Below, piece by piece: positions 1 through 64,000 of a DNA stretch of 64,000 nt. A program made the position numbers and the translations under genes. The stretch is from Bacteroidales bacterium (lineage in GTDB: Bacteria > Bacteroidota > Bacteroidia > Bacteroidales > Marinilabiliaceae). The stretch is taken from the NCBI GenBank assembly GCA_024401365.1, contig JAKSLE010000010.1, forward strand, positions 1-64,000. The letters run 5' to 3'. Position 1 is the stretch's first letter. Every line of letters begins with the position of its first letter. The notes beneath the pieces are model-generated. The model was not told the DNA's origin. It saw nothing but the letters and a program-made list of their open reading frames with translations, and did not search any database.

Positions 1-152
1 GAGCCAAGCCTCACGATAGTCGAATCGAGGGTTTCCGAACCAACCGTGACCGCCGTAGGGTAGAGGAGCATAGTGACAGATTGATAGATCCGTTATTAAA
101 TTATTATGTCTGAACAACAGAACAGGGATTGTGAGGAATACAATGATAATGA
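1..152. other. Window edge downstream of the GH97 gene, no gene called
   Basis: This stretch follows the stop codon of the minus-strand GH97 gene. One minus-strand frame stays open through it and off the window edge, but it has no ATG start here, so I cannot call a gene. It may be the beginning of the next minus-strand gene with an unusual start, or chance. Confidence 0.3.
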
Positions 153-2060
153 TTAATCCTCTATTACCATAACGAAACCGCCGCGAGCCGCCAAGGAGAC
201 AGATTCAGGCAATGTAGTATTCGTCTTGATATCGAAATTTTCAGGTCTAGGGTATCCGCACGAAGGGTCTGTATCAGGTCCGTCTGTAATGAGAAGATTG
301 ACATGAGCATTCGGGGACAAGGCTAAGCGCGAAAGATTTAGTGTCAATGGCATATTCCCATCTGTACCATTGATACCTGCTATGTACCACTTATTGCCAG
401 AGCGACGAGCTACGACTACGTGGTTGGTAGGGTAACCAGAGATTAATTTGCTATCGTCCCATGCTACGGGGATTGTAGACATATACTGCTTAGCCTCCTC
501 GGGGAGAGCGTAGAAGCCCTCTGGTCGGTCGGCCCAATGCTGGATACCGCTCTCGTAGAGTACAGCCAGGGCCAGCTCGTGAACGTTAGTTGTGGTATGA
601 GGGTGTTGAGAATGCGTAAATGCCACTGGGGTATAATCCATAGGCCCTATTACGTTACGAGTGAAAGGAGAAATAGTATTCCACTCGGCGCCGTGGATAG
701 TCATATCTCCGCGGTTATTGTACCATTCGGCGCCATATATACCCTCCATAGACATGAGGTGAGGGTAGGTACGAGACCAACCACGAGGGGCGGTACACCC
801 GTGGAAGTCGACCATCATCTGGTAATCAGCTGCATCCTTAAGTATATCCAGGTAATACTTCATCATCCACTGTTTATCAGACTCGAAGAAATCGATTTTC
901 ACTGTTTGTATACCCAAAGACTTAAGCCACTCGAACTCCTTGACGCGGTTTTCGTGAGTAAGCATACGATCCTTAGGGGTAGACTGCACCCAAGTATGGT
1001 TTCCTCCGGAGTTGTACCACATAGCGAGGCCCACACCCTGATCCTTAGCATATCGGCAAAGATCCTCCAAGTTGCCTCCATTAGCCATACGGTCCCACTC
1101 CCAATCGATGAGGAAATACTCCCAACCCATGTTTTTAGCGAGGTCCACGAAAGAAGTCATGACCTGGTAATCGAGAGATCCATGATTAAAAGACCAGTAA
1201 GCCCAAGCAGAGCGGCCAGGCTTGATCCATGAGTCGTCCTTTATGATACTAGGGCGTGAGATATCCTCTACGAGAGTAGACTCGAAGATATCCGACAACT
1301 CGCCACAAATAACCACTCTCCAAGGAGACTGCCAAGTACCTGAGATAGTAGCTAGGGAATCGCCATGTTCGCGAGCCTCCCAACCCTGAGGGAAAGCCAC
1401 CTTATACTGGTTGCCCCTATTTTCGAGGCGAGTAGCGCAGAAAGTCTCGTCGACATCAGCCTCAGTTATGAGAGCCCACTTCTTACCCAGGTTAAACAAG
1501 CAAGGGTATCCCCACTGGGCGTCCTTTTCGACGCCATGTTGGATAGGGAAAGGCTGTTCGTAACCTGTATTGAAAGGCATAAGCCAGCGGTCGGCCTTTT
1601 CAGGGATGCTATATGTTGTAGCCTCGTTGATAACCTTAGTAGAATCGATATCGAGGCCATTTATTGCGTAGCGGAAAGCGAAACCATCGTTATAGGCGCG
1701 GATGATTACGTCGAGAGTCTGCTTATTGGCAGTAGAGAAGGTAAAAGTACGTTCGTTGCCCTCGTTATGAGGGTGGAGGCGTTTGCCGTGCTTTACGGTA
1801 TAATCCTCGGTAATACTACTAGCGCTAGAATAGCATACGAGAGTAAGATTGGAAGAGAAAGAGAAATTCTCCGTTTCGAAACCTATACGAACAGTATCGG
1901 CCACGCTATTAGTGAGGAGGTAGAACTGTCCGTGGTTATTGGCATCCTCGCAGACAGAGACTTCGACTTTGCCATTAGGTGAGCAGACGCGTCCTGAATC
2001 GCAAGAAGAGAAAAATGAGCATGCAAAGATTGAAACTGCTAATAGGAAAAGTTTATTCAT
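153..2060 (-). CDS. GH97 family glycoside hydrolase, lipoprotein (SusB-like)
   Basis: This 635-residue protein resembles family GH97, which holds alpha-glucosidases (SusB) and alpha-galactosidases of Bacteroidota. The N-terminus is a lipoprotein signal with lipobox FFSSC near residue 20, so it is probably anchored in the periplasm or on the outer membrane. An N-terminal beta-sandwich (about residues 25-270) is followed by a catalytic barrel with VKIDFFESD, DFHGCTAPRG and MSMEGIYGAEW, all typical of the family. GH97 contains inverting and retaining enzymes, and I cannot assign the mechanism or sugar from motifs alone. It has its own promoter just past the leuB terminator. No SusC/SusD genes lie next to it in the window, so its polysaccharide target is unknown. 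Confidence 0.88.
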   Translation of the reverse strand: MNKLFLLAVSIFACSFFSSCDSGRVCSPNGKVEVSVCEDANNHGQFYLLTNSVADTVRIGFETENFSFSSNLTLVCYSSASSITEDYTVKHGKRLHPHNEGNERTFTFSTANKQTLDVIIRAYNDGFAFRYAINGLDIDSTKVINEATTYSIPEKADRWLMPFNTGYEQPFPIQHGVEKDAQWGYPCLFNLGKKWALITEADVDETFCATRLENRGNQYKVAFPQGWEAREHGDSLATISGTWQSPWRVVICGELSDIFESTLVEDISRPSIIKDDSWIKPGRSAWAYWSFNHGSLDYQVMTSFVDLAKNMGWEYFLIDWEWDRMANGGNLEDLCRYAKDQGVGLAMWYNSGGNHTWVQSTPKDRMLTHENRVKEFEWLKSLGIQTVKIDFFESDKQWMMKYYLDILKDAADYQMMVDFHGCTAPRGWSRTYPHLMSMEGIYGAEWYNNRGDMTIHGAEWNTISPFTRNVIGPMDYTPVAFTHSQHPHTTTNVHELALAVLYESGIQHWADRPEGFYALPEEAKQYMSTIPVAWDDSKLISGYPTNHVVVARRSGNKWYIAGINGTDGNMPLTLNLSRLALSPNAHVNLLITDGPDTDPSCGYPRPENFDIKTNTTLPESVSLAARGGFVMVIED

Positions 2061-2099
2061 GAGATGTGAGAGTAAGTTTTGTTGATATTTAACTACTTG

Positions 2100-2107
2100 C
2101 GAAGGTA
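2100..2107 (-). promoter_or_regulatory. -7 element of the GH97 gene promoter
   Basis: The minus strand reads TACCTTCG about 40 nt before the GH97 start, matching the Bacteroidota -7 consensus TAnnTTTG with one change that recurs in this window. No clear -33 TTG is seen. Confidence 0.5.
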
Positions 2108-2115
2108 AAGTAAAA

Positions 2116-2143
2116 AAGGGAGTTATGCAATCATAACTCCCTT
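2116..2143 (-). terminator. Rho-independent terminator of leuB
   Basis: A perfect 12-bp inverted repeat (AAGGGAGTTATG and its complement) with a 4-nt loop lies 30 nt past the leuB stop. On the minus strand it is followed by a run of six T. Confidence 0.9.
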
Positions 2144-2172
2144 GGATATTGAAAACTGTTAAATGTTCAATA

Positions 2173-3225
2173 TTAGATATGAGCTGCTACCCAGTCGCCA
2201 ACCTCCTTAGTACCGTAAGCCTTGTTGTTACCAGCGAGGTCCTCGGTAACGATACCGTTATCGATAGAAGCTGCAACAGCGTCGCGGATAGCCTTACCTT
2301 CGGCCATGAGACCGAAAGAAGTCTCGAACATCATAGCTGCAGAGAGGATAGTTGCGAGAGGGTTAGCGATATTCTTGCCAGCTGCCTGTGGGTAAGAGCC
2401 GTGGATAGGCTCGTATACAGAAGTGTGAACACCTACAGAAGCAGAAGCGAGGAGGCCCATAGAGCCAGCGATTACAGAAGCCTCATCTGTGAGGATATCG
2501 CCGAATGTGTTCTCAGTAACCATTACGTCGAAGTACTTAGGGTTCTGGATGAGGACCATAGCTGCTTTGTCGACGAACATATAATCGGTCTCGACATCAG
2601 GGTACTTAGGAGCGATTTCCTGAGCGACCTTACGCCAGAGGCGGCTAGAAGCGAGAACGTTAGCCTTATCGACTACAGTAAGCTTCTTGCGACGGTTACG
2701 TGCGATTTCGAAAGCCTTGATAACGATGCGCTCGATTTCAGGGCGAGTATACTTACAAGTATCGAAAGCCATATCATCCGCCTCGTGCTTCTCACCGAAG
2801 TACATACCACCAGTGAGCTCGCGGATACAGATAAGATCTGCGCCGTCTACGAGTTCGGTCTTAAGAGGAGACTTGCTGATGAGGCTCTTCCATGTCTCGA
2901 CAGGGCGGAGGTTAGCGAAGAGCTCAAGTTGCTTACGCATAGCGAGGAGGCCTGTTTCTGGGCGCTCCTTAGCTGTTGGGTCGTTATCGAAACGTGGGTC
3001 ACCTACTGCACCGAAGAGTACAGCATCTGACTTCATACAAACGTCGTGAGTCTCAGCAGGGTAAGCCTTACCTGTAGCGTCGATAGCGCAAGCGCCTACG
3101 AGAGCCTTAGTATAAGTAACCTTATGGCCGAACTTTTTGCATACTGCGTCAACAGCCTTAACTGCCTGGTCTACAACCTCAGGACCGATACCATCGCCTG
3201 GGAGAAGTGCAATCTTGAAATCCAT
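2173..3225 (-). CDS. leuB: 3-isopropylmalate dehydrogenase
   Basis: This enzyme oxidises and decarboxylates 3-isopropylmalate in leucine synthesis, using NAD in the cytoplasm. The 350-residue length is standard. The N-terminus [13 protein letters not shown], the substrate-binding segment around ELTGGMYFG, the metal-binding region ending in DEASVIAGS, and the NAD-binding [18 protein letters not shown] are intact. It lies 25 nt behind the citramalate/isopropylmalate synthase gene and is probably cotranscribed with it. The other leucine genes (leuA proper, leuC and leuD) are not in this window. Confidence 0.97.
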
Positions 3226-3250
3226 TGTATACTATATGATATGTGTTTTA

Positions 3251-4777
3251 TTATTCTGTTTTATATTCAGGCTCAACGATATTGAGCATTTTAATAGTTG
3301 CCTTGATAGCTGCCTCTGTCTGGTCGGCATCCAAACCGCGGGTTTTGAAATGCTGATCGCGGAACTGCCAAGCGATAACTGTCTCCACGAGGGCATCTGT
3401 TTTACCTCCAGGAGGGATAGAGACGTTATAATCGGTGAGGATGGGGTGTTCGCGGCCCAGTTTCTCGTATATTTTCCAGAGAGCCTTCATGAAAGCATCG
3501 TACTGTCCGTCGCCTGCGGAAGTTGCTTCATACTCCTTACCCAAGATACTTATGCGAAGGGTAGCCACAGGCTTAAGGCCTCGGGTAATAGTAAGGCTAT
3601 AGTTGACTATATGGACATTATTGTGGCGATCCTCGCCGCTTTTGAGGACATCGGCTATTATGAAAGGGAGATCCTCTGTTGTCATGCTCTCCTTCTTATC
3701 GCCCAATTCGATGACGCGTTGAGTAACGCGTTTGATCTGTTCTGGTGTAAGATGGATACCCAGTTCCTCGAGGTTTTTAGCGATAGACGCCTTACCTGAA
3801 GTCTTACCGAGTGCATATTTACGGACGCGTCCGAAGCGTTCTGGGAGGAGTTGGTTGAAGTAGAGGTTATCCTTATTATCTCCATCGGCGTGAATACCTG
3901 CGCACTGGGTGAATACTGAGTCGCCCACGAGAGGCTTATTATCAGGTATTCGGATACCTGAGATAGACTCCACCATACGGCAGAGGTGAGTCAGGCGTAT
4001 TTCGCGGAGGCTATTAGGGATATGGAGGTGGTCGTTGAGCAGGCCTATGACGCTAGCCAGAGGGGTATTACCTGCTCGTTCGCCGAGACCGTTGACGGTA
4101 GTATGGATACCTGTTATTCCAGCTTTTACGGCAGAATATACGTTAGCCACGGCCATATCGTAGTCGTTATGGGCGTGGAAATCGAATTTTAGTTCTGGGT
4201 AACGCTTCACCATTATCTGGCAGAACTCCAGTGTCTTATCGGGGCTCAGTACGCCTAGGGTATCAGGTAGCATGAAGTGTGCGATAGGTTCGTGTCGGAG
4301 AGCGTCGACCAGATGGAAGACATAATCGGGTGAGTGGAGCATACCATTAGACCAATCCTCCAGATAGAGGTTGACTGTAAGATCGCGCTCCTTAGCCAAA
4401 GCTATATTACGTTTGATATCCTCTATATGCTCCTCGGGAGTTTTGTGGAGTTGACCCTGGACATGTTTAAGGGAACCCTTAGAGAGAAGGTTAAGCACCT
4501 TACAACCGGCGGAAGCGATCCAATTGATAGATACGCCGTCGTCTATGAAGCCTAGTGTCTCGACCTTATTGATATAGCCATTAGCTGATGCCCAAGAGCA
4601 GATATTCTTCAAGGCTTCAAGTTCGCCTGAAGAGACACGTGCGGAAGCCACCTCAATGCGGTCGACGCGGATATCGTCGAGGAGAAGCTTAGCTATAGTA
4701 AGTTTCTCGTTAGCATTGAAAGAGACGCCGGCGGTCTGTTCGCCATCGCGTAATGTGGTATCAAGGATTTCCAGCAC
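3251..4777 (-). CDS. cimA: Citramalate / 2-isopropylmalate synthase family protein
   Basis: This 508-residue member of the HMGL-like acyltransferase family condenses acetyl-CoA with a 2-oxo acid, probably pyruvate (citramalate synthase) or 2-oxoisovalerate. The catalytic barrel starts with DTTLRDGEQTAG and carries the metal-binding HAHND and HTTVNGLGERAGN motifs. Residues from about 380 to 505 form the C-terminal LeuA dimerisation/allosteric domain. Bacteroidales often carry this gene beside leuB as a second paralogue of leuA, and that is the arrangement here. The substrate is not decided by motifs, so the symbol is tentative. The gene has its own promoter overlapping the end of ribD. Confidence 0.85.
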   Translation of the reverse strand: MLEILDTTLRDGEQTAGVSFNANEKLTIAKLLLDDIRVDRIEVASARVSSGELEALKNICSWASANGYINKVETLGFIDDGVSINWIASAGCKVLNLLSKGSLKHVQGQLHKTPEEHIEDIKRNIALAKERDLTVNLYLEDWSNGMLHSPDYVFHLVDALRHEPIAHFMLPDTLGVLSPDKTLEFCQIMVKRYPELKFDFHAHNDYDMAVANVYSAVKAGITGIHTTVNGLGERAGNTPLASVIGLLNDHLHIPNSLREIRLTHLCRMVESISGIRIPDNKPLVGDSVFTQCAGIHADGDNKDNLYFNQLLPERFGRVRKYALGKTSGKASIAKNLEELGIHLTPEQIKRVTQRVIELGDKKESMTTEDLPFIIADVLKSGEDRHNNVHIVNYSLTITRGLKPVATLRISILGKEYEATSAGDGQYDAFMKALWKIYEKLGREHPILTDYNVSIPPGGKTDALVETVIAWQFRDQHFKTRGLDADQTEAAIKATIKMLNIVEPEYKTE

Positions 4778-4803
4778 TGTGTGAATTTTTCGTTATGTGG
4801 GTG

Positions 4804-4834
4804 CGAAATTACTACTTATGCCGATGAATTGCAA
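4804..4834 (-). promoter_or_regulatory. Promoter of the cimA-leuB operon
   Basis: On the minus strand a TTG (4834-4832) is followed after 20 nt by TAATTTCG (4811-4804). This fits the Bacteroidota -33/-7 spacing and puts transcription about 20 nt before the cimA start. The -7 box abuts the ribD stop codon. Confidence 0.55.
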
Positions 4835-5852
4835 GTAAATGACGCGCTCCAGACGATAGTTTTGTATTTATTTCCACTTTGTTAGCATAAATATTCGGTG
4901 CTGGAATACCGTTATGCAAAGAAATGTCGCCGTGGTATATGAACGCCTCATCCCAGAGGTCGGCATCGATAAACGTCTGCAGAGTCTGTTGTCCACCCTC
5001 GACGATAAGAGACTGTATGCCCTCGGCGTACAAAGCTGTGCATATCTGGCTAGCACGAGACGGGATAGAGGGATCCAGTTTCAGGTATTTCACGTTATTG
5101 ACGGTACGTGACTTGCCATCGGTCAGGACTATTAAACCCTGCTTATCGTTCAAGAGAGACAAATCGCCGCGAAGGTTCTCATTAGGCGAGAATACCACTC
5201 TAGTGGGGTTATTGCCACTCCATTCGCGGGTAGTCAGGCTAGGGTTATCGCTATTAGCCGTTGTGCCACCTATAAGAATAGCCATCTCTTCGGAGCGTTG
5301 TTTATGGACGATACGTTTAGCCACCTCATTGGTCAGCCAGACAGGAGAGCGATCGGGTAGCGATATAAAACCGTCGGCGGACTCGGCCCATTTAAGGGTT
5401 ATATAAGGGCGATGATTTTCGTGGAAGCAGAAGAAACGCTTATTCAGTTCGCGGCACTCTTTTTCGAGCACTCCCACTATAACCTCTGAGCCGGCGTTAC
5501 GGATACGTTTTATGCCTTCACCCGACACTTTAGAGAACGAGTCGACGCAACCCACGACGACGCGAGGTATACCCATACGGATGATGAGGTCGGCGCAAGG
5601 GGGGGTCTTACCGTAATGAGCGCATGGTTCGAGGGAGACGTATATGGTACTCTCTTTGAGGAGATCCTTGTTCTTGACGCTGTTTATAGCGTTCACTTCG
5701 GCGTGAGGTTCGCCTGCCTTATGGTGGTAACCCTCGCCGATTATTGTATCATTATGAACGACCACTGCGCCCACCATAGGATTGGAGTAGGTACGTCCGA
5801 GGCCCTGTGCTGCCAGTTGGATGCAGCGTTGCATATACTGTTCGTCGGTCAT
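4812..5852 (-). CDS. ribD: Bifunctional riboflavin biosynthesis deaminase/reductase
   Basis: RibD performs two steps of riboflavin synthesis, deamination of the pyrimidine precursor and reduction of its ribosyl side chain. The N-terminal half has the cytidine-deaminase-like zinc site, HAEVNAI and PCAHYGKTPPC. The C-terminal half is the NADPH-dependent RibD_C reductase with GGTTANSDNPSLTTR and IVEGGQQTLQTFI. I place the start at MTDEQYMQRC, giving 346 residues, because an ATG 24 nt upstream overlaps the -7 promoter box. It stands apart from other rib genes. Confidence 0.94.
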   Translation of the reverse strand: MTDEQYMQRCIQLAAQGLGRTYSNPMVGAVVVHNDTIIGEGYHHKAGEPHAEVNAINSVKNKDLLKESTIYVSLEPCAHYGKTPPCADLIIRMGIPRVVVGCVDSFSKVSGEGIKRIRNAGSEVIVGVLEKECRELNKRFFCFHENHRPYITLKWAESADGFISLPDRSPVWLTNEVAKRIVHKQRSEEMAILIGGTTANSDNPSLTTREWSGNNPTRVVFSPNENLRGDLSLLNDKQGLIVLTDGKSRTVNNVKYLKLDPSIPSRASQICTALYAEGIQSLIVEGGQQTLQTFIDADLWDEAFIYHGDISLHNGIPAPNIYANKVEINTKLSSGARHLLAIHRHK

Positions 5853-5873
5853 TATGGTTTGTATTGTTTGGTA

Positions 5874-5881
5874 CAAAGATA
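5874..5881 (-). promoter_or_regulatory. -7 element of the ribD promoter
   Basis: The minus strand reads TATCTTTG 21 nt before the chosen ribD start. A dispersed repeat ends only 8 nt upstream, so any -33 box falls inside repeat sequence. Confidence 0.6.
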
Positions 5882-5889
5882 ATCACTTT

Positions 5890-5946
5890 GTGGTATCGGG
5901 CTACTATAAGGGAGATATAAGGTTGCTCGCAGTTTTTTTATTTTTT
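5890..5946 (-). repeat. Dispersed A-tract / TGCGAGCAA / 11-bp-unit element, copy 1
   Basis: On the minus strand this copy has an A-rich tract (5946-5933), then CTGCGAGCAA, then CCTTATATCTC (5922-5912), CCTTATAGTAG (5911-5901) and CCCGATACCAC (5900-5890). It lies between the 3' end of the deacetylase gene and the ribD promoter. Confidence 0.75.
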
Positions 5947-5957
5947 GGGGATAAGAA

Positions 5958-5986
5958 AAGGCTTGAGTCGGGAGGACTCAAGCCTT
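5958..5986 (-). terminator. Rho-independent terminator of the polysaccharide deacetylase gene
   Basis: A perfect 12-bp stem (AAGGCTTGAGTC) with a 5-nt loop lies 20 nt beyond the stop of the deacetylase gene and is followed by TTTCTTAT on the minus strand. Confidence 0.85.
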
Positions 5987-6007
5987 GGTATTTATGGGTA
6001 GAAGGGA

Positions 6008-6973
6008 TTAGATTTCTACTGCTTCGCCGTTAGGGATTATGTCGACGTACTTAGGGCCGTCGGCTGTTGGGATAAGTATAGTTAGAGGGAGGTTGAAAAT
6101 CTCTGGGTCGAGAGAGCGGAGAGTCAGAGAGACTTTCGCTTTACCGTCGGCGTTACAAACCTTGATTTTGACGTCGTTGCACTCGTAGATGTAGCGAGCC
6201 ACGTCGCCCATTGTAGCCACCCAGTATACGGAGCTATTATCCTGGAGGTACTGGAGGCTCTTACGGATTTCCTCGGAAGGGAATGGAGAGTATCCTGTGC
6301 CCTCATCTATTTCGTGGAAGAGGAGGTTGGACCATCCGCCCTTAGCGCGAGTATTCTCGAATATTGTCTGGAGGCTCTCGGCTGTAGTGCTATTGAAAAC
6401 GCTACCGAGTGCGTGAGAGCTTACATTGGTAAAATCGATAGGAATAGAATCGTTGAGGCCCATATCTATACGTCCGTCGCAGTGGCGAGCTACGATATAA
6501 TCGTCGGTAACCAACTGTATATTCTTAGGAGGGATACAGAAAGGGTAAGCTATGGTGATGCACTTATAATTGCCACCTATGACCTCCTCGATAGTAGTGC
6601 GAGAGTCGTGAAGCTCGTGTTGGGCATCTATATCGGACAACTCACCGAGGTTAGGGTGAGAGACGGTATGAGAACCTATTTCGTGGCCCTGAGCAGCTGC
6701 TGACTTGATAGCGTCGTAGTTGCCGTTGAGCCAGTTGATGACAGGGAAGAAAGTACCCTTCATATTGAACTCGTTGAGGATAGGTACGACTGTTGAGAAC
6801 TGGTTAGGGCAGTTATCATCGAAAGTGTAGCTGATAGCTGCTGTTCGACCCTGAGGCCATTTACAAATGGTTATGTCCTCGGCGGATAAGCCATCGGGCG
6901 AGCTGGCATTGAAGTTGCAAGCTGACGCCAATCCGGCGATACCTGCGAGAGTTAAGAATTTGAACGTTTTCAT
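6008..6973 (-). CDS. Polysaccharide deacetylase (NodB domain), lipoprotein
   Basis: This 321-residue protein has a lipoprotein signal ending in GLASAC, so it is exported and lipid-anchored. The NodB/CE4-type domain begins with ISYTFDDN and includes the metal-binding SHTVSHPNL motif. FDDN carries the first Asp pair and SHTVSH the two His ligands expected of a metal-dependent N- or O-deacetylase. The C-terminal 60 residues look like a small beta domain. The start was set at MKTFKFLTLAG because that gives a proper signal peptide. It lies 31 nt behind dnaE and may be read from the same transcript. The substrate is unknown. Confidence 0.88.
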   Translation of the reverse strand: MKTFKFLTLAGIAGLASACNFNASSPDGLSAEDITICKWPQGRTAAISYTFDDNCPNQFSTVVPILNEFNMKGTFFPVINWLNGNYDAIKSAAAQGHEIGSHTVSHPNLGELSDIDAQHELHDSRTTIEEVIGGNYKCITIAYPFCIPPKNIQLVTDDYIVARHCDGRIDMGLNDSIPIDFTNVSSHALGSVFNSTTAESLQTIFENTRAKGGWSNLLFHEIDEGTGYSPFPSEEIRKSLQYLQDNSSVYWVATMGDVARYIYECNDVKIKVCNADGKAKVSLTLRSLDPEIFNLPLTILIPTADGPKYVDIIPNGEAVEI

Positions 6974-7004
6974 GTTATATGTAGTAATTGGTTGAATATG
7001 CTTA

Positions 7005-10000
7005 TTAACTAACCGACAGGGAGATTTCTGGATTAGCGTCCACAAAGCTAACAAAATTACCGCTAACTGGTATGTTAATTATTTTTTCTGGGTAAAGAAT
7101 TACGTTGCGATTATTTTCCTCGTCGTAGATTTGGAAGTTGATATTAAGATATTTCTTCTTTTCTTCGGCGGAGGCGGTCACTTGGACCTTTTCGCTATTT
7201 TTTTCAATAAAATCGGCTATTGTTTCTATCAGTTCGTTGTTGATATCGTTGATATTCATGGACAAAGTAGCCTTGGTATAGCTATTAGTCTGGGACAACT
7301 CAGAGAGGTAGCATACGTTGGTGTAGGTTATACGAGGTTTATTGTCGTATTTGCCACGTCCTATATTACCCGAGATACAGACGTACGAATCCTTGGTAAA
7401 GAAGTGTCCGAAAGATGCGTGGTCCTTAGCGAAGAAGCGCAGATCATTTTTACCCTCGGCGTCCTCTATAGTAACCAAAGTCCAAGGATTACCCTTTTGA
7501 GATATTTTAGTTTCGGAATTGATCACTATACCAGCCGTAACGAATTTTTTACCCACCATAGACTCGAGGTTAGCCTCCACGAGTTGAGTTACAGGGGTAT
7601 TGACAAGGTAACGCATTTCGAACTTATACTCATCCAGAGGGTGAGCGGTGAGATAGATACCTACTACCTCTTTTTCCTTATTAAGTCGTTCGAGGTCGGT
7701 CCAATGGTAATCGACGTTTGGCAATTCTGGGCGAGAAATAGATACGCTCAGGGAGTCGCCGAAGAGAGAATTCTGGCTTTCCTCCTGATCCTTTTGGAAA
7801 GACGAGCCATAGTTGACCAATATTTCCGAACCCGACATACCCTTTTGAGGGCTTATGGCGAAGAATTTTTCGCGAGGTATAGGATTAGGGAACATATCGA
7901 AAGCGCCAGCGATAGCCAAGGCCTCGACAGTCTTACGGTTACAAGCCTTTAGGTCGACGCGTTCCACGAAATCGTATATATCCTTAAATTCGCCCCCTTC
8001 GGTACGAGCCTTTATGATAGCCTCCACAGCGCCTTCGCCCACGCCCTTGACGCCGGAGAGGCCGAAAAGGATTTCGCCCTTAGCGTTAACGGTAAAGTTA
8101 AGATCAGACTCATTGACGTTAGGGCCCTTTACGGTAAGCTTCATTTCCTTACACTCATCCATCAGCTTAGTTACCTCGGTAATGGTATCCTTATTGAGCG
8201 TAAGGTTAGCAGCCATATACTCAGCGGGGTAGTGAGCCTTGAGGTATCCTGTCTGGTAAGCCACCCAAGCGTAGCACGTAGAGTGAGACTTATTGAATGC
8301 GTAAGAAGCGAAAGCCTCCCAATCCTTCCATATTTTTTCCAGCACGGCGGGGTCGTGGCCATTAGCCTGACCACCCTCGAGGAACTTTTTCTTCAAGCTC
8401 TCCAGGATAGCGAACAACTTTTTACCCATAGCCTTACGGAGCATATCCGACTCGCCTCGGGTGAAGTTAGCCAGCAAACGAGACAAGAGCATGACCTGCT
8501 CCTGGTATACGGTAACGCCATACGTATCCTTGAGGTAAGTTTCCATGACAGGGATATCGTATGTAATAGGTTCGCGACCATGCTTACGTTCGATAAAAGT
8601 AGGGATATAAGCGATAGGGCCTGGACGGTAGAGGGCGTTCATGGCGATGAGGTCGGTAATGACAGTAGGTTGCAGTTCCCTCAAGTATTTCTGCATACCA
8701 GGGGATTCGAACTGGAAGATACCGATGGTGCGGCCCTCGGAGAAAAGTTTATAAGTCAGTTCATCGTCGATAGGGATAGCCTCCATATCGATATCGATGC
8801 CATGTCTTTTTTTGATATTACGGCAAGCCTCCTTTTGGAGTGTCAAAGTAGAGAGGCCCAAGAAGTCCATTTTGATAAGGCCCACGGACTCCACCACGTG
8901 ACCATCATACTGAGTCACGACGATATCCTTATCGGTAGCCTTATCCTTGATAGTTGCCATAGGGGCGAACTTAGCGAGGTCGTCGGCGCCGATGATTACG
9001 CCGCAAGCGTGAATACCAGTCTGGCGGATAGTATCCTCGAGGTTTTCGGCGTACTCCAATGTTTCGGCCAGGTGTATACCCTGTTCTCCGTTACGAGCTG
9101 CTTTAAGGCCGTCGATATACTGGAAGCAATTATGGAGGTTGATTTTAGGTTTTTTACCCTTTTTATCCTTAGGTACGGAGTCGTCGAACTCCTTTTCGGG
9201 CACCATTTTACAGAGGGCGTTTGACATATCGAGAGGAATTTTCTGGATACGGCAAAGGTCCTTGATACTAGACTTAGTAGCCATAGTACCATAAGTGATG
9301 ATATGAGCCACGTGATCGAATCCGTATCGGTCGGTGACCCAATCCAGCACTTTACCGCGGCCGCAATCCTCGAAATCCACGTCGATATCAGGGAGGGAGA
9401 TACGGTCGGGGTTTAGGAAACGTTCGAACAGGAGGTCGTACTTCAGAGGGTCGACGTTGGTAATCCACAAGCAATATGCCACTACGGAGCCTGCTGCGGA
9501 GCCACGACCAGGGCCCACCCATACGTCGAGTTCCTCGCGAGCGCCGCGGATATAATCGGCCACGATAAGGAAGTAACCAGGGAAACCCATGGTTTTCATG
9601 ATATGGAGCTCGAAAGTAATACGATCCTTCACCACATCTGGGGGGACGGGTTGGCCATCAGGGCCTATACACTTATCGAAATTTTCGCCGTAACGTTTAA
9701 CGGCGCCCTCCCAAGCCAGTTTATTAAGATAATCGGCCTCGAGTTTGATACGGTAAAGCTTTTCGTAGCCGCCGATTTTTTTGATTTTGCTCTCGGCATC
9801 CTCCTGAGACATAACGACATTACCCTTTTCGTCCTGGGTAAACTCGTCGAAGAGCTGTTTTTCGGTAAATTTTGCTCTATACTCCTCCTCGGTACCGAAC
9901 TCCTCGGGGATAGGGAACTTAGGCATGATAGGGCCTGAGTCGATATTATAGGTCTCCACCTTATCCACTATTTCCTGGGTATTTTCCAGGGCTTCGGGGA

Positions 10001-10961
10001 TGTCGGCGAAGATAGCTGCCATTTCGTCGGGCGTTTTGAGCCACTCCTGTTTTGAATAGTGTAGACGCCTTGGGTCGTCGTAATCGGACTGAGTAGAAAG
10101 GCAAATCAGTCGGTCGTGCGCTTCGGCGTGAGCCTCCTCCACGAAATGGACGTCGTTGGTAGCCACGACCTTGATATTATGTTTGCGAGCCAGTTCGATG
10201 AGGTGGGGGTTGACCAGCTGTTGTTTTTCGTAGAAAGACTTTTCGCCGCCAGGTTTATCTGTTTTATGGCGTTGGAGTTCGATATAATAATCGTCTCCGA
10301 AGAGGTTTTTGAACCAGAGGACGGTCTCCTCTGCCTTATCCATTTTATTGCCGAGGATATACTGAGGCACCTCTCCGCCGAGGCAAGCAGAGCAAACGAT
10401 GAGGCCCTCGTGGCATTGGGTAAGGAGTTCCTTATCTATACGCGGTTTACCATAGAAGCCACGTGTCCATGAGTCGGACACCAGACGGCAAAGGTTTTTG
10501 TAACCTGTTTTATTTTTAGCGAGGAGGATGAGGTGCCAACCGCTACGGTCGACAGTAGACTCTCTACCCGTCTCTGGGTCGACGGCCTTCATAGTTTTAT
10601 CCATATCCTCCATACGGCGGCGGGCGCAGTAGGCCTCTACGCCTATGATAGGTTTAAAAGGCACGTAAGCCTCCATAGCGGCTTTTAGTTCCTCGCATTT
10701 TTTCTCCAGTTCAGGTTTTTTGGACTCATCCTCACACTTTGAGAGGTCATCGCAAGCCTCCTTCCAAGCTTTTTTGGCGGCGCCATTTATTTTATTGGAA
10801 GTATCGAAGAGGTCTTTGATGCCGTACATTACGCCATGATCTGTAAGGGCCATAGCGTTCATACCATTCTTCTGGCATTTCTTTATAAGGTCGGGGACCT
10901 TGGACATGCCATCGAGGATGGAGTATTGTGAATGTACATGTAGGTGTGTGAAGTTTGTCAT
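7005..10961 (-). CDS. dnaE: DNA polymerase III alpha subunit
   Basis: This is the replicative DNA polymerase catalytic subunit, 1318 residues from MTNFTHLHVHSQ. An N-terminal PHP domain (HLHVHSQYS) is followed by the polymerase palm, which holds GPGRGSAAGS and the catalytic PDIDVDFED. A helix-hairpin-helix region (FGLSGVKGVGEGAVEAI) and an OB-fold of the nucleic-acid-binding type follow near residues 1140-1230. A longer reading with 21 extra residues is possible but lacks homology-like content. No frame damage is seen. Confidence 0.97.
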   Translation of the reverse strand: MTNFTHLHVHSQYSILDGMSKVPDLIKKCQKNGMNAMALTDHGVMYGIKDLFDTSNKINGAAKKAWKEACDDLSKCEDESKKPELEKKCEELKAAMEAYVPFKPIIGVEAYCARRRMEDMDKTMKAVDPETGRESTVDRSGWHLILLAKNKTGYKNLCRLVSDSWTRGFYGKPRIDKELLTQCHEGLIVCSACLGGEVPQYILGNKMDKAEETVLWFKNLFGDDYYIELQRHKTDKPGGEKSFYEKQQLVNPHLIELARKHNIKVVATNDVHFVEEAHAEAHDRLICLSTQSDYDDPRRLHYSKQEWLKTPDEMAAIFADIPEALENTQEIVDKVETYNIDSGPIMPKFPIPEEFGTEEEYRAKFTEKQLFDEFTQDEKGNVVMSQEDAESKIKKIGGYEKLYRIKLEADYLNKLAWEGAVKRYGENFDKCIGPDGQPVPPDVVKDRITFELHIMKTMGFPGYFLIVADYIRGAREELDVWVGPGRGSAAGSVVAYCLWITNVDPLKYDLLFERFLNPDRISLPDIDVDFEDCGRGKVLDWVTDRYGFDHVAHIITYGTMATKSSIKDLCRIQKIPLDMSNALCKMVPEKEFDDSVPKDKKGKKPKINLHNCFQYIDGLKAARNGEQGIHLAETLEYAENLEDTIRQTGIHACGVIIGADDLAKFAPMATIKDKATDKDIVVTQYDGHVVESVGLIKMDFLGLSTLTLQKEACRNIKKRHGIDIDMEAIPIDDELTYKLFSEGRTIGIFQFESPGMQKYLRELQPTVITDLIAMNALYRPGPIAYIPTFIERKHGREPITYDIPVMETYLKDTYGVTVYQEQVMLLSRLLANFTRGESDMLRKAMGKKLFAILESLKKKFLEGGQANGHDPAVLEKIWKDWEAFASYAFNKSHSTCYAWVAYQTGYLKAHYPAEYMAANLTLNKDTITEVTKLMDECKEMKLTVKGPNVNESDLNFTVNAKGEILFGLSGVKGVGEGAVEAIIKARTEGGEFKDIYDFVERVDLKACNRKTVEALAIAGAFDMFPNPIPREKFFAISPQKGMSGSEILVNYGSSFQKDQEESQNSLFGDSLSVSISRPELPNVDYHWTDLERLNKEKEVVGIYLTAHPLDEYKFEMRYLVNTPVTQLVEANLESMVGKKFVTAGIVINSETKISQKGNPWTLVTIEDAEGKNDLRFFAKDHASFGHFFTKDSYVCISGNIGRGKYDNKPRITYTNVCYLSELSQTNSYTKATLSMNINDINNELIETIADFIEKNSEKVQVTASAEEKKKYLNINFQIYDEENNRNVILYPEKIINIPVSGNFVSFVDANPEISLSVS

Positions 10962-10989
10962 TGAGTATATAGCTATTAGATTCTGTGAG

Positions 10990-10997
10990 CGAAGGTA
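10990..10997 (-). promoter_or_regulatory. -7 element of the dnaE promoter
   Basis: The minus strand reads TACCTTCG 29 nt before the chosen dnaE start. This supports the downstream start over an upstream ATG that would lie before the promoter. No -33 box at good spacing is obvious. Confidence 0.45.
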
Positions 10998-11209
10998 TTG
11001 CCAGGGTATGCAAAATTTCGTCACAGGGTGTAAATAGTTTTATGCAAAGATAATTTTTTTGTTGTTGCCACGGATTGTGGGGAGTAATTTTGTCGGTTTT
11101 TGTTTTGTAAGTATGAAATCGACAAGGAAAATTTTACTATGTACAGATAAAATATGCTTGTTGACCGACGAAGTGGGCAAAAAGCGGACAGTGCGGATTT
11201 TTGGGGTGT

Positions 11210-11217
11210 TATATTTG
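11210..11217 (+). promoter_or_regulatory. -7 element for the unknown ORF at 11.2 kb
   Basis: TATATTTG lies 32 nt before the ATG at 11249 and overlaps an earlier ATG in the same frame, which makes 11249 the better start. Confidence 0.5.
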
Positions 11218-11248
11218 TGGCGAGAAAGAGACATTAATTAACCAGATT

Positions 11249-11746
11249 ATGGCGAAAATAGAAATCAAGCATAAATGTATTATGGTAGCTCGTGAGGCTG
11301 CCAGGAAGGACTCTAGGTCGAGAGAGACAGGGAATAGTGTGTTTATAAAGAGGTACTATGGATCATATAGGTTGCTCGCAGTTTTTGTAAGTGAGAGTCA
11401 GCGGAGTTGCAGGGATATGTTTGCGGAGGCGCAGAAGATGGCCTCGAGGGAGTTGAAGCAGTGGAACAGGAAGAGACATTGGGAGAGGATGGCCAGGAAG
11501 CATAAGATCAGGGGTGCTCATAGGATGGCTGTTTCGTGGTATTATGGGATGTTGAAGGAGAATGGTGGGGTGATGAATGAGGAGATGGTGAATGAGAGTA
11601 GGAGATGTGATGGTTTTGTTAGGCGTATGGTCGAGCCTACTTTGAATGAGAGTAGGTTGAGCTGGGAAAGTAGGAGTATGAAGAGTGATGGTATGGTTAG
11701 GCGGCGGAAAGCTGTGCTGGGGGGATTGTGTTATTGGGAGATATGA
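11249..11746 (+). CDS. Basic protein of unknown function
   Basis: I do not recognise this 165-residue protein. It is strongly basic and Arg/Lys-rich with no signal peptide or membrane segment. The central part (SRELKQWNRKRHWERMARKHKIR) looks helical and could bind nucleic acid, but that is only inference from charge. Codon use is purine-rich (AGG, GAG, ATA), like the neighbouring plus-strand genes. Residues about 27-46 are encoded by the reverse complement of a dispersed intergenic repeat, which is unusual and leaves some doubt that the whole frame is a conserved gene. A recognisable promoter and a long uninterrupted frame favour a real gene. Confidence 0.55.
   Translation: MAKIEIKHKCIMVAREAARKDSRSRETGNSVFIKRYYGSYRLLAVFVSESQRSCRDMFAEAQKMASRELKQWNRKRHWERMARKHKIRGAHRMAVSWYYGMLKENGGVMNEEMVNESRRCDGFVRRMVEPTLNESRLSWESRSMKSDGMVRRRKAVLGGLCYWEI
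11328..11386 (-). repeat. Dispersed A-tract / TGCGAGCAA / 11-bp-unit element, copy 2 (inside an ORF)
   Basis: On the minus strand a short A-tract and CTGCGAGCAA (core 11380-11372) are followed by CCTATATGATC, CATAGTACCTC, TTTATAAACAC and ACTATTCCCTG in 11-nt register. On the plus strand the same DNA encodes YRLLAVF of the unknown protein. Confidence 0.65.
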
Positions 11747-11799
11747 TAAGAAGTTGTGGATTGTTTTTGCGGGGCTCGAGCCTACGCCGAACGGGAAGG

Positions 11800-12537
11800 T
11801 TATTCGACGTAGTCGAAAGTCAACCCATTGAACTTAAGGGTATGGGTAGTACTGTTCTCGAAATCATTGATATTGAACAGTTCGACTTCGATGTTTTTTC
11901 CCTTTTGAGGCAATTTGAAAGACATCATAAAGTTGGTATCAGGCATATTGTTGAAAGGCGACTCAGTCATAGGCACTAACATCTGAGAGTCGGCGTCGTA
12001 GATGTAAGCCAAGAATCCCGATTCGACTGCGAGGCGGACATCTTTGTTTTCAGGATCTGGATGGCACACGCGGACTTTGCGCCAAATATTGGTACGTTCG
12101 GTGACAACCTGATTAGTATATAAGAATTCGCTTACGTAGAAAGCCAAGATAAACAATTTCTTACCATCGGTACGGTTCCAGTAAGATGCTTTGAGGCGGT
12201 ATGCGCCATCGCCCTCCTCGCTATATGAGAAGTATCCGTTAGCCTTATCGAGGGTAGGTTCACTAGGCCATCCGTATTCACCCTCGATGTTGAGAGCGGA
12301 TATGAACTGCTCTATGCCGACACCGCCATTGACTTTGAAAGATTTATGGTACTCGTCGAAGAAATATGGGAATTGATGTTGTTCGTAACTCTCTTCATAG
12401 GCAGTTTCGTCGGTATCGGTATCGGCAGAAGTTATTTCGCTGTTGGTATTATCTGATGCGGGGGCATTATTATTTGTGTTATTGGAGCAGCTTGTCATGA
12501 TTGCTCCGAAGAGGAGAGCTAAAACAACTCTTTTCAT
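11800..12537 (-). CDS. Lipoprotein of unknown function
   Basis: The 245-residue product starts with a lipoprotein signal (lipobox IMTSC, Cys near residue 17). A low-complexity Asn/Asp/Thr/Glu-rich linker of about 35 residues follows, then a compact domain rich in aromatic residues and beta-strand patterns. I do not recognise the domain. It has its own promoter, divergent from the HAD gene. It is probably anchored to a periplasmic or outer-membrane face. Confidence 0.8.
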   Translation of the reverse strand: MKRVVLALLFGAIMTSCSNNTNNNAPASDNTNSEITSADTDTDETAYEESYEQHQFPYFFDEYHKSFKVNGGVGIEQFISALNIEGEYGWPSEPTLDKANGYFSYSEEGDGAYRLKASYWNRTDGKKLFILAFYVSEFLYTNQVVTERTNIWRKVRVCHPDPENKDVRLAVESGFLAYIYDADSQMLVPMTESPFNNMPDTNFMMSFKLPQKGKNIEVELFNINDFENSTTHTLKFNGLTFDYVE

Positions 12538-12576
12538 AATATTGTAGTATTAAAATTGAACCCTGATGTATGTGCG

Positions 12577-12584
12577 CGAAGGTA
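12577..12584 (-). promoter_or_regulatory. -7 element of the 12.5-kb lipoprotein gene
   Basis: The minus strand reads TACCTTCG 40 nt before the start. It lies back to back with the plus-strand -7 box at 12595, so the two genes share a divergent control region. Confidence 0.5.
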
Positions 12585-12594
12585 ATAAAATTAT

Positions 12595-12602
12595 TATATT
12601 TG
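12595..12602 (+). promoter_or_regulatory. -7 element of the HAD-tatD operon
   Basis: TATATTTG sits 22 nt before the HAD gene start. Confidence 0.55.
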
Positions 12603-12624
12603 GATACATAAAAAGGGACGATCT

Positions 12625-13230
12625 ATGAAAGATATATTTGACATAGGGGCTAATGTACGCCTTGTGATATTTGACTTAGGGGGTATAATTATGCCTATAA
12701 GGATGGAGAAGACAGCCAAAGCGTTTGCGGCATTGGGTGCGCATGAGATAAATGCTCATGTGACGGCCAGTCATGCTCATGATGGGATATTCAATCTATA
12801 TCAGAATGGTATGATATCCACGCCTGATTTTATAGTAGCGTTACGGAAGGAGACAGGGATAAAAGCCAGTGACGAAGAGATAAGAGACGCATGGAATGCT
12901 ATGTTGCATGAACCAGATGTGGAGCGACTCAGATTGATAGAGAAGATAAGCAAGAGAGTTCCTACGGTATTGCTTTCCAACAGCAACGATATGCATATAG
13001 TGTGGGCTAGGGAGCGCATGGAGACATATAGAGGTTTTGAGTATTACTTCAAGAAGACCTATTTCTCGCATGAGGTAAAGATGGCCAAGCCAGATGCTCA
13101 GATATATGAGTATGTGCTGAGAGATATGGGTGTGGATGCTAGGGATGCGGTATTTTTTGATGATTCGCCATTGAACATTGAGGCGGCCAAGTCTATAGGT
13201 ATTGATGCCAGATTGGTGGAGGCACTTTGA
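12625..13230 (+). CDS. HAD-superfamily hydrolase (YihX-like)
   Basis: This 201-residue protein has the haloacid dehalogenase fold. Motif I is VIFDLGG, the DLGG variant seen in YihX-like sugar phosphatases. Motif II is VLLSNSN, the conserved Lys lies in VKMAKPDAQIYE, and motif III is VFFDDSPLNIEAA. It probably removes phosphate from a small metabolite, but the substrate is not predictable. Its stop codon overlaps the tatD start by one base, so the two are translationally coupled. Confidence 0.88.
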   Translation: MKDIFDIGANVRLVIFDLGGIIMPIRMEKTAKAFAALGAHEINAHVTASHAHDGIFNLYQNGMISTPDFIVALRKETGIKASDEEIRDAWNAMLHEPDVERLRLIEKISKRVPTVLLSNSNDMHIVWARERMETYRGFEYYFKKTYFSHEVKMAKPDAQIYEYVLRDMGVDARDAVFFDDSPLNIEAAKSIGIDARLVEAL

Positions 13231-13766
13231 TGGTAGTAGATGCTCATACACATAGGTACAGGGAGTATCCTGACGGTTCGCTGCAGGTAGTGAATGTGGT
13301 TACGAGGGGGGAGTATGAGATGCTGAAGAACAGGCGAGGAGTGAAGACTAGTTATGGTCTGCATCCGTGGAAGATAGGAGAAGAAGAGATAGACTGGGTG
13401 TTGCTAGAAGATGTGGACATGGTGGGAGAGATAGGGTTGGACAAGGCCATATCGGTACCGATGGAGAAGCAGGTGGAGGTATTTGAGGAGCAATTGAGGT
13501 TTGCCAAGGAGAGGGGGAAAGGAGTAATAGTACACTGTGTAAGGGCGTACAATGAGGTGATGGTGAGTATGAAGAGGGTAGGATATGGAGGCAAGGCTGT
13601 TTTTCATGGATATAGGTCGACGCTTGAGATGGCCAAGCAACTGATGAGGTGTTGTGATGCGGAATTTTCATTTGGGGAGAGGGAGTTGAAGGTAGAAAAG
13701 TACAAGAAGGTAAGAGAAGGGTTACCTAGAGAGAAGGTTTTCTGGGAGAGTGATGATGCGGAGTAA
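13230..13766 (+). CDS. TatD family metal-dependent hydrolase, short form
   Basis: This 178-residue protein carries the TatD metal-site series: DAHTHRY, a Glu in MVGEIGLDKA, a His in VIVHCVRAYNEV, a His in VFHGYRS, and the final acidic motif WESDD. It is shorter than the roughly 250-residue E. coli TatD but close to the compact Bacteroidota versions. TatD proteins are DNases or other phosphoesterases, and the exact role here is unknown. The ATG at 13230 overlaps the upstream TGA, and an in-frame TTG just before it is unlikely to be used. Confidence 0.85.
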   Translation: MVVDAHTHRYREYPDGSLQVVNVVTRGEYEMLKNRRGVKTSYGLHPWKIGEEEIDWVLLEDVDMVGEIGLDKAISVPMEKQVEVFEEQLRFAKERGKGVIVHCVRAYNEVMVSMKRVGYGGKAVFHGYRSTLEMAKQLMRCCDAEFSFGERELKVEKYKKVREGLPREKVFWESDDAE

Positions 13767-13774
13767 AAAAAGGA

Positions 13775-13810
13775 AATGGTCGCAGAAGAGGGAATCTCTC
13801 TACGACCATT
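13775..13810. terminator. Bidirectional terminator between tatD and fhs
   Basis: An 8-bp outer stem (AATGGTCG with its complement) continues into an imperfect GAGGG/TCTCT inner stem. On the minus strand it is followed by a T-run for fhs. It lies between the convergent ends of tatD and fhs. Confidence 0.75.
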
Positions 13811-13832
13811 GGTATGCTATGAATAGAATTGC

Positions 13833-15503
13833 TTAAGACAATCCGTCGATATCACCATTCTCATTGATGAAGATACGTTCTGCCTGTGGGCTCTTAGGGA
13901 GTCCAGGCATACGGAGCATATCGCCTGCGATAGCCACCAACATTTCTGAACCTGCATTGATAACGAGGTCGCGGATATTGATAGTAAAGCCCTCTGGAAC
14001 GCCGTAAGCCTTAGCATCGGCGGAGAAAGAATACTGAGTCTTAGCTATGCAAACAGGGAAGTTTTCGTATCCGAGCTCCTTGGCGCGTTCGATCATACGT
14101 TTAGCGGCAGGAGAGAAAGTCACGTTTGCTGCGCCGTAGATTTCGCGAGCCACATTCTCGATTTTATTCTCGACAGAGATATTATCGGGATACATAAGCT
14201 TGAGGTTAGCTGAAGGCTTATTCTCGATAGTATCGACAACCACCTTAGCGAGCGGTTCGGCACCTACGCCACCCTCGGCGAAAGCGCCATTGACAGCGAA
14301 GCCCACGCCGATGCTCTTGCAATAATCGGACACGATAGCAAGTTCCTCGTCGGTATCAGTTGCGAATCGGTTGAGAGCCACTACTACGCTTTGGCCGAAC
14401 TTCTGCATATTAGCGATATGGCGCTTAAGGTTCTTGAGGCCTTCGCGAACGCCATTGACGTTAGGAGTCTTGATATCCTCGACAGCCACTCCGCCGTGCA
14501 TCTTAAGTCCCTGAGTTGTAGCGACGAGGACGGTGAGTGCTGGTTGGAGTCCAGCCTTACGGCACTTGATATCGAAGAACTTCTCAGCACCTAAGTCGGC
14601 ACCGAAACCAGCCTCTGTGATAACATAATCGCCGAGAGACATTGCCATCTTAGTAGCGAGGATAGAGTTACAGCCATGAGCTATATTAGCAAATGGGCCG
14701 CCATGTATGATAGCTGGAGTATTCTCGGTAGTCTGTACGAGGTTAGGTTGGATAGCATCCTTAAGGAGAACAGCGATAGCGCCTGCCACGCCCATGTCCT
14801 TAACTTTGAAAGGGTTACCGTCGATAGTAATACCCAGGAGGATATTTTCGATACGGCGCTCGAGGTCCTTAAGGCTTGTAGACAAGCAAAGGATAGCCAT
14901 GATTTCGGAAGCAGGAGTAATATCGAAGCCGCTCTCTGCGAGGACGCCATCGGTTTTAGCTCCGAGACCAGACACAATATTACGCAAGTTACGGTCGTTG
15001 ACATCGAGGACGCGTTTCCAAAGAACCTCGCGCAGTGCGAAGCCATCGTTTTTGTGTTGGTAGATATAATTATCGAGCAAAGCCGAAATCATGTTATGAG
15101 CCGAAGTCACGGCATGGAAGTCGCCTGTGAAATGGAGGTTGATTTTCTCCATAGGGAGTACCTGAGCGTATCCGCCGCCTGCTGCGCCGCCCTTCATACC
15201 GAAGCAAGGGCCTAGGGAAGGTTCGCGGAGGGCTACTACTGTTTTTTTGCCTATACGGTTAAGACCGAGGGCGAGACCGATAGATACAGTAGTCTTACCG
15301 ATACCCGCCTTGGTAGGTGTGATAGCAGTTACAAGAACCAGCTTACTGTTCTTGATACGCGACTCATCAATAAGTGAAAGGGGAAGTTTGGCGATATAAT
15401 GACCATAAGGCTCAATAGTGCTTTGGTCTATACCCAATCCTGCAGCGATATCGTTGATATCTGCGAGTTTGGCTTCGCGTGCTATTTCGATGTCTGTTTT
15501 CAT
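13833..15503 (-). CDS. fhs: Formate-tetrahydrofolate ligase
   Basis: This ATP-driven enzyme joins formate to tetrahydrofolate to give 10-formyl-THF, the entry point of formate into one-carbon metabolism. The 556-residue length is standard. The P-loop is [16 protein letters not shown], and the family signature [17 protein letters not shown] is intact. The start at [12 protein letters not shown] is preferred because a longer reading would begin at the promoter. metH and metF in the same window use the same folate pool. Confidence 0.97.
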
Positions 15504-15530
15504 CAAAACTATTATATAAGTTGAATAGCA

Positions 15531-15561
15531 CAAAGATATAGTTTGTTAGTGGTATTTGCAA
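15531..15561 (-). promoter_or_regulatory. Promoter of fhs
   Basis: On the minus strand TTG (15561-15559) is followed after 20 nt by TATCTTTG (15538-15531), a good Bacteroidota promoter about 28 nt before the fhs start. Confidence 0.7.
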
Positions 15562-15579
15562 TAGCAAGCGTAGCAAGTA

Positions 15580-16587
15580 CTACCATGATTTTTTGCTCTT
15601 GAAGAGAGTAAAAATGATGATAATGGTGGTAATAAGAGGGTAAAGAAGAGCAAAAAGTAAGGTTGAGGGTATGGAAATATGGTAGTTGAAGTACTTTTCG
15701 GCTCTTTTAAGGAGCAGGTATTCGTATGAAGTTTTGATTGTGAAAACTATAAGCGTTATCCACTGCAAGCAAGAGGGCAAAGAGAAAAGGAGGAGGGGCC
15801 AGAGGTATGTAGCAGAGAATGTAGCCCAACCTAGGCGTACTATATCCTTATCCTTATATCCTGTACCCTTACGCAGCCAGCGGGCGTGCTGACGGAAGAA
15901 AGCTATCCACGACTTAGGGAGGGTGGTAAGGACTACTGCATTTTGGGAGAGCAGGTATGGGATATTTTTCTTCTGTTGTTTAGCCTCGGCCAAGAGGAAC
16001 ATATCATCGCCCGACGCGTAGTTGGTGTTGGCGTCATGCGAGAGGTACAAATCGCGACGGAAGCAGAGGTTGGCCCCGTTAGCCATGGTAGGGTTATTAG
16101 CCAAGGCGCAACCTATGGTAGCCATCTGGAGGGACAAGAAATCGAGAGCAAAGATTTTCTTATTCAAGTTGTACCCAGTATTTACCACGCCAACTGGGAG
16201 CAGCAGCAAATCGGGGTTATTATTAATAATATACTCTATGACAGACAATTCCCATTCCGGTGAAGCCAGGCAGTCGGCATCGGTAACTAGGCAGTAGGGG
16301 GTATTGGCTTTTTCGACCATCAATCTCTGGGCATGTTTCTTACCCTGTTCGCCCTCGTTTTTGATGATGGTAAAGAGGGCCTGCTGAGTGAAAGGGACGG
16401 AAGCCAGGGTATCGGCTATTACCTCTTCGGTACTATCGGTACAATGGTCGAGCACAAGTATCTTACTAGAATACAGTGGGGCCAGGGACAATACGAGAGA
16501 GCGTGCGCACTGTTGCTCATTATGGAGAGCCACGCCGATGGTTATGGGCGAGTTGACAGAAACAAATCTGGCTTCGTCCGTTGCCAT
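15580..16587 (-). CDS. GT2 family glycosyltransferase, membrane-attached
   Basis: The 335-residue product has a GT-A fold near the N-terminus (SPITIGVALHNEQQ), the nucleotide-sugar metal motif TDADC, and the acceptor-side motifs ASGDDMFLL and QHARWLRKG. Three or four hydrophobic segments near the C-terminus suggest membrane attachment. It probably builds a cell-surface glycan or lipid-linked sugar. The start at MATDEARFV is chosen since the GT domain follows directly. That start lies in the loop of a long inverted repeat. An alternative start 54 nt upstream adds 18 residues encoded by the repeat arm. Confidence 0.87.
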   Translation of the reverse strand: MATDEARFVSVNSPITIGVALHNEQQCARSLVLSLAPLYSSKILVLDHCTDSTEEVIADTLASVPFTQQALFTIIKNEGEQGKKHAQRLMVEKANTPYCLVTDADCLASPEWELSVIEYIINNNPDLLLLPVGVVNTGYNLNKKIFALDFLSLQMATIGCALANNPTMANGANLCFRRDLYLSHDANTNYASGDDMFLLAEAKQQKKNIPYLLSQNAVVLTTLPKSWIAFFRQHARWLRKGTGYKDKDIVRLGWATFSATYLWPLLLFSLPSCLQWITLIVFTIKTSYEYLLLKRAEKYFNYHISIPSTLLFALLYPLITTIIIIFTLFKSKKSW

Positions 16588-16618
16588 TTGAGGAGGCAAT
16601 AGACGAAGCCAGATTTGT
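16562..16618 (-). terminator. 17-bp perfect inverted repeat between the HU-SPOR and GT2 genes
   Basis: Arms at 16562-16578 and 16602-16618 are exact complements, with a further TTGCC/GGCAA stem inside and a 9-nt loop. On the minus strand a T-rich stretch follows, so it can terminate the HU-SPOR transcript. It also covers the likely GT2 start codon (16587-16585). Confidence 0.7.
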
Positions 16619-16653
16619 ATATACGACAGGTAAGTAATCACCTTGTATAGTGA

Positions 16654-17583
16654 TTATTCGCCAGCGTTTGTAATCCAGCTTTCGATACGGTAGTTGTCGA
16701 CGATCTCCTCCTGACGGCGTTCGGCTGTAGGGAGAGACTCGTGGCTCTCGATAACTGCGAGATATTTCTGGCGACCCTGGATAGCGCGTTGGATAACGAA
16801 AGACTCGTTGAAGCCCTTGGCCTGAAGTTTTTCGACGCGAGCCTTAGCAGAAGCCTCGTCATTGTAGCTACCTACGATGATATTGTAGCGCTTCTCGAAA
16901 GGTTGAGATTTAGCTACAGGTGCAGGTGCAGGAGCAGGTGCGGCCTCTACGGCAGGGACATCGGACTCATCCTCATCCTCGACAGGCTCGTCGATGATCT
17001 CGGTATCTACGTTTTCGTTAGAGCCGTAGAAATAGTTGTATACGAAGTTGTCCTTATTTACAACGAAGAGGCAAATACCTACACCGAGGAGGAACAACAA
17101 AACGATAGCGATGATATAGATCCAAGTCTTCTTATTATCGTCGTCGCCATATTTATCGCGCATAACAGACGTTGTAGCAGTGGCGCGAGGAGTCTCCTTA
17201 ACAGGAGCTGCCTTAGGAGTCTCGGGAGCTGGTGCAGCGACAGGAGCTGTGGCAACTACGTTGGATGCGGCAGCGTTGCTATCAGAAGTAAACTGTATCT
17301 GGTCGCCCTCCTTCTTGAAAGAGCCTACGCCCTCGATAGAGACGGTTTTGCCCTCATTGAGTTGTTCATTAACCTGAGCGACATACGAATTGATCTTCTG
17401 AGTAGCCTCCTCTGAAGAGATACCTTCGGCGTCCTTTACTTTATTTGAGAGCATGCCATCGTCGAAAGAGAGGAATTGGTTGAACATAAGTTCACCTTCT
17501 CCCTGAGGGCGTATGAACGCGCCAAACCCTGGTACGATGACACGTGTATTATCTGTCAATAATTGTTGTATATACTTATCCAT
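16654..17583 (-). CDS. HU-domain / SPOR-domain inner-membrane protein
   Basis: This 309-residue protein has three parts. Residues 1-85 form a HU-like fold of the Bacteroidota type (MDKYIQQLLTDN, PGFGAFI, and KTVSIEGVGSFKKEG). A membrane segment near residue 150 (WIYIIAIVLLFLLGVGI) follows a Pro/Ala-rich linker. A C-terminal SPOR domain of about 75 residues (RYNIIVGSYNDEASA) would bind denuded septal peptidoglycan. The HU fold would therefore be cytoplasmic and the SPOR domain periplasmic. A division or envelope role is inferred. The start is set at MDKYIQQLL because the promoter lies shortly upstream. Confidence 0.9.
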   Translation of the reverse strand: MDKYIQQLLTDNTRVIVPGFGAFIRPQGEGELMFNQFLSFDDGMLSNKVKDAEGISSEEATQKINSYVAQVNEQLNEGKTVSIEGVGSFKKEGDQIQFTSDSNAAASNVVATAPVAAPAPETPKAAPVKETPRATATTSVMRDKYGDDDNKKTWIYIIAIVLLFLLGVGICLFVVNKDNFVYNYFYGSNENVDTEIIDEPVEDEDESDVPAVEAAPAPAPAPVAKSQPFEKRYNIIVGSYNDEASAKARVEKLQAKGFNESFVIQRAIQGRQKYLAVIESHESLPTAERRQEEIVDNYRIESWITNAGE

Positions 17584-17621
17584 AGGTGATAACAGAATTT
17601 TCAATTGAATACAATCAGTCG

Positions 17622-17629
17622 CAAAGATA
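17622..17629 (-). promoter_or_regulatory. -7 element of the HU-SPOR gene
   Basis: The minus strand reads TATCTTTG 39 nt before the start. Confidence 0.5.
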
Positions 17630-17646
17630 TTAGATATTTTGATATA

Positions 17647-20600
17647 TTAATACTCTCCTCTTAAAAAATAATAACCGCATACGCTAGAAACTGGGGTCAT
17701 CATTAGGCTCTCGGTCAGCGAAATGCCGATAGAATCTTCGACATTAAGGAGGGAGAAGAGGGTAGCTTTCTGTTGATGATCGGGGCAGATAGCGTATCCG
17801 ATAGCTGGGCGGATACCAGAAGGGGCGTAAGAATCCTGCAAGTATTCGCTCAGAGCCTCGGCCAATCTATCCGCCAAGAGTTGGAGCATCAAGGCGTTGT
17901 AGTCGTCGCCCTTAGCTCTCAGTGCATCGATATGAGGTTGCAGGCCTATACCTGTTGTGCCGGCAAACATACCTATATAATCAGTTCTATTGCTAGAGCG
18001 AGGTGCGATGTACTCGGCCAAAGAGTTGCCCTTGACAGAAGTATGAGGGAAATGGAGGGAGCATATAGGGCTCTTTACCTGGCGTTTGCGCAAGATAGTC
18101 GACTGTACGGCGCACTCAACGCAGGCGCAACCGTTAGGAGCCTGGTGGTTGGTGTACAGATCCACGTGTTCGTTATCCGTTGCATTACAAGGGAAGAACT
18201 CCACTACTGCGCGGGCTACGGTAAGCTTTTCGTTGATCATTTTTTCGAGCATAGCCTTACCGTCGGAGATCAGCTTATCGCCTTCGGGTCCTACCTTAGT
18301 TTTCCAGGCAGCCAAGAACATAGCCCAATGGATACGAGGTGTAAGCAGATTGAGGTCGATATCCTCCAGCACTACCCTTGAGACTGTTGGTACCTGTATC
18401 TCCTCATTGGTCCAGTCGAACAAAGGTTGTGACTGACTAGGAGGAGTCGCCTTGTTAACATAATTAACTCGCTCAGATTCCGTTCTACGGAGATCATCTT
18501 GATGGGCCTTCAGTTCATCGAGAAATTTCTGGTCTTTATTAACCAGACATTGAGTAACCCAAGCGCTCTTGCTGGCATCGACGGTATAGACTACAGGGGC
18601 GCTATACACTGGGGCGATGCGGAGAGAGGTATGGATATCAGACGTTGTGGCGCCGCCGATCATAACAGGTATTTTCAATCCCTCGGCTTCGAGGGATCGG
18701 CAGACATTGATCATTTCGTCGAGGCTAGGCGTAATGAGTCCGCTGAGACCTATGACATCGGGCTTCCACTCTTTAGCCACGCGAACTATTTCCTCTGTTT
18801 CGACCATGACGCCCAAGTCGTTCACCTCGAAGTTGTTACAAGCGAGAACAACGCACACGATATTTTTACCTATATCGTGGACATCGCCCTTAACGGTAGC
18901 GAAGAGGACCTTGCCAGCGGAAGAAGAAGCCTTACCCGAAGCCTGTTTCTGGGCCTCGATAGTAGGTTGCAGAATCTCCACGGCGCGTTTCATGACGCGA
19001 GCTGTCTTGACTACCTGAGGGAGGAACATTTTACCTTCGCCGAAAAGAGTACCCACGTAGTTCATGCCATCCATGAGAGGGCCCTCGATGATAGATATAG
19101 CCAGGGGGTATTTCTCCAGTGCCTCTTTGAGGTCGGGTTCCAGGTACTCAGTGAGACCCTTCTGCAAGCTATACTTAAGACGTTCCTCGAGCGGAGCGTT
19201 TCTCCACTCTGCGTCGTGTTTAGCTGTTGGGGCATTACCGCCAGCGGCTGCCTTAGCCTTAAGCTCCTCGGCCAAAGCTATAAGTTTCTCTGTAGCCTCG
19301 GCATTGCGGTTGAGGACTACATCCTCTATACTATTTCGAAGGGTAGGGTCGATGGAATTGTAATCCATCATAGTAGAAGGGTTCACGATACCCATATCCA
19401 TGCCCTCGTTTACTGCGTGATGGAGGAATACGGAGTGCATAGCCTCGCGCACCATGTTGTTGCCTCGGAAAGAGAAGCTCAAGTTGCTCACGCCGCCAGA
19501 TATTTTGGCGTATGGGAGATTGGCCTTGATCCAGGTACATGTGCGGATGAAGTCAACGCCGTAATTATTGTGAGTATCGATACCTGTAGCGATGGCGAGT
19601 ACATTAGGGTCGAAGATGATATCCTCGGGAGGGAAGCCTATGTTGGTAAGCAACTTATATGCTCTACCGCAGACCTCGATACGGCGTTCGTAAGTATCGG
19701 CCTGGCCCTTTTCGTCGAAAGCCATGACCACGGTAGCGGCGCCGTACTTGAGTATTGTCTTAGCATGGTTGAGGAATTTCTCCTCGCCCTCTTTGAGAGA
19801 TATACTATTAACGATACACTTACCCTGCAGGCACTCGAGGCCGGCCTCGATCACCTCCCATTTAGACGAGTCGATCATGACAGGCAGGCGGGCGACATCG
19901 GGTTCGGACATCAAGAGGTTGAGGAACGTCTGCATTTCGGCTTTAGCGTCGAGCATAGCATCGTCCATGTTGACATCTATCACATCGGCGCCGGCTTCCA
20001 CTTCGGCGCGGGCTATTCCCAGGGCTTCGTCGTAGTTTTTCTCATTTATGAGGCGAAGGAACTTACGGCTACCTGCGACGTTGCATCGTTCGCCCACCTG
20101 ATAGAAAGCCTTATGTTTTTTGTCCACCTCCATAGGGTCGAGGCCCGAGAGTCTCATGGTATGGGTTTCCTTGGCGGGTGTATGCAGTTGGATATCATTA
20201 GCTTCTGCCACTACTTTAGCGATGGCCTCGATATGGGCTGGTGTTGTACCGCAGCATCCGCCCACTATATTTGCCAAGCCTTGGCGCAGCATTTCGTGGA
20301 CGTTAGCAGCCATCGTTTCGGGGCTTTCGTCGTACTGGCCGAACTGGTTGGGCAATCCGGCGTTAGGGTAAGCGCTCACGAAGCAGCTAGCGTTTTCGCC
20401 CATGAGTTTGATATAAGGCATCATATCGCGGGCGCCGAAAGAGCAGTTGAGTCCCACGCTCAGTAGGTCGACGTGGCGTACGGCGTTGAGGAAAGCCGGT
20501 ACTGTCTGTCCTGCCAAAGTACGACCGCTCTTATCGGCGATGGTAGCGCTAAGCATGATAGAGAAGTCGGGCATATTCTTCTCGGCCAGAACCTGTTGGG

Positions 20601-21174
20601 CAGCGAAGAGAGCTGCTTTGGTATTGAGAGTATCGAATATAGTCTCCATGAGGAGTATATCGGCGCCTCCATCGATGAGTCCACGTACCTGTTCGGCGTA
20701 GGCCTCGGCCAGTTCCATGAAAGTTATGGCGCGGAAACCAGGGTTATTGACATCGGGGCTCATACTAGCGGTCTTATTGGTAGGACCCATAGAGCCTGCC
20801 ACCAGTCGTGGTTTCTCGGCAGTAGAATATCTATCGGCTATTCTGCGGGCTATTTGGGCTGCTGCCACGTTCATATCGTAGACGGCAGACTCCAGACCGT
20901 AGTCGGCCTGAGATATTCGGGTACCAGAGAAGGAGTTGGTTTCGATGATATCGGCACCAGCCTTGAGGTAACGTTCGTGTATCTCCTCTATGACCTTAGG
21001 TTGAGTAAGGACGAGGACATCGTTGTTGCCCTTGATAGGCATAGGGTGATTTGCAAATCGTGATCCGCGGAAATCCTCTTCGGTAAGTCCATACTCCTGT
21101 ATGAGGCTACCCATGGCGCCATCGATAACCAATATGCGTTGGCGCAGCAGATTACGTATTTCGGAAAGAGTCAT
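17647..21174 (-). CDS. metH: Cobalamin-dependent methionine synthase
   Basis: This 1175-residue enzyme transfers a methyl group from methyl-THF to homocysteine through cobalamin. All four modules are visible: the homocysteine-binding barrel with zinc ligands (GLNCSFG and GGCCGTTP), the pterin-binding barrel from about residue 350 ([18 protein letters not shown]), the B12-binding module with [11 protein letters not shown], and the reactivation domain with [12 protein letters not shown]. It therefore needs vitamin B12. No cobalamin riboswitch fits in the 26-nt gap to the upstream araC-type gene, so the two may share a transcript. Confidence 0.97.
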
Positions 21175-21200
21175 CAGCTGATGCTATGTATTAGAAAAAA

Positions 21201-22088
21201 TTAGTAGACAATGCGGGAACCCTGATAAGTGTGTCTGTACTCACTTGGAGTCAAGCCTTTCCTGCGTTTGAACAACCTGTTGAAGTTGGAAATATTATTA
21301 AAACCGCAAGCGTAGCATATCTCGCCAATGGTCTTGGTAGAATCCACCATCATACGAGAAGCGTATCCGATACGAATATCGTTGAGGAAGTCGATGAACG
21401 ACTTACCCGTTCTGTTTTTGATGAGTCGGGTGAAGGTCACGGTAGAGAGTCGTACGCACTGAGCCACGTCCTCTACCTTGATTTTCTCGGCGTAGTGAGC
21501 CTTCATGTAGTTGTATGCTACCTCTATGCGTTCGTCGGCGAAGCCAGCAGTGTTCTGTACCTGGAAAGAGACGTTGGCCAACTGGCGTTGGTCGGGGGCT
21601 ATGGACATGGCATGGAGGAGTCGCATCAGTTCTATGAACGACTCGAAGCCCTTTTTACTAGCCAAGTTGGTAATGATAGGCAATATCTCCTTTATGGACT
21701 CGCGACCGAAAGCTATACCTTGGGTAGAGCGGTGGAGCATATCCAATATGGAGTGGAAGATTTGTTTTTCAAGGAGGGTCTGGCTGAGAATATCGCCATT
21801 GAATTGTATGGTTATCTCTCTGCAAAGCTTGGAGTCGTCGTATCTGCCCGGCAACCAAGCGTGGTAGAGATTAGGGCCTACGATGCAAAGCTCCACATCG
21901 GTAATCTCCTCGATACTGTCGCCCATCACGCGTTGAACGCCAGGACCATCCAGTATACAGTTGATTTCATACTCTGGGTGGAAGTGTAGTGGATATATGA
22001 AATCGTTCTTGACACGGTCGAAGACGAGGAATGTATCCTGATTGTCGTTGAGGGCCGTGACTTCGCACGATATTAAAGGCTGCTTCAT
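21201..22088 (-). CDS. AraC family transcriptional regulator
   Basis: The 295-residue product has an N-terminal cupin-type ligand domain (HFHPEYEIN) and a C-terminal pair of helix-turn-helix motifs (residues about 190-290) containing CVRLSTVTFTRLIKN and YACGFNNISNFNRLFKRRKG. AraC regulators of this build often sense sugars. The start is set at MKQPLISCEV because the -7 box lies only 4 nt before an earlier ATG. It precedes metH by 26 nt but there is no direct sign that it controls metH. Confidence 0.92.
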   Translation of the reverse strand: MKQPLISCEVTALNDNQDTFLVFDRVKNDFIYPLHFHPEYEINCILDGPGVQRVMGDSIEEITDVELCIVGPNLYHAWLPGRYDDSKLCREITIQFNGDILSQTLLEKQIFHSILDMLHRSTQGIAFGRESIKEILPIITNLASKKGFESFIELMRLLHAMSIAPDQRQLANVSFQVQNTAGFADERIEVAYNYMKAHYAEKIKVEDVAQCVRLSTVTFTRLIKNRTGKSFIDFLNDIRIGYASRMMVDSTKTIGEICYACGFNNISNFNRLFKRRKGLTPSEYRHTYQGSRIVY

Positions 22089-22115
22089 AATCTCGCGTGT
22101 TATTTTTCCCATGGG

Positions 22116-22123
22116 CAAAGGTA
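22116..22123 (-). promoter_or_regulatory. -7 element of the araC-type gene
   Basis: The minus strand reads TACCTTTG. It is 12 nt from the prmC -7 box on the opposite strand, giving a very compact divergent control region. Confidence 0.6.
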
Positions 22124-22135
22124 GAAAAAAAACTG

Positions 22136-22143
22136 TATTTTTG
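22136..22143 (+). promoter_or_regulatory. -7 element of prmC
   Basis: TATTTTTG ends 4 nt before the ATG at 22148, so the prmC mRNA would be leaderless or nearly so, or transcription starts further up. Confidence 0.45.
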
Positions 22144-22147
22144 TGGC

Positions 22148-22981
22148 ATGACAACCATTAGAGAAATAAAGAGAGAAGTTGCCGCGGCTACGGACAGTGC
22201 GGAAAAGGCTCAGTATCTTATAGAAGACTACTTTGGGTGGAGTTCATCGCAAGTTATGATGGAGGCTGACCGTGAGTTGACCGTAGCAGAAGAGAGCAAA
22301 TTGAGGGAGATGGCAGATAGGCTGAAGAGCGGGGAGCCTCTGCAATATGTGACAGGTAGGGCCTACTTCAGGGGGAGGTACTATAAGGTAGATGGCAATG
22401 TGCTGATACCGAGGCCCGAAACATCGGAGTTGGTAGATTGGGTATTAGAAGAAAAGATGCCAGATGCCAGAGTCATAGATATTGGTACCGGCAGTGGTAT
22501 AATAGCTTGTTCCATCAAAGAAGAACGTCGGAAATGGGAAGTTGCCGCTCTTGATGTCTCTTCTAGGGCACTGGAGGTAGCAGCTGAGAATGCGGGGGAG
22601 CTAAACATTAGGTTTGTTCTTGATGATATATTGAACCTGAGAGACAGAGCGTTGCTTGACGATTTCAATATCGTAGTCTCCAATCCTCCCTATGTGTTGA
22701 ACCGAGAGAAGGCTGATATGGAGAGGCATGTGCTCGATTATGAGCCCCACCTTGCGTTGTTTGTTCCTGATGATGACCCACTTAAGTTTTACAGGCGCAT
22801 TGCGGAGTTGCTTAAGGAGAGTCATGATCGTGTACCCACCAAGCGTTGGCTTTTCTTTGAGATTAACGAGGCATTCTCGAGCGAGACTATGGATATGATG
22901 CTCTCGCTGGGATATGTAGAGGTGGAGTGTCGCAACGATGCTTACGGCAAGCCTCGTATGTGTCGTGGCGCTTTGGTGTAA
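22148..22981 (+). CDS. prmC: Release factor glutamine methyltransferase
   Basis: PrmC methylates the Gln of the GGQ motif in peptide chain release factors. The 277-residue protein has a helical N-terminal domain, the AdoMet-binding motif VIDIGTGSGIIA, and the catalytic NPPY motif in VVSNPPYVLN. A start 51 nt upstream would include the promoter, so MTTIREIKRE is preferred. The target, RF2 (prfB), is encoded 1.2 kb downstream. Confidence 0.94.
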   Translation: MTTIREIKREVAAATDSAEKAQYLIEDYFGWSSSQVMMEADRELTVAEESKLREMADRLKSGEPLQYVTGRAYFRGRYYKVDGNVLIPRPETSELVDWVLEEKMPDARVIDIGTGSGIIACSIKEERRKWEVAALDVSSRALEVAAENAGELNIRFVLDDILNLRDRALLDDFNIVVSNPPYVLNREKADMERHVLDYEPHLALFVPDDDPLKFYRRIAELLKESHDRVPTKRWLFFEINEAFSSETMDMMLSLGYVEVECRNDAYGKPRMCRGALV

Positions 22982-22983
22982 TT

Positions 22984-23033
22984 AAAAAAATTGCGAGCAA
23001 CCTTATATCTGCCTTATATCAGCCTTATACCTC
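22984..23033 (+). repeat. Dispersed A-tract / TGCGAGCAA / 11-bp-unit element, copy 3
   Basis: Seven A, then TTGCGAGCAA (22991-23000), then CCTTATATCTG, CCTTATATCAG and CCTTATACCTC, three clear 11-bp units. It lies between the convergent 3' ends of prmC and the DUF805 gene. Confidence 0.85.
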
Positions 23034-23091
23034 AAAGGGACTTGAAACCGACTAGTTATCAGTGCTGTATATACAAAAAATAAGTTCGCCT

Positions 23092-23111
23092 CTCGGATGA
23101 GAAGCGAACTT
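23092..23111 (-). terminator. Terminator of the DUF805 gene
   Basis: An 8-bp stem (AAGTTCGC) with an additional short inner stem lies 29 nt beyond the stop, followed on the minus strand by six T. Confidence 0.8.
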
Positions 23112-23139
23112 GATATTTATAGAATAGCCTCCTTGAAGA

Positions 23140-23442
23140 TTATTTCTTCTTTGCCCACATAAAGAAAAGAACAAATATTCCGATACCTGTGATGATGAGG
23201 AGAATCCACAATGGATTGAATCCTGCATCGCGAAGACGGCGTACGCCTGCTGCGAGAGAAGGAATACCTGTGATAGCAAGTTGAAGAATCCATCCCAAGA
23301 AGCCACCGCCAACAACGGATGTGATAACCCAGTTGATAACTATTGCTGCAAGGAAAAACCACCAGAACTCAGAACGGCTAGCTTTGCCATCGAAATCGAG
23401 ATACTTGCTATAGCAAGTTTTGATAGATTCAACGAATCCCAT
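23140..23442 (-). CDS. DUF805 small membrane protein
   Basis: This 100-residue protein matches the DUF805 pattern: an N-terminal KYLDFDGKASRSEFWWF segment, then about three hydrophobic helices with RRLRDAGFNPLW between the second and third. The family is widespread in bacterial inner membranes and its role is unknown. It ends with a basic WAKKK tail. Confidence 0.88.
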   Translation of the reverse strand: MGFVESIKTCYSKYLDFDGKASRSEFWWFFLAAIVINWVITSVVGGGFLGWILQLAITGIPSLAAGVRRLRDAGFNPLWILLIITGIGIFVLFFMWAKKK

Positions 23443-23567
23443 AATTGTAGAAAATTAGTGTTAGTATTGTTTGCGATCCCCAAAAAACATTGAAAATAGT
23501 GTTATTGTTCGCATTGACAAAGATACATATAAATCCCATAGTTGCAAATTTTTCGCCCAATTATGAT

Positions 23568-23575
23568 TACATTTG
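23568..23575 (+). promoter_or_regulatory. -7 element of rimM
   Basis: TACATTTG lies 18 nt before the rimM ATG at 23594, and overlaps an earlier ATG in frame, which argues for the later start. Confidence 0.5.
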
Positions 23576-23593
23576 CACCGAAAAGGATCTGTT

Positions 23594-24148
23594 ATGATAG
23601 ATACGGCTGATTGCATATACGTGGGAACGATCACAAAGCAGCATGGCTATGAGGGTCGCTTGGTAATACGAGCTGATAAGGGTCGTACGGCCGACGACTT
23701 GATGTGGGATACGCTGCACGTGATGATAGATGGGGGACTGGTACCCTTCGAAGTCGATGAGGTGAAGGAGCGTAATGAGACTGAGGTGCTGGCGAAGTTC
23801 GACTTGATCAATTCGCAGGAAGAGGCAGAAGAACTCATAGGACAAGAGGTATGGATAGAGCGAGCATGGCAGGAAGGTGACAATTTGGCAGACGACGGTC
23901 AGGAGGGGATGATGCATATAGGTGATTTAGTGGGATTTGCGTTATATGAGGAGACGGACAAGTCGCTCATTGGCACGATTATTGACGTTGATTTACGCGT
24001 AGAGCAGAATCCACTTTTCGTAGTAGAGAGAGCCAAGGGTAAGTCGGAAGCACTCATTCCAGTAGTGGAAGAGTGGATAACAGATTACGATGCTAAAAAC
24101 AAGAAGCTTGTAATGGATCTTCCATTAGGGCTGTTTGATGAAGAATAA
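23594..24148 (+). CDS. rimM: Ribosome maturation factor RimM
   Basis: RimM binds ribosomal protein S19 and helps mature the head of the 30S subunit. The 184-residue protein shows the N-terminal barrel (IYVGTITKQHGYEGRLVI) and the C-terminal PRC-barrel part (LIPVVEEWI and a closing VMDLPLGLFD). It is the first gene of a plus-strand run with prfB only 15 nt downstream. trmD and rplS, common rimM partners elsewhere, are not here. Confidence 0.92.
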   Translation: MIDTADCIYVGTITKQHGYEGRLVIRADKGRTADDLMWDTLHVMIDGGLVPFEVDEVKERNETEVLAKFDLINSQEEAEELIGQEVWIERAWQEGDNLADDGQEGMMHIGDLVGFALYEETDKSLIGTIIDVDLRVEQNPLFVVERAKGKSEALIPVVEEWITDYDAKNKKLVMDLPLGLFDEE

Positions 24149-24163
24149 GAATTACAGGTATAT

Positions 24164-25276
24164 ATGACAACACAAGATCAGATCAAAGATATAGTTGAAC
24201 GTGCTGATGCGCTCAGGGGATATCTTGACGTGGATCGTCGAAGAGTAGAGTTGGAAGAAGATGAGATACGCGCTGCGGCTCCAGAGTTCTGGAACGATGC
24301 CAAGCGCGCGGAGGCTCACATGAAAAAAGTGAAAGAGAACAAGCGTTGGGTAGAGGGATATGACAAGATAAAGTCGGCAGCCGAAGAACTTGAGTTGGCA
24401 TACGATTACCTTAAGGAGGGCATTATAGAGGAGGCAGAACTTGATGCGGCGTATAAGCATGCGAGTGATATGCTGGACGACATAGAGATGGCCAATATGC
24501 TTCGCCGAGAGGAAGACCAACTAGGTGCGGTACTGAAGATAGTGGCAGGAGCAGGAGGTACTGAAGCTCAGGATTGGGCACAGATGCTTATGCGTCAGTA
24601 TATGAGATATTGCGAGCGTCACGGTTATAAGGTGGCGGTATCGAACCTTCAGGACGGAGACGATGCCGGCATCAAGACTTGTACCCTCACTATAGAAGGC
24701 GACACAGTATATGGCTACCTGAAGAGTGAAAATGGTGTACACCGACTGGTGCGCGTATCGCCATTCAATGCCCAGGGTAAGCGTATGACCTCATTTACAT
24801 CGGTATTCGTTACCCCATTGGTAGATGACACTATAGAGATCAATATAGAACAGGCCCGCATAAGTTGGGATACATTCCGAAGCGGTGGTGCAGGTGGACA
24901 GAACGTAAACAAGGTAGAGTCGGGTGTACGACTCCGCTACATGTACAAGGATCCTGATACCGGTGTAGAGGAAGAGATATTGATAGAAAATACTGAGACG
25001 CGCGACCAGCCAAAGAACAAGGAGAACGCATTGAGACTCCTCCGTTCAATGCTCTACGATAAGGAGCTGAAGCGTCGTATGGCCGAGCAGGCAAAGATAG
25101 AGGCTGGCAAGAAAAAGATAGAGTGGGGTTCGCAGATAAGGTCGTACGTCATGGACGACCGAAGGGTGAAGGACCACCGTACAAACTATCAGACATCTAA
25201 TGTACAAGCTGTGTTGGATGGCGAGATAGACGACTTCATAAAGGCGTACCTTATGGAGTTTGGCGGAGAGGCTTAA
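24164..25276 (+). CDS. prfB: Peptide chain release factor 2
   Basis: RF2 reads UGA and UAA stop codons. The 370-residue protein carries the SPF recognition tripeptide ([12 protein letters not shown]) and the catalytic GGQ loop ([12 protein letters not shown]). Many bacterial prfB genes need a +1 frameshift at an in-frame UGA near codon 25. Here the frame is continuous through RGYLDVD because the CTT codon is followed directly by GAC. The AGGGGA before it resembles the upstream stimulator. The gene follows rimM closely. Confidence 0.97.
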
Positions 25277-25337
25277 TATCAATAACATAAAAATTACGAC
25301 ATTGATAGAAGATTCACTATCGGCCATAGAGGGTAAC

Positions 25338-26078
25338 ATGACCCTCAGAACCGATAAACTGGTAAAGATATATGGTAGCCGTAAGGTGGTAGACGGACCT
25401 AGTGTTCAGGTGTCCCAGGGAGAGATAGTGGGATTGCTTGGCCCAAATGGTGCGGGTAAGACCACTACGTTCTATATGACGGTAGGCATGGTTCAGCCCA
25501 ATGACGGTCATATATATCTTGATGATACAGAGATAACCAAGTTCCCAATGTACAAGCGCGCGCAGATGGGAGTAGGTTACCTGGCGCAGGAGGCATCGGT
25601 ATTCCGTACCATGTCGGTGGAGGATAATATCATGGGCGTAATGGAGATGGCCAAGTTTCCCAAGGAGTACAGGAAGAAACGACTCGAGGAGCTGATAGAA
25701 GAGTTCGGTCTAAACCATATCCGCAAGAGCAAGGGTAACCAACTCTCTGGTGGTGAGCGACGTCGTACGGAGATAGCCAGAGCCTTGGCGATAAATCCTA
25801 AGTTCATCATGCTCGACGAGCCATTTGCCGGTGTAGACCCTATAGCCGTGTACGATATCCAGAAAATTGTCTTTCACCTGAAGGATAAGAATATCGGGGT
25901 ATTGATTTCGGACCATAATGTAGGAGAGACATTGGCTATTTGCGACCGTGCATATATACAGGTACAGGGTAAACTGTTCGCCCAAGGCTCGGCAGAAGAT
26001 TTGGCCAACGATCCAGAGGTAAGACGAGTATACCTTGGTCCGGATTTTGTTTTGAGACGTAGGTCATTTGACAGATAA
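25338..26078 (+). CDS. lptB: LPS export ABC transporter ATPase
   Basis: LptB powers extraction of lipopolysaccharide from the inner membrane through LptFG and LptC. The 246-residue product has Walker [10 protein letters not shown], the signature [15 protein letters not shown], Walker [14 protein letters not shown] and the H-loop SDHNVGE. The start at [13 protein letters not shown] is preferred by family length. A start at 25260 would overlap prfB by 17 nt. lptF, lptG and lptC are not in this window. Confidence 0.93.
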
Positions 26079-26106
26079 CAATAGAAAACTTAAAACTTAA
26101 GAAACC

Positions 26107-26790
26107 ATGATGCTGTATGTAATTTTTGGTGTATTTGCACTCCTTAGCTGGATTGTGAGTAGCCGTTTGAAGAGTAAATTTGCTAAATATTCCAGAGTAT
26201 CTGTACAGATGACAGGTGCTGAGGTAGCTCAACGTATGTTGAGAGAGAACGGTATATATGATGTAACGGTGAGACCTACTTCGGGTTCGCTGACAGATTT
26301 CTATGACCCAAGAAACAAGACTATCAACCTGAGTGAGGATGTATATGCTTCAAGAAGCGTAGCCGCTGCTGCGGTGGCTGCCCACGAGACAGGTCACGCT
26401 ATACAGCATGCCGAGGCATATAGCTTCCTTGAGTTGAGAACTGCACTTGTGCCACTGCAGAATGTAAGTGCCAAGGTGCTGAATATCATTTTCATTGCGA
26501 TGTTTGCCTTTGCATTCTTCATGCCTGCGTTCATACCATTTGCGGGAATCATCATTATAGCTGCGTACTCTATACTTACGCTGTTCTCGGTGGTAACACT
26601 GCCAGTGGAGATAAATGCCAGCAAGAGGGCAGTGAACTGGTTGACCGATACCGGTATAGTGGTAGGCGAGACACGCGATAATGCTATTGATGCTCTCAAG
26701 TGGGCAGCTTATACATACGTAGTAGCAGCACTGTCGTCGATAGCTACCTTGCTGTACTACATTATCCGTTTCACAGGCAACAGAGATTAA
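26107..26790 (+). CDS. Zinc metallopeptidase, YugP-like membrane protein
   Basis: This 227-residue protein has an N-terminal membrane helix, the zinc motif AAHETGHAIQHA (HExxH) near residue 100, and two or three hydrophobic helices in the second half. This is the layout of the neutral zinc metallopeptidase family represented by YugP of Bacillus. Its substrate is unknown. It lies 28 nt after lptB, so envelope maintenance is possible but only inferred. Confidence 0.88.
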   Translation: MMLYVIFGVFALLSWIVSSRLKSKFAKYSRVSVQMTGAEVAQRMLRENGIYDVTVRPTSGSLTDFYDPRNKTINLSEDVYASRSVAAAAVAAHETGHAIQHAEAYSFLELRTALVPLQNVSAKVLNIIFIAMFAFAFFMPAFIPFAGIIIIAAYSILTLFSVVTLPVEINASKRAVNWLTDTGIVVGETRDNAIDALKWAAYTYVVAALSSIATLLYYIIRFTGNRD

Positions 26791-26824
26791 TTCTTAATAC
26801 GTAATATCAGATTCATAATATATT

Positions 26825-27253
26825 ATGATAAAAGGAGAGGAGATACTCAACTATATTCCACAACGTACACCGATTGTGATGATAGATACATTTTTCGGCA
26901 TGGAGGGCGAAGATAATTCGTCGACAGCCCTGACTATAGCCGAGGACAATCTGTTTGTGGACAAGAAGACAAATAAATTTCAGGATAGCGGACTCATAGA
27001 GCATATAGCGCAGTCGTGTGCTATGCAGATAGGTTATGAAAGTGTAACCAGGGGTGAGGGTATACCATTGGGATTTATTGGTTCGGTAAATAAGTTGACT
27101 ATCTACCGTCTTCCAAATGCAGGTGAGACACTGAACACATCTGTATGCTTCGAGGTACGTATGGGTAATATTATCCAGGCAGGCACAGCTGTTCACATAG
27201 GCGAGGAGAAGATCGCTGAGTGCAAGATGAAGCTTGCTGTGGTAGATAAGTAA
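26825..27253 (+). CDS. Hotdog-fold 3-hydroxyacyl-ACP dehydratase-like protein
   Basis: The 142-residue product follows the FabZ/ApeP hotdog pattern, with IPQRTPIVMIDTF near the start and GLIEHIAQSCAMQIGYE on the central helix. In FabZ the first motif has a catalytic His (PHRYP). Here the position is Gln, while the Glu of the helix is present, so classic dehydratase chemistry may be altered. A thioesterase gene follows 23 nt downstream. Such pairs occur in aryl polyene/flexirubin-like gene sets, but no ketosynthase is present here. Confidence 0.78.
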   Translation: MIKGEEILNYIPQRTPIVMIDTFFGMEGEDNSSTALTIAEDNLFVDKKTNKFQDSGLIEHIAQSCAMQIGYESVTRGEGIPLGFIGSVNKLTIYRLPNAGETLNTSVCFEVRMGNIIQAGTAVHIGEEKIAECKMKLAVVDK

Positions 27254-27276
27254 TATTTCAACTATACCTATCGTAA

Positions 27277-27717
27277 ATGAAAATCAAGCTGCATGAGCCA
27301 ACGCTGACTTTCCGTCATGAGTTTACTGTCCGTTTTTCGGAAGTGGATATGATGAAGGTGGCGTGGCACGGATCGTATGTCCTCTATCTGGAAGATGGTA
27401 GAGAGAAGTTTGGCGAGCACTATCAAGGTATAGGGTACGAAGATTACTTCCGTACAGGCTTTGTGGCGCCGGTAGTCAACCTTCAGATAGAGTACAAGCA
27501 GAGCCTCAAGTCGGGAGAAAAAGCCATAGTGGAGACAAGGTACATATACCATCCAGGTGCGAAGTTGATATTTGAATATATAGTATACAGAGCATCGGAT
27601 ATGCAGGAGATGGCCATTGCGACTACCACTCAGGTATTCGTCAGCCCCGATGGAGAGATGCAGTATACATGTCCAGATTTCTTCGAAGAGTGGAAAAGCC
27701 GCTGGTTGAAGAAATGA
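27277..27717 (+). CDS. Acyl-CoA thioesterase, 4-hydroxybenzoyl-CoA thioesterase type
   Basis: This 146-residue hotdog protein shows VRFSEVDMMKVAWHGSYVLYLEDGRE, with the catalytic Asp and the HGxY element of the family (shown here only to describe positions 19-44). It would hydrolyse an acyl thioester in the cytoplasm. It closes the plus-strand run that begins at rimM. Its partner is likely the preceding dehydratase-like gene. Confidence 0.83.
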   Translation: MKIKLHEPTLTFRHEFTVRFSEVDMMKVAWHGSYVLYLEDGREKFGEHYQGIGYEDYFRTGFVAPVVNLQIEYKQSLKSGEKAIVETRYIYHPGAKLIFEYIVYRASDMQEMAIATTTQVFVSPDGEMQYTCPDFFEEWKSRWLKK

Positions 27718-28014
27718 TGGTGCGCTACGGGCGTATTTGGACATATTTTATGCATTTTTTACCATTTTTTTCTTTTCTACGTTACGACTAGAAAAATTTT
27801 GGATACGTGAGAGGTAATGCTTTTAAGGTTTCAATATTAACTTTGTAATTGGTAGATAGACCTAAAATGAGACCTAAAAGCATATAAATACACAAGCACG
27901 TTGGAGCAAGGGAGAATTGCTGCTGACGTGTTTTTTATCTCTGATAGTCCCGAGGGTATCTACGTCGAAATTGACAATTATTAAACATAGCATAAATAAT
28001 AAACTAGCAAGCAA
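27718..28014 (+). promoter_or_regulatory. Leader and control region of the xylan operon
   Basis: This gap contains a -7 candidate TAACTTTG (27838-27845), two direct copies of AGACCTAAAA (27858-27867 and 27870-27879, 12-bp period) and a terminator-like hairpin (27897-27936). The leader before the transporter ATG would be about 165 nt, long for this genome. Confidence 0.55.
27897..27936 (+). terminator. Attenuator-like hairpin in the xylan operon leader
   Basis: CACGT (27897-27901) pairs with ACGTG (27926-27930), and inside it AGCAA (27905-27909) pairs with TTGCT (27917-27921). Six T follow directly. It lies between the promoter candidate and the first gene. Confidence 0.55.
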
Positions 28015-29412
28015 ATGAATACAAACCAGAATGAGCAGACAGGCTTCTATAAATTAAGCTGGGCTCAGCGTATCGGTTATGGCTCTGGTGATTTGGCCCA
28101 GAACCTTATTTTCCAGACAGTGGCTGTGTACATGATGCTGTACATGACTACAGTATTGAAAATCAGTCCTGAGTTCGTAGGTACACTTATCCTTGTGGTA
28201 CGACTACTCGACTGTATTTGGTCTCCAGTGGTGGGACGTTACATCGACAACAACAATCCAAAATTCGGCAAATACCGTTCTTACCTCTTCTATGGTGGTA
28301 TTCCTTTGACAATCGCAGCTTGTCTGCTCATGCTCCCTCAGGTGGCTGAGTGGTCGGAAGCTTCGAAGATGGCTTATGCCGTATTCAGCTACGGTATATT
28401 GAGTATGATCTACTCTGTTGTCAACATCCCATACGGCTCTATCATGGCAAGTATGACACGTGACAACGACGAGGTTCTCAAGCTTACATCAACACGTATG
28501 GTTTGCGCCAACATCGGTCAGATTATCGTTCAGGCAGGTTTTCCAATAGGGTTGGCTATTTTCGCTGGCGCAGTCATCAACTGGGACCAGGCAATTTTTA
28601 TGGCTATCGGCACAATTCCTGCCTTCGTCATCCTTCCTTCTCTTCCTTTCTTGAAGAGCCTTTTTGGTAAGAAGGGTCTCTACTACTCACTTCTAGCTAT
28701 CGGATTCATCGGTTTTGCTATCCTCTACATCATCCCTAACGTGGCTGACGTGGCAGATTGCAAGGTTCTTATACAGACCGCTAAGGTAATGACAGGTGTG
28801 GGCCTGCTTGTAGGTTCGCTCATGTGGGCTCTTGTTCCTGAGGTTATCACCGAGGCTGAGTATCGCACAGGCAACCGTCCAGCTGCTACTGTAAATGCTC
28901 TTGCTTGTGTGGCATTCAAAGCCGGCTTCTCTATCGCAGGATGGATTACTCCTATGGTTATGGGTTGGATTGGTTTCAATCTCTCTAGCGAGTCTTCAGC
29001 TCTCGAGACAGACCCATACGCATGGTTCTCTGTAACATCGCTATTCGCAGTTGCAGGTCTTGCCCTCCTATTCTACTGCTTTAAGAGCTGTAAGGAGAAT
29101 ATTGCAACTACACCAGAGAAGCCTGTTACTTACGGTGAAATGTTTGCTGAGTTTAAGGCCAACAAGTGCCTTCAGTTGATGATCGGAATCTTCGTTGTTG
29201 TATTCCTCGCATCATTCATCAGTGGCCCAGTAAATGCTTACTATATGGATTTGGCAAAATATTCTGAGACAGTTCAGAACGCCATACTCTGGTTTACCAC
29301 AATTATTCCAGCACTACTCCTTTTAGTAGTAGCATTCCTCATCTACAAGTATCCTCTTACTGACGAGAAGATTGATGAGATGAACAGAACTATTGAAGCG
29401 CGAAATAAATAA
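28015..29412 (+). CDS. GPH-family glycoside/cation symporter (xyloside transporter)
   Basis: This 465-residue major facilitator protein has about 12 hydrophobic helices and the glycoside-pentoside-hexuronide signature at its start (QRIGYGSGDLAQNLIF) and in the first loops (LDCIWSPVVGRYIDNN). MelB- and XynB-like symporters bring oligosaccharides across the inner membrane with Na+ or H+. It heads a cluster with GH10, GH43 and GH67, so xylo-oligosaccharides are the likely cargo. GH10 follows after 22 nt. Confidence 0.92.
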   Translation: MNTNQNEQTGFYKLSWAQRIGYGSGDLAQNLIFQTVAVYMMLYMTTVLKISPEFVGTLILVVRLLDCIWSPVVGRYIDNNNPKFGKYRSYLFYGGIPLTIAACLLMLPQVAEWSEASKMAYAVFSYGILSMIYSVVNIPYGSIMASMTRDNDEVLKLTSTRMVCANIGQIIVQAGFPIGLAIFAGAVINWDQAIFMAIGTIPAFVILPSLPFLKSLFGKKGLYYSLLAIGFIGFAILYIIPNVADVADCKVLIQTAKVMTGVGLLVGSLMWALVPEVITEAEYRTGNRPAATVNALACVAFKAGFSIAGWITPMVMGWIGFNLSSESSALETDPYAWFSVTSLFAVAGLALLFYCFKSCKENIATTPEKPVTYGEMFAEFKANKCLQLMIGIFVVVFLASFISGPVNAYYMDLAKYSETVQNAILWFTTIIPALLLLVVAFLIYKYPLTDEKIDEMNRTIEARNK

Positions 29413-29434
29413 TTAAAACAGAAAGTAATTACAC

Positions 29435-30610
29435 ATGAAAAAGCATCTTTTTAATGTGTGTATTGTAAGTGCAATGTGTATGTTTGCGATTGCTTCATGC
29501 TCTCAGCCAGCAGAGCAGAAGGAAGCGCCAAAGTCTATGCAGTTGCGTTCTCTTATCCCTAATGAGAACATTCTTATTGGTGCAACAGTTAACCAATGGT
29601 TAGTTGCAGCTGACCTCGGTCAGGCAGAACATAAAATCGACGATCCTAGCTACCAGCTCGTTGGTAGCTCTGAGCAGATGATGATTGAAGTCGGTGTGGT
29701 TCCTACACAGTTCAACTGTGTTACATCTGAGAACTGTATGAAGTCGGAGGTCATCGCTCCTAAAAAGGGAGAGTTTGACTGGGTTCTTGCAGATCAGTTC
29801 ATTGAGTATGCTCAAAAGCACAACCTGACAGCCATTGGCCACACTCCAATCTGGCATTCTCAGACAGCAAAGTGGATTTGCCACAATGAGGATGGCTCTT
29901 TGGTATCGGCCGATCAGCTTAAGGCTAACATTAAGGAGTATATCACAGGTGTCTACACTCGATACAAGGGTAAGATCAAGGGCTATGATGTTGTGAATGA
30001 GGCTATCGAGGACGATGGTTCTTATCGCAATAGCTTGTTCTACCAGATTATGGGTGAGGAGTTCATCGACTGGTCGTTCCAGTGCGCTATGGAGGTTGAT
30101 CCAGACGCAGAGCTCTACTATAACGACTATTCAATGTCAGCTCCTGGTAAGCGTGCTACAGTAGTAGAACTTATCAAGCGTCTCAAGAGCAAGGGTATCC
30201 GTATCGATGCTGTGGGTCTTCAGACACATATCGGCATGGATTTCCCAGACTTGGCTGAGTACGAGAAGTCTGTTCAGGATTTCATTGCTGCAGGCGTAGA
30301 CGTTCAGCTCACAGAGACAGATATGTCAATCCTCCCTAATCCTTATACAGGTGCAGATGTTGCTACTCGTTTCGAGTACACAGCTGAGAAGGACCCATAT
30401 AAGGATGGTGTTATTCCAGAGGAGAGACTTAAAGCTTGGCAAGACCGTTACAAGGAGTTGTTCGGTATCGTTAATAAGTATGCCGACCATGTTAAGCGTG
30501 TGACTTTCTGGGGTGTTACTGATGCATCTTCATGGAAAAATGATTTCCCAATCCCTGGCCGTACAGATTATCCATTACCTTTCGGCAGAGATGGTAAATT
30601 CAAATTTTAA
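29435..30610 (+). CDS. GH10 endo-beta-1,4-xylanase, lipoprotein
   Basis: This 391-residue enzyme cuts the xylan backbone. It has a lipoprotein signal (FAIASC, Cys about residue 22), so it is lipid-anchored outside the cytoplasm. The GH10 barrel carries the acid/base Glu in DVVNEAIED and the nucleophile Glu in VQLTETDMS, with WGVTDASSW near the end. There is no carbohydrate-binding module. It sits 22 nt after the transporter and 18 nt before GH43. Confidence 0.96.
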   Translation: MKKHLFNVCIVSAMCMFAIASCSQPAEQKEAPKSMQLRSLIPNENILIGATVNQWLVAADLGQAEHKIDDPSYQLVGSSEQMMIEVGVVPTQFNCVTSENCMKSEVIAPKKGEFDWVLADQFIEYAQKHNLTAIGHTPIWHSQTAKWICHNEDGSLVSADQLKANIKEYITGVYTRYKGKIKGYDVVNEAIEDDGSYRNSLFYQIMGEEFIDWSFQCAMEVDPDAELYYNDYSMSAPGKRATVVELIKRLKSKGIRIDAVGLQTHIGMDFPDLAEYEKSVQDFIAAGVDVQLTETDMSILPNPYTGADVATRFEYTAEKDPYKDGVIPEERLKAWQDRYKELFGIVNKYADHVKRVTFWGVTDASSWKNDFPIPGRTDYPLPFGRDGKFKF

Positions 30611-30628
30611 TACATTACTAAAATAAAT

Positions 30629-31663
30629 ATGGTACCAAAGCGTTATCTTTTCCCTGCCGACTATATGGCAGATCCATCCGTTCATATTTTCAACGGTAAG
30701 ATTTATATATACCCAAGTCACGACTGGGAGGCATCCAATGTCGAGAATGACAATGGCGACCAGTACATCATGAAGGATTATCATGTTCTTCGTATCGATG
30801 GTGACCCAATGACTGGTAAGGTAGTAGACTGTGGTTGCGTACTCCGTCAGGAGGATATTCCATGGGCAGGCCGTCAGCTTTGGGACTGCGACGTTCAGGA
30901 GTATGAGGTAGAAGTTCCTACAAATGCTGAGGAGCAGGCTGCAGGTATGGGCTTTAGCAAGAAGATCAAGAAGTATATCATGTACTTCCCTCTTAAGGAC
31001 CGTAACGATGTATTCCATTGGGGTGCTGCTATCGCAGATAATCCAGAGGGTCCATTCATTCCTCAGGCAGCTCCAATCCCAGGTAGCTATAGCATCGATA
31101 TGTGCGCATTCCGTGATGATGCAGATGACGAGGTTTATGTATACTTCGGTGGCCTTTGGGGTGGACAGCTCCAGCGCTACAAGGATAATATCCACCTCGA
31201 GACTCCATACCTTCCAGAGGGTAAGCAGGACGCACTCCCTAGCCGTTGCGTAAGACTTACTAAGGATGGTCTCAACTACGCAGAGGCTCCACGCCCTATC
31301 CTCGTAGTTGATGAGAAGGGTAATCCTCTTAAGGCTGACGATCCTCACCGTTTCTTCGAGGCTTCTTGGACATTCAAGAAGGACGGTAAGTACTATTTCT
31401 CATACTCAACAGGCGATAGCCACCTCCTCTGCTATGCAGTAGGTAATAACCCTTATGGTCCTTTCACATACCAGGGCGAGATCCTTACTCCAGTAGTAGG
31501 TTGGACTACTCACCACGCAATCATCGAGTTCCAGGGCAAGTGGTACTTGTTCCACCACGACTCAGTGCCATCAGGCGGTAAGTCATGGCTCCGCTCTCTC
31601 AAGGTCTGCGAGATCGAGTGGGACGAGAATGGCAAGATTAAAACTATCAACGGCGTAGATTAG
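30629..31663 (+). CDS. GH43 family glycosidase (beta-xylosidase / arabinofuranosidase)
   Basis: The 344-residue protein has the five-bladed GH43 propeller. The catalytic base is the Asp in ADPSVHIF, the pKa-modulating Asp is in SIDMCAFRDD, and the acid Glu is in FFEASWTFKKDGK. No signal peptide is seen, so it should act in the cytoplasm on imported xylo-oligosaccharides. The exact sugar (xylose or arabinose) is not decided by motif. A strong terminator follows. Confidence 0.93.
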   Translation: MVPKRYLFPADYMADPSVHIFNGKIYIYPSHDWEASNVENDNGDQYIMKDYHVLRIDGDPMTGKVVDCGCVLRQEDIPWAGRQLWDCDVQEYEVEVPTNAEEQAAGMGFSKKIKKYIMYFPLKDRNDVFHWGAAIADNPEGPFIPQAAPIPGSYSIDMCAFRDDADDEVYVYFGGLWGGQLQRYKDNIHLETPYLPEGKQDALPSRCVRLTKDGLNYAEAPRPILVVDEKGNPLKADDPHRFFEASWTFKKDGKYYFSYSTGDSHLLCYAVGNNPYGPFTYQGEILTPVVGWTTHHAIIEFQGKWYLFHHDSVPSGGKSWLRSLKVCEIEWDENGKIKTINGVD

Positions 31664-31691
31664 GTTTGTTTGATATATTAGTTTGATTAAG

Positions 31692-31724
31692 TCAGGGAGT
31701 CGTCAATCATACGCGATTCCCTGA
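31692..31724 (+). terminator. Terminator of the transporter-GH10-GH43 operon
   Basis: TCAGGGA pairs with TCCCTGA, with a further TCG/CGA inside, followed by six T. It lies 28 nt past the GH43 stop. Confidence 0.88.
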
Positions 31725-31783
31725 TTTTTTCTAATATCAGCAAAAATATGACGCATTGATAGATAATGAAGCTATATAATAGC

Positions 31784-31791
31784 TATATTTG
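31784..31791 (+). promoter_or_regulatory. -7 element of ilvE
   Basis: TATATTTG lies 39 nt before the ilvE start, after the GH43 terminator, so ilvE is independently transcribed. Confidence 0.55.
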
Positions 31792-31830
31792 CTACACTTT
31801 TAGAGATTCACTTATAAAGTATAAGATTTT

Positions 31831-32856
31831 ATGGACAACAATGCAATCGATTGGGGAAAGTTAGGTTTCCAATATATGGATACCGACTACAACGTTCGTT
31901 GTTATTATCGCAACGGAGAGTGGGGCGAGATCGAAGTAAGCTCGTCGAATGTTATCAACTTGCACATGGCAGCTACATGTCTTCACTACGGCCAGGAGGC
32001 TTTTGAGGGCTTGAAGGCATTCCGTGGCAAAGATGGTAAGATTCGAGTCTTCCGTATGGAGGAGAACGCAAAGCGATTGCAGAAGACTTCTGATGGTATC
32101 TTGCTCGCTAAGCTTCCTATCGAAAAGTTCTGTGAGGCAGTTAAAAAGGTTATCAAGCTCAATGAGCGCTTCGTGCCACCTTATGAGTCTGGTTGCTCAC
32201 TATATATCCGCCCTCTTCTCATCGGTACAGGTGCGAAGATCGGTGTAGGTCCTTCAGACGAGTATCTTTTCATGATATTCGTATCTCCAGTAGGCCCTTA
32301 CTTCAAGGATGGCTTCAAGGCTACTCCAGTATGTATCCTTCGTGGATACGACCGTGCTGCTCCTCTCGGAACAGGTACATTTAAGGTTGGTGGTAACTAT
32401 GCCGCTTCCCTCGTTCCTGGTTCGCTTGGTAAGCAGATGGGCTACTCTGCAGTACTCTACCTCGACGCTAAGGAGAAAAAGTATGTAGATGAGTGCGGTC
32501 CAGCTAACTTCTTCGGTATCAAGAACAATACATACGTAACTCCAAAGTCAACATCTATCCTTCCTTCTATCACAAACATGAGTTTGCAGCAGTTGGCTAA
32601 GGATTTCGGTATGACTGTTGAGCAGCGCCAGATCCCTGAGGATGAGCTCGCTACTTTCGAGGAGGCAGGCGAGTGCGGTACAGCAGCAGTAGTTTCTCCT
32701 ATCTGCCGTATTGACGACAAGGATCTCAACAAGAGTTACGAGTACAGCAAGGATGGTAAGCCAGGCCCTATCTGTACTAAGTTCTACAATACCCTCCGCG
32801 CTATCCAATATGGCGACATGGAGGATACTCACGGTTGGGTAACAATTATCGACTAA
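31831..32856 (+). CDS. ilvE: Branched-chain amino acid aminotransferase
   Basis: This PLP fold-type IV enzyme makes the last step of valine, leucine and isoleucine synthesis. The 341-residue protein is of the long BCAT type. The PLP lysine is in GTFKVGGNYAASL, and the tail carries EECGTAAVVSPI-like sequence around residue 275. It stands between GH43 and GH67 of the xylan cluster but has its own promoter, so its placement looks incidental. leuB and the citramalate synthase are 27 kb away. Confidence 0.96.
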   Translation: MDNNAIDWGKLGFQYMDTDYNVRCYYRNGEWGEIEVSSSNVINLHMAATCLHYGQEAFEGLKAFRGKDGKIRVFRMEENAKRLQKTSDGILLAKLPIEKFCEAVKKVIKLNERFVPPYESGCSLYIRPLLIGTGAKIGVGPSDEYLFMIFVSPVGPYFKDGFKATPVCILRGYDRAAPLGTGTFKVGGNYAASLVPGSLGKQMGYSAVLYLDAKEKKYVDECGPANFFGIKNNTYVTPKSTSILPSITNMSLQQLAKDFGMTVEQRQIPEDELATFEEAGECGTAAVVSPICRIDDKDLNKSYEYSKDGKPGPICTKFYNTLRAIQYGDMEDTHGWVTIID

Positions 32857-32912
32857 TATTGGTTGATGAGTATATAGCAGTAATATTAATAAAATAAAAG
32901 AATAATATAGCA

Positions 32913-35021
32913 ATGAAGATCACAACTAGACTTTCTTTCATTGCACTGATTATACTTTTACTCCATATTACTACAGCATGCGAGAGGCAACGTATTGTAA
33001 CCAAAGACAATACGCTGCCTCTTTGGCTTACTGAGGAGAAATCTGTGGAGTCTAGTAGTTTTGAGGTGCATGTAATACCAAATTACCACGTCGGTAATAC
33101 AAATTCTATTAGCGAAGATCAAAAACAAATCATCAATTGGTTCTCAAACCAAATAAAGAGCGTCAGCAATACTGATATTACTATTCTTGACAATGATGAG
33201 GCCCTTGGCAACGAAGGTTACCGTATGTATGTGAAGAATAATGTCTTGTTTATCGAGGCTAATACTGGAGCCGGTGCTTTTTATGCCGCTTTCGCCGCTC
33301 GTCGAATCGAAGCTACAGAGGGTAGCCTCCCTTCTCAGCCTTTGGTAGAGAAACCGCAATTCGACCTTCGAGTCCTCAACCATTGGGATAATCTTGATGG
33401 CACAGTAGAACGAGGTTATGCGGGTAAGTCTCTCTGGAAATGGGAACAGCTCCCTGATACTATCTCTCCAAGATATGCAGCCTATGCCTTGTCTTGCGCG
33501 TCAGTCGGTATCAATACTGTTGTACTTAACAATGTAAATGCCTCTCCAGAAATACTAACAGATGAATATCTCGTTAAGGTAGCCGCATTGGCCAATGTCT
33601 TCCGTCCATATAATATCAAGGTAATGCTCTCGGTGAATTTCTCTTCTCCGTCTGCTCTCGATAAGTCTATCAAGGATGCCGACCCTCTTCGCCCAGAGGT
33701 ACGTGCTTGGTGGAAGGAACGCGCCGACAAGATATATGAACTTATCCCCGATTTTGCTGGATTCTTGGTGAAAGCCAACAGCGAGGGTCTCCCTGGCCCT
33801 CTCGACTTCGGTCGCACTCACGCCGATGGCGCTAATATGCTCGCCGAGGCTCTCGAACCTCACAATGGTATCGTCATGTGGCGCGCTTTCGTCTATTCTC
33901 CATCTGATGCCGACCGCGCTAAGCAGGCTTACCTGGAGTTTAAGCCTTACGATGGCCAGTTTAAGGATAATGTAATTATCCAAATCAAGAATGGCCCTAT
34001 CGACTTCCAGCCTCGTGAGCCATTCAGCCCTCTCTTTGGAGCTTTGCAGAAGACGGATATGATGGTCGAACTCCAAATTACTCAGGAGTACACAGGTCAT
34101 GCCAACCACCTATGCTACCTCTCGCCTATGTGGAAGGAGTGTCTCGATGCAGATACTTATAATGGTACAGATCATTCTACAATCAAAGCTCAGACCAAGG
34201 CAGCTAAAATATCTGCTATAGCGGGTGTGACTAATCTGGGCGATGATGAGGTGTGGTGCGCCAACGAATTGGCTCAGGCCAACTGGTACGCTTTCGGTCG
34301 CTTGGCGTGGAATCCTGATCTCTCTTCAGAGCAGATCGCTCAGGAGTGGGTAGCTCAGTCTTTCAATTCTATGCCCGAGAAAGAGAAATCTTCTATGGTG
34401 AAGATGTTGTGCGATTCCCGCGAAATGGTTGTCGACTACATGATGCCTCTCGGCCTCCACCATATCTTCGCATGGGGTCACCACTATGGTCCAGAGCCTT
34501 GGTGCGCTATCCCAGGTGCCCGCCCAGACTGGATGCCTAGCTATTACCATCGCGCCGATTCTCTGGGCCTCGGTTTCGACCGCTCGCCTTCTGGTAGCAG
34601 GGGTAATGAGCAGTACAACGCCCCATTGTGCGATTTGTATGGTGATATAAATAAATGTCCTGATGAGCAACTCCTCTGGTTCCATCACGCAGCTTGGGAT
34701 CATAAGATGCAGAGCGGTCGCACTCTTTGGGACGAACTTTGCTTCCGATACAACCGCGGTATGCAGGCTGCCGAGGCTCAGTACCAGCTGTGGCAGTCGT
34801 TCAAGCCTTATATGTCTGTAGAAGCTTGGACAAATGTCAACCGTCGTATGGATATCCAGGCTAAGGATGCCCGCTGGTGGCACGACGGATGCTTACTCTA
34901 TTTCCAGACTTTTAGCAAAATGCCTATTCCAGAGGGTACAAAATTGAACCTCGAGGATATGCAGAAATTCCATATCCAGATAGATAATTACACTTGTGCT
35001 CCTAAGGGATATATAGATTGA
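32913..35021 (+). CDS. GH67 alpha-glucuronidase, lipoprotein
   Basis: This 702-residue enzyme removes 4-O-methyl-glucuronic acid from xylo-oligosaccharide ends. A hydrophobic signal with lipobox HITTAC (Cys about residue 23) points to export and lipid anchoring, unlike cytoplasmic forms in some bacteria. An N-terminal GH67 beta domain precedes the barrel, which contains VLNHWDNLDGTVERGYAG, GFLVKANSEGLPGP and the late MGLGHHIF-like stretch (PLGLHHIFAWGHHYGP). It completes the xylan set together with GH10 and GH43. Confidence 0.95.
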   Translation: MKITTRLSFIALIILLLHITTACERQRIVTKDNTLPLWLTEEKSVESSSFEVHVIPNYHVGNTNSISEDQKQIINWFSNQIKSVSNTDITILDNDEALGNEGYRMYVKNNVLFIEANTGAGAFYAAFAARRIEATEGSLPSQPLVEKPQFDLRVLNHWDNLDGTVERGYAGKSLWKWEQLPDTISPRYAAYALSCASVGINTVVLNNVNASPEILTDEYLVKVAALANVFRPYNIKVMLSVNFSSPSALDKSIKDADPLRPEVRAWWKERADKIYELIPDFAGFLVKANSEGLPGPLDFGRTHADGANMLAEALEPHNGIVMWRAFVYSPSDADRAKQAYLEFKPYDGQFKDNVIIQIKNGPIDFQPREPFSPLFGALQKTDMMVELQITQEYTGHANHLCYLSPMWKECLDADTYNGTDHSTIKAQTKAAKISAIAGVTNLGDDEVWCANELAQANWYAFGRLAWNPDLSSEQIAQEWVAQSFNSMPEKEKSSMVKMLCDSREMVVDYMMPLGLHHIFAWGHHYGPEPWCAIPGARPDWMPSYYHRADSLGLGFDRSPSGSRGNEQYNAPLCDLYGDINKCPDEQLLWFHHAAWDHKMQSGRTLWDELCFRYNRGMQAAEAQYQLWQSFKPYMSVEAWTNVNRRMDIQAKDARWWHDGCLLYFQTFSKMPIPEGTKLNLEDMQKFHIQIDNYTCAPKGYID

Positions 35022-35080
35022 CAATATTTATTTATTATCTTTTAACTAAGTGGATAGTACATACTTAGAAAGAGATAGAT

Positions 35081-35088
35081 TAACTTTG
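35081..35088 (+). promoter_or_regulatory. -7 element of typA
   Basis: TAACTTTG lies 38 nt before the typA start. No good -33 TTG is present. Confidence 0.5.
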
Positions 35089-35126
35089 CCACGAAAATTT
35101 TCGCTTAGGAATAAATAATTGATTTA

Positions 35127-36935
35127 ATGCAGAAGATACGTAACGTAGCCATAATAGCTCACGTCGACCATGGTAAGACAACTCTTGTTGATAAGATGTT
35201 GCATGCGGCTAAGCTATTCCGCGACAATCAGAAGGTTGGTGACCTCTTGATGGATAATAACGAGCTCGAACGCGAGCGTGGTATAACAATTCTTGCTAAG
35301 AACTGTGCCGTACAGTGGGGCGATTATCGCATCAATATCATCGATACTCCAGGCCACTCCGATTTCGGTGGCGAGGTTGAACGCGTACTTAATATGGCTG
35401 ATGGCGTTCTCTTGTTGGTCGACGCTTTCGAGGGCCCTATGCCTCAGACTCGTTTCGTACTTCAAAAAGCTATACAGTTGGGCCTCAAGCCTATCGTAGT
35501 TATCAACAAGGTGGATAAACCTAACTGCCGCCCTGAGGAGGTATACGAAAAGGTGTTCGACCTTATGTTCGCCCTCGAGGCAACTGAGGAGCAGCTCGAT
35601 TTCCCAACTATCTATGGCTCAGCTAAGAATAATTGGATGTCTACCGATTGGAAGGTTATGACAGATAATATCGATGTCGTATTCGATACCATCATCAAGC
35701 ATATCCCAGCTCCTAAGGTAGTGGAGGGTACACCTCAAATGTTGGTGACTTCTCTCGAGTACTCAAATTATACAGGCCGTATCGCTATCGGTCGCGTTAC
35801 TCGTGGCGAACTCCGCACAAATATGGATATCAGCCTATGCAAACGCGATGGCCGTATCCAGAAGATGCGAATCAAGGATCTTTACCTCTACGACGGTATG
35901 GGTAAGACTAAGGTCGACGTGGTTCCTTGTGGCGAAATATGTGCTATCGTTGGTCTCGAGGGCTTCGAAATCGGCGATACAGTGGCTGATGCTATCAACC
36001 CAGAACCTCTCGATCCTATCGCTATCGATGAGCCTACAATGTCTATGTTGTTCACAATCAACAACTCTCCTTTCTTCGGCAAGGATGGTAAATTTGTGAC
36101 TTCTCGCCATATCAAGGATCGTCTCGATCGCGAACTCGAGAAAAACTTGGCTCTCCGCGTCGAGGAGACAGATTCTGCCGATTCATGGAACGTATTCGGC
36201 CGAGGCGTACTCCACTTGTCTGTCCTCATCGAGACTATGCGTCGCGAGGGATACGAACTTCAGGTTGGTCAGCCTCAGGTTATCGTCAAGGAAATCGACG
36301 GCAAAAAGTGCGAGCCTATCGAGGAGTTGACTATCGACCTCCCAGAGGATTGCTCTGGTAAGGCTATCGAAATGGTTACTCAACGTAAGGGCGAACTTAC
36401 AAATATGGAGCGTAAGGGCGATCGTATCCACCAGGAGTTCAAAATCCCTTCTCGTGGTATCATAGGCCTCCGCTCAAACCTTATGACTGCTTCGGCTGGC
36501 GAGGCTATCATGGCTCACCGCCTCCTCGGATTCGAACCTTGGAAGGGCCCTATCGAAAAACGTACTACCGGCTCCCTCATCGCTATGGAGAGCGGTACAG
36601 CTTTCGCATACGCTCTCGGTAAACTCCAGGATCGCGGTAAGTTCTTTATCAACCCTCAGGATGAGGTCTACGCCGGTCAGGTAGTAGGCGAAAATACTCG
36701 CGAGGGCGATATCGTACTCAATGTTACAAAGTCTAAAAAGTTGACCAACATGCGCGCCAGCGGTTCCGACGAGGCTGTGCACTTGGCTCCTCCTGTAACT
36801 TTCTCTCTCGAAGAGGCTCTCGAATATATCCAGGGCGATGAGTATGTAGAGGTTACTCCTCACGCAATGCGCCTCCGTAAAATCCTCCTCAACGAGGTGG
36901 ACCGTAAGCGTATGGCTAAGCGAGACCAGGAATAA
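35127..36935 (+). CDS. typA: Translational GTPase TypA/BipA
   Basis: This 602-residue ribosome-binding GTPase assists 50S assembly and stress adaptation. The G-domain motifs are AHVDHGKTT (G1), the effector RGITI (G2), DTPGHSDF (G3) and NKVDKP (G4). EF-G-like domains II, III and V follow, and the TypA-specific C-terminal domain is seen from about residue 490. Codons are strongly biased to CTC, ATC and GCT, consistent with good expression. It stands alone between two terminator/promoter boundaries. Confidence 0.97.
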
Positions 36936-36960
36936 TATTTCTAGTATATCAAACATCATT

Positions 36961-36994
36961 AAAGTCCCATGGGCCGCGCGCTTCGTGGGACTTT
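36961..36994 (+). terminator. Terminator of typA
   Basis: A 9-bp stem (AAAGTCCCA/TGGGACTTT) with a GC-rich loop lies 25 nt after the stop. Confidence 0.88.
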
Positions 36995-37057
36995 TACTTA
37001 TTTTCTAACCCTAACCTATATTGTTACGTATACCCACCCAACGAAACACAGTATATT

Positions 37058-37636
37058 ATGAGACGATTCTTTCAATATTTCTTTCAGGGACTCTTGTATA
37101 CAGTCCCAATAGCAGTCACTATATGGGTGCTGGTATGGGCCGTACGCGCCACAGATAGCATTTTTAAGTGGCTCGGTGAAGATACAATTTTCGATTTCCC
37201 AGGACGCGGTATCCTTATCATATTGATTCTGATCACTTTAGTGGGCTACTTCGCTCCTAAACTGGTCACTCCCCGCTTTTCTTCTTGGTGGCAAAACCTA
37301 TTGAAGCGTATTCCTTTGGTCAACCTCATTTATTCTTCCGTCAAGGATATCATGGATGCCTTCGTAGGTAAACAAAAACGTTTCGGAACCCCAGTCTTGG
37401 TCTGCATGGATAAAGATAATATCCAGCATCGCCTGGGCTTCATAACCTCAGAGGACCTCTCTAAGGTGGGCGTCAAGGATGGAAAAATAGCCATCTACTT
37501 CCCTATTTCCTACGGTATGTTCGGCGAACTCATCATCGTGCCTGCCGATAGGGTGGAGAAACTCGATGCCTCTTCTGCCGATGTCATGAAGTTCGTAGTC
37601 TCAGGTGGCGTCGTCAAAATGGACGATAAGGAGTAA
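37058..37636 (+). CDS. DUF502 membrane protein
   Basis: The 192-residue protein has two N-terminal membrane helices (about residues 8-30 and 50-70) and a soluble C-terminal part with PLVNLIYSSVKDIMDAF and IYFPISYGMFGELIIVP, typical of DUF502. Function is unknown. It is 48 nt ahead of the DprA-like gene and may be cotranscribed. Confidence 0.88.
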   Translation: MRRFFQYFFQGLLYTVPIAVTIWVLVWAVRATDSIFKWLGEDTIFDFPGRGILIILILITLVGYFAPKLVTPRFSSWWQNLLKRIPLVNLIYSSVKDIMDAFVGKQKRFGTPVLVCMDKDNIQHRLGFITSEDLSKVGVKDGKIAIYFPISYGMFGELIIVPADRVEKLDASSADVMKFVVSGGVVKMDDKE

Positions 37637-37684
37637 TCCATTAATATATTAACCTACTTAAACATCAAAATTCCTCAAACTCGT

Positions 37685-38584
37685 ATGTTGGAGAATGTAA
37701 ATCTTACTAGCCATAGGGGTAATATCGCCCTTATCGACTACCCCCACACAGGGTTCTTGTGCTCACGTGTCGTCCCAGCCCTCAATATGAACGAAATAGT
37801 CCAATGGGCTCAGGGATTTACCGATACCTCTCGCTGCATAGTCTGCGGATGCCAGACAAGTATCGAGTATCAGGTGCTTCAGGCTTTGCTTAATAATAGA
37901 GTCCCAGTAATAGTAGTATACTCTATAGCCGTCCCAGAGCAAATCGCCCCCGAGTGGGAACTTGCTTTGCAGGAGGAGCGTATGCTGATCCTTTCTCAGT
38001 GCGATAGCACAACCCCTACCAACAATGCTTACCAGGATAGAAACGCCTTGATTATCGCTCTGAGCGATAACATCGTCGTCGGTTATTGTACGCGCGGCGG
38101 TAATATCGCCCAGCAGATGTTCGGCCGCCCTAACGTCTGCTATCTGTCTTCTTATGAGCAGTACGACCAGCAGGATCATTCTTTGTGGAGCAAATCATTG
38201 CACCTTTCGGATGGTGGAACCTTGATGATTAGTCTTAAGACGCTAAATCAGCAACTTTCCTACGTGGAACTTACCAAGGCATACCATTCCTCATCCAAAA
38301 ATCATACAGAGTACGCCACTATCCGTATCCCTCAGGATGAAATGGATGAACTGACTTCCCTTCTGTCCGAGGCCCAAATGTTCCAGCGTTCTTCTAAATC
38401 GTCAAACAAATACTCTCCCCGTACACTCTCCTCCCCATCTATGGCGGTCGAGGAACCTATGCCTTGGGACGAGGACCTCCAGTCTACAATAGTGCGACTT
38501 TCCAAAGAGGGTATGCCTAATGAGATGATAGCTATCAATACCGGAGCTCCTCTCTCTTTCGTCAATGCTACTCTTAATAAATAG
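37685..38584 (+). CDS. DprA/Smf-like Rossmann-fold protein
   Basis: I assign this 299-residue protein with moderate confidence. The segment YQDRNALIIALSDNIVVGYCTRGGNIAQQM resembles the core of DprA (RNRIIAGLSD followed by a small-residue turn), here at residues 115-145 and described in part. The usual DprA SGxARGID motif is not evident. Residues 205-265 are a Ser-rich linker and the last 35 look like a small helical DNA-binding end (LSKEGMPNEMIAINTGAP). A role in DNA uptake or recombination is only inferred. Confidence 0.5.
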   Translation: MLENVNLTSHRGNIALIDYPHTGFLCSRVVPALNMNEIVQWAQGFTDTSRCIVCGCQTSIEYQVLQALLNNRVPVIVVYSIAVPEQIAPEWELALQEERMLILSQCDSTTPTNNAYQDRNALIIALSDNIVVGYCTRGGNIAQQMFGRPNVCYLSSYEQYDQQDHSLWSKSLHLSDGGTLMISLKTLNQQLSYVELTKAYHSSSKNHTEYATIRIPQDEMDELTSLLSEAQMFQRSSKSSNKYSPRTLSSPSMAVEEPMPWDEDLQSTIVRLSKEGMPNEMIAINTGAPLSFVNATLNK

Positions 38585-38628
38585 CGTAATTTTAATGCGT
38601 TTATTATCTGTAAATCTACCCCCATTTC

Positions 38629-38683
38629 TCTTAACGCTCTCTTAACACTCTATATAGACAGCGACTACACAGCAACTACCCAC
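38629..38683 (+). repeat. Coreless run of 11-bp units
   Basis: TCTTAACGCTC, TCTTAACACTC, TATATAGACAG, CGACTACACAG and CAACTACCCAC follow each other in exact 11-nt register. They match the tail of the dispersed element but lack a TGCGAGCAA core. This lies downstream of the DprA-like gene. Confidence 0.5.
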
Positions 38684-38711
38684 AAAATCTAAATATTTAT
38701 CCTACAAAAAA

Positions 38712-38742
38712 ATACCGCACCCAGCAAAGCCGAGTGCGGTAT
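38712..38742 (-). terminator. Terminator of the acidic lipoprotein gene
   Basis: A 9-bp stem (ATACCGCAC/GTGCGGTAT) lies 25 nt beyond the minus-strand gene and is followed by an A-run on the plus strand, that is, T on the transcript. It can also close the convergent DprA-like gene. Confidence 0.85.
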
Positions 38743-38767
38743 ATATTTCTTAGCTATATCTTATCTA

Positions 38768-39757
38768 CTAGAAGAATGAACGACCAGTAAATGCAATGTC
38801 CGAAATGAGAACGTAGTTCAAATCCTCATTGTTCTCACCATCAATTACGTATGTCTTAGATGTCTTGCCTGTAGTTGTATCAACTACACGAATAGCACAC
38901 TCAAGAAGATAGCAATCCTTGATGCTTGAAAGGTCAAGCTTCTGCCAATCCTTGTTAACTGTAAGTTTGCCTTCACCATCTGTCTTTGCAAGAACTGCTG
39001 GCTTCTCACACATCTTGCCACCCTGACCAACTTCTGTAGCAGCTGCCTTCAAAGAAGAGATAGCCGACTGAATGTTGCTGATGTTGCAGTGATTTACATA
39101 ACCATATACTACAAACTGAATCTCATGGTTTGCTGGAAGTGCTGTAAGATCATAACCACCTTCCCAACGAGTATTCTCATTGTCGTTAATGTAGTTGTAA
39201 GCCTCTACTGGACAAACATAAAGCGAGTTAACCTTCAATTTCTTGATAGCAGCCATTGCTGATGTGAGGTCTGCTGCCATGTGGCGTGTGAAGATAGTCT
39301 TGCAAGCTGTGCCAGGGTTGCAAAGAAGAGCACCTGTGTGTGTGCCATTGTATGAACGACATGCTGGCAAATATACTTGCTCATCGTCATCTGCTGCAAA
39401 CCATGTTGGACAGAAACCACCATACCATGCCTCTTCACCATATACTGCAAGACCGTCTGTAGAGAATGCTACTGTCTTGCCATCTGTACTGATAGTACCG
39501 CATGCCTCTGAAATCTGCTCTGTAGACATAGTGCTGAATGTATAAAGGTCAGCAATCTGATTGTCATCAGTAATATAACATGCAGTAACACCCATTTTCG
39601 AAGAAAGGCTGTTGAACATTGATGCACCAATGTTTGCAGAACCATCAAAGTTCGACACAGTAGCGCTGTTCTCATCTTCGTCGTCATCATCATGACAAGC
39701 TGTAAAGCCGAATGCTGCAACGAGAGCAAGGGCCATGATAGAAAATCTCTTTTTCAT
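38768..39757 (-). CDS. Surface-type lipoprotein, possibly DUF4465-like
   Basis: The 329-residue product has a lipoprotein signal ending FGFTAC, followed by HDDDDEDE. An acidic run just after the lipid-bearing Cys is the known signal for surface exposure of Bacteroidota lipoproteins. The mature part is rich in Cys (about 10) and beta-strand patterns. The central EEAWYGGFCPTWFAADDDE stretch and the late aromatic-Gly pattern recall DUF4465, but I am not sure. Its codon use is richer in A/T-ending codons than the neighbours. Confidence 0.75.
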   Translation of the reverse strand: MKKRFSIMALALVAAFGFTACHDDDDEDENSATVSNFDGSANIGASMFNSLSSKMGVTACYITDDNQIADLYTFSTMSTEQISEACGTISTDGKTVAFSTDGLAVYGEEAWYGGFCPTWFAADDDEQVYLPACRSYNGTHTGALLCNPGTACKTIFTRHMAADLTSAMAAIKKLKVNSLYVCPVEAYNYINDNENTRWEGGYDLTALPANHEIQFVVYGYVNHCNISNIQSAISSLKAAATEVGQGGKMCEKPAVLAKTDGEGKLTVNKDWQKLDLSSIKDCYLLECAIRVVDTTTGKTSKTYVIDGENNEDLNYVLISDIAFTGRSFF

Positions 39758-39860
39758 TGTCTATTATTTTTATTTATTACTTTTCCTCTGCTGACTGATA
39801 CGTACATCTTTCGCCAATGTTTCATTCTCTCAGTTATTGCACAATTTTACTAGCTCCAAA

Positions 39861-39944
39861 ATAAAAAACTGCGATGAACCTTAAGACACTCTTATACCTC
39901 AGACTACTCACACATATACCACACACACACCCAAAACTACTCAC
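39861..39944 (+). repeat. Dispersed element, degenerate-core copy with six 11-bp units
   Basis: Six A, then CTGCGATGAA (two changes from the core), then CCTTAAGACAC, TCTTATACCTC, AGACTACTCAC, ACATATACCAC, ACACACACCCA and AAACTACTCAC in exact 11-nt register. This is the longest run of units in the window. Confidence 0.65.
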
Positions 39945-39970
39945 CTCCTTCACCTATAGACACAAAAAAT

Positions 39971-40000
39971 GCCCTTGCAAGCCGTCACGGTCACAAGAGC
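39971..40000 (-). terminator. Terminator of panC-panD
   Basis: GCCCTTG (39971-39977) pairs with CAAGAGC (39994-40000) with one G-U, and the minus strand then reads ATTTTTTG. Confidence 0.7.
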
Positions 40001-40057
40001 AAATAACTACTAAACTACTATGATTAAATTAACAACTATGAACTCTAATTTGTACGA

Positions 40058-40411
40058 TTACCTGACTAATTTGTTTGTAAACGTGTCAGGAAAAATCACC
40101 TTAGGCTTGTGCGATGAAGCCTCCTTCTCGTCAATCATGCCATACGCAATGATTATTACTACATCACCTACAGCAACTTTTCGAGCAGCTGCGCCATTAA
40201 GACATATAACTCCCGAACCTCGCTCGCCCGGTATAACGTACGTCTCAAAACGCTCGCCATTGTTGTTGTTCACTACTTGAACCTTTTCATGCTCATATAT
40301 GCCCGAAGCATCCATGAGTTCCTCATCTATTGTTATACTTCCAATATAGTTGAGGTTAGATTCTGTTACATGAACGTTGTGTATCTTAGATTTGACTACG
40401 TGTATCCACAT
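40058..40411 (-). CDS. panD: Aspartate 1-decarboxylase
   Basis: PanD makes beta-alanine for pantothenate. The 117-residue proenzyme has the self-cleavage site Gly-Ser in [17 protein letters not shown], which generates the pyruvoyl group, and the conserved [12 protein letters not shown]. It follows panC by 4 nt and so is translated from the same message. Confidence 0.96.
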
Positions 40412-40415
40412 CTTC

Positions 40416-41273
40416 TTACTCAGATACTTTATATGTGATATTATCTATCAGTCTTACCTTTCCGCAGTAGCATGTTATACATCCTACTACATATTCCGTA
40501 TCACCCCAGTTCTCTATCGGTTGCAATGTCAGGCCGTCTACTATCGAATAATATTCAACCTCCAAATGCTCTATGCCATTCAATGTCTTGGTTACCCAAG
40601 ATATTACCTCGGCTGGAGTCATCTTGTACTGCATCTCCTCTACCGAACGACGGAGCGTAGCTTGTATGATAGGTGCTATGGCACGCTCGTCCTCCTGCAA
40701 TAACGCATTCCTAGAACTTACGGCTAAGCCATCCATATATCTAACTATTGGACACCCAACAATCTGAATCTTGAAATCCATGTCTTTTACCATCTTGCGG
40801 ATGATAGCCAACTGCTGGAAGTCTTTCTCGCCAAAGTATGCCTTGTCTGGTTCTACAAACATAAACAACTTGCTCACTATCTGCGCCACACCATTGAAAT
40901 GACCAGGACGATGCTCGCCCTCCATCACCTCAGCTATAGGCCCAAACGCAAACTGACGAGTGTCTGGCTCAGGATAAACCTCCTCTACCGTAGGAGCAAA
41001 TACCACATTGGCACCCGTATTCTCACTCAAAAGAGCAATGTCCGCATCCAATGTTCGTGGATATGTCCTCAGATCCTCAGGATTATTAAACTGAGTCGGA
41101 TTGACAAATACACTCACAACCACAAAATCACACTCCTCGCACGCTCTCTTTACTAAAGAGAGATGCCCAATGTGCAGAGCACCCATCGTAGGAACAAGGC
41201 CAACCGTCTGCCCCTTGGCGCGTGCAGCTGACACTGCTGACTTGAGATCACGTATGGTTGTAATCGTATCCAT
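40416..41273 (-). CDS. panC: Pantothenate synthetase
   Basis: PanC condenses pantoate and beta-alanine with ATP. The 285-residue protein has the HIGH-type motif [25 protein letters not shown], and the KMSKS-like [13 protein letters not shown]. It is cotranscribed with panD. panB is not in the window. The promoter lies only 7 nt before the start, so the leader is very short. Confidence 0.97.
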
Positions 41274-41280
41274 CCGACGG

Positions 41281-41288
41281 CAAAGTTA
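41281..41288 (-). promoter_or_regulatory. -7 element of panC-panD
   Basis: The minus strand reads TAACTTTG, ending 7 nt before the panC ATG. Confidence 0.55.
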
Positions 41289-41352
41289 GATAAAAGAGCG
41301 ATACGTTTTTCTTAAAAAAAGTAAATTCTTTCATTTTTTGCCAAGAATTCTG

Positions 41353-44300
41353 CTAATGCTTGCCTTTATAGTCTTTTGGAGATACTCCAAACGCCTTCTT
41401 GAACGCCGTAGAGAAGTGCGATAGGTTCGAGAATCCCAAAGAATACGCTACTTCTGATATGTTGAGCTTCTTCTCCGCTAGCAAAATCGCCGCCTGACGA
41501 AGTCGTACCGTCAAAATATATTCTCTCGCACTTTGCCCAGTCAACTCCTTGAGCTTCCTGTGCATGTGTACTCGAGATATGCTTACTATCTCTGCCAACT
41601 TGTCTACATTCAACGTCGGATCTGAGATATTAGCCTCTATATACTCCGTTACCTTCTCCATCAAGGTGTCGTCCGTAGAGCGTAACTCTACTTTCTTCAC
41701 TATCGCCCTGTCTCGAGCCGATTGCGCAAAACTTTGCAAAATACGCTCTCTGTTGGCTAGCACACTTTGTACCGTCGACTTGAGCATCTCAATGTCAAAT
41801 GGCTTGGCTATATAGGCATCAGCTCCCGTCAGGAGTCCTTGATTCCTGTCATCATCCGAATGCTTGGCCGTAAGCAATACTACTGGAATATGATTGATTC
41901 TTAAGTTGTGCTTAATCTTGTAACACAACTCCAGTCCGTCCATATTCGGCATCATAATGTCCGAGATTACCATGTCAAATGCATTCTCTCCATTGAGCAA
42001 CAGGTCCATGGCTTCTTTTCCGTCGGCCGCCGTCGTAATGCGATAGCGATTCTTGAAGTGAGATTGCAAATATCTCAGTATCTCAACTTCATCGTCTACT
42101 ATCAGTAGGCGCTTGCCAGATGTGGCAGTGCTGTAATATTGCGCCTCTTTGCCGTCTTTGTCCAAAAGAAGGTCTGGCGCAATGCCAATCTCTCCTTCCG
42201 TATTGATGTTTGACGCCTGCTCAGCTGCACCAGCAGATTCTTGTGTCGCAACGGTCTCTTCTTCTTCGGTAGCAGCAACTAATTCTGGGTGAGATCGTGG
42301 AATACATATCCTGAAGGTAGTACCGTTATTCTCATCTTGCTCTTGATTGTCAAGGGCTACTATAGTACCTCCATGAAGTTCTACTATCGAACGTGTCAGG
42401 TGCAAGCCTATGCCAGTGCCTACAAATTTGGCTGTATTCTGTCCCGATACTTGGTAGAATCTCTCAAATACTGCCTCTCTGTCCGCTGGATCTATGCCAA
42501 TACCATTGTCCGAAACGTCTATTTGTATAATGTCGGTCTCTAGATCCTCTGTCATACGTACCACAATATGACCGCTACCATTCGTCACATACTTAAACGC
42601 ATTGGAGAGTAGATTGAAAATGACCTTGTCGAAGTTCGATGAATCAATATCAGCCATCGGATCCTCAAGATCATGGATGAAATCTACAGTTATCTTTTTC
42701 GTATTGGCTACATTGTCAAACGAAGCAATAATCTGCTCAAATAAATCTACAATATTCGAATGTTGTATGCACAACTGTAGCTGACCCTTCTCTATCTTAC
42801 GCATGTCAAGTAGCTGGTTGATGAGCCTCAAAATGCGTTGAGCATTCCTGCTGATCGTAGAAAGACTGCTCTTTTGCTGTGGCTTCAACTCTTCGTCAGT
42901 GAGCAACTCGTTGACAGGGTTGATAATCAGCGTAAGTGGTGTGCGAATCTCATGGGAAATATTGAAGAAGAACTGGAACCTGGCTTCATCTATAGATTGT
43001 AGCCTCAGTTGCTCTGTAAGCTGATCCTTGATAATGCGACGCTGCCTTATCATACTGAATAATGCATACGCTATTATACCAAAGACTAGGAAGTATAGTA
43101 TAATGGCCCACTTGGTTCGCCACCATAATGGCTTCACACATATCAAAAGTACAACTTCGTCTGATGTCTCTGAGTTGAGTCGGGCTCTGATGTGCAACTT
43201 GTAGTCTCCACTCTTGAGATTCGTAAACGCAATTCTCTTTTCTCCTTTCTCCGTAGTCTTCCATTCCCCGGTGTGGAATCCATCTAGGAAGTACTCATAT
43301 TTCACTTGCTCCGGATTGACAAAGTTCATGGTGGATAGTGAGATAGAAAAAGATTTTTCTGCTTCCGAGAAGGATACTTTCTGCGCCGTAGCAATAGGCT
43401 CGTCAAGAATCATATTGCCATCCGACGTGTCAAGCGCAGTTATCGCCCTGCCTCCTATGGTTATCTGCGAGTACATCACTTCTAACCTGATAGGTTTAGG
43501 ACGTACTTGCGTAGGTATAAACGAGGTTACTCCTCCTGTGCCGCCGAAAAATAGCCTGCCGTTACTGTCAGCAGTAGCAGCACCTCCAGCATATTCGTTG
43601 CCCTGAAGTCCATTGTGGTAATAGTAATTCTGGACATCTATACTGTCTGGTTTTATAGCAACACTCGACAACCCGCCGTATGTGCCTACCCACGCCCTGC
43701 CAAGGGTGTCCGGTACGACCGACTTGATGGTGTTGCCTGTCAAACCGTCTTTTTCTGAAATCCTAAGACAGCACTTGGAGGTATATAAATACCTGAATAG
43801 TCCATCACTGGTGGCAATCCATATACATTCGTTCTTGTAATCTGGCGAAATATCATATACTCTTCGCTGTTGAACAGCATTTAGCAACTCGTCAGGTATC
43901 GCAGTGAAGGCTTCCACAGCAGTGTTGAAACAGCAGATACCTTTATATGTGCCTATCCAGATGTTGTCGCCAACTGTACACATACAGTTTATCCAGTTGT
44001 TGACGGGCTCATTTCTGGTATAGTCAATGTGCTCATTTGAAGATGAGTAGTTGTTGGCAATGCTGTAGTCACATTTCAACATAAATATACCACAACCGTA
44101 ACTGCCTACCCATAGTCGCCCTAACTTGTCATACGTCATGGCTGTCGTACGCCAGTTGTAGTCCTTGTGCGACATTTGTAGCGCATTGTTGAGCGACTTT
44201 GTCTGATGCGTGTTTATGTCATACAATACAAGTCCCTCATTATAAGACGATAAGAGCAATTTGCCTGTTTGCTTGCCGTTCTTTACCTCGTGCTTGATGT

Positions 44301-45498
44301 CCAAAATAGTACGAGGAATGCCAGGAACATCAATGTGCTTGCAGTCTCCGTTCATCTTGATGTGGTATAGACCATCAGCATCAATACCTACCCACGCCTC
44401 ATCTGGTTTAGGAGAGTCAATACACATTACACTGCCCGAACCAATGCAGTATGGCCTGTCGTGGTTGTAGCAGAATGTCGTAAAACGACTCGATTTTTTA
44501 GGAATCATTACAAGGCCTTTCTGGAAAAGACCTAGCCACATATTCATATCTCGGTCTATCAAGATGCTGTGAATCTTGGCTTTCGAGAAGTCAATGTGCG
44601 GAATGTATAAATCTAGTACTTCTGTCTTCGATGTCAGAATATTGTGTACTATCAGACCTTGACCATCTGTGCCTATATAATAATATTGGTCATCAGTAGC
44701 AAAATCATAAACAAGCGATCCTACACCTCGTGGAGTAATGGACGATAACTCAAATTGCCCAGTCGCAGGGTCATATTGGAAAATGCCGTCAGGTACAATG
44801 TTTATAAATATCCTGCCATCCGCACTGTGCCGCACAAAGGCAGCTTCGTTAATCAGCGCATCGTCAGGCAGTCTTACCATCATTGTCTCTCCCGTGTCTA
44901 TGTTGCAGCGGTAAACACCACATTTTGAGGCTACTACCCACATATAACCTTCATGGTCTATGGAGATAGAGGTGATAAACTTGATGTTTTCAAGTGCCTG
45001 CATCTTGGGAGATAGCCTTACACTGCCGTCTTCACAGAGCATCATCATGCCCTGACCACTGGTGGCTATCCATATATTGCCGTTATGGTCTTCCGAGATG
45101 TCCATAACGTGCGCCCTGATGGTGTCCCCTTGTGTGGAGATAATAGGAGCTGTCAAAAATGTCTCAGTAGCGCGGTCATATAGCTGTAGACCGTCTATAC
45201 TGCCAACCCATAGGCGCTTTTTGGTGTCCTCATATACTAAATGAACGTAGTTGTCGGATAGACTGTTGGGTTTGTTGACCGATGAACGGTATACCTTGAA
45301 GTCTATACCATCAAATCTGTTCAGACCATCTTCTGTCGAGACCCAGATATACCCGTACGAGTCTTGAAAAATATGATTTATAAGACTGTTCGAGAGCATG
45401 GTACTCTCGGGCGAGTAGAATTGTATCTGCGCTGATGAACAGACAGATACTAAACTCAATATGAATAATAGTAATATATGTTTGGTTAGTCTCATCAT
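41353..45498 (-). CDS. Hybrid two-component system regulator (HTCS)
   Basis: This 1381-residue single-protein regulator is typical of Bacteroidota glycan sensing. A signal peptide precedes a periplasmic part of two seven-bladed propellers (many WVG and W(I/V)(A/G) repeats, to about residue 700) and a Y_Y_Y domain. One membrane helix near 800 (WAIILYFLVFGIIAYALF) leads to a histidine kinase (phospho-His in FNISHEIRTPLT; ATP site DNGIGIDP), a receiver (phospho-Asp in VISDIMMPNMDG) and an AraC-type DNA-binding domain at the C-terminus (LGFSNLSHFSTAFKKAFG). Its 5' end is only 3 nt behind the LD-carboxypeptidase stop. No polysaccharide locus adjoins it, so its target is not given by position. Confidence 0.95.
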   Translation of the reverse strand: MMRLTKHILLLFILSLVSVCSSAQIQFYSPESTMLSNSLINHIFQDSYGYIWVSTEDGLNRFDGIDFKVYRSSVNKPNSLSDNYVHLVYEDTKKRLWVGSIDGLQLYDRATETFLTAPIISTQGDTIRAHVMDISEDHNGNIWIATSGQGMMMLCEDGSVRLSPKMQALENIKFITSISIDHEGYMWVVASKCGVYRCNIDTGETMMVRLPDDALINEAAFVRHSADGRIFINIVPDGIFQYDPATGQFELSSITPRGVGSLVYDFATDDQYYYIGTDGQGLIVHNILTSKTEVLDLYIPHIDFSKAKIHSILIDRDMNMWLGLFQKGLVMIPKKSSRFTTFCYNHDRPYCIGSGSVMCIDSPKPDEAWVGIDADGLYHIKMNGDCKHIDVPGIPRTILDIKHEVKNGKQTGKLLLSSYNEGLVLYDINTHQTKSLNNALQMSHKDYNWRTTAMTYDKLGRLWVGSYGCGIFMLKCDYSIANNYSSSNEHIDYTRNEPVNNWINCMCTVGDNIWIGTYKGICCFNTAVEAFTAIPDELLNAVQQRRVYDISPDYKNECIWIATSDGLFRYLYTSKCCLRISEKDGLTGNTIKSVVPDTLGRAWVGTYGGLSSVAIKPDSIDVQNYYYHNGLQGNEYAGGAATADSNGRLFFGGTGGVTSFIPTQVRPKPIRLEVMYSQITIGGRAITALDTSDGNMILDEPIATAQKVSFSEAEKSFSISLSTMNFVNPEQVKYEYFLDGFHTGEWKTTEKGEKRIAFTNLKSGDYKLHIRARLNSETSDEVVLLICVKPLWWRTKWAIILYFLVFGIIAYALFSMIRQRRIIKDQLTEQLRLQSIDEARFQFFFNISHEIRTPLTLIINPVNELLTDEELKPQQKSSLSTISRNAQRILRLINQLLDMRKIEKGQLQLCIQHSNIVDLFEQIIASFDNVANTKKITVDFIHDLEDPMADIDSSNFDKVIFNLLSNAFKYVTNGSGHIVVRMTEDLETDIIQIDVSDNGIGIDPADREAVFERFYQVSGQNTAKFVGTGIGLHLTRSIVELHGGTIVALDNQEQDENNGTTFRICIPRSHPELVAATEEEETVATQESAGAAEQASNINTEGEIGIAPDLLLDKDGKEAQYYSTATSGKRLLIVDDEVEILRYLQSHFKNRYRITTAADGKEAMDLLLNGENAFDMVISDIMMPNMDGLELCYKIKHNLRINHIPVVLLTAKHSDDDRNQGLLTGADAYIAKPFDIEMLKSTVQSVLANRERILQSFAQSARDRAIVKKVELRSTDDTLMEKVTEYIEANISDPTLNVDKLAEIVSISRVHMHRKLKELTGQSAREYILTVRLRQAAILLAEKKLNISEVAYSLGFSNLSHFSTAFKKAFGVSPKDYKGKH

Positions 45499-45501
45499 AG
45501 T

Positions 45502-46380
45502 TTAATAGGTGATTCTTTGTCCCTCAATTTTACATTTTCCTCCAATACGTATAGGTAAGTTTATATCGTCATCATGACCCGTAGGACAACCGAATAATAT
45601 CGGACAGTTAGTCCCTTCCATAGCTTTCGCTATTACTTCATAGACATCCATGCCAAAAGGTGTCTTGCCCTCTTTTATGTCTATGAACTGACCGACTATA
45701 AGTCCCGATATCTTGCCCAGTATGCCTGAATATTTCAAATTCTGCATCATTCGGTCAATATGATAATTATACTCACACAAATCTTCTATTAAAAGTATCT
45801 TTCCTTCAGGTTCTGCTAAAATATCCGCAGGAGTGCCCCTCAAAGAATATAGTATGGATAGGTTGCCACCAACCAACGTGCCTTCTGCTTTGCCGGGCCT
45901 GCTTAGTGGATTGCTCGGCAATTCTATGCTGATCTCTTCGCCTTTTAATATCTTAAGCAGCGTTTGTATATCTTCATTGCTCGATGGATGCTCTCCAATA
46001 TGCTTTAGCATAGGCCCATGAACAGATACCCTGCCAGCTAGCGCCGACATGCTGTGGATAGCCGTAATATCCGAAAAACCAACTATCAGTCGGTCGTCTA
46101 TCTTCTTAAATATGTTTTGTGGTAACTCTTGAAGAGTACGTACAGCACCATACCCACCTCTGGTACAAAGCACAATGTCAATACCTGGCTCAGTCAGCGC
46201 ACGATATAAATCTTCCGCCCTCTCTTTGTCCGGAGCAGAGAATACACCACACCCTTCCTTGCCAACGTGCGGCATAAGGTCGACGCTAAAGCCCATGGAC
46301 TTTAATGCATCAACTCCGCCAACTAAATATTCTTCCCCTATCGTTCCCGATGGAGCGACGATCGCAATCTTTGTCATCAT
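45502..46380 (-). CDS. LD-carboxypeptidase (S66 family)
   Basis: This 292-residue protein matches S66 peptidases, which trim the terminal D-Ala of the tetrapeptide during murein recycling. The nucleophile Ser lies in VGFSDITA, preceded by CTRGGYGAVRTL. The Glu is in LLIEDLCEY and the His in GCPTGHDDD, giving the Ser-Glu-His triad. It lacks a signal peptide and so is cytoplasmic. It is cotranscribed with the HTCS regulator. Confidence 0.93.
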   Translation of the reverse strand: MMTKIAIVAPSGTIGEEYLVGGVDALKSMGFSVDLMPHVGKEGCGVFSAPDKERAEDLYRALTEPGIDIVLCTRGGYGAVRTLQELPQNIFKKIDDRLIVGFSDITAIHSMSALAGRVSVHGPMLKHIGEHPSSNEDIQTLLKILKGEEISIELPSNPLSRPGKAEGTLVGGNLSILYSLRGTPADILAEPEGKILLIEDLCEYNYHIDRMMQNLKYSGILGKISGLIVGQFIDIKEGKTPFGMDVYEVIAKAMEGTNCPILFGCPTGHDDDINLPIRIGGKCKIEGQRITY

Positions 46381-46507
46381 ACACGTGTTAGTCGTCGTAA
46401 AGTTAAAAAATATTTACAGAGTAAACAAAATCGCAATTCCAAAAATGCTGACCATTTCAAATAATCATTTATTTTTCAATGCGTTACATCGAAATGCTCA
46501 AGTATAC

Positions 46508-46516
46508 TTGCTCGCA
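46508..46516 (-). repeat. Isolated TGCGAGCAA core without A-tract
   Basis: The 9-mer core occurs on the minus strand between the LD-carboxypeptidase gene and the tRNA-Gln promoter. The A-tract is displaced and the downstream 11-bp units are not clear, so it may be a decayed copy or chance. Confidence 0.3.
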
Positions 46517-46551
46517 GCCAATAATTTTTTGCAAAAAATAGCCTATAATGT

Positions 46552-46581
46552 TTGTACATCCGAAAAATCGTTATACCTTTG
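46552..46581 (+). promoter_or_regulatory. Promoter of the tRNA-Gln pair
   Basis: TTG (46552-46554), 19 nt, then TACCTTTG (46574-46581), a near-ideal Bacteroidota promoter 41 nt before the first tRNA. Confidence 0.75.
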
Positions 46582-46622
46582 CACTCGCAATCGGGTCAAA
46601 CGGACCGATGAAGAATAGAGAT

Positions 46623-46693
46623 TGTCCTATAGTATAATGGTAGTACAGAAGATTCTGGTTCTTTTAGTCAGGGTTCGAATCCTTGTGGGACAA
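46623..46693 (+). tRNA. tRNA-Gln (anticodon CTG)
   Basis: The acceptor stem TGTCCTA pairs with TGGGACA (one G-U), with T8 and A9 in place. The anticodon stem GAAGA/TCTTT encloses the loop TTCTGGT, so positions 34-36 are CTG and it reads CAG codons. The T-arm has GGTTCGAATCC. The CCA end is not encoded. Length 71 nt. Confidence 0.9.
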
Positions 46694-46700
46694 CAACGAT

Positions 46701-46720
46701 AGAGACCGAAGAGGTCTTTT
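46701..46720 (+). terminator. Small hairpin between the two tRNA-Gln
   Basis: AGACC/GGTCT with a 5-nt loop followed by TTTT. It is weak as a terminator and may be a processing site in the dicistronic precursor. Confidence 0.4.
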
Positions 46721-46734
46721 CGTTTTTATAGGAT

Positions 46735-46805
46735 TGCCCAATAGTATAATGGCAGTACAGAAGATTTTGGTTCTTTTAGTCCGCGTTCGAATCACGGTTG
46801 GGCAA
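46735..46805 (+). tRNA. tRNA-Gln (anticodon TTG)
   Basis: The acceptor stem TGCCCAA pairs with TTGGGCA. The anticodon stem GAAGA/TCTTT encloses TTTTGGT, giving anticodon TTG, which reads CAA and CAG. Most of the body matches the upstream tRNA-Gln except the acceptor and T-arm, so the two arose by duplication. No encoded CCA. Length 71 nt. Confidence 0.9.
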
Positions 46806-46810
46806 CTGCA

Positions 46811-46842
46811 AAAGAGAGAAAACTGAAAAGTTTTCTCTCTTT
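46811..46842 (+). terminator. Terminator of the tRNA-Gln operon
   Basis: A perfect 14-bp stem (AAAGAGAGAAAACT) with a GAAA tetraloop, followed by a T-run. Confidence 0.93.
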
Positions 46843-46855
46843 TTGTTTTTACCAC

Positions 46856-46884
46856 TTGAAGTCTCATATTTTTGGTTACCTTTG
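46856..46884 (+). promoter_or_regulatory. Promoter of recA
   Basis: TTG (46856-46858), 18 nt, then TACCTTTG (46877-46884), 24 nt before the recA start. I see no obvious LexA-type operator. Confidence 0.7.
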
Positions 46885-46908
46885 CTTGTAACAAATTTTT
46901 GAGAAATA

Positions 46909-48003
46909 ATGGCACAAAACAACAACACTCAAGTTAGTGACGAGAAAGCAAGTAAGCTCTTGGCTCTTAAACTTACGATGGACAAAATCGACAAGACGTA
47001 TGGTAAGGGTACTATCATGAAGATGAGCGACCAGCACATCGACAAAATCCCTGTCATATCGTCTGGCTCTCTTGGCCTCGATATTGCCCTCGGAGTTGGC
47101 GGTTATCCACGCGGACGAATCATCGAAATCTATGGCCCTGAGTCATCAGGTAAGACTACTCTCGCTATCCACGCTATCGCTGAAGCTCAGAAAACCGGTG
47201 GTACTGCAGCCTTCATCGATGCTGAACACGCTTTCGACCGCTTCTATGCAGAGAAATTGGGAGTTAACATGAATGAACTCCTTATATCTCAGCCAGATAA
47301 CGGCGAACAGGCTCTCGAAATAGCCGATCAGCTTATCCGCTCCTCTGCTATCGATATCATCGTAATCGACTCTGTCGCAGCTCTTACTCCTAAGGCTGAA
47401 ATCGAGGGCGATATGGGTGATAACAAACTTGGCCTCCAGGCACGCCTCATGTCTCAGGCTCTTCGTAAACTGACAGCTTCTATCAACAAGACGCAGACAA
47501 CTTGTATCTTTATCAACCAGTTGCGCGAGAAGATAGGTGTCATGTTCGGTAACCCAGAGACTACAACTGGCGGTAACGCCCTTAAGTTCTACTCGTCTGT
47601 ACGTATCGAAATCCGTAAAAAGGGTTCTCCTATCAAGGACGGCGAGGAGGCAGTAGGTGCTCTCGCAACTGTTAAGGTGGTTAAGAATAAGGTGGCTCCT
47701 CCTTTCCGTAAGGCTGAGTTCGAAATACGATACGGCGAGGGTATTTCTCGAGTGTCGGAAATCTGCGACCTCGCAACCGATCTGGATATCATCAAGAAGT
47801 CTGGTTCTTGGTTCAGCTACAACGATAAGAAAATCGCTCAGGGTCGTGAGGCTGTCCTCACCCTTCTGCGCTCTAACCAGGAACTCCAGGATGAAATATC
47901 CGAAAAGGTTCTTGCTCGTATAGCTCAGGGCGATAACCCAATGCCTGAAATGTCCGAGGAGGAAAAGGCAGAGCAGGGCCCAGAGCCTACATCAGCAGAT
48001 TAA
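46909..48003 (+). CDS. recA: Recombinase RecA
   Basis: RecA forms filaments on single-stranded DNA and drives recombination and repair. The 364-residue protein has Walker [10 protein letters not shown], Walker [13 protein letters not shown], the L2/DNA loop [14 protein letters not shown] and an acidic C-terminal tail ([13 protein letters not shown]). All key residues are present. It has its own promoter and terminator. Confidence 0.98.
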
Positions 48004-48023
48004 TTTTTTGCTAATCATAAATT

Positions 48024-48056
48024 AATAGGCCAGTTCGAATATCGGACCGGCCTATT
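48024..48056. terminator. Bidirectional terminator between recA and the dehydrogenase gene
   Basis: An 8-bp stem (AATAGGCC) with a second inner stem GTTCG/CGGAC (one G-U). T6 follows on the plus strand. It lies between convergent genes. Confidence 0.88.
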
Positions 48057-48058
48057 TT

Positions 48059-48988
48059 TTATCTGTCTATAAACGCTTTGCAGTTTGCTATCGCTATCTT
48101 GAGCAACCTCACCCTGGCTTCTTTGGTGGCCCACGCAATATGTGGGGTAATGTAACAATTCTTACATCCTATAAGCGGACTCCCATCTCTAGGTGGCTCT
48201 TGCTGCATCACATCAATGCCTGCCGCCATAATCTTTCCTGATTTAAGGGCTTGAGATAGTGCGACTTCATCTACTAGACCACCACGACCGCAGTTGATAA
48301 TTATACCACTGTTTTTCATCATGCCTAGGGTAGTGGCATTGATTATCTTTTCTGTGTCAGGTACTAGCGGACAGTGTAGCGAGACTACATCTGCCTCCTT
48401 AAACATATCGTCTTTCGAAACGCTTTCTATCCAGTCTGGTAAATCTTTCTTGCTCGTGACAGCTATCACTTTCATCCCAAATGCGTGGGCTATCTGTGCT
48501 GTGGCCATGCCTGTATTGCCTAGCCCTACTAGCCCCATGGTCTTGCCTGCCAACTCTATCAGTGGCGTGTCTCTCATCGAGAAGTCCGCATTGCACCCCC
48601 ATAGACCTTCATGAACTTGATTGCTGTAGTGGTCTACTCGCTGTACTATGTTCAATAGGTGCGCAAATACCATCTGCGCTACCGATGCAGTGGAGTACGC
48701 TGGTATGTTTGTGACAACTACCCCTCGCCTCTTCGCAGCTTCTAGGTCCACCACGTTCATGCCAGTGGCTAATATGCCAATGTACTTCATCTGTGGTAGC
48801 TGCTCCATTATGGCATCGTCAATTACAACTTTATTTGTCAATACCATATCCATGCCTTGACACCTTCCGATAGTCTCTTCTGGCAATGTGCGGTCGTATG
48901 TCGTAACGTCTGCTATCTGCTTCAATTCATCCCAGTTCAGGTCTTCTCCTGTCAGGGTATATGAGTCAAGTACAACAAGTTTCTTCAT
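48059..48988 (-). CDS. D-2-hydroxyacid dehydrogenase
   Basis: The 309-residue enzyme belongs to the NAD-dependent D-isomer 2-hydroxyacid dehydrogenases, close to glycerate/hydroxypyruvate reductases. The Rossmann motif GLVGLGNTGMA, the catalytic Arg in NCGRGGLVDE, a Glu near 260 and the His in ITPHIAWAT are present. The start at MKKLVVLDSY is chosen because a longer reading would cross the fabH terminator. The substrate is not determined. Confidence 0.9.
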   Translation of the reverse strand: MKKLVVLDSYTLTGEDLNWDELKQIADVTTYDRTLPEETIGRCQGMDMVLTNKVVIDDAIMEQLPQMKYIGILATGMNVVDLEAAKRRGVVVTNIPAYSTASVAQMVFAHLLNIVQRVDHYSNQVHEGLWGCNADFSMRDTPLIELAGKTMGLVGLGNTGMATAQIAHAFGMKVIAVTSKKDLPDWIESVSKDDMFKEADVVSLHCPLVPDTEKIINATTLGMMKNSGIIINCGRGGLVDEVALSQALKSGKIMAAGIDVMQQEPPRDGSPLIGCKNCYITPHIAWATKEARVRLLKIAIANCKAFIDR

Positions 48989-49007
48989 ATTGTGCATAAA
49001 ATAAAAA

Positions 49008-49034
49008 AGCGCTAAGTAATACATACTCAGCGCT
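49008..49034 (-). terminator. Terminator of fabH
   Basis: AGCGCT pairs with itself across 15 nt with an inner GAGTA/TACTT stem, followed on the minus strand by six T. It lies between fabH and the start of the dehydrogenase gene. Confidence 0.85.
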
Positions 49035-49060
49035 ATATAGTGTTTGTCTAAATCCTTGGT

Positions 49061-50044
49061 TTAGTAACCCCACTTGTAGTAAAGTGCACCCCAAGTAAAG
49101 CCGGCACCAAATGCAGCAAAGATAAGTGTGTCACCCTTCTTGAGCTGCTTCTCCCACTCATACAAGCACAATGGAATTGTTGCCGATGTAGTGTTACCGT
49201 ACTTCTGAATGTTGATCATTACCTTGTCCTTTGGAAGCTCCATGCGGTCAGCTGTAGCATCAATAATACGCAAGTTCGCCTGGTGTGGAACCAACCACGC
49301 AATGTCGTCAGCTACCAAGTTGTTCTTCTTCATGATGTCAACTGTAGCATCAGCCATACGTGTTACAGCATACTTGAATACCTGCTTGCCTTCCTGGTAT
49401 ACAAAGTGCTCGTGGTTGTCAACTGTCTCGTGACTTGCTGGCTTAACCGAACCACCTGCAATAACCTTCAACCAGTGACGACCCATACCGTCTGTGTGAA
49501 GATTTGAGTCCATCAAACCTATTGGCTCTTCTGTTGGCTCTATCAAACATGCTGTTGCAGCATCACCAAAAAGTACACATGTTGTACGGTCTGTATAATC
49601 TGTAATGGCCGACATCTTCTCTGCCGATACCAAAATAGCTCTCTTCTTATAACCTGTGCGGATATACTGTGCTACAAGGTCAAGACCATAAAGGAAGCCC
49701 GAACATGCACCATTCATATCAAATGCAATGGCATCACGTATATCACACTTGTCACAAATAATAGCTGCTGTCGAAGGAACAGGAGCATCAGGAGTAACTG
49801 TCGTACATACGACTAAGTCAATGTCCTCTGGCTTGAGATTCTTCTTTGCCAACAAATCCTTGACTGCCTCTGCACCCATGTCCGAAGCACCAAGTCCTTC
49901 TCCTTTCAAAATGCGACGCTCCTTAATACCTACGCGAGTCATAATCCACTCGTCGTTAGTGTCGACCATCTTGCTGAGGTCTTCATTGGTTAGTTTAGTT
50001 TCAGGTAAATAAGCACCAATACCTGTAATGACAGCATTAACCAT
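49061..50044 (-). CDS. fabH: 3-oxoacyl-ACP synthase III
   Basis: FabH starts fatty-acid synthesis by joining an acyl-CoA primer to malonyl-ACP. The 327-residue protein has the catalytic Cys in [12 protein letters not shown], His in [11 protein letters not shown] and Asn in [11 protein letters not shown]. It is not next to plsX and rpmF, its usual partners. Its promoter is not certain, although TACCTTTG occurs on the minus strand at 50128-50121. Confidence 0.95.
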
Positions 50045-50173
50045 ATATAAATTCGAATTTACTTAATGTTTTTATACTCACTATCGGCATACTCATCACC
50101 AAATAGTGTACATACAAATGCAAAGGTACAAAACTTTATCAAAGAATAAGGTATTTTTCTCATAAAACGGAAA

Positions 50174-50217
50174 AATTACTTCTACATAGTCCCTCAAATA
50201 CCTCTCGAACATATCTC
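50174..50217 (+). repeat. Possible coreless run of 11-bp units
   Basis: After an A-rich stretch, AATTACTTCTA, CATAGTCCCTC, AAATACCTCTC and GAACATATCTC follow in 11-nt register, resembling the tail of the dispersed element without a core. It lies between fabH and tRNA-Met. Confidence 0.35.
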
Positions 50218-50246
50218 TCTTTGTAATAAATTAAACCTAAAAATAT

Positions 50247-50275
50247 TTGAATTTCCAGAAAAAGCATTACCTTTG
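50247..50275 (+). promoter_or_regulatory. Promoter of tRNA-Met
   Basis: TTG (50247-50249), 18 nt, then TACCTTTG (50268-50275), 48 nt before the tRNA. Confidence 0.7.
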
Positions 50276-50323
50276 CACTGCAATTAGGCCTAGTGCCTAA
50301 GGCGCAAAATACTGAAAAGTATC

Positions 50324-50397
50324 GGTCCCATAGCTCAGTTGGTTAGAGCACCTGACTCATAATCAGGGAGTCACAGGTTCAAGCCCTGTTAGGACCA
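50324..50397 (+). tRNA. tRNA-Met (CAT), elongator type
   Basis: The acceptor GGTCCCA pairs with TAGGACC with one C-A mismatch. The D-arm is TAGCTCAGTTGGTTAGAGC. The anticodon stem CCTGA/TCAGG encloses CTCATAA. CAT can also belong to tRNA-Ile2 with a lysidine-modified anticodon. The body looks more like elongator Met, but I cannot exclude Ile2. CCA is not encoded. Confidence 0.82.
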
Positions 50398-50402
50398 CAT
50401 AA

Positions 50403-50434
50403 AAAGAGAGTGCATCTTCTGATACACTCTCTTT
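50403..50434. terminator. Terminator shared by tRNA-Met and the barrel gene
   Basis: A perfect 10-bp stem (AAAGAGAGTG/CACTCTCTTT) with a 12-nt loop. T-rich sequence follows on the plus strand, and A-rich sequence on the left lets it work for the convergent gene as well. Confidence 0.88.
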
Positions 50435-50454
50435 TGTTTTTTCATCACCCTGTC

Positions 50455-52665
50455 TCAGATTCCTAACTTCAGGGATAGCTCTACTGTAAATGGCCTGATA
50501 AACGTGCCGGCCATCAGATAGTTCTTGTACTTCGAACCGTCTTCTACAAGGTCAGCACTGCTTATATTCCCACTGGCCCCTTTTTGATTCAACATATTGA
50601 TAACATTGAGACTTACCCCCAACATCGTGTTGATCTTGCAGTCTACACCCCCAAATGTCTCAACTCGCTCTTTGAAATACAACGAGTTAGTCTTGTTGAC
50701 ATATTGCTTGCTGATGTAGCGACCACTTAACCAGATCCTCCAACGATTGACAGTGTACGATGGGTCAATGGAGACTTCTACTTTGTGTAGGTTGGTCACA
50801 TTCTTGTCACTGAAGTCATAGTGCTCTGTTACCCCATCACTGAATGTCGGCGCAAATTCAAAGTCTTTGTATTGGGGATTCCTAATGGCAAATTGTAAGT
50901 GAAGCGATAGCCCCCCTACAGGATTTATCACAGCGTCTGTCGTCCAACCAATCGACTCAATGCCATATGTGACGGGTAGCGAGAGCGACTCCACAAAGCC
51001 GATAGGACTGCCATTCACCTCTTTTTGTAACTCATGCTGGAACATCGATCGCGAACTGTAATTGCTTTGCGATATGTATACCAACTGCGATACAATATTT
51101 ATGGTATTGTTGACGTATGCTAATCCAAATTGACCGAACTTGGTGTCCGTAGGCTTGGTGTCAGGATAGAGGTATCCACCAAAATCAAAGAGACTCTTGT
51201 TGGCTCTGGTAAATACTCCTTGCCCCCTGAATGATAACCCCTTAATTATCTTGTAGTTAATGTCTAAGCCTGCCGCACCGTTCCAGATATTTCTGTCAAA
51301 GGTGGTCAACTTGCCTTGCGTGAGGTTAAAGCCGGCTCGCCTGTCATTGCTGTGGTCTCCTCCTATATTGTTGGCTGCTTCTCCATTGAGGGTTTTGAAC
51401 TCTAACCTTGCAAAGGCTTCCATATACAGCGCATCTCCTAGCTGCCATTTGTCTCCTATGTACGCAGCTGTTTTGTGCTCTTCTCCTTTGTAATATTCTC
51501 CGGCTGTGTTGAAATTGTAATATTCTTTGCCATTCCAGAGTAGTATCTTCGGACTTTTTTCTACTTCGTGAGCATAACTTGCCGAGGAGGCCGTAGTCCT
51601 GGCTCTGTCATAGTAGTAGTCTATGCCTAGAGTCACATCGTTGTTCTCTCCTTTCCATAGCATCTCGGCATTGTTCATCCAGGTGTTGTCGTACGAGTCG
51701 TATTGCGTCAGCGTACGCCTTTGTAATTGCCCCACAAAGGCCTTCCCGTCTTTGTAGCTGTACCCAGCCTCTTCTCTTACCGTCTCAGCACCACTGATGT
51801 TGTGCATCTGCCTGTAGGCACGGGCCAACTTGAGCCTGCTCTTGTATGATAGGGTAATGTTGTCGTTCAACTGGTAGTTGAAGGTGTACGTAAGGTGATG
51901 GGTCTTGTCCGTACTGCCTTTCTTGAGGTCTACTTCTTGCTTCTCACCTGTCTTGAAATTCTCAATTTCCATCTTCATCATGTCGGGTAAATAGGTGTCT
52001 TTGCCCAACGAGAACCCTTTGACTTGCTTTACATTGCCATTGCCCGCAAAAATAAATGGACCGTAGTTCTCACTTATACTCATGTAGTTTACATGCTGAT
52101 ATACAAAGGACATATACCTGTTCTCTCCTTCAAATATCTTTATTACTCCGGCTTTGTAAAACTGATGCCTGTCTTTCCACTTCGTCTGGTCTAAGTGATT
52201 TGACCCTGGGTCAAAATTCTGATAGGTGCTGAGCGATACGCCTACCCTAGATTTGGGCATGAGCCCACTGATGTTGTAGTCTATCTTGTGCTGTCCGAAT
52301 GTACCTATAGTATAATGGAGCGAATTGCGTACAACATGACTCCATAGCTTGTTGTAACTGTTGACGTAATTGTTGACTTCCCCATATCTCATGGCTGTCT
52401 CCATTGGCGCCATCTTGCCAGTAGCCGACGCACTTACACCTCCATGCCACGATTTGTACGGAAACATCTGATACTTGAAGTACGAAACGGGTAACCCATC
52501 TTCATATATCTGTACTGCCGAATAATTGTTAGTGGGTAATCCTAACGAAATCTCCCTGGGCTTACTGTCCGAGGAGGCATTGAGCATAATGTCATTATTC
52601 TGCGCAATGCACGGTACAAGCATAATGCTTGATAATATTATCGTAAAAAATAGTCTGGCCATCAT
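50455..52665 (-). CDS. TonB-dependent-receptor-like outer-membrane barrel, atypical plug
   Basis: This 736-residue protein has a signal peptide (IMLVPCIAQ) and then many alternating beta-strand patterns, ending with an aromatic-rich strand of a barrel (FIRPFTVELSLKLGI). It resembles a TonB-dependent receptor barrel. The expected carboxypeptidase-like domain, TonB box and full plug of about 120 residues are not evident. Only a short region (AVQIYEDGLPVSY) recalls a plug. No SusD partner is adjacent. The ligand is unknown and the gene may be a passive or specialised porin. Confidence 0.72.
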   Translation of the reverse strand: MMARLFFTIILSSIMLVPCIAQNNDIMLNASSDSKPREISLGLPTNNYSAVQIYEDGLPVSYFKYQMFPYKSWHGGVSASATGKMAPMETAMRYGEVNNYVNSYNKLWSHVVRNSLHYTIGTFGQHKIDYNISGLMPKSRVGVSLSTYQNFDPGSNHLDQTKWKDRHQFYKAGVIKIFEGENRYMSFVYQHVNYMSISENYGPFIFAGNGNVKQVKGFSLGKDTYLPDMMKMEIENFKTGEKQEVDLKKGSTDKTHHLTYTFNYQLNDNITLSYKSRLKLARAYRQMHNISGAETVREEAGYSYKDGKAFVGQLQRRTLTQYDSYDNTWMNNAEMLWKGENNDVTLGIDYYYDRARTTASSASYAHEVEKSPKILLWNGKEYYNFNTAGEYYKGEEHKTAAYIGDKWQLGDALYMEAFARLEFKTLNGEAANNIGGDHSNDRRAGFNLTQGKLTTFDRNIWNGAAGLDINYKIIKGLSFRGQGVFTRANKSLFDFGGYLYPDTKPTDTKFGQFGLAYVNNTINIVSQLVYISQSNYSSRSMFQHELQKEVNGSPIGFVESLSLPVTYGIESIGWTTDAVINPVGGLSLHLQFAIRNPQYKDFEFAPTFSDGVTEHYDFSDKNVTNLHKVEVSIDPSYTVNRWRIWLSGRYISKQYVNKTNSLYFKERVETFGGVDCKINTMLGVSLNVINMLNQKGASGNISSADLVEDGSKYKNYLMAGTFIRPFTVELSLKLGI

Positions 52666-52721
52666 TTGTCGTGTTTCACTGCTATTATGGTAGCTTCTTT
52701 GCTATGTGAACTTATCAAGTA

Positions 52722-52729
52722 CAAATATA
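52722..52729 (-). promoter_or_regulatory. -7 element of the barrel gene
   Basis: The minus strand reads TATATTTG 57 nt before the start. Confidence 0.55.
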
Positions 52730-52752
52730 GGAATAATTATTAAATAAAAAAA

Positions 52753-52776
52753 CCGAATCGTTTCACAACGATTCGG
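52753..52776 (-). terminator. Hairpin upstream of the barrel gene promoter
   Basis: A perfect 10-bp stem (CCGAATCGTT) with a TCAC loop followed on the minus strand by TTTTTTATTTA. It could close a transcript coming from metF, 286 nt away. Confidence 0.75.
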
Positions 52777-53062
52777 GAACTAAGTATGAGAAAAAACCTT
52801 AACAATTTCGACAAACCATCTGTCTGTCTATTTTTTCCTTTCTTCACGTCAACACGACGATTTGAACAAACCTCTATATTATTATCAAACGGTCTAATTA
52901 ATTAAAAGCAATTCACATTAAACTCATAATCGCTTCCGATTACATTGCAAACATACATCAACAAAATAGGGTGAGCGAAATCTTTTCACCCACCCTTCAA
53001 TATTTTTCAACAAAGGTCTCTTTATCCCTTTCGTTTTTCAACAAAAGTCAACTTTTCTTCAA

Positions 53063-54013
53063 TCAATATATCCTCTTCGCTACTTCTATCACACTGTCCG
53101 ATGCCATCAATGTGTAAAAATGTAGGTTTGGTACCCCATGCGCCATCAAATCTTTACATTGCATGGTGAGCCATTCTATACCTACAACTTTCGCATCTGC
53201 ATCTGTCTTGCATTTTTCTAGCTCTCTCACTAGGTCGTCTGGCATATTCACACCAAATACTTTTGGAAGTACTGATAATTGCGACAACTTCTTTATAGGC
53301 TTGAGCCCTGGTATGATAGGAACAGTTATGCCAACAGCTCTGCATTTTTCTACAAACTTGTAGTATGCTTCGTTGTCATAAAACATCTGCGTTACTATGT
53401 ACCCAGCTCCAGCATCTACCTTGGCCTTGAGGTACCTTATGTCACTGTCCATGTTGGGCGCCTCTTCGTGCTTCTCTGGATACCCAGCTACTCCATAACT
53501 GAATTTTTTCGTCAGCGGATCATTGCTCGTGCCGTCAAGGAACTTCCCGTTGTTGAAGTCGTTTACCTGCGCTATCAGGTCCGACGCATGCTTGTGACAG
53601 TCCTTGGCATCTACAAGGGTCTCTTTGTCATTGTCTCCTCTTAATAGCAGAAGGTCATGTATCCCAAGGAAGTTGAGGTCTATAAGCACATACTCTGTCT
53701 CACTTTGTGTAAAACCCGAACATACAATGTGGGGGACAGTGGGTATACCATACCTGTGTTGTATGGCAGCCGCTACTGCTACAGTGCCAGGACGCTTCCT
53801 TACAAACATCTTCTTGTACCTGCCGTCTTCCGAGGTCTGATATACTGGCTCAGAATGGTGACTGGTGATGTTTATATATAATGGATTGAATTCCTTGAAT
53901 TGATCAATGTTAGCAAATACTTTCTCTATACTGTTGCCTTTCAATGGAGGTAGTACCTCAATCGAAAAACCAGTCTTCGTACGCTGCTGTAGTATCTCGC
54001 TTACTGTAGCCAT
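53063..54013 (-). CDS. metF: Methylenetetrahydrofolate reductase
   Basis: MetF reduces methylene-THF to methyl-THF, the methyl donor used by MetH. The 316-residue barrel begins with KTGFSIEVLPPLKGNSIE and has the FAD/folate motif LLLRGDND and GAGYIVTQMFYDN. The ATG at 54013 is used; an extra upstream residue would need a TTG start. It is separate from metH in this genome. Confidence 0.96.
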   Translation of the reverse strand: MATVSEILQQRTKTGFSIEVLPPLKGNSIEKVFANIDQFKEFNPLYINITSHHSEPVYQTSEDGRYKKMFVRKRPGTVAVAAAIQHRYGIPTVPHIVCSGFTQSETEYVLIDLNFLGIHDLLLLRGDNDKETLVDAKDCHKHASDLIAQVNDFNNGKFLDGTSNDPLTKKFSYGVAGYPEKHEEAPNMDSDIRYLKAKVDAGAGYIVTQMFYDNEAYYKFVEKCRAVGITVPIIPGLKPIKKLSQLSVLPKVFGVNMPDDLVRELEKCKTDADAKVVGIEWLTMQCKDLMAHGVPNLHFYTLMASDSVIEVAKRIY

Positions 54014-54052
54014 CAATTATCCTTGTTTATAGTGAATGTTCTATTTCACTCG

Positions 54053-54060
54053 CAAAGATA
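54053..54060 (-). promoter_or_regulatory. -7 element of metF
   Basis: The minus strand reads TATCTTTG 40 nt before the metF ATG. Confidence 0.6.
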
Positions 54061-54105
54061 GCCATTTCTCATTCTCATGCCTCATTTTTACTTCGCTATT
54101 ATTCG

Positions 54106-54263
54106 AAAAACTGCGAGCAACAACTACCTTCTATACTATTAGCGACTGATCACTAAATAAAAAAACTGCGAGCAACAACTACCTTCTATACTATCAGCGA
54201 CTGATCACTAAATAAAAAAACTGCGAGCAACATATAGGCTCTCTTGTATCTCTATATAACTAT
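54106..54263 (+). repeat. Dispersed element, tandem array of three copies (55-bp period)
   Basis: CTGCGAGCAA occurs at 54111, 54166 and 54221, exactly 55 bp apart. The first two units differ at a single base. Each is a 10-bp core, three 11-bp units (33 bp) and a 12-bp A-rich spacer. The third copy keeps the A-tract and core but its units (CATATAGGCTC, TCTTGTATCTC, TATATAACTAT) have diverged. Confidence 0.85.
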
Positions 54264-54326
54264 CAACGCTATTCCTAGAGCTCATATACTAACTGTAAAT
54301 TGTTGAAAAACGTTCTGCATAACCGC

Positions 54327-54357
54327 TTGCATAATCGCATCCAAAAAATTACCTTTG
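54327..54357 (+). promoter_or_regulatory. Promoter of the acidic membrane protein gene
   Basis: TTG (54327-54329), 20 nt, then TACCTTTG (54350-54357), 15 nt before the ATG at 54373. It overlaps an earlier ATG in frame, which excludes that start. Confidence 0.7.
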
Positions 54358-54372
54358 CCCAAAAAGGTAATC

Positions 54373-54927
54373 ATGAAATTACTCATCGGTGTCATATTGG
54401 TAGTCATCGCTCTCATCATGAAGAAACGTGAGGCTAAGTCGGCAGAGAAGACCCCTTCCACGCCTCGCCCCGCTATGCCGGCCGATGAGGTGTTGCGCCG
54501 ACATAGAGAAATGGTCGAGCAACAGATGCGCCAACTGCAGGAGCAGCAGCCAATAGATAGCGAGGAGTACGACGAGGACGAGAACTACGACGAAGATGAG
54601 GAGTATGAGGAGGAGGACGAGGAATACGAGGATGAGGAGTACGAGGAGGATGATACCCCAGTATACGAACCTATCCCCGCTGCATACGACGAACCGGTGC
54701 CTGTACAGCTGCCTCAGCCTGCACAGTCCTATTATCAGCAGAATATGAACCCTACATCCTTGGCCGATGGCTTGCCTGTAGAGGGTGTCTCTGCTTTCGC
54801 TAATGCACAGAACGATAACGATATATCAAATGCGCCAACATCTGCTCAGCAGGATTCTTCCCTAACCGCAGATGATATGCGCCGCGCTATTATATACCAG
54901 ACTATCCTGGAACGACCTAAATTCTAA
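54373..54927 (+). CDS. Membrane-anchored acidic low-complexity protein
   Basis: I do not recognise a family for this 184-residue protein. It starts with a membrane helix (MKLLIGVILVVIALIM) and a basic stop-transfer (KKREAK), followed by a Gln-rich helical segment and about 40 residues made almost only of Glu, Asp and Tyr. A Pro/Gln-rich tract and a C-terminal DDMRRAIIYQTILERPKF follow. Such a C-terminal segment recurs, from memory, in small Bacteroidales membrane proteins. The acidic, Tyr-rich tract suggests a disordered binding region. Confidence 0.8.
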   Translation: MKLLIGVILVVIALIMKKREAKSAEKTPSTPRPAMPADEVLRRHREMVEQQMRQLQEQQPIDSEEYDEDENYDEDEEYEEEDEEYEDEEYEEDDTPVYEPIPAAYDEPVPVQLPQPAQSYYQQNMNPTSLADGLPVEGVSAFANAQNDNDISNAPTSAQQDSSLTADDMRRAIIYQTILERPKF

Positions 54928-54977
54928 TATACTCCCCCTTATAAATGTGGTGTGGGTAAAATATTTTCCGTTCTCCC

Positions 54978-55007
54978 TTGACTTTGTCAAAAATAGCGCT
55001 AACTTTG
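54978..55007 (+). promoter_or_regulatory. Promoter of greA
   Basis: TTG (54978-54980), 19 nt, then TAACTTTG (55000-55007). It is followed by a leader of about 90 nt before greA that contains a terminator hairpin. Confidence 0.72.
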
Positions 55008-55026
55008 TGAAAAAATATTAATAAGC

Positions 55027-55070
55027 AACAGGGTCCTGAAGTGCATAGTTTCAGGATTCTTGTTTTTTTT
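55027..55070 (+). terminator. Intrinsic terminator in the greA leader
   Basis: TCCTGAA (55034-55040) pairs with TTCAGGA (55050-55056), extended by A30-T60, G-C and two G-U pairs, and is followed by eight T (55063-55070). It lies after the greA promoter and before the greA ATG. Confidence 0.75.
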
Positions 55071-55102
55071 ACGTTTAACAGATAATAATTAGACTATAAA
55101 AT

Positions 55103-55576
55103 ATGGCAAATTACGTTACCGCAGAAGGTCTTAAGAAGATGAAGGAGGAACTCGCTCGCCTCGAGGGTGAGGAGCGCCCAAAGGTAATTCAACAAATCGC
55201 CGAGGCTCGCGATAAGGGCGACTTGTCCGAAAACGCCGAGTACGACGCAGCTAAGGAGGCTCAGTCGCATCTCGAAACTAAAATCGCTCAACTTAAGTTG
55301 CAGATCGCTGAGTCTCGAGTCCTCGATGCTTCTAAAATCGATACAACTCAAGTCCAGATTCTTACTAAGGTAACTATCAAGAATACTAAGAACAACGCTC
55401 AGATGGCTTACTCTATCGTGCCTGAAACTGAGGCTAACCTCAAGGCTGGTAAGATCGCTGTCAGCACTCCTATCGCTCAGGGCCTCATAGGTAAGAAGGT
55501 AGGCGATTTGGCCGAGGTTAAGGTGCCTGCAGGTGTCATGACTTTCGAAATCGTGAAAATCGAACTTTGCGACTAA
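55103..55576 (+). CDS. greA: Transcription elongation factor GreA
   Basis: GreA reactivates backtracked RNA polymerase by stimulating cleavage of the transcript 3' end. The 157-residue protein has the N-terminal coiled coil (GLKKMKEELARLEG) whose tip acidic residues sit in GDLSENAEYDAAKEAQ, and the C-terminal FKBP-like domain. Codons are strongly biased to ATC and CTC. A HIT gene follows after 26 nt. Expression may be limited by the leader terminator. Confidence 0.96.
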   Translation: MANYVTAEGLKKMKEELARLEGEERPKVIQQIAEARDKGDLSENAEYDAAKEAQSHLETKIAQLKLQIAESRVLDASKIDTTQVQILTKVTIKNTKNNAQMAYSIVPETEANLKAGKIAVSTPIAQGLIGKKVGDLAEVKVPAGVMTFEIVKIELCD

Positions 55577-55602
55577 TATATAATAGGTATACTATATAAG
55601 GT

Positions 55603-55998
55603 ATGGCTTCAATTTTTAGTAGAATCATCGCCGGCGAAATACCTTCTTATAAGGTGGCCGAGGACGATAAGCATTACGCTTTCTTGGATATCAACCCTCT
55701 GGCTAAGGGCCACACTCTCGTAGTGCCTAAACATGAGGTGGATTACGCATTCGACCTCTCCGAAGAGGAGTACGCAGCTCTCCACGCTTTCGCACGCCGC
55801 GTAGCTATAGCTCAGAAAAAGGCTATCCCTTGCCAACGCGTCGGCGTGGCTGTCCTCGGCTTCGATGTGCCTCATACTCATATCCACCTCGTGCCTCTGC
55901 AGTCCGAGGGCCAGATGAACTTCACTAATGAACGCGCTAAATTCTCTCCCGATGAAATGGCCGAGATAGCCGCTTCTATAGCTAAGGAGTTCAAGTAA
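55603..55998 (+). CDS. HIT family nucleotide-binding hydrolase
   Basis: The 131-residue protein carries the histidine triad as HTHIHLVPL in VPHTHIHLVPL, plus the N-terminal SIFSRIIAGEIPSYKV shared by Hint-like enzymes. It would hydrolyse adenosine phosphoramidates or similar nucleotides. It is probably cotranscribed with greA, a pairing common in Bacteroidales. Confidence 0.94.
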   Translation: MASIFSRIIAGEIPSYKVAEDDKHYAFLDINPLAKGHTLVVPKHEVDYAFDLSEEEYAALHAFARRVAIAQKKAIPCQRVGVAVLGFDVPHTHIHLVPLQSEGQMNFTNERAKFSPDEMAEIAASIAKEFK

Positions 55999-56054
55999 AT
56001 CAAGAAGTATCACGAAATGACTAAATAGTATTATAGTCTTTACTCTCTATTCTA

Positions 56055-56062
56055 TACTTTTG
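56055..56062 (+). promoter_or_regulatory. Possible -7 element of the mannan operon
   Basis: TACTTTTG lies 38 nt before the GH130 start. There is no clear -33 box. Confidence 0.35.
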
Positions 56063-56099
56063 CTCTCGTTCTTAATTATAGTGTTTACCATTAATCGTC

Positions 56100-57272
56100 A
56101 TGGCTATATCATTATACAACGAGCGCAGAGCGCAAATAGAGAGGGAACATGAGGAGCTCCTTTCTCGTCCTAACGAGATGCTTTTCTCTGTTAACGGAGT
56201 CTATAATAAGTACGCGAACCCCGTGGTTACGCGTGAGCATGTGCCCCTGAAGTGGCGTTACGATTTCGACGAGAAACGTAACCCCTACTTTATGGAGCGC
56301 ATTTCTTTTAATGCCACTTTCAATGCGGGCGCTATGAAGTGGAACGGTAAGTACATCATGGTCGTACGTACCGAGTCCGTCGACCGTAAGTCGTTCTTCG
56401 CTATAGCCGAGAGCCCTAATGGTATAGATAACTTCCGTTTCTGGGAACGCCCTATATCTATGCCTCAAATCCCCGGTAATCCAGATACTAACGTATACGA
56501 TATGCGCCTCACTCAACACGAGGATGGCTGGATATATGGCGTGTTCTGCTCAGAACGTAAAGACCCTAACGCCCCCGAGGGCGACACAAGTAGCGCCGTG
56601 GCAGCCGCTGCTATCGCGCGTACCAAGGACCTGAAGTCTTGGGAACGACTCCCTGATCTCATATCTCATGCAGGCCAACAGCGCAACGTGGTCTTGTTCC
56701 CTTATTTCGTAGATGGTAAGTACGCTTTCTATACCCGCCCTCAGGATGGCTTCATCGATACAGGTTCGGGCGGAGGTATCGGCTGGGGCCTTACCGCCGA
56801 TATCACTAAAGCCGAGGTCTTGGATGAACTGATCATCGATGCCAAAACCTACCACACCGTCTATGAGGTGAAGAATGGTATGGGTCCCGCCCCTATAAAG
56901 ACTAAGTATGGTTGGCTTAACTTGGCCCATGGCGTGCGTAATACTGCAGCGGGCCTCCGCTACGTGCTTTATATGTTTATGACGGATCTCGAGAAACCTT
57001 GGGTCGTAACTCATAAGCCTGCGGGACACTTCCTGGCTCCTTATGGCTCGGAACGCGTGGGCGATGTCTCTAATGTTACTTTCTCTAACGGATGGATCGA
57101 GGACCCCGATGGTAAGGTCTTTATCTATTACGCTTCTAGCGATACCCGTATGCATGTGGCTACTACTACAGTCGACCAACTTGTGGATTATTGCTTGAAT
57201 ACGCCCGAGGATGACTTGTATTCTCATATGTCTGTCGAGCGTATCAACCGCCTTATCGATATGAATAACTAA
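56100..57272 (+). CDS. GH130 4-O-beta-D-mannosyl-D-glucose phosphorylase
   Basis: This 390-residue enzyme splits mannosyl-beta-1,4-glucose with phosphate into mannose-1-phosphate and glucose in the cytoplasm. The sequence fits GH130 subfamily 1: NPYFMERISFNATFNAGA, the catalytic Asp region YDMRLTQHEDGW and GGGIGWGLTADI. It is followed by GH26 and a cellobiose 2-epimerase, the same trio as the mannan pathway described in Bacteroides fragilis, which supports the substrate call. Confidence 0.93.
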   Translation: MAISLYNERRAQIEREHEELLSRPNEMLFSVNGVYNKYANPVVTREHVPLKWRYDFDEKRNPYFMERISFNATFNAGAMKWNGKYIMVVRTESVDRKSFFAIAESPNGIDNFRFWERPISMPQIPGNPDTNVYDMRLTQHEDGWIYGVFCSERKDPNAPEGDTSSAVAAAAIARTKDLKSWERLPDLISHAGQQRNVVLFPYFVDGKYAFYTRPQDGFIDTGSGGGIGWGLTADITKAEVLDELIIDAKTYHTVYEVKNGMGPAPIKTKYGWLNLAHGVRNTAAGLRYVLYMFMTDLEKPWVVTHKPAGHFLAPYGSERVGDVSNVTFSNGWIEDPDGKVFIYYASSDTRMHVATTTVDQLVDYCLNTPEDDLYSHMSVERINRLIDMNN

Positions 57273-57291
57273 TTTTAATTTGTCCCCCCCT

Positions 57292-58311
57292 ATGTCTTTG
57301 CATAAACTATTTTCGGTATTGACTATGGCAGCACTGGTAACAGTGTCTGCTGTAGCTCAATATGAGCCTATGAACCCTAACGCAACTCCCGAGGCTAAGG
57401 CTCTTCTTGCTAAATTGTACGAACTTCGCGGTAAGTGCTGCCTCACTGGCCAACATTCTTATCCGCTTTATTCTGATATCTACATGGAAAGGGTGGAGAA
57501 CTTGGTCGAAGGTAGCCATCCCGTAGTCTTCGGTCAGGATTTCGGTTACTCTAAACATAATTCTCTCGATGGTATAAATTTCCGCCAGCGTTCTATCGAT
57601 AATGCTATCAAATGGCATAAGCGTGGAGCTATTATTACTTTCATGTGGCACGCCGTCCCTCCTACAGTGGAGGGTAACTATACTATATGGAAGGGCGAGA
57701 ATGGCGTCCAGAGCGAACTTACTAACGCCCAGTGGAAGGACCTCCTAACCCCAGGTACCGAAATCCATAAGCGCTGGGAGGCTCAGGTGGATGTAATAGC
57801 TTTCTTCTTGCGCCAACTCCAGGATGAGAATATCCCCGTAATATGGCGCCCTTATCACGAAATGAATGGCAACTGGTTCTGGTGGGGTAAGCGCCCAGGT
57901 AAGGATGGTTACCAGGCTCTCTATCGTATGCTCTACGATCGACTTACTAATTATCATCACCTGAATAACCTCCTTTGGGTCTTTAACGCCAACGAGGTCA
58001 ATGGCTTGAATGTGCCTAATTATAAGGATTTCTTCCCAGGTCACGATATCGTGGATATCTTGGCTACTGATGTGTACAACCAGAATTATCAGGATAAGGA
58101 TTATGAACTTCTCTCCGAATTGGCTAATGGTAAAATTATAGCCTTGGGCGAGTGCGGTAAGTTGCCTACAGAGAAAATCCTTAAAAAGCAGAAGAATTGG
58201 AGCTGGTTCATGTGCTGGAGCGAGTTCATAGAGACCGCTAATGAGTGGGGACCTCGTAAGGAGCTTTACGATTCTGAGTGGACTGTAACTTTGGAGGAGT
58301 TTAATAAGTAA
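57292..58311 (+). CDS. GH26 endo-beta-1,4-mannanase
   Basis: This 339-residue secreted enzyme cuts mannan to mannobiose. The signal peptide (LFSVLTMAALVTVSAVAQ) has no lipobox, so it is periplasmic or released. The acid/base Glu lies in WRPYHEMNGNWFWWG and the nucleophile Glu in IALGECGKL. The start is put at MSLHKLF, as the extra MSPP of a longer reading precedes no useful signal. It ends 7 nt before the epimerase ATG. Confidence 0.95.
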   Translation: MSLHKLFSVLTMAALVTVSAVAQYEPMNPNATPEAKALLAKLYELRGKCCLTGQHSYPLYSDIYMERVENLVEGSHPVVFGQDFGYSKHNSLDGINFRQRSIDNAIKWHKRGAIITFMWHAVPPTVEGNYTIWKGENGVQSELTNAQWKDLLTPGTEIHKRWEAQVDVIAFFLRQLQDENIPVIWRPYHEMNGNWFWWGKRPGKDGYQALYRMLYDRLTNYHHLNNLLWVFNANEVNGLNVPNYKDFFPGHDIVDILATDVYNQNYQDKDYELLSELANGKIIALGECGKLPTEKILKKQKNWSWFMCWSEFIETANEWGPRKELYDSEWTVTLEEFNK

Positions 58312-58318
58312 TTGGGTG

Positions 58319-59503
58319 ATGAACAGGAATATCATACCTGAACTGGAACAGGAACACTCTAATATCCTCCATTATTGGATCAATAATATGCAGGATGAGA
58401 AACAGGGTGGCTTCTACGGCTGCCGTGATTCTCAGGGTAATATTGTCGAAAACGCTCCTAAGGGGGCTATCCTTAATGGCCGTATGTTGTGGTCTTTTTC
58501 TTCTGGTTACCGCATTTTCGGTAAGCCTGAGTATAAGGCAGCAGCGGATAGGGTGTACAATTATATAGTAACCCATTTCTACGATAGTACGAATGGCGGC
58601 TTCTTCTGGTCGCTTAATGCCGATGGTACCCCACTGGATACAAAAAAACAGGCGTATGCCGAGGGGTTTATTATCTATGGATTGTCTGAGTATTATCGCG
58701 CTACGGGCAACCAACGGGCTCTTGATCTGGCCGAGGAGACTTGCCGTCTTATCGAAAAGCATTTCCGTGATTATAAGGATGGGGGATATACCGAGGCTAC
58801 AGCTGCCGATTGGTCCCCTATAGCGGATGTGCGCCTTTCTGATAAGGAGGAGAATACTCCTAAAACAATGAATACTCACCTCCATATCATAGAGCCTTAC
58901 GTAAACTTGTATCGCGCAAAACCGTCTGCCGAACTTAAGGAGTCTATATCTCATCTGTTGGATATATTTACTTCTAAAATCATCAGCGCCAAGACAGGAC
59001 ATTTTATATTGTTCTTCGATATGGATTGGTCTGTTAAGTCTGATATCGATTCGTACGGCCACGATATCGAGGGCGCTTGGCTCCTCTATGAGGCTGCTGA
59101 GGTTATCGGCGATAAAAAGTGGATGGACATTGTCCGCCCAATGGCTAAACGTTTGGTGGATATTACTTTGTCGGAGGGCCTCGATCGTAACTCGTCTATC
59201 TTTTACGAGAAGGTCGGTACCCACCTCGATACCGATAAGCATTGGTGGCCTCAGGCTGAAACGCTTTGCGGATTGGCCGATACTTGGCGCCTGACTGGCG
59301 ATCAGAGGTATCTGGATATATTATATAATGTATGGGACTACATAAAGTCTAATATTTCTGCTCCACGCGCTAACGGTGAATGGCTGTGGCGCGTAGATAA
59401 GGATGGCAGGGATATATATACCGACGAAATCGCTGGCTTCTGGAAGTGCCCTTACCATAACTCGCGCGCAATGCTCGAGGTTATCCATCGTCTTAAACAT
59501 TAA
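58319..59503 (+). CDS. Cellobiose/mannobiose 2-epimerase (AGE family)
   Basis: This 394-residue (alpha/alpha)6-barrel enzyme turns mannobiose into mannosyl-glucose, the substrate of the GH130 phosphorylase. Conserved catalytic His residues are in DSYGHDIEGAWLL, KHWWPQAETL and PYHNSRAMLEV, with MNTHLHIIEPY before them. It has no signal peptide and is cytoplasmic. The ATG at 58319 is preferred over a GTG three bases upstream. Confidence 0.93.
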   Translation: MNRNIIPELEQEHSNILHYWINNMQDEKQGGFYGCRDSQGNIVENAPKGAILNGRMLWSFSSGYRIFGKPEYKAAADRVYNYIVTHFYDSTNGGFFWSLNADGTPLDTKKQAYAEGFIIYGLSEYYRATGNQRALDLAEETCRLIEKHFRDYKDGGYTEATAADWSPIADVRLSDKEENTPKTMNTHLHIIEPYVNLYRAKPSAELKESISHLLDIFTSKIISAKTGHFILFFDMDWSVKSDIDSYGHDIEGAWLLYEAAEVIGDKKWMDIVRPMAKRLVDITLSEGLDRNSSIFYEKVGTHLDTDKHWWPQAETLCGLADTWRLTGDQRYLDILYNVWDYIKSNISAPRANGEWLWRVDKDGRDIYTDEIAGFWKCPYHNSRAMLEVIHRLKH

Positions 59504-59512
59504 TTTCTTCCC

Positions 59513-60553
59513 ATGATGAGGTTCTTTCTCTCCATTCTCTCCTTGGCCGCCCTCATAGGGTGCTCAGAGTCTAAAGTGCAGTGCTACAATGGTTCTGATA
59601 GCGCAATATCATATGTGGGCCGTAGTATTGCTACCGCCGATACTTTGGGACCTCGCCAATGGGCAGCGGGCTCATATTTCGCTTTCGCTTTCGATGGTAA
59701 CGAGTGTACATTGAACCTCATAGATGAACAGATATGGAGTGGTACGGGTTTCAATTACCTGGAACTGGTTGTCGATGGTAGGTGTACTCGCATCTGTACA
59801 GATACTACCTTGAACGTCATAGTGTTAGATAGCCTCTTGTCTGATGCCCCAACTCACGACGTGCTTGTTTGTAAGGATACCGAGAGCTCTCATGGCTATA
59901 TCCAACTCCAAAGTATAATAACAAGAAATCTGCGAGCAAATAGGGAACTGCCTGAATGCTCTCCTATAATAGAGTTTATAGGCAACTCTATCACGTGCGG
60001 AGCTGAGGCTTATTGCGATGAGGTCCCTTATGGTACCGGTAGATGGGGCGACCGACACCGTGCTTACTTGGCGTATGGCCCACGTGTGGCTCGTATGATG
60101 AATGCTCGCTGGATGCTGACTTCTGTTTCTGGTATAGGCCTCATCCATTCTTGCTGCGATATGGATATCGTTATGCCGCAGGTCTATGATAAGGTGAGCT
60201 TGCGCAATAATGAGTATGAATACAACTTCGCAGAGCAGGCTAATATAGTTTGTATCTGCTTGGGCCAGAACGATGGTATACAGGATTCTACAACTTTCTG
60301 TAACGCTTACGTCGATTTTATCTCTACCGTGCGTAAACATAACCCCGAGGCACGTATCGTCTTGCTCTCTTCTCCTATGGCCGACGATAATCTGAGGGCT
60401 TGGCAGGAGCGTATCCTTTTGTCTGTCGAGAATCAAGTGGAGTCTGTCGAACATTATTTCTTTTCTCGCCAGTGGAATAACGGAGGCGGCGACCACCCCG
60501 ATTGTAACGAGCATGCTGAAATCGCAGAGGAGTTGTACAACTATTTGAGATGA
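59513..60553 (+). CDS. CE2-type SGNH acetylesterase, lipoprotein
   Basis: The 346-residue product has a lipoprotein signal (AALIGC, Cys about residue 17), an N-terminal beta domain, and an SGNH hydrolase domain. The nucleophile Ser is in EFIGNSITCG, and the His/Asp pair is likely in GGDHPDCNEHAEIA. This two-domain layout matches carbohydrate esterase family 2, which removes 6-O-acetyl groups from mannan and other hemicelluloses. Within the mannan cluster it would deacetylate acetylated glucomannan. A copy of the dispersed core lies inside the coding sequence. Confidence 0.85.
   Translation: MMRFFLSILSLAALIGCSESKVQCYNGSDSAISYVGRSIATADTLGPRQWAAGSYFAFAFDGNECTLNLIDEQIWSGTGFNYLELVVDGRCTRICTDTTLNVIVLDSLLSDAPTHDVLVCKDTESSHGYIQLQSIITRNLRANRELPECSPIIEFIGNSITCGAEAYCDEVPYGTGRWGDRHRAYLAYGPRVARMMNARWMLTSVSGIGLIHSCCDMDIVMPQVYDKVSLRNNEYEYNFAEQANIVCICLGQNDGIQDSTTFCNAYVDFISTVRKHNPEARIVLLSSPMADDNLRAWQERILLSVENQVESVEHYFFSRQWNNGGGDHPDCNEHAEIAEELYNYLR
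59927..59972 (+). repeat. Dispersed-element core inside the CE2 coding sequence
   Basis: CTGCGAGCAA occurs at 59930-59939 with a weak A-rich lead-in. ATAGGGAACTG, CCTGAATGCTC and TCCTATAATAG follow in 11-nt register, but this DNA also encodes residues just before the catalytic Ser. It may be chance or a fixed insertion. Confidence 0.35.
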
Positions 60554-60637
60554 AGTTTTTATTCGGCTTTTTACCACATTGATTAAATTATGCGTAAATT
60601 TGCCACCGCATGATATTATCGCCGCATAGGTATCAAA

Positions 60638-61885
60638 GTGGAAAATTCACGTCCAAATATTGTACGTTTGTATAGAGAGCGACTGAATTTGTTGCTCGAT
60701 GTAACGCAGACTATTAACGAAAAACATAGTGTCGACGACTTGATGCAGGAGTTCGAGACACTTCTTCGTGAGGAGTTGGGCGTTGAACGCGTAATTGTCT
60801 ATACCCGTGGCGAGGGAAAATGGAACCAAATATTGGCTTGCGGCGTTTCTCAACGCCAGGCCGACGCTATCGACCCCGAACGCGATCTCCAGGGTATTAC
60901 TAAAATAGAAAATCTCGCCCTTACCGAACGCGAACGATTGCTGATATTCGACGCAGTAATCCCTCTCTACCACGAGTTTAAACTTATGGGCTATGTCCTC
61001 GTAGGCGATAAAGGCGAGGGCGATGGTATTTCCCCAACTCTGCGAAATCTTAAGTATATCCAGATTCTCGCAAACCTTATCATCGTATTTATAGAGAATA
61101 AAAAGATGCAGATGAGCCTCCTTAAACAGGAGAGCCTCAAACATGAGTTCGAAATCGCTACCGAAATCCAACGAAGCCTTGTTCCAAAGGATTCGGAGAT
61201 GCTCCGTACTTCGTTCCTTTCCGTACGCTCCCTCTATAAACCTCACCATGCCGTGGGCGGCGACTACTACGACGTGCTGCCGCTCTCCCCATATAGCGTG
61301 GGATTCTGTATCGCCGACGTAAGCGGTAAGGGTATGGGCGCAGCTTTGCTGATGTCCAACTTCCAGGCTATCGTGCGCTCTTTGTTTACGGCTAATATCT
61401 CTATGAGCCGCTTGGTGAAGGAACTTAATGAGCGCCTCAACTATAATTCCAAAAACGATAAGTTTATTACCGCTTTCTTAGGTAGATATAATAAAATAAC
61501 GGGTAGATTGACTTATGTCAACGCCGGCCACCTCTCCCCATTGCTTTGCGCCCCAGGTACCGAGGAAATACGCGAATTGGATACAGGCTCTATAGCTTTG
61601 GGTATGCTCGATGAAATGCCAGTAATCGAGGAGGGCTCAATCCGTATCCGTAAAGGTACCAAACTCGTCGCTTTCACAGATGGTCTCGTGGAGGTGGACG
61701 AAGGTAACCACGTGCGTAACTCTTTCTTGGAACTTAAAGAGATAATGAAGTCTTCAGAACATATCGACGAGGCTATGAAACGTATCGACGATATGGCTGA
61801 ACGCGACAAACTTAATGGTTTCGCTTTCGACGATATCTCCGTCCTCGGCTTAGAATTTATGCGTAACGGATCCTTGATTTTCTGA
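60638..61885 (+). CDS. GAF-domain / PP2C-type (SpoIIE) serine phosphatase
   Basis: This 415-residue regulator has a GAF-like sensor (about residues 20-165) and a PPM/SpoIIE phosphatase domain from about 190. The metal-binding motifs are HAVGGDYYDV, IADVSGKGMGAALLM, LVAFTDGLVEVDEG and FDDISVLGLEF. Enzymes of this kind usually act on an anti-sigma-factor antagonist in a partner-switching pathway. No STAS or anti-sigma kinase gene is adjacent. The first codon is GTG. No promoter is certain. Confidence 0.9.
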   Translation: MENSRPNIVRLYRERLNLLLDVTQTINEKHSVDDLMQEFETLLREELGVERVIVYTRGEGKWNQILACGVSQRQADAIDPERDLQGITKIENLALTERERLLIFDAVIPLYHEFKLMGYVLVGDKGEGDGISPTLRNLKYIQILANLIIVFIENKKMQMSLLKQESLKHEFEIATEIQRSLVPKDSEMLRTSFLSVRSLYKPHHAVGGDYYDVLPLSPYSVGFCIADVSGKGMGAALLMSNFQAIVRSLFTANISMSRLVKELNERLNYNSKNDKFITAFLGRYNKITGRLTYVNAGHLSPLLCAPGTEEIRELDTGSIALGMLDEMPVIEEGSIRIRKGTKLVAFTDGLVEVDEGNHVRNSFLELKEIMKSSEHIDEAMKRIDDMAERDKLNGFAFDDISVLGLEFMRNGSLIF

Positions 61886-61946
61886 TTTTTTTACCATTCT
61901 GTAAAATATTTCTTAGAAATTGTTTTTTTCTATTAAATGTTAGAGT

Positions 61947-61954
61947 TACATTTG
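61947..61954 (+). promoter_or_regulatory. -7 element of the 62-kb lipoprotein gene
   Basis: TACATTTG lies 45 nt before the start. Confidence 0.5.
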
Positions 61955-61999
61955 TACTTCGAAAAGTACTAATAAATAGGTTAAACAACTTTTACTGAA

Positions 62000-62809
62000 A
62001 TGAAGAACGCATTATTCTGTGCTTTGGCTCTAGCAGGAGCTGCATTCGCTGTTGGCTGCACTGGTTCATCAAATAATCAGGCCGCTCAAGTAACAAAGCA
62101 AAATATTGAGGAGAATGTACGCGAGTTCGTATACCCACTCCCTACAGCATTCGAAACTACAGAGATGCTCAACCGCATCGAAGCTCCTTATATCCAGATG
62201 CTCTGCAACGATCTCTCTAACGCAGAGGGCTACTTGACAGAGTACAAAAGAGCTCTTAACTTGGGTGTATATAGCGCCGATATGTGCTACGCTAGCACAT
62301 ACAACCAACAGCAGTCTATCATGGATTGCATGGACGTAGTTAAGAAACTTATCGATGCCCTCGATATGACTACAGGCGTTGATCCTGAACTCCCTAGCAA
62401 ACTTGAAAATAGCGAGAATAATAAGGATGAACTCACAAACCTTATCACTGAGTCATTCTACGATTCATATGATTACCTCAACCGTAACGACCGCGGCCCA
62501 GTCTCTATCCTTATCGTAGCTGGTAGCTGGATCGAGGCTGAGTATATCTCTACTCACATCGCTGAGGATACTTTCCAAAACAAGGAGATGGTTAAAATCA
62601 TCATGACTCAGCAGGAGCCTCTCGCTAAATTGATGGAGATCCTCGAGCAGAAGTTCGCCGATAACGAGTACGCTAACTCTATCAAGGCAGGCCTCAAGCC
62701 TCTCCACGATGTGTATAACTCAGTATCTGACGGCGGTATCACAGAGGAGCAAATCCAAAAGATCGCTTCTTTGGTTGAGACCCTCCGCGATAATATCACA
62801 GCAAAATAA
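62000..62809 (+). CDS. Lipoprotein of unknown function, helical
   Basis: The 269-residue product has a lipoprotein signal (FAVGC, Cys about residue 20). The mature part is almost wholly alpha-helical by residue pattern and acidic. I do not recognise the family. Two Cys-Met rich helices near residue 95-115 are notable. It has its own promoter and a strong terminator, so it is a single-gene unit. Confidence 0.8.
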   Translation: MKNALFCALALAGAAFAVGCTGSSNNQAAQVTKQNIEENVREFVYPLPTAFETTEMLNRIEAPYIQMLCNDLSNAEGYLTEYKRALNLGVYSADMCYASTYNQQQSIMDCMDVVKKLIDALDMTTGVDPELPSKLENSENNKDELTNLITESFYDSYDYLNRNDRGPVSILIVAGSWIEAEYISTHIAEDTFQNKEMVKIIMTQQEPLAKLMEILEQKFADNEYANSIKAGLKPLHDVYNSVSDGGITEEQIQKIASLVETLRDNITAK

Positions 62810-62838
62810 TTCATAGCTAACATAAAACTAACCAAATG

Positions 62839-62867
62839 GGTCAGATAACCGAGATGGTTGTCTGACC
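62839..62867 (+). terminator. Terminator of the 62-kb lipoprotein gene
   Basis: GGTCAGA pairs with TCTGACC, with AACC/GGTT inside, then TTTT. It lies 29 nt after the stop. Confidence 0.85.
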
Positions 62868-62914
62868 TTTTGCGTTTCATATACATTCTTCCCTCCCTCA
62901 TACCCCCTCTGAAA

Positions 62915-62976
62915 TTAAAAAATTGCGAGCAACCTTAACCCTCCCTTATATCTCCAACTATTCTCTCATAGACTAC
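62915..62976 (+). repeat. Dispersed A-tract / TGCGAGCAA / 11-bp-unit element, copy 8
   Basis: An A-tract and TTGCGAGCAA (62923-62932) are followed by CCTTAACCCTC, CCTTATATCTC, CAACTATTCTC and TCATAGACTAC in 11-nt register. Confidence 0.85.
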
Positions 62977-63034
62977 TAGCTTCTCTTCTCGCCTTTTTTC
63001 GCCATCTTCTCGAATTTTCATTCCTCAATATTTT

Positions 63035-63065
63035 TTGGTATTCTTTAAACTTTGTACTATCTTTG
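63035..63065 (+). promoter_or_regulatory. Promoter of secDF
   Basis: TTG (63035-63037), 20 nt, then TATCTTTG (63058-63065), with a leader of about 80 nt. Confidence 0.7.
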
Positions 63066-63149
63066 CGCCGTTTATAGCGTACCATAACGGGGATACTTAA
63101 ACGAATAGAAAAAAAATAATAACAGCATTATAATAAATAAGTAATAACG

Positions 63150-64000
63150 ATGCAGAACAAAGGTGCCGTACGAACCTTCGCCATCCTTTTGGCGTTAGTG
63201 TGTTTGTACCAGTTGTCGTTTACTTTCTTTACGCGTAAAGTAGAGAACGACGCCAAAGCGTTCGCAATGGGCGACGCTGCAAAAGAAACCGCCTACATTG
63301 ATTCAATTGCAAATGAGCCGGTTTACAACTTCCTATGGCTTAAGAAGTACACCTACATGGAATGTAAGGCCAATGAGATCAACTTCGGTCTTGACCTTAA
63401 GGGTGGTATGAACTTGATCCTAGAGGTTAAAGTATCAGATATTGTTAAGGCTCTTTCAGGTCACAACCAGGATCCTGTATTCAATCAGGCAGTAGCTAAC
63501 GCTATCGAGCGTGAGAAGAATTCTACTTCTGATTTTATTACACTCTTCCAAGACGAATTCGAGAAACTCAATCCTAACGGTCAGCTTGCAACAATCTTTG
63601 CAACAATCGACATGAAGGATCGCGTTAACCGCAATATGTCAAACTCCGAGGTTATCAAGGTCCTCCGCGATGAGACAGAGAGCGCTATCCAAAACGCATT
63701 CAACGTACTCCGTACTCGTATCGACCGCTTCGGTGTAACTCAGCCAAATATCCAGCGCCTCGAAAAGGCAGGTCGTGTAATGGTTGAGCTCCCTGGTGTA
63801 ACAGACCCTTCCCGCGTACGTAAGCTCCTCCAGGGTACAGCAAGCCTCGAGTTCTGGGAGACATACAATAACAACGAGATTCAAAACCAGCTCGCTGCAG
63901 TTATCCAAGCTACAATGGAGCAGGTTACTGATACTACAAAGAAGGCAGATTCTGCTGCATCTTCAGATGTCCTCGCTCTTGCAGATCAGGCACAGTCTCA
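63150..64000 (+). CDS. secDF: Protein translocase SecDF fusion, 5' part
   Basis: SecDF uses the proton gradient to pull proteins through SecYEG. The reading frame opens with MQNKGAVRTFAILLALVCLYQL, a membrane segment, followed by INFGLDLKGGMNLILEV (the conserved SecD motif) and the P1 domain with DRFGVTQPNIQRLEKAGR and ELPGVTDPSRVRKLL. In Bacteroidota SecD and SecF are one protein of about 1000 residues, so roughly a quarter is visible and the gene runs off the right edge without a stop. Confidence 0.93.
   Translation, partial: MQNKGAVRTFAILLALVCLYQLSFTFFTRKVENDAKAFAMGDAAKETAYIDSIANEPVYNFLWLKKYTYMECKANEINFGLDLKGGMNLILEVKVSDIVKALSGHNQDPVFNQAVANAIEREKNSTSDFITLFQDEFEKLNPNGQLATIFATIDMKDRVNRNMSNSEVIKVLRDETESAIQNAFNVLRTRIDRFGVTQPNIQRLEKAGRVMVELPGVTDPSRVRKLLQGTASLEFWETYNNNEIQNQLAAVIQATMEQVTDTTKKADSAASSDVLALADQAQS

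What the first reader, a model, noticed from the sequence alone, without database searches (positions are those of the whole stretch)
5890..62976. Undescribed dispersed element: A-tract, core yTGCGAGCAA, then phased 11-bp units
At least six clear intergenic copies (5.9, 23.0, three near 54.1-54.3 and 62.9 kb) share an A-tract of 5-13 nt, the core (C/T)TGCGAGCAA, and a run of imperfect 11-bp units near CCTTATATCTC whose ends are mostly CTC, CAC, TAG or CTG. A degenerate-core copy at 39.9 kb has six units in register. A core also occurs inside two ORFs, and coreless unit runs lie at 38.6 and perhaps 50.2 kb. The 11-bp spacing is close to one DNA helical turn, so TA-rich steps would fall on one face beside an A-tract. 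I infer a DNA-binding or DNA-bending site (nucleoid protein, domain marker or recombination site) or a small mobile repeat. I know of no named Bacteroidota repeat of this form, but I cannot search.
Basis: partly seen in the sequence, partly recalled or inferred. Interest (0 to 1): 0.88.

Follow-up and report, generated by a model that had tools for sequence, protein, structure and literature searches.

The report
Dispersed DNA arrays in 11-base steps
An uncultured gut bacterium and some of its close relatives carry short intergenic DNA arrays built in exact 11-base steps, and the same arrays sit in front of many genes of an unknown, much-duplicated family of small basic proteins, which suggests an undescribed DNA-binding system with lineage-specific target words.

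Summary
TGCGAGCAA occurs 189 times in this 3.05-Mb genome against 17 for the reversed word; with an A-tract in front, 148 against 0. Downstream DNA has an 11-bp period (z 13.5); tandem cores lie at multiples of 11 bp in 24 of 25 pairs. Elements are mostly intergenic (45 of 51) in every gene orientation. This core is abundant in 4 of 15 genus members; two others have different cores, also beside 11-bp words.

New here: these six species also carry 10-25 copies of an uncharacterised basic protein under purifying selection. In 48 of 67 genes of the four core carriers an element lies upstream (background 3-4%); 27 of 43 sit at one of two promoter distances, and core type follows protein subfamily. 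Solo elements lack that geometry. No inverted repeats were found, and a REP-type transposase in only one of the six species.

Best explanation: binding arrays for these proteins, which autoregulate at their own genes and occupy dispersed chromosomal sites. Binding is inferred, not shown.

The parts
5890..5945 (-). Element: A-tract 5933-5945, core CTGCGAGCAA 5923-5932, three 11-bp units 5922-5890
   Evidence: no element in G008 and another core in G013 at the same interval
22984..23033 (+). Element: A-tract, core TTGCGAGCAA 22991-23000, three 11-bp units
38628..38682 (+). Coreless run of 11-bp units (CTCTTAACGCT-like)
   Evidence: top lag-11 score of the window
39862..39944 (+). Element: A-tract, variant core CTGCGATGAA 39869-39878, six units
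   Evidence: the core type recurs in G000 and G013
54104..54263 (+). Triple element: cores 54111-54120, 54166-54175, 54221-54230, 55 bp (5 x 11) apart, with A-tracts and units
62916..62976 (+). Element: A-tract, core TTGCGAGCAA 62923-62932, four units
11249..11746 (+). Member (165 aa) of the expanded basic protein family; contains an exact core 11372-11381 within its coding sequence; no recognised element in the 330 bp upstream of this copy
46508..46517 (-). Exact core without A-tract or units; not counted as an element
59930..59939 (+). Exact core inside an ORF (59513-60553); not counted as an element

Best explanation
The element is an oriented protein-binding array: an A-tract, a high-specificity core word, and then weaker sites repeated every 11 bp, so that subunits can line up on one face of the helix. 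The most likely binders are members of the linked, expanded family of small basic proteins. Each would regulate its own gene through the element upstream of it and would occupy the solo elements elsewhere in the chromosome, most likely in a nucleoid-organising or silencing role. SHOWN: the array architecture, the 11-bp register, the gene-family association, the preferred promoter distances at family genes, and core type following protein subfamily. INFERRED: that protein binds the array, that the binder is the family protein, autoregulation, and the role of the solo sites. My own estimates: some protein binds in helical phase 0.75; the binder is the family protein 0.5; nucleoid or silencing role of the solo sites 0.3.
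For: Lag-11 periodicity with z 13.5 and 19.5; 24 of 25 tandem core spacings are multiples of 11. Within the genus, the six species rich in elements are those with many family genes: G000 20, G013 25, G008 16, G010 10, G006 12, G005 11. The six species with no family gene (G001, G004, G007, G009, G012, G014) have none of the AAAAN+core or AGTACGTGTTTC words; G004 (4) and G014 (1) have TGTCGAACATTC without an array. Of 67 distinct family genes in the core carriers, 43 have the element upstream in reversed order (units, core, T-tract, gene) and 5 in forward order, against 8 and 12 of 272 background genes. Distance from core to the -7 box is 23 bp in 7 of 7 TTACGAGCAA genes and 50 bp in 8 of 10 TTGCGAGCAA genes. 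Core type needs 8 changes on the protein tree, shuffled mean 27.2, 0 of 200 as low. The second clade has different cores beside 11-bp words. Proteins: pI 9.7-10.9 for the 27 of A1, net charge +16 to +22 over the first 104 aa; pN below pS in 253 of 253 pairs of 23 genes; compact alpha/beta model, mean pLDDT 82. Intervals occupied in G000 are more often occupied in G013: 5 of 9 against 6 of 40, Fisher p 0.019, 4 of the 5 in the same orientation; with the tRNA-Ser site that a length filter had dropped, 5 of 10, p 0.030.
Against: No DNA-binding domain is recognised: only sub-threshold matches (such as Cdc6_C E 0.1, DBINO 0.09, RecT 0.11, phrog_10348 0.003) and no PDB-sequence or clear fold match. 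19 of 67 core-carrier genes and 9 of 28 others have no recognised element, including the window's own copy and 5 of 9 in G010. Solo core types are not in proportion to gene core types: G000 has 5 genes with TTACGAGCAA but only 2 such elements in 0.91 Mb. In G006 most core copies are at family genes (6 of 10 and 4 of 4), so there the dispersed class is small. The core-blind scan gave no lag-11 peak in 60 kb of G010 or 74 kb of G006, and in G005 lags 7 and 14 were about as high or higher. The tree test only shows clustering, which co-inheritance without binding would also give.
Confidence: 0.45

Rival explanations
1. A non-autonomous mobile repeat, or a repeat mobilised by the family protein (REP/RAYT-like in logic), that happens to be built of 11-bp modules; family genes are the full-length copies and solo elements the truncated ones.
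For: Presence and absence at orthologous intervals; tandem copies; gene copies scattered mostly singly among unrelated neighbours; lineage-restricted abundance.
Against: No inverted repeats beyond control; Y1_Tnp not found in G013, G008, G010, G005 and G006 and once in G000; no nuclease or transposase domain above threshold in the protein; no clear target duplication at the sites compared; units diverge while the register stays exact; core type differs in place at two sites.
Confidence: 0.25
2. Operators of an ordinary regulator that binds 11-bp direct repeats (PhoB/OmpR type), the family genes being one part of its regulon.
For: [quoted passage not shown] family genes have preferred core-to-promoter distances.
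Against: 122 solo elements show no preferred promoter distance on either side; the elements occur in all orientation classes, including 12 of 45 between convergent genes; cores change with protein subfamily within one genome.
Confidence: 0.12
3. Intrinsically bent or flexible DNA (A-tract plus phased TA steps) used by a general factor such as gyrase or HU, without a cognate protein.
For: A-tract next to TA steps clustered at unit positions 4-6 in G000; intergenic position without orientation preference.
Against: A specific core is kept: after runs of five or more A in G000 the commonest next 8-mers are CTGCGAGC (30) and TTGCGAGC (12), the next has 4; the core differs between clades and subfamilies. 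General bending needs neither.
Confidence: 0.1

Closest known systems
PHO boxes and other PhoB/OmpR-family operators
   Same: Tandem 11-nucleotide direct repeat units of partly conserved sequence (PMC4415409, two passages)
   Different: Here there is an A-tract and a non-repeated core, over 100 sites per genome mostly without promoter geometry, lineage-specific words and a linked expanded gene family
REP/BIME/REPIN repeats with RAYT transposases (recalled; PMC3116915 seen in listing with the opening of its abstract)
   Same: Dispersed intergenic repeats, a cognate gene carrying the same repeats beside it, lineage-restricted abundance
   Different: No palindromes or inverted repeats above control; no recognised transposase domain in the linked protein; Y1_Tnp found in only one of the six species
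BrickBuilt MITE of Porphyromonas gingivalis (PMC4596501, abstract and outline)
   Same: Intergenic, tandemly modular repeat of a Bacteroidales genome, with promoter activity in part
   Different: BrickBuilt: 23-nt tandem repeats, small inverted-repeat ends, 19 copies in one strain; here 11-bp divergent words, no inverted ends, 148 A-tract+core copies
parC/ParR centromeres and replication iterons (recalled)
   Same: Direct repeats of about 11 bp bound in helical phase
   Different: Those are single loci next to partition or replication genes; here the sites are dispersed over the chromosome
Nucleoid proteins that nucleate at a strong site and spread, H-NS type (recalled)
   Same: Proposed logic only: strong core plus weaker phased sites bound by small proteins
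   Different: No sequence or fold relationship found, which the fold tool says is inconclusive

Membership tests
MITE | terminal inverted repeats | tested here: not met
   Longest exact inverted match between flanks: mean 4.91 over 121 elements against 4.97 in mixed-flank control
MITE | target-site duplication at filled sites compared with empty sites | tested here: inconclusive
   No clear duplication at the sites compared by eye, but intergenic DNA is too diverged for exact junctions
REP/RAYT | Y1 (HUH) transposase gene in the genomes with the repeat | tested here: not met
   PF01797: G013, G008, G010, G005, G006 0; G000 1 match over the cut-off. Draft genomes
REP/RAYT | palindromic (hairpin) repeat unit | tested here: not met
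   No inverted repeats above control between flanks; the core TTGC-GA-GCAA is only a short imperfect palindrome
PHO box / PhoB-OmpR operator | tandem 11-nt direct repeats | tested here: met
PHO box / PhoB-OmpR operator | sites placed at promoters of a regulon | tested here: not met
   122 solo elements show no preferred promoter distance and elements lie in all orientation classes; met at many family genes
PHO box / PhoB-OmpR operator | bound by a response regulator | not testable with these tools
   needs pull-down or footprinting
H-NS-like or other known nucleoid protein (for the linked protein) | sequence or fold relationship to a known nucleoid protein | tested here: inconclusive
Known structured RNA | match to an Rfam family at gathering score | tested here: not met
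   Window: three tRNAs only, none overlapping an element

The most novel reading that the evidence does not exclude
A chromosome-wide DNA-addressing system of a bacterial lineage: a self-regulating, expanding family of small DNA-binding proteins reads an array of 11-bp words (one word per helical turn) from a nucleating core, and clades have replaced the words together with the proteins while keeping the 11-bp grammar.
Probability: 0.3. Interest if true: 0.92.

Novelty: categorically new. Interest (0 to 1): 0.8.

Why it matters
If the proteins bind the arrays, this would be a natural example of protein-DNA recognition in which target words were replaced between sister clades while the spacing rule was kept, with ten or more paralogous protein-site pairs in each of several genomes to compare. 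It would add an undescribed family to the nucleoid or regulatory proteins of Bacteroidales. If the arrays turn out to be mobile, it would be a repeat family of unusual architecture with a partner gene that is not a recognised transposase. Both outcomes are testable with short probes and purified proteins.

Tried and rejected

Gene calls are from a simple codon-usage caller of mine. The cores were the search key, so their conservation in those alignments is by construction; one search is the test that does not assume the core. The names of the promoter motif TAnnTTTG, of ParR/parC, RAYT and H-NS, and of the PDDEXK nuclease-like gene are recalled. My notebook gives about 28 family genes for G000; the right number is 20.

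Full report
WHAT IS THERE. In the whole genome (G000, 3,048,414 bases, 76 contigs) TGCGAGCAA occurs 189 times and its reversed control 17 times; with AAAAN in front, 148 against 0. In a test that does not assume the core, the commonest 8-mers after runs of five or more A in 0.53 Mb of G000 are CTGCGAGC (30) and TTGCGAGC (12); the next has 4. I aligned 51 A/T-flanked copies from 451 kb: an A-tract of about AAATAAAAAAA, the core (the search key), then units whose best-kept positions are TA in the middle (around unit positions 5-6) and C(T/A)(C/G) at positions 9-11. The gene caller puts 46 of the 51 between genes; one of these is in the family gene that it missed, so 45. The 45 with a called gene on both sides (tandem copies counted apart, that one included) fall into all four orientation classes (12, 12, 11, 10), 12 of them between convergent genes.

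THE 11-BP REGISTER. Over 60 non-tandem arrays of G000 the base-match rate at lag 11 is 0.384 against 0.272 in shuffles (z 13.5), and at lag 22 0.374 (z 10.7). For 41 arrays of G013 lag 11 gives 0.466 (z 19.5). The A-tract side of G000 elements shows nothing at these lags; that of G013 shows a slight rise. Same-strand cores within 400 bp of each other lie 44, 55, 66, 77, 88, 99 or 121 bp apart in 24 of 25 pairs, all multiples of 11; the exception is 89. A scan that knows nothing of the core finds lag-11 stretches at 3.1 per 100 kb in G000, 5.2 in G013 and 3.5 in G005, but 0.5 in G004, which lacks the gene family; lags 10 and 13 are at 0-1.1 in these four. This scan is the weaker evidence: lags 9, 12 and 15 are often as high, as coding sequence would give; lags 7 and 14 are high in G005 (3.0, 5.0) and G004 (6.0, 5.5); and no lag-11 peak was found in the smaller samples of G010 (60 kb) and G006 (74 kb). 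Of the lag-11 peaks, 9 of 28 in G000 and 17 of 23 in G013 have a generalised core within 120 bp; the rest are coreless arrays.

OTHER CORES, SAME GRAMMAR. In the interval orthologous to the 5.9-kb element, G008 has none and G013 has core TTGCGATGAA followed by 11-bp units; upstream of the neighbouring gene G010 has that core twice, 44 bp apart. A generalised core finds 74 elements in 0.908 Mb of G000 and 50 in 0.446 Mb of G013, against 0 in reversed sequence. Two further species, G005 and G006, have none of the AAAAN+core words but have AGTACGTGTTTC 24 and 10 times (reversed control at most 2 in any genome; G002 has 2, the other 12 genomes 0), with 11-bp words leading up to it in many copies. 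21 of the 24 in G005 and 4 of the 10 in G006 lie away from family genes. They also have TGTCGAACATTC 11 and 4 times: in G005 9 of 11 away from family genes, with repeats 44 and 22 bp apart and, at two sites, 25 bp from the other core; in G006 4 of 4 at family genes. G004 (4) and G014 (1) also hold this word, without an array around it.

THE LINK. Of 95 distinct family genes with at least 150 bp of upstream sequence, 67 have a recognised core upstream: 48 of 67 in the four species with the first core (43 reversed, 5 forward) and 19 of 28 in the others. By species: G000 16 of 20, G013 18 of 24, G008 9 of 13, G010 4 of 9, and one gene of a carrier that I could not assign. Background in G000: reversed 8 and forward 12 of 272 genes. 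In the common arrangement the gene-strand order is 11-bp units, core, T-tract, a TAnnTTTG box (the Bacteroidota -7 motif, recalled), start codon. Distance from core to the first such box in the 43 reversed cases: TTACGAGCAA 23 bp in 7 of 7; TTGCGAGCAA 50 in 8 of 10, 51 and 71 in the others; CTGCGAGCAA 22-24 in five of ten, 50 in two, 61, 105, none in one; CTGCGAGTAA 24, 50, 50, 50, 95; TTACGATGAA 113 in one and none in 7 of 8; TTACGAGTAA none in 2; TTGCGAGTAA none in 1. So 27 of 43 are at 22-24 or 50-51. Core type follows the protein tree: 8 changes against a shuffled mean of 27.2, 0 of 200 as low (quick tree; near-copies contribute to clustering). Genes of the second clade have their own cores near the promoter. 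Of 122 generalised elements away from family genes (by a motif test), none has the box 22-24 bp from the core on the T-tract side, and two have it at 49 and 52, so the solo elements are not promoters of that design.

EVOLUTION. In 49 collinear G000-G013 intervals, 5 of the 9 occupied in G000 are also occupied in G013, against 6 of the 40 empty in G000 (Fisher p 0.019); 4 of the 5 have the same orientation, two of those four with a different core. A pair of elements upstream of tRNA-Ser that G013 lacks had been dropped by a length filter; with it 5 of 10, p 0.030. So sites are partly kept while sequence turns over, and partly gained or lost.

HOW IT MOST LIKELY WORKS. Direct repeats at one helical turn, a strong core, an A-tract and small basic proteins whose own upstream regions carry the array fit cooperative binding along one face of the DNA, with autoregulation at the gene and dispersed sites elsewhere. 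The binding step and the purpose of the solo sites are not shown. The strongest rival is a mobile repeat; it lacks inverted ends and, in five of six species, a Y1 transposase, but site turnover speaks for it. A PhoB/OmpR-type regulon shares the 11-nucleotide repeat (PMC4415409, passages) but not the distribution away from promoters.

KNOWN OR NEW. The closest described Bacteroidales repeat found is BrickBuilt, with 23-nt repeats, inverted ends and 19 copies in one strain (PMC4596501, abstract). The searches listed nothing that by title or opening abstract lines describes this element; papers outside the open-licence library were not searched. None of the known kinds that I tested meets all the features tested, hence the rating, with the caution that the mechanism is untested.

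Noticed in passing
G000 C12:94602, 30178 and 209, C12 near 239.7 kb; G013 C1:213218: A further coreless 11-bp array type, GTGCGTATGAC/CATACGCTCGT, nearly perfect over 66 bp at the best site; the four highest lag-11 hits without a core in G000.
   Followed up: no
window 11372-11381: The exact core and T-run lie inside the family gene and encode LLAVF; several relatives keep LLAV with E or K in place of F. Coding coincidence or a conversion by an element.
   Followed up: partly
L161 8350-9639 (G013 C1); also by L098 (G013 C7): A gene that looks like a PDDEXK nuclease (recalled, not searched) lies next to a family gene; at the C1 site this is in an insertion of about 2.3 kb where G000 has only a solo element.
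   Followed up: no
window 46623-46693, 46735-46805, 50324-50397: Three tRNA genes; the one exact core without array (46508) lies about 100 bp from the first.
   Followed up: no
G013 C23 near 29.9 kb: A further core variant, TTGCGACCAA, with 11-bp units, lies in the same interval as a TTACGATGAA element.
   Followed up: no
L203, L205, L209: Family genes with a forward-oriented element upstream (A-tract, core, units, gene), opposite to the common arrangement.
   Followed up: partly
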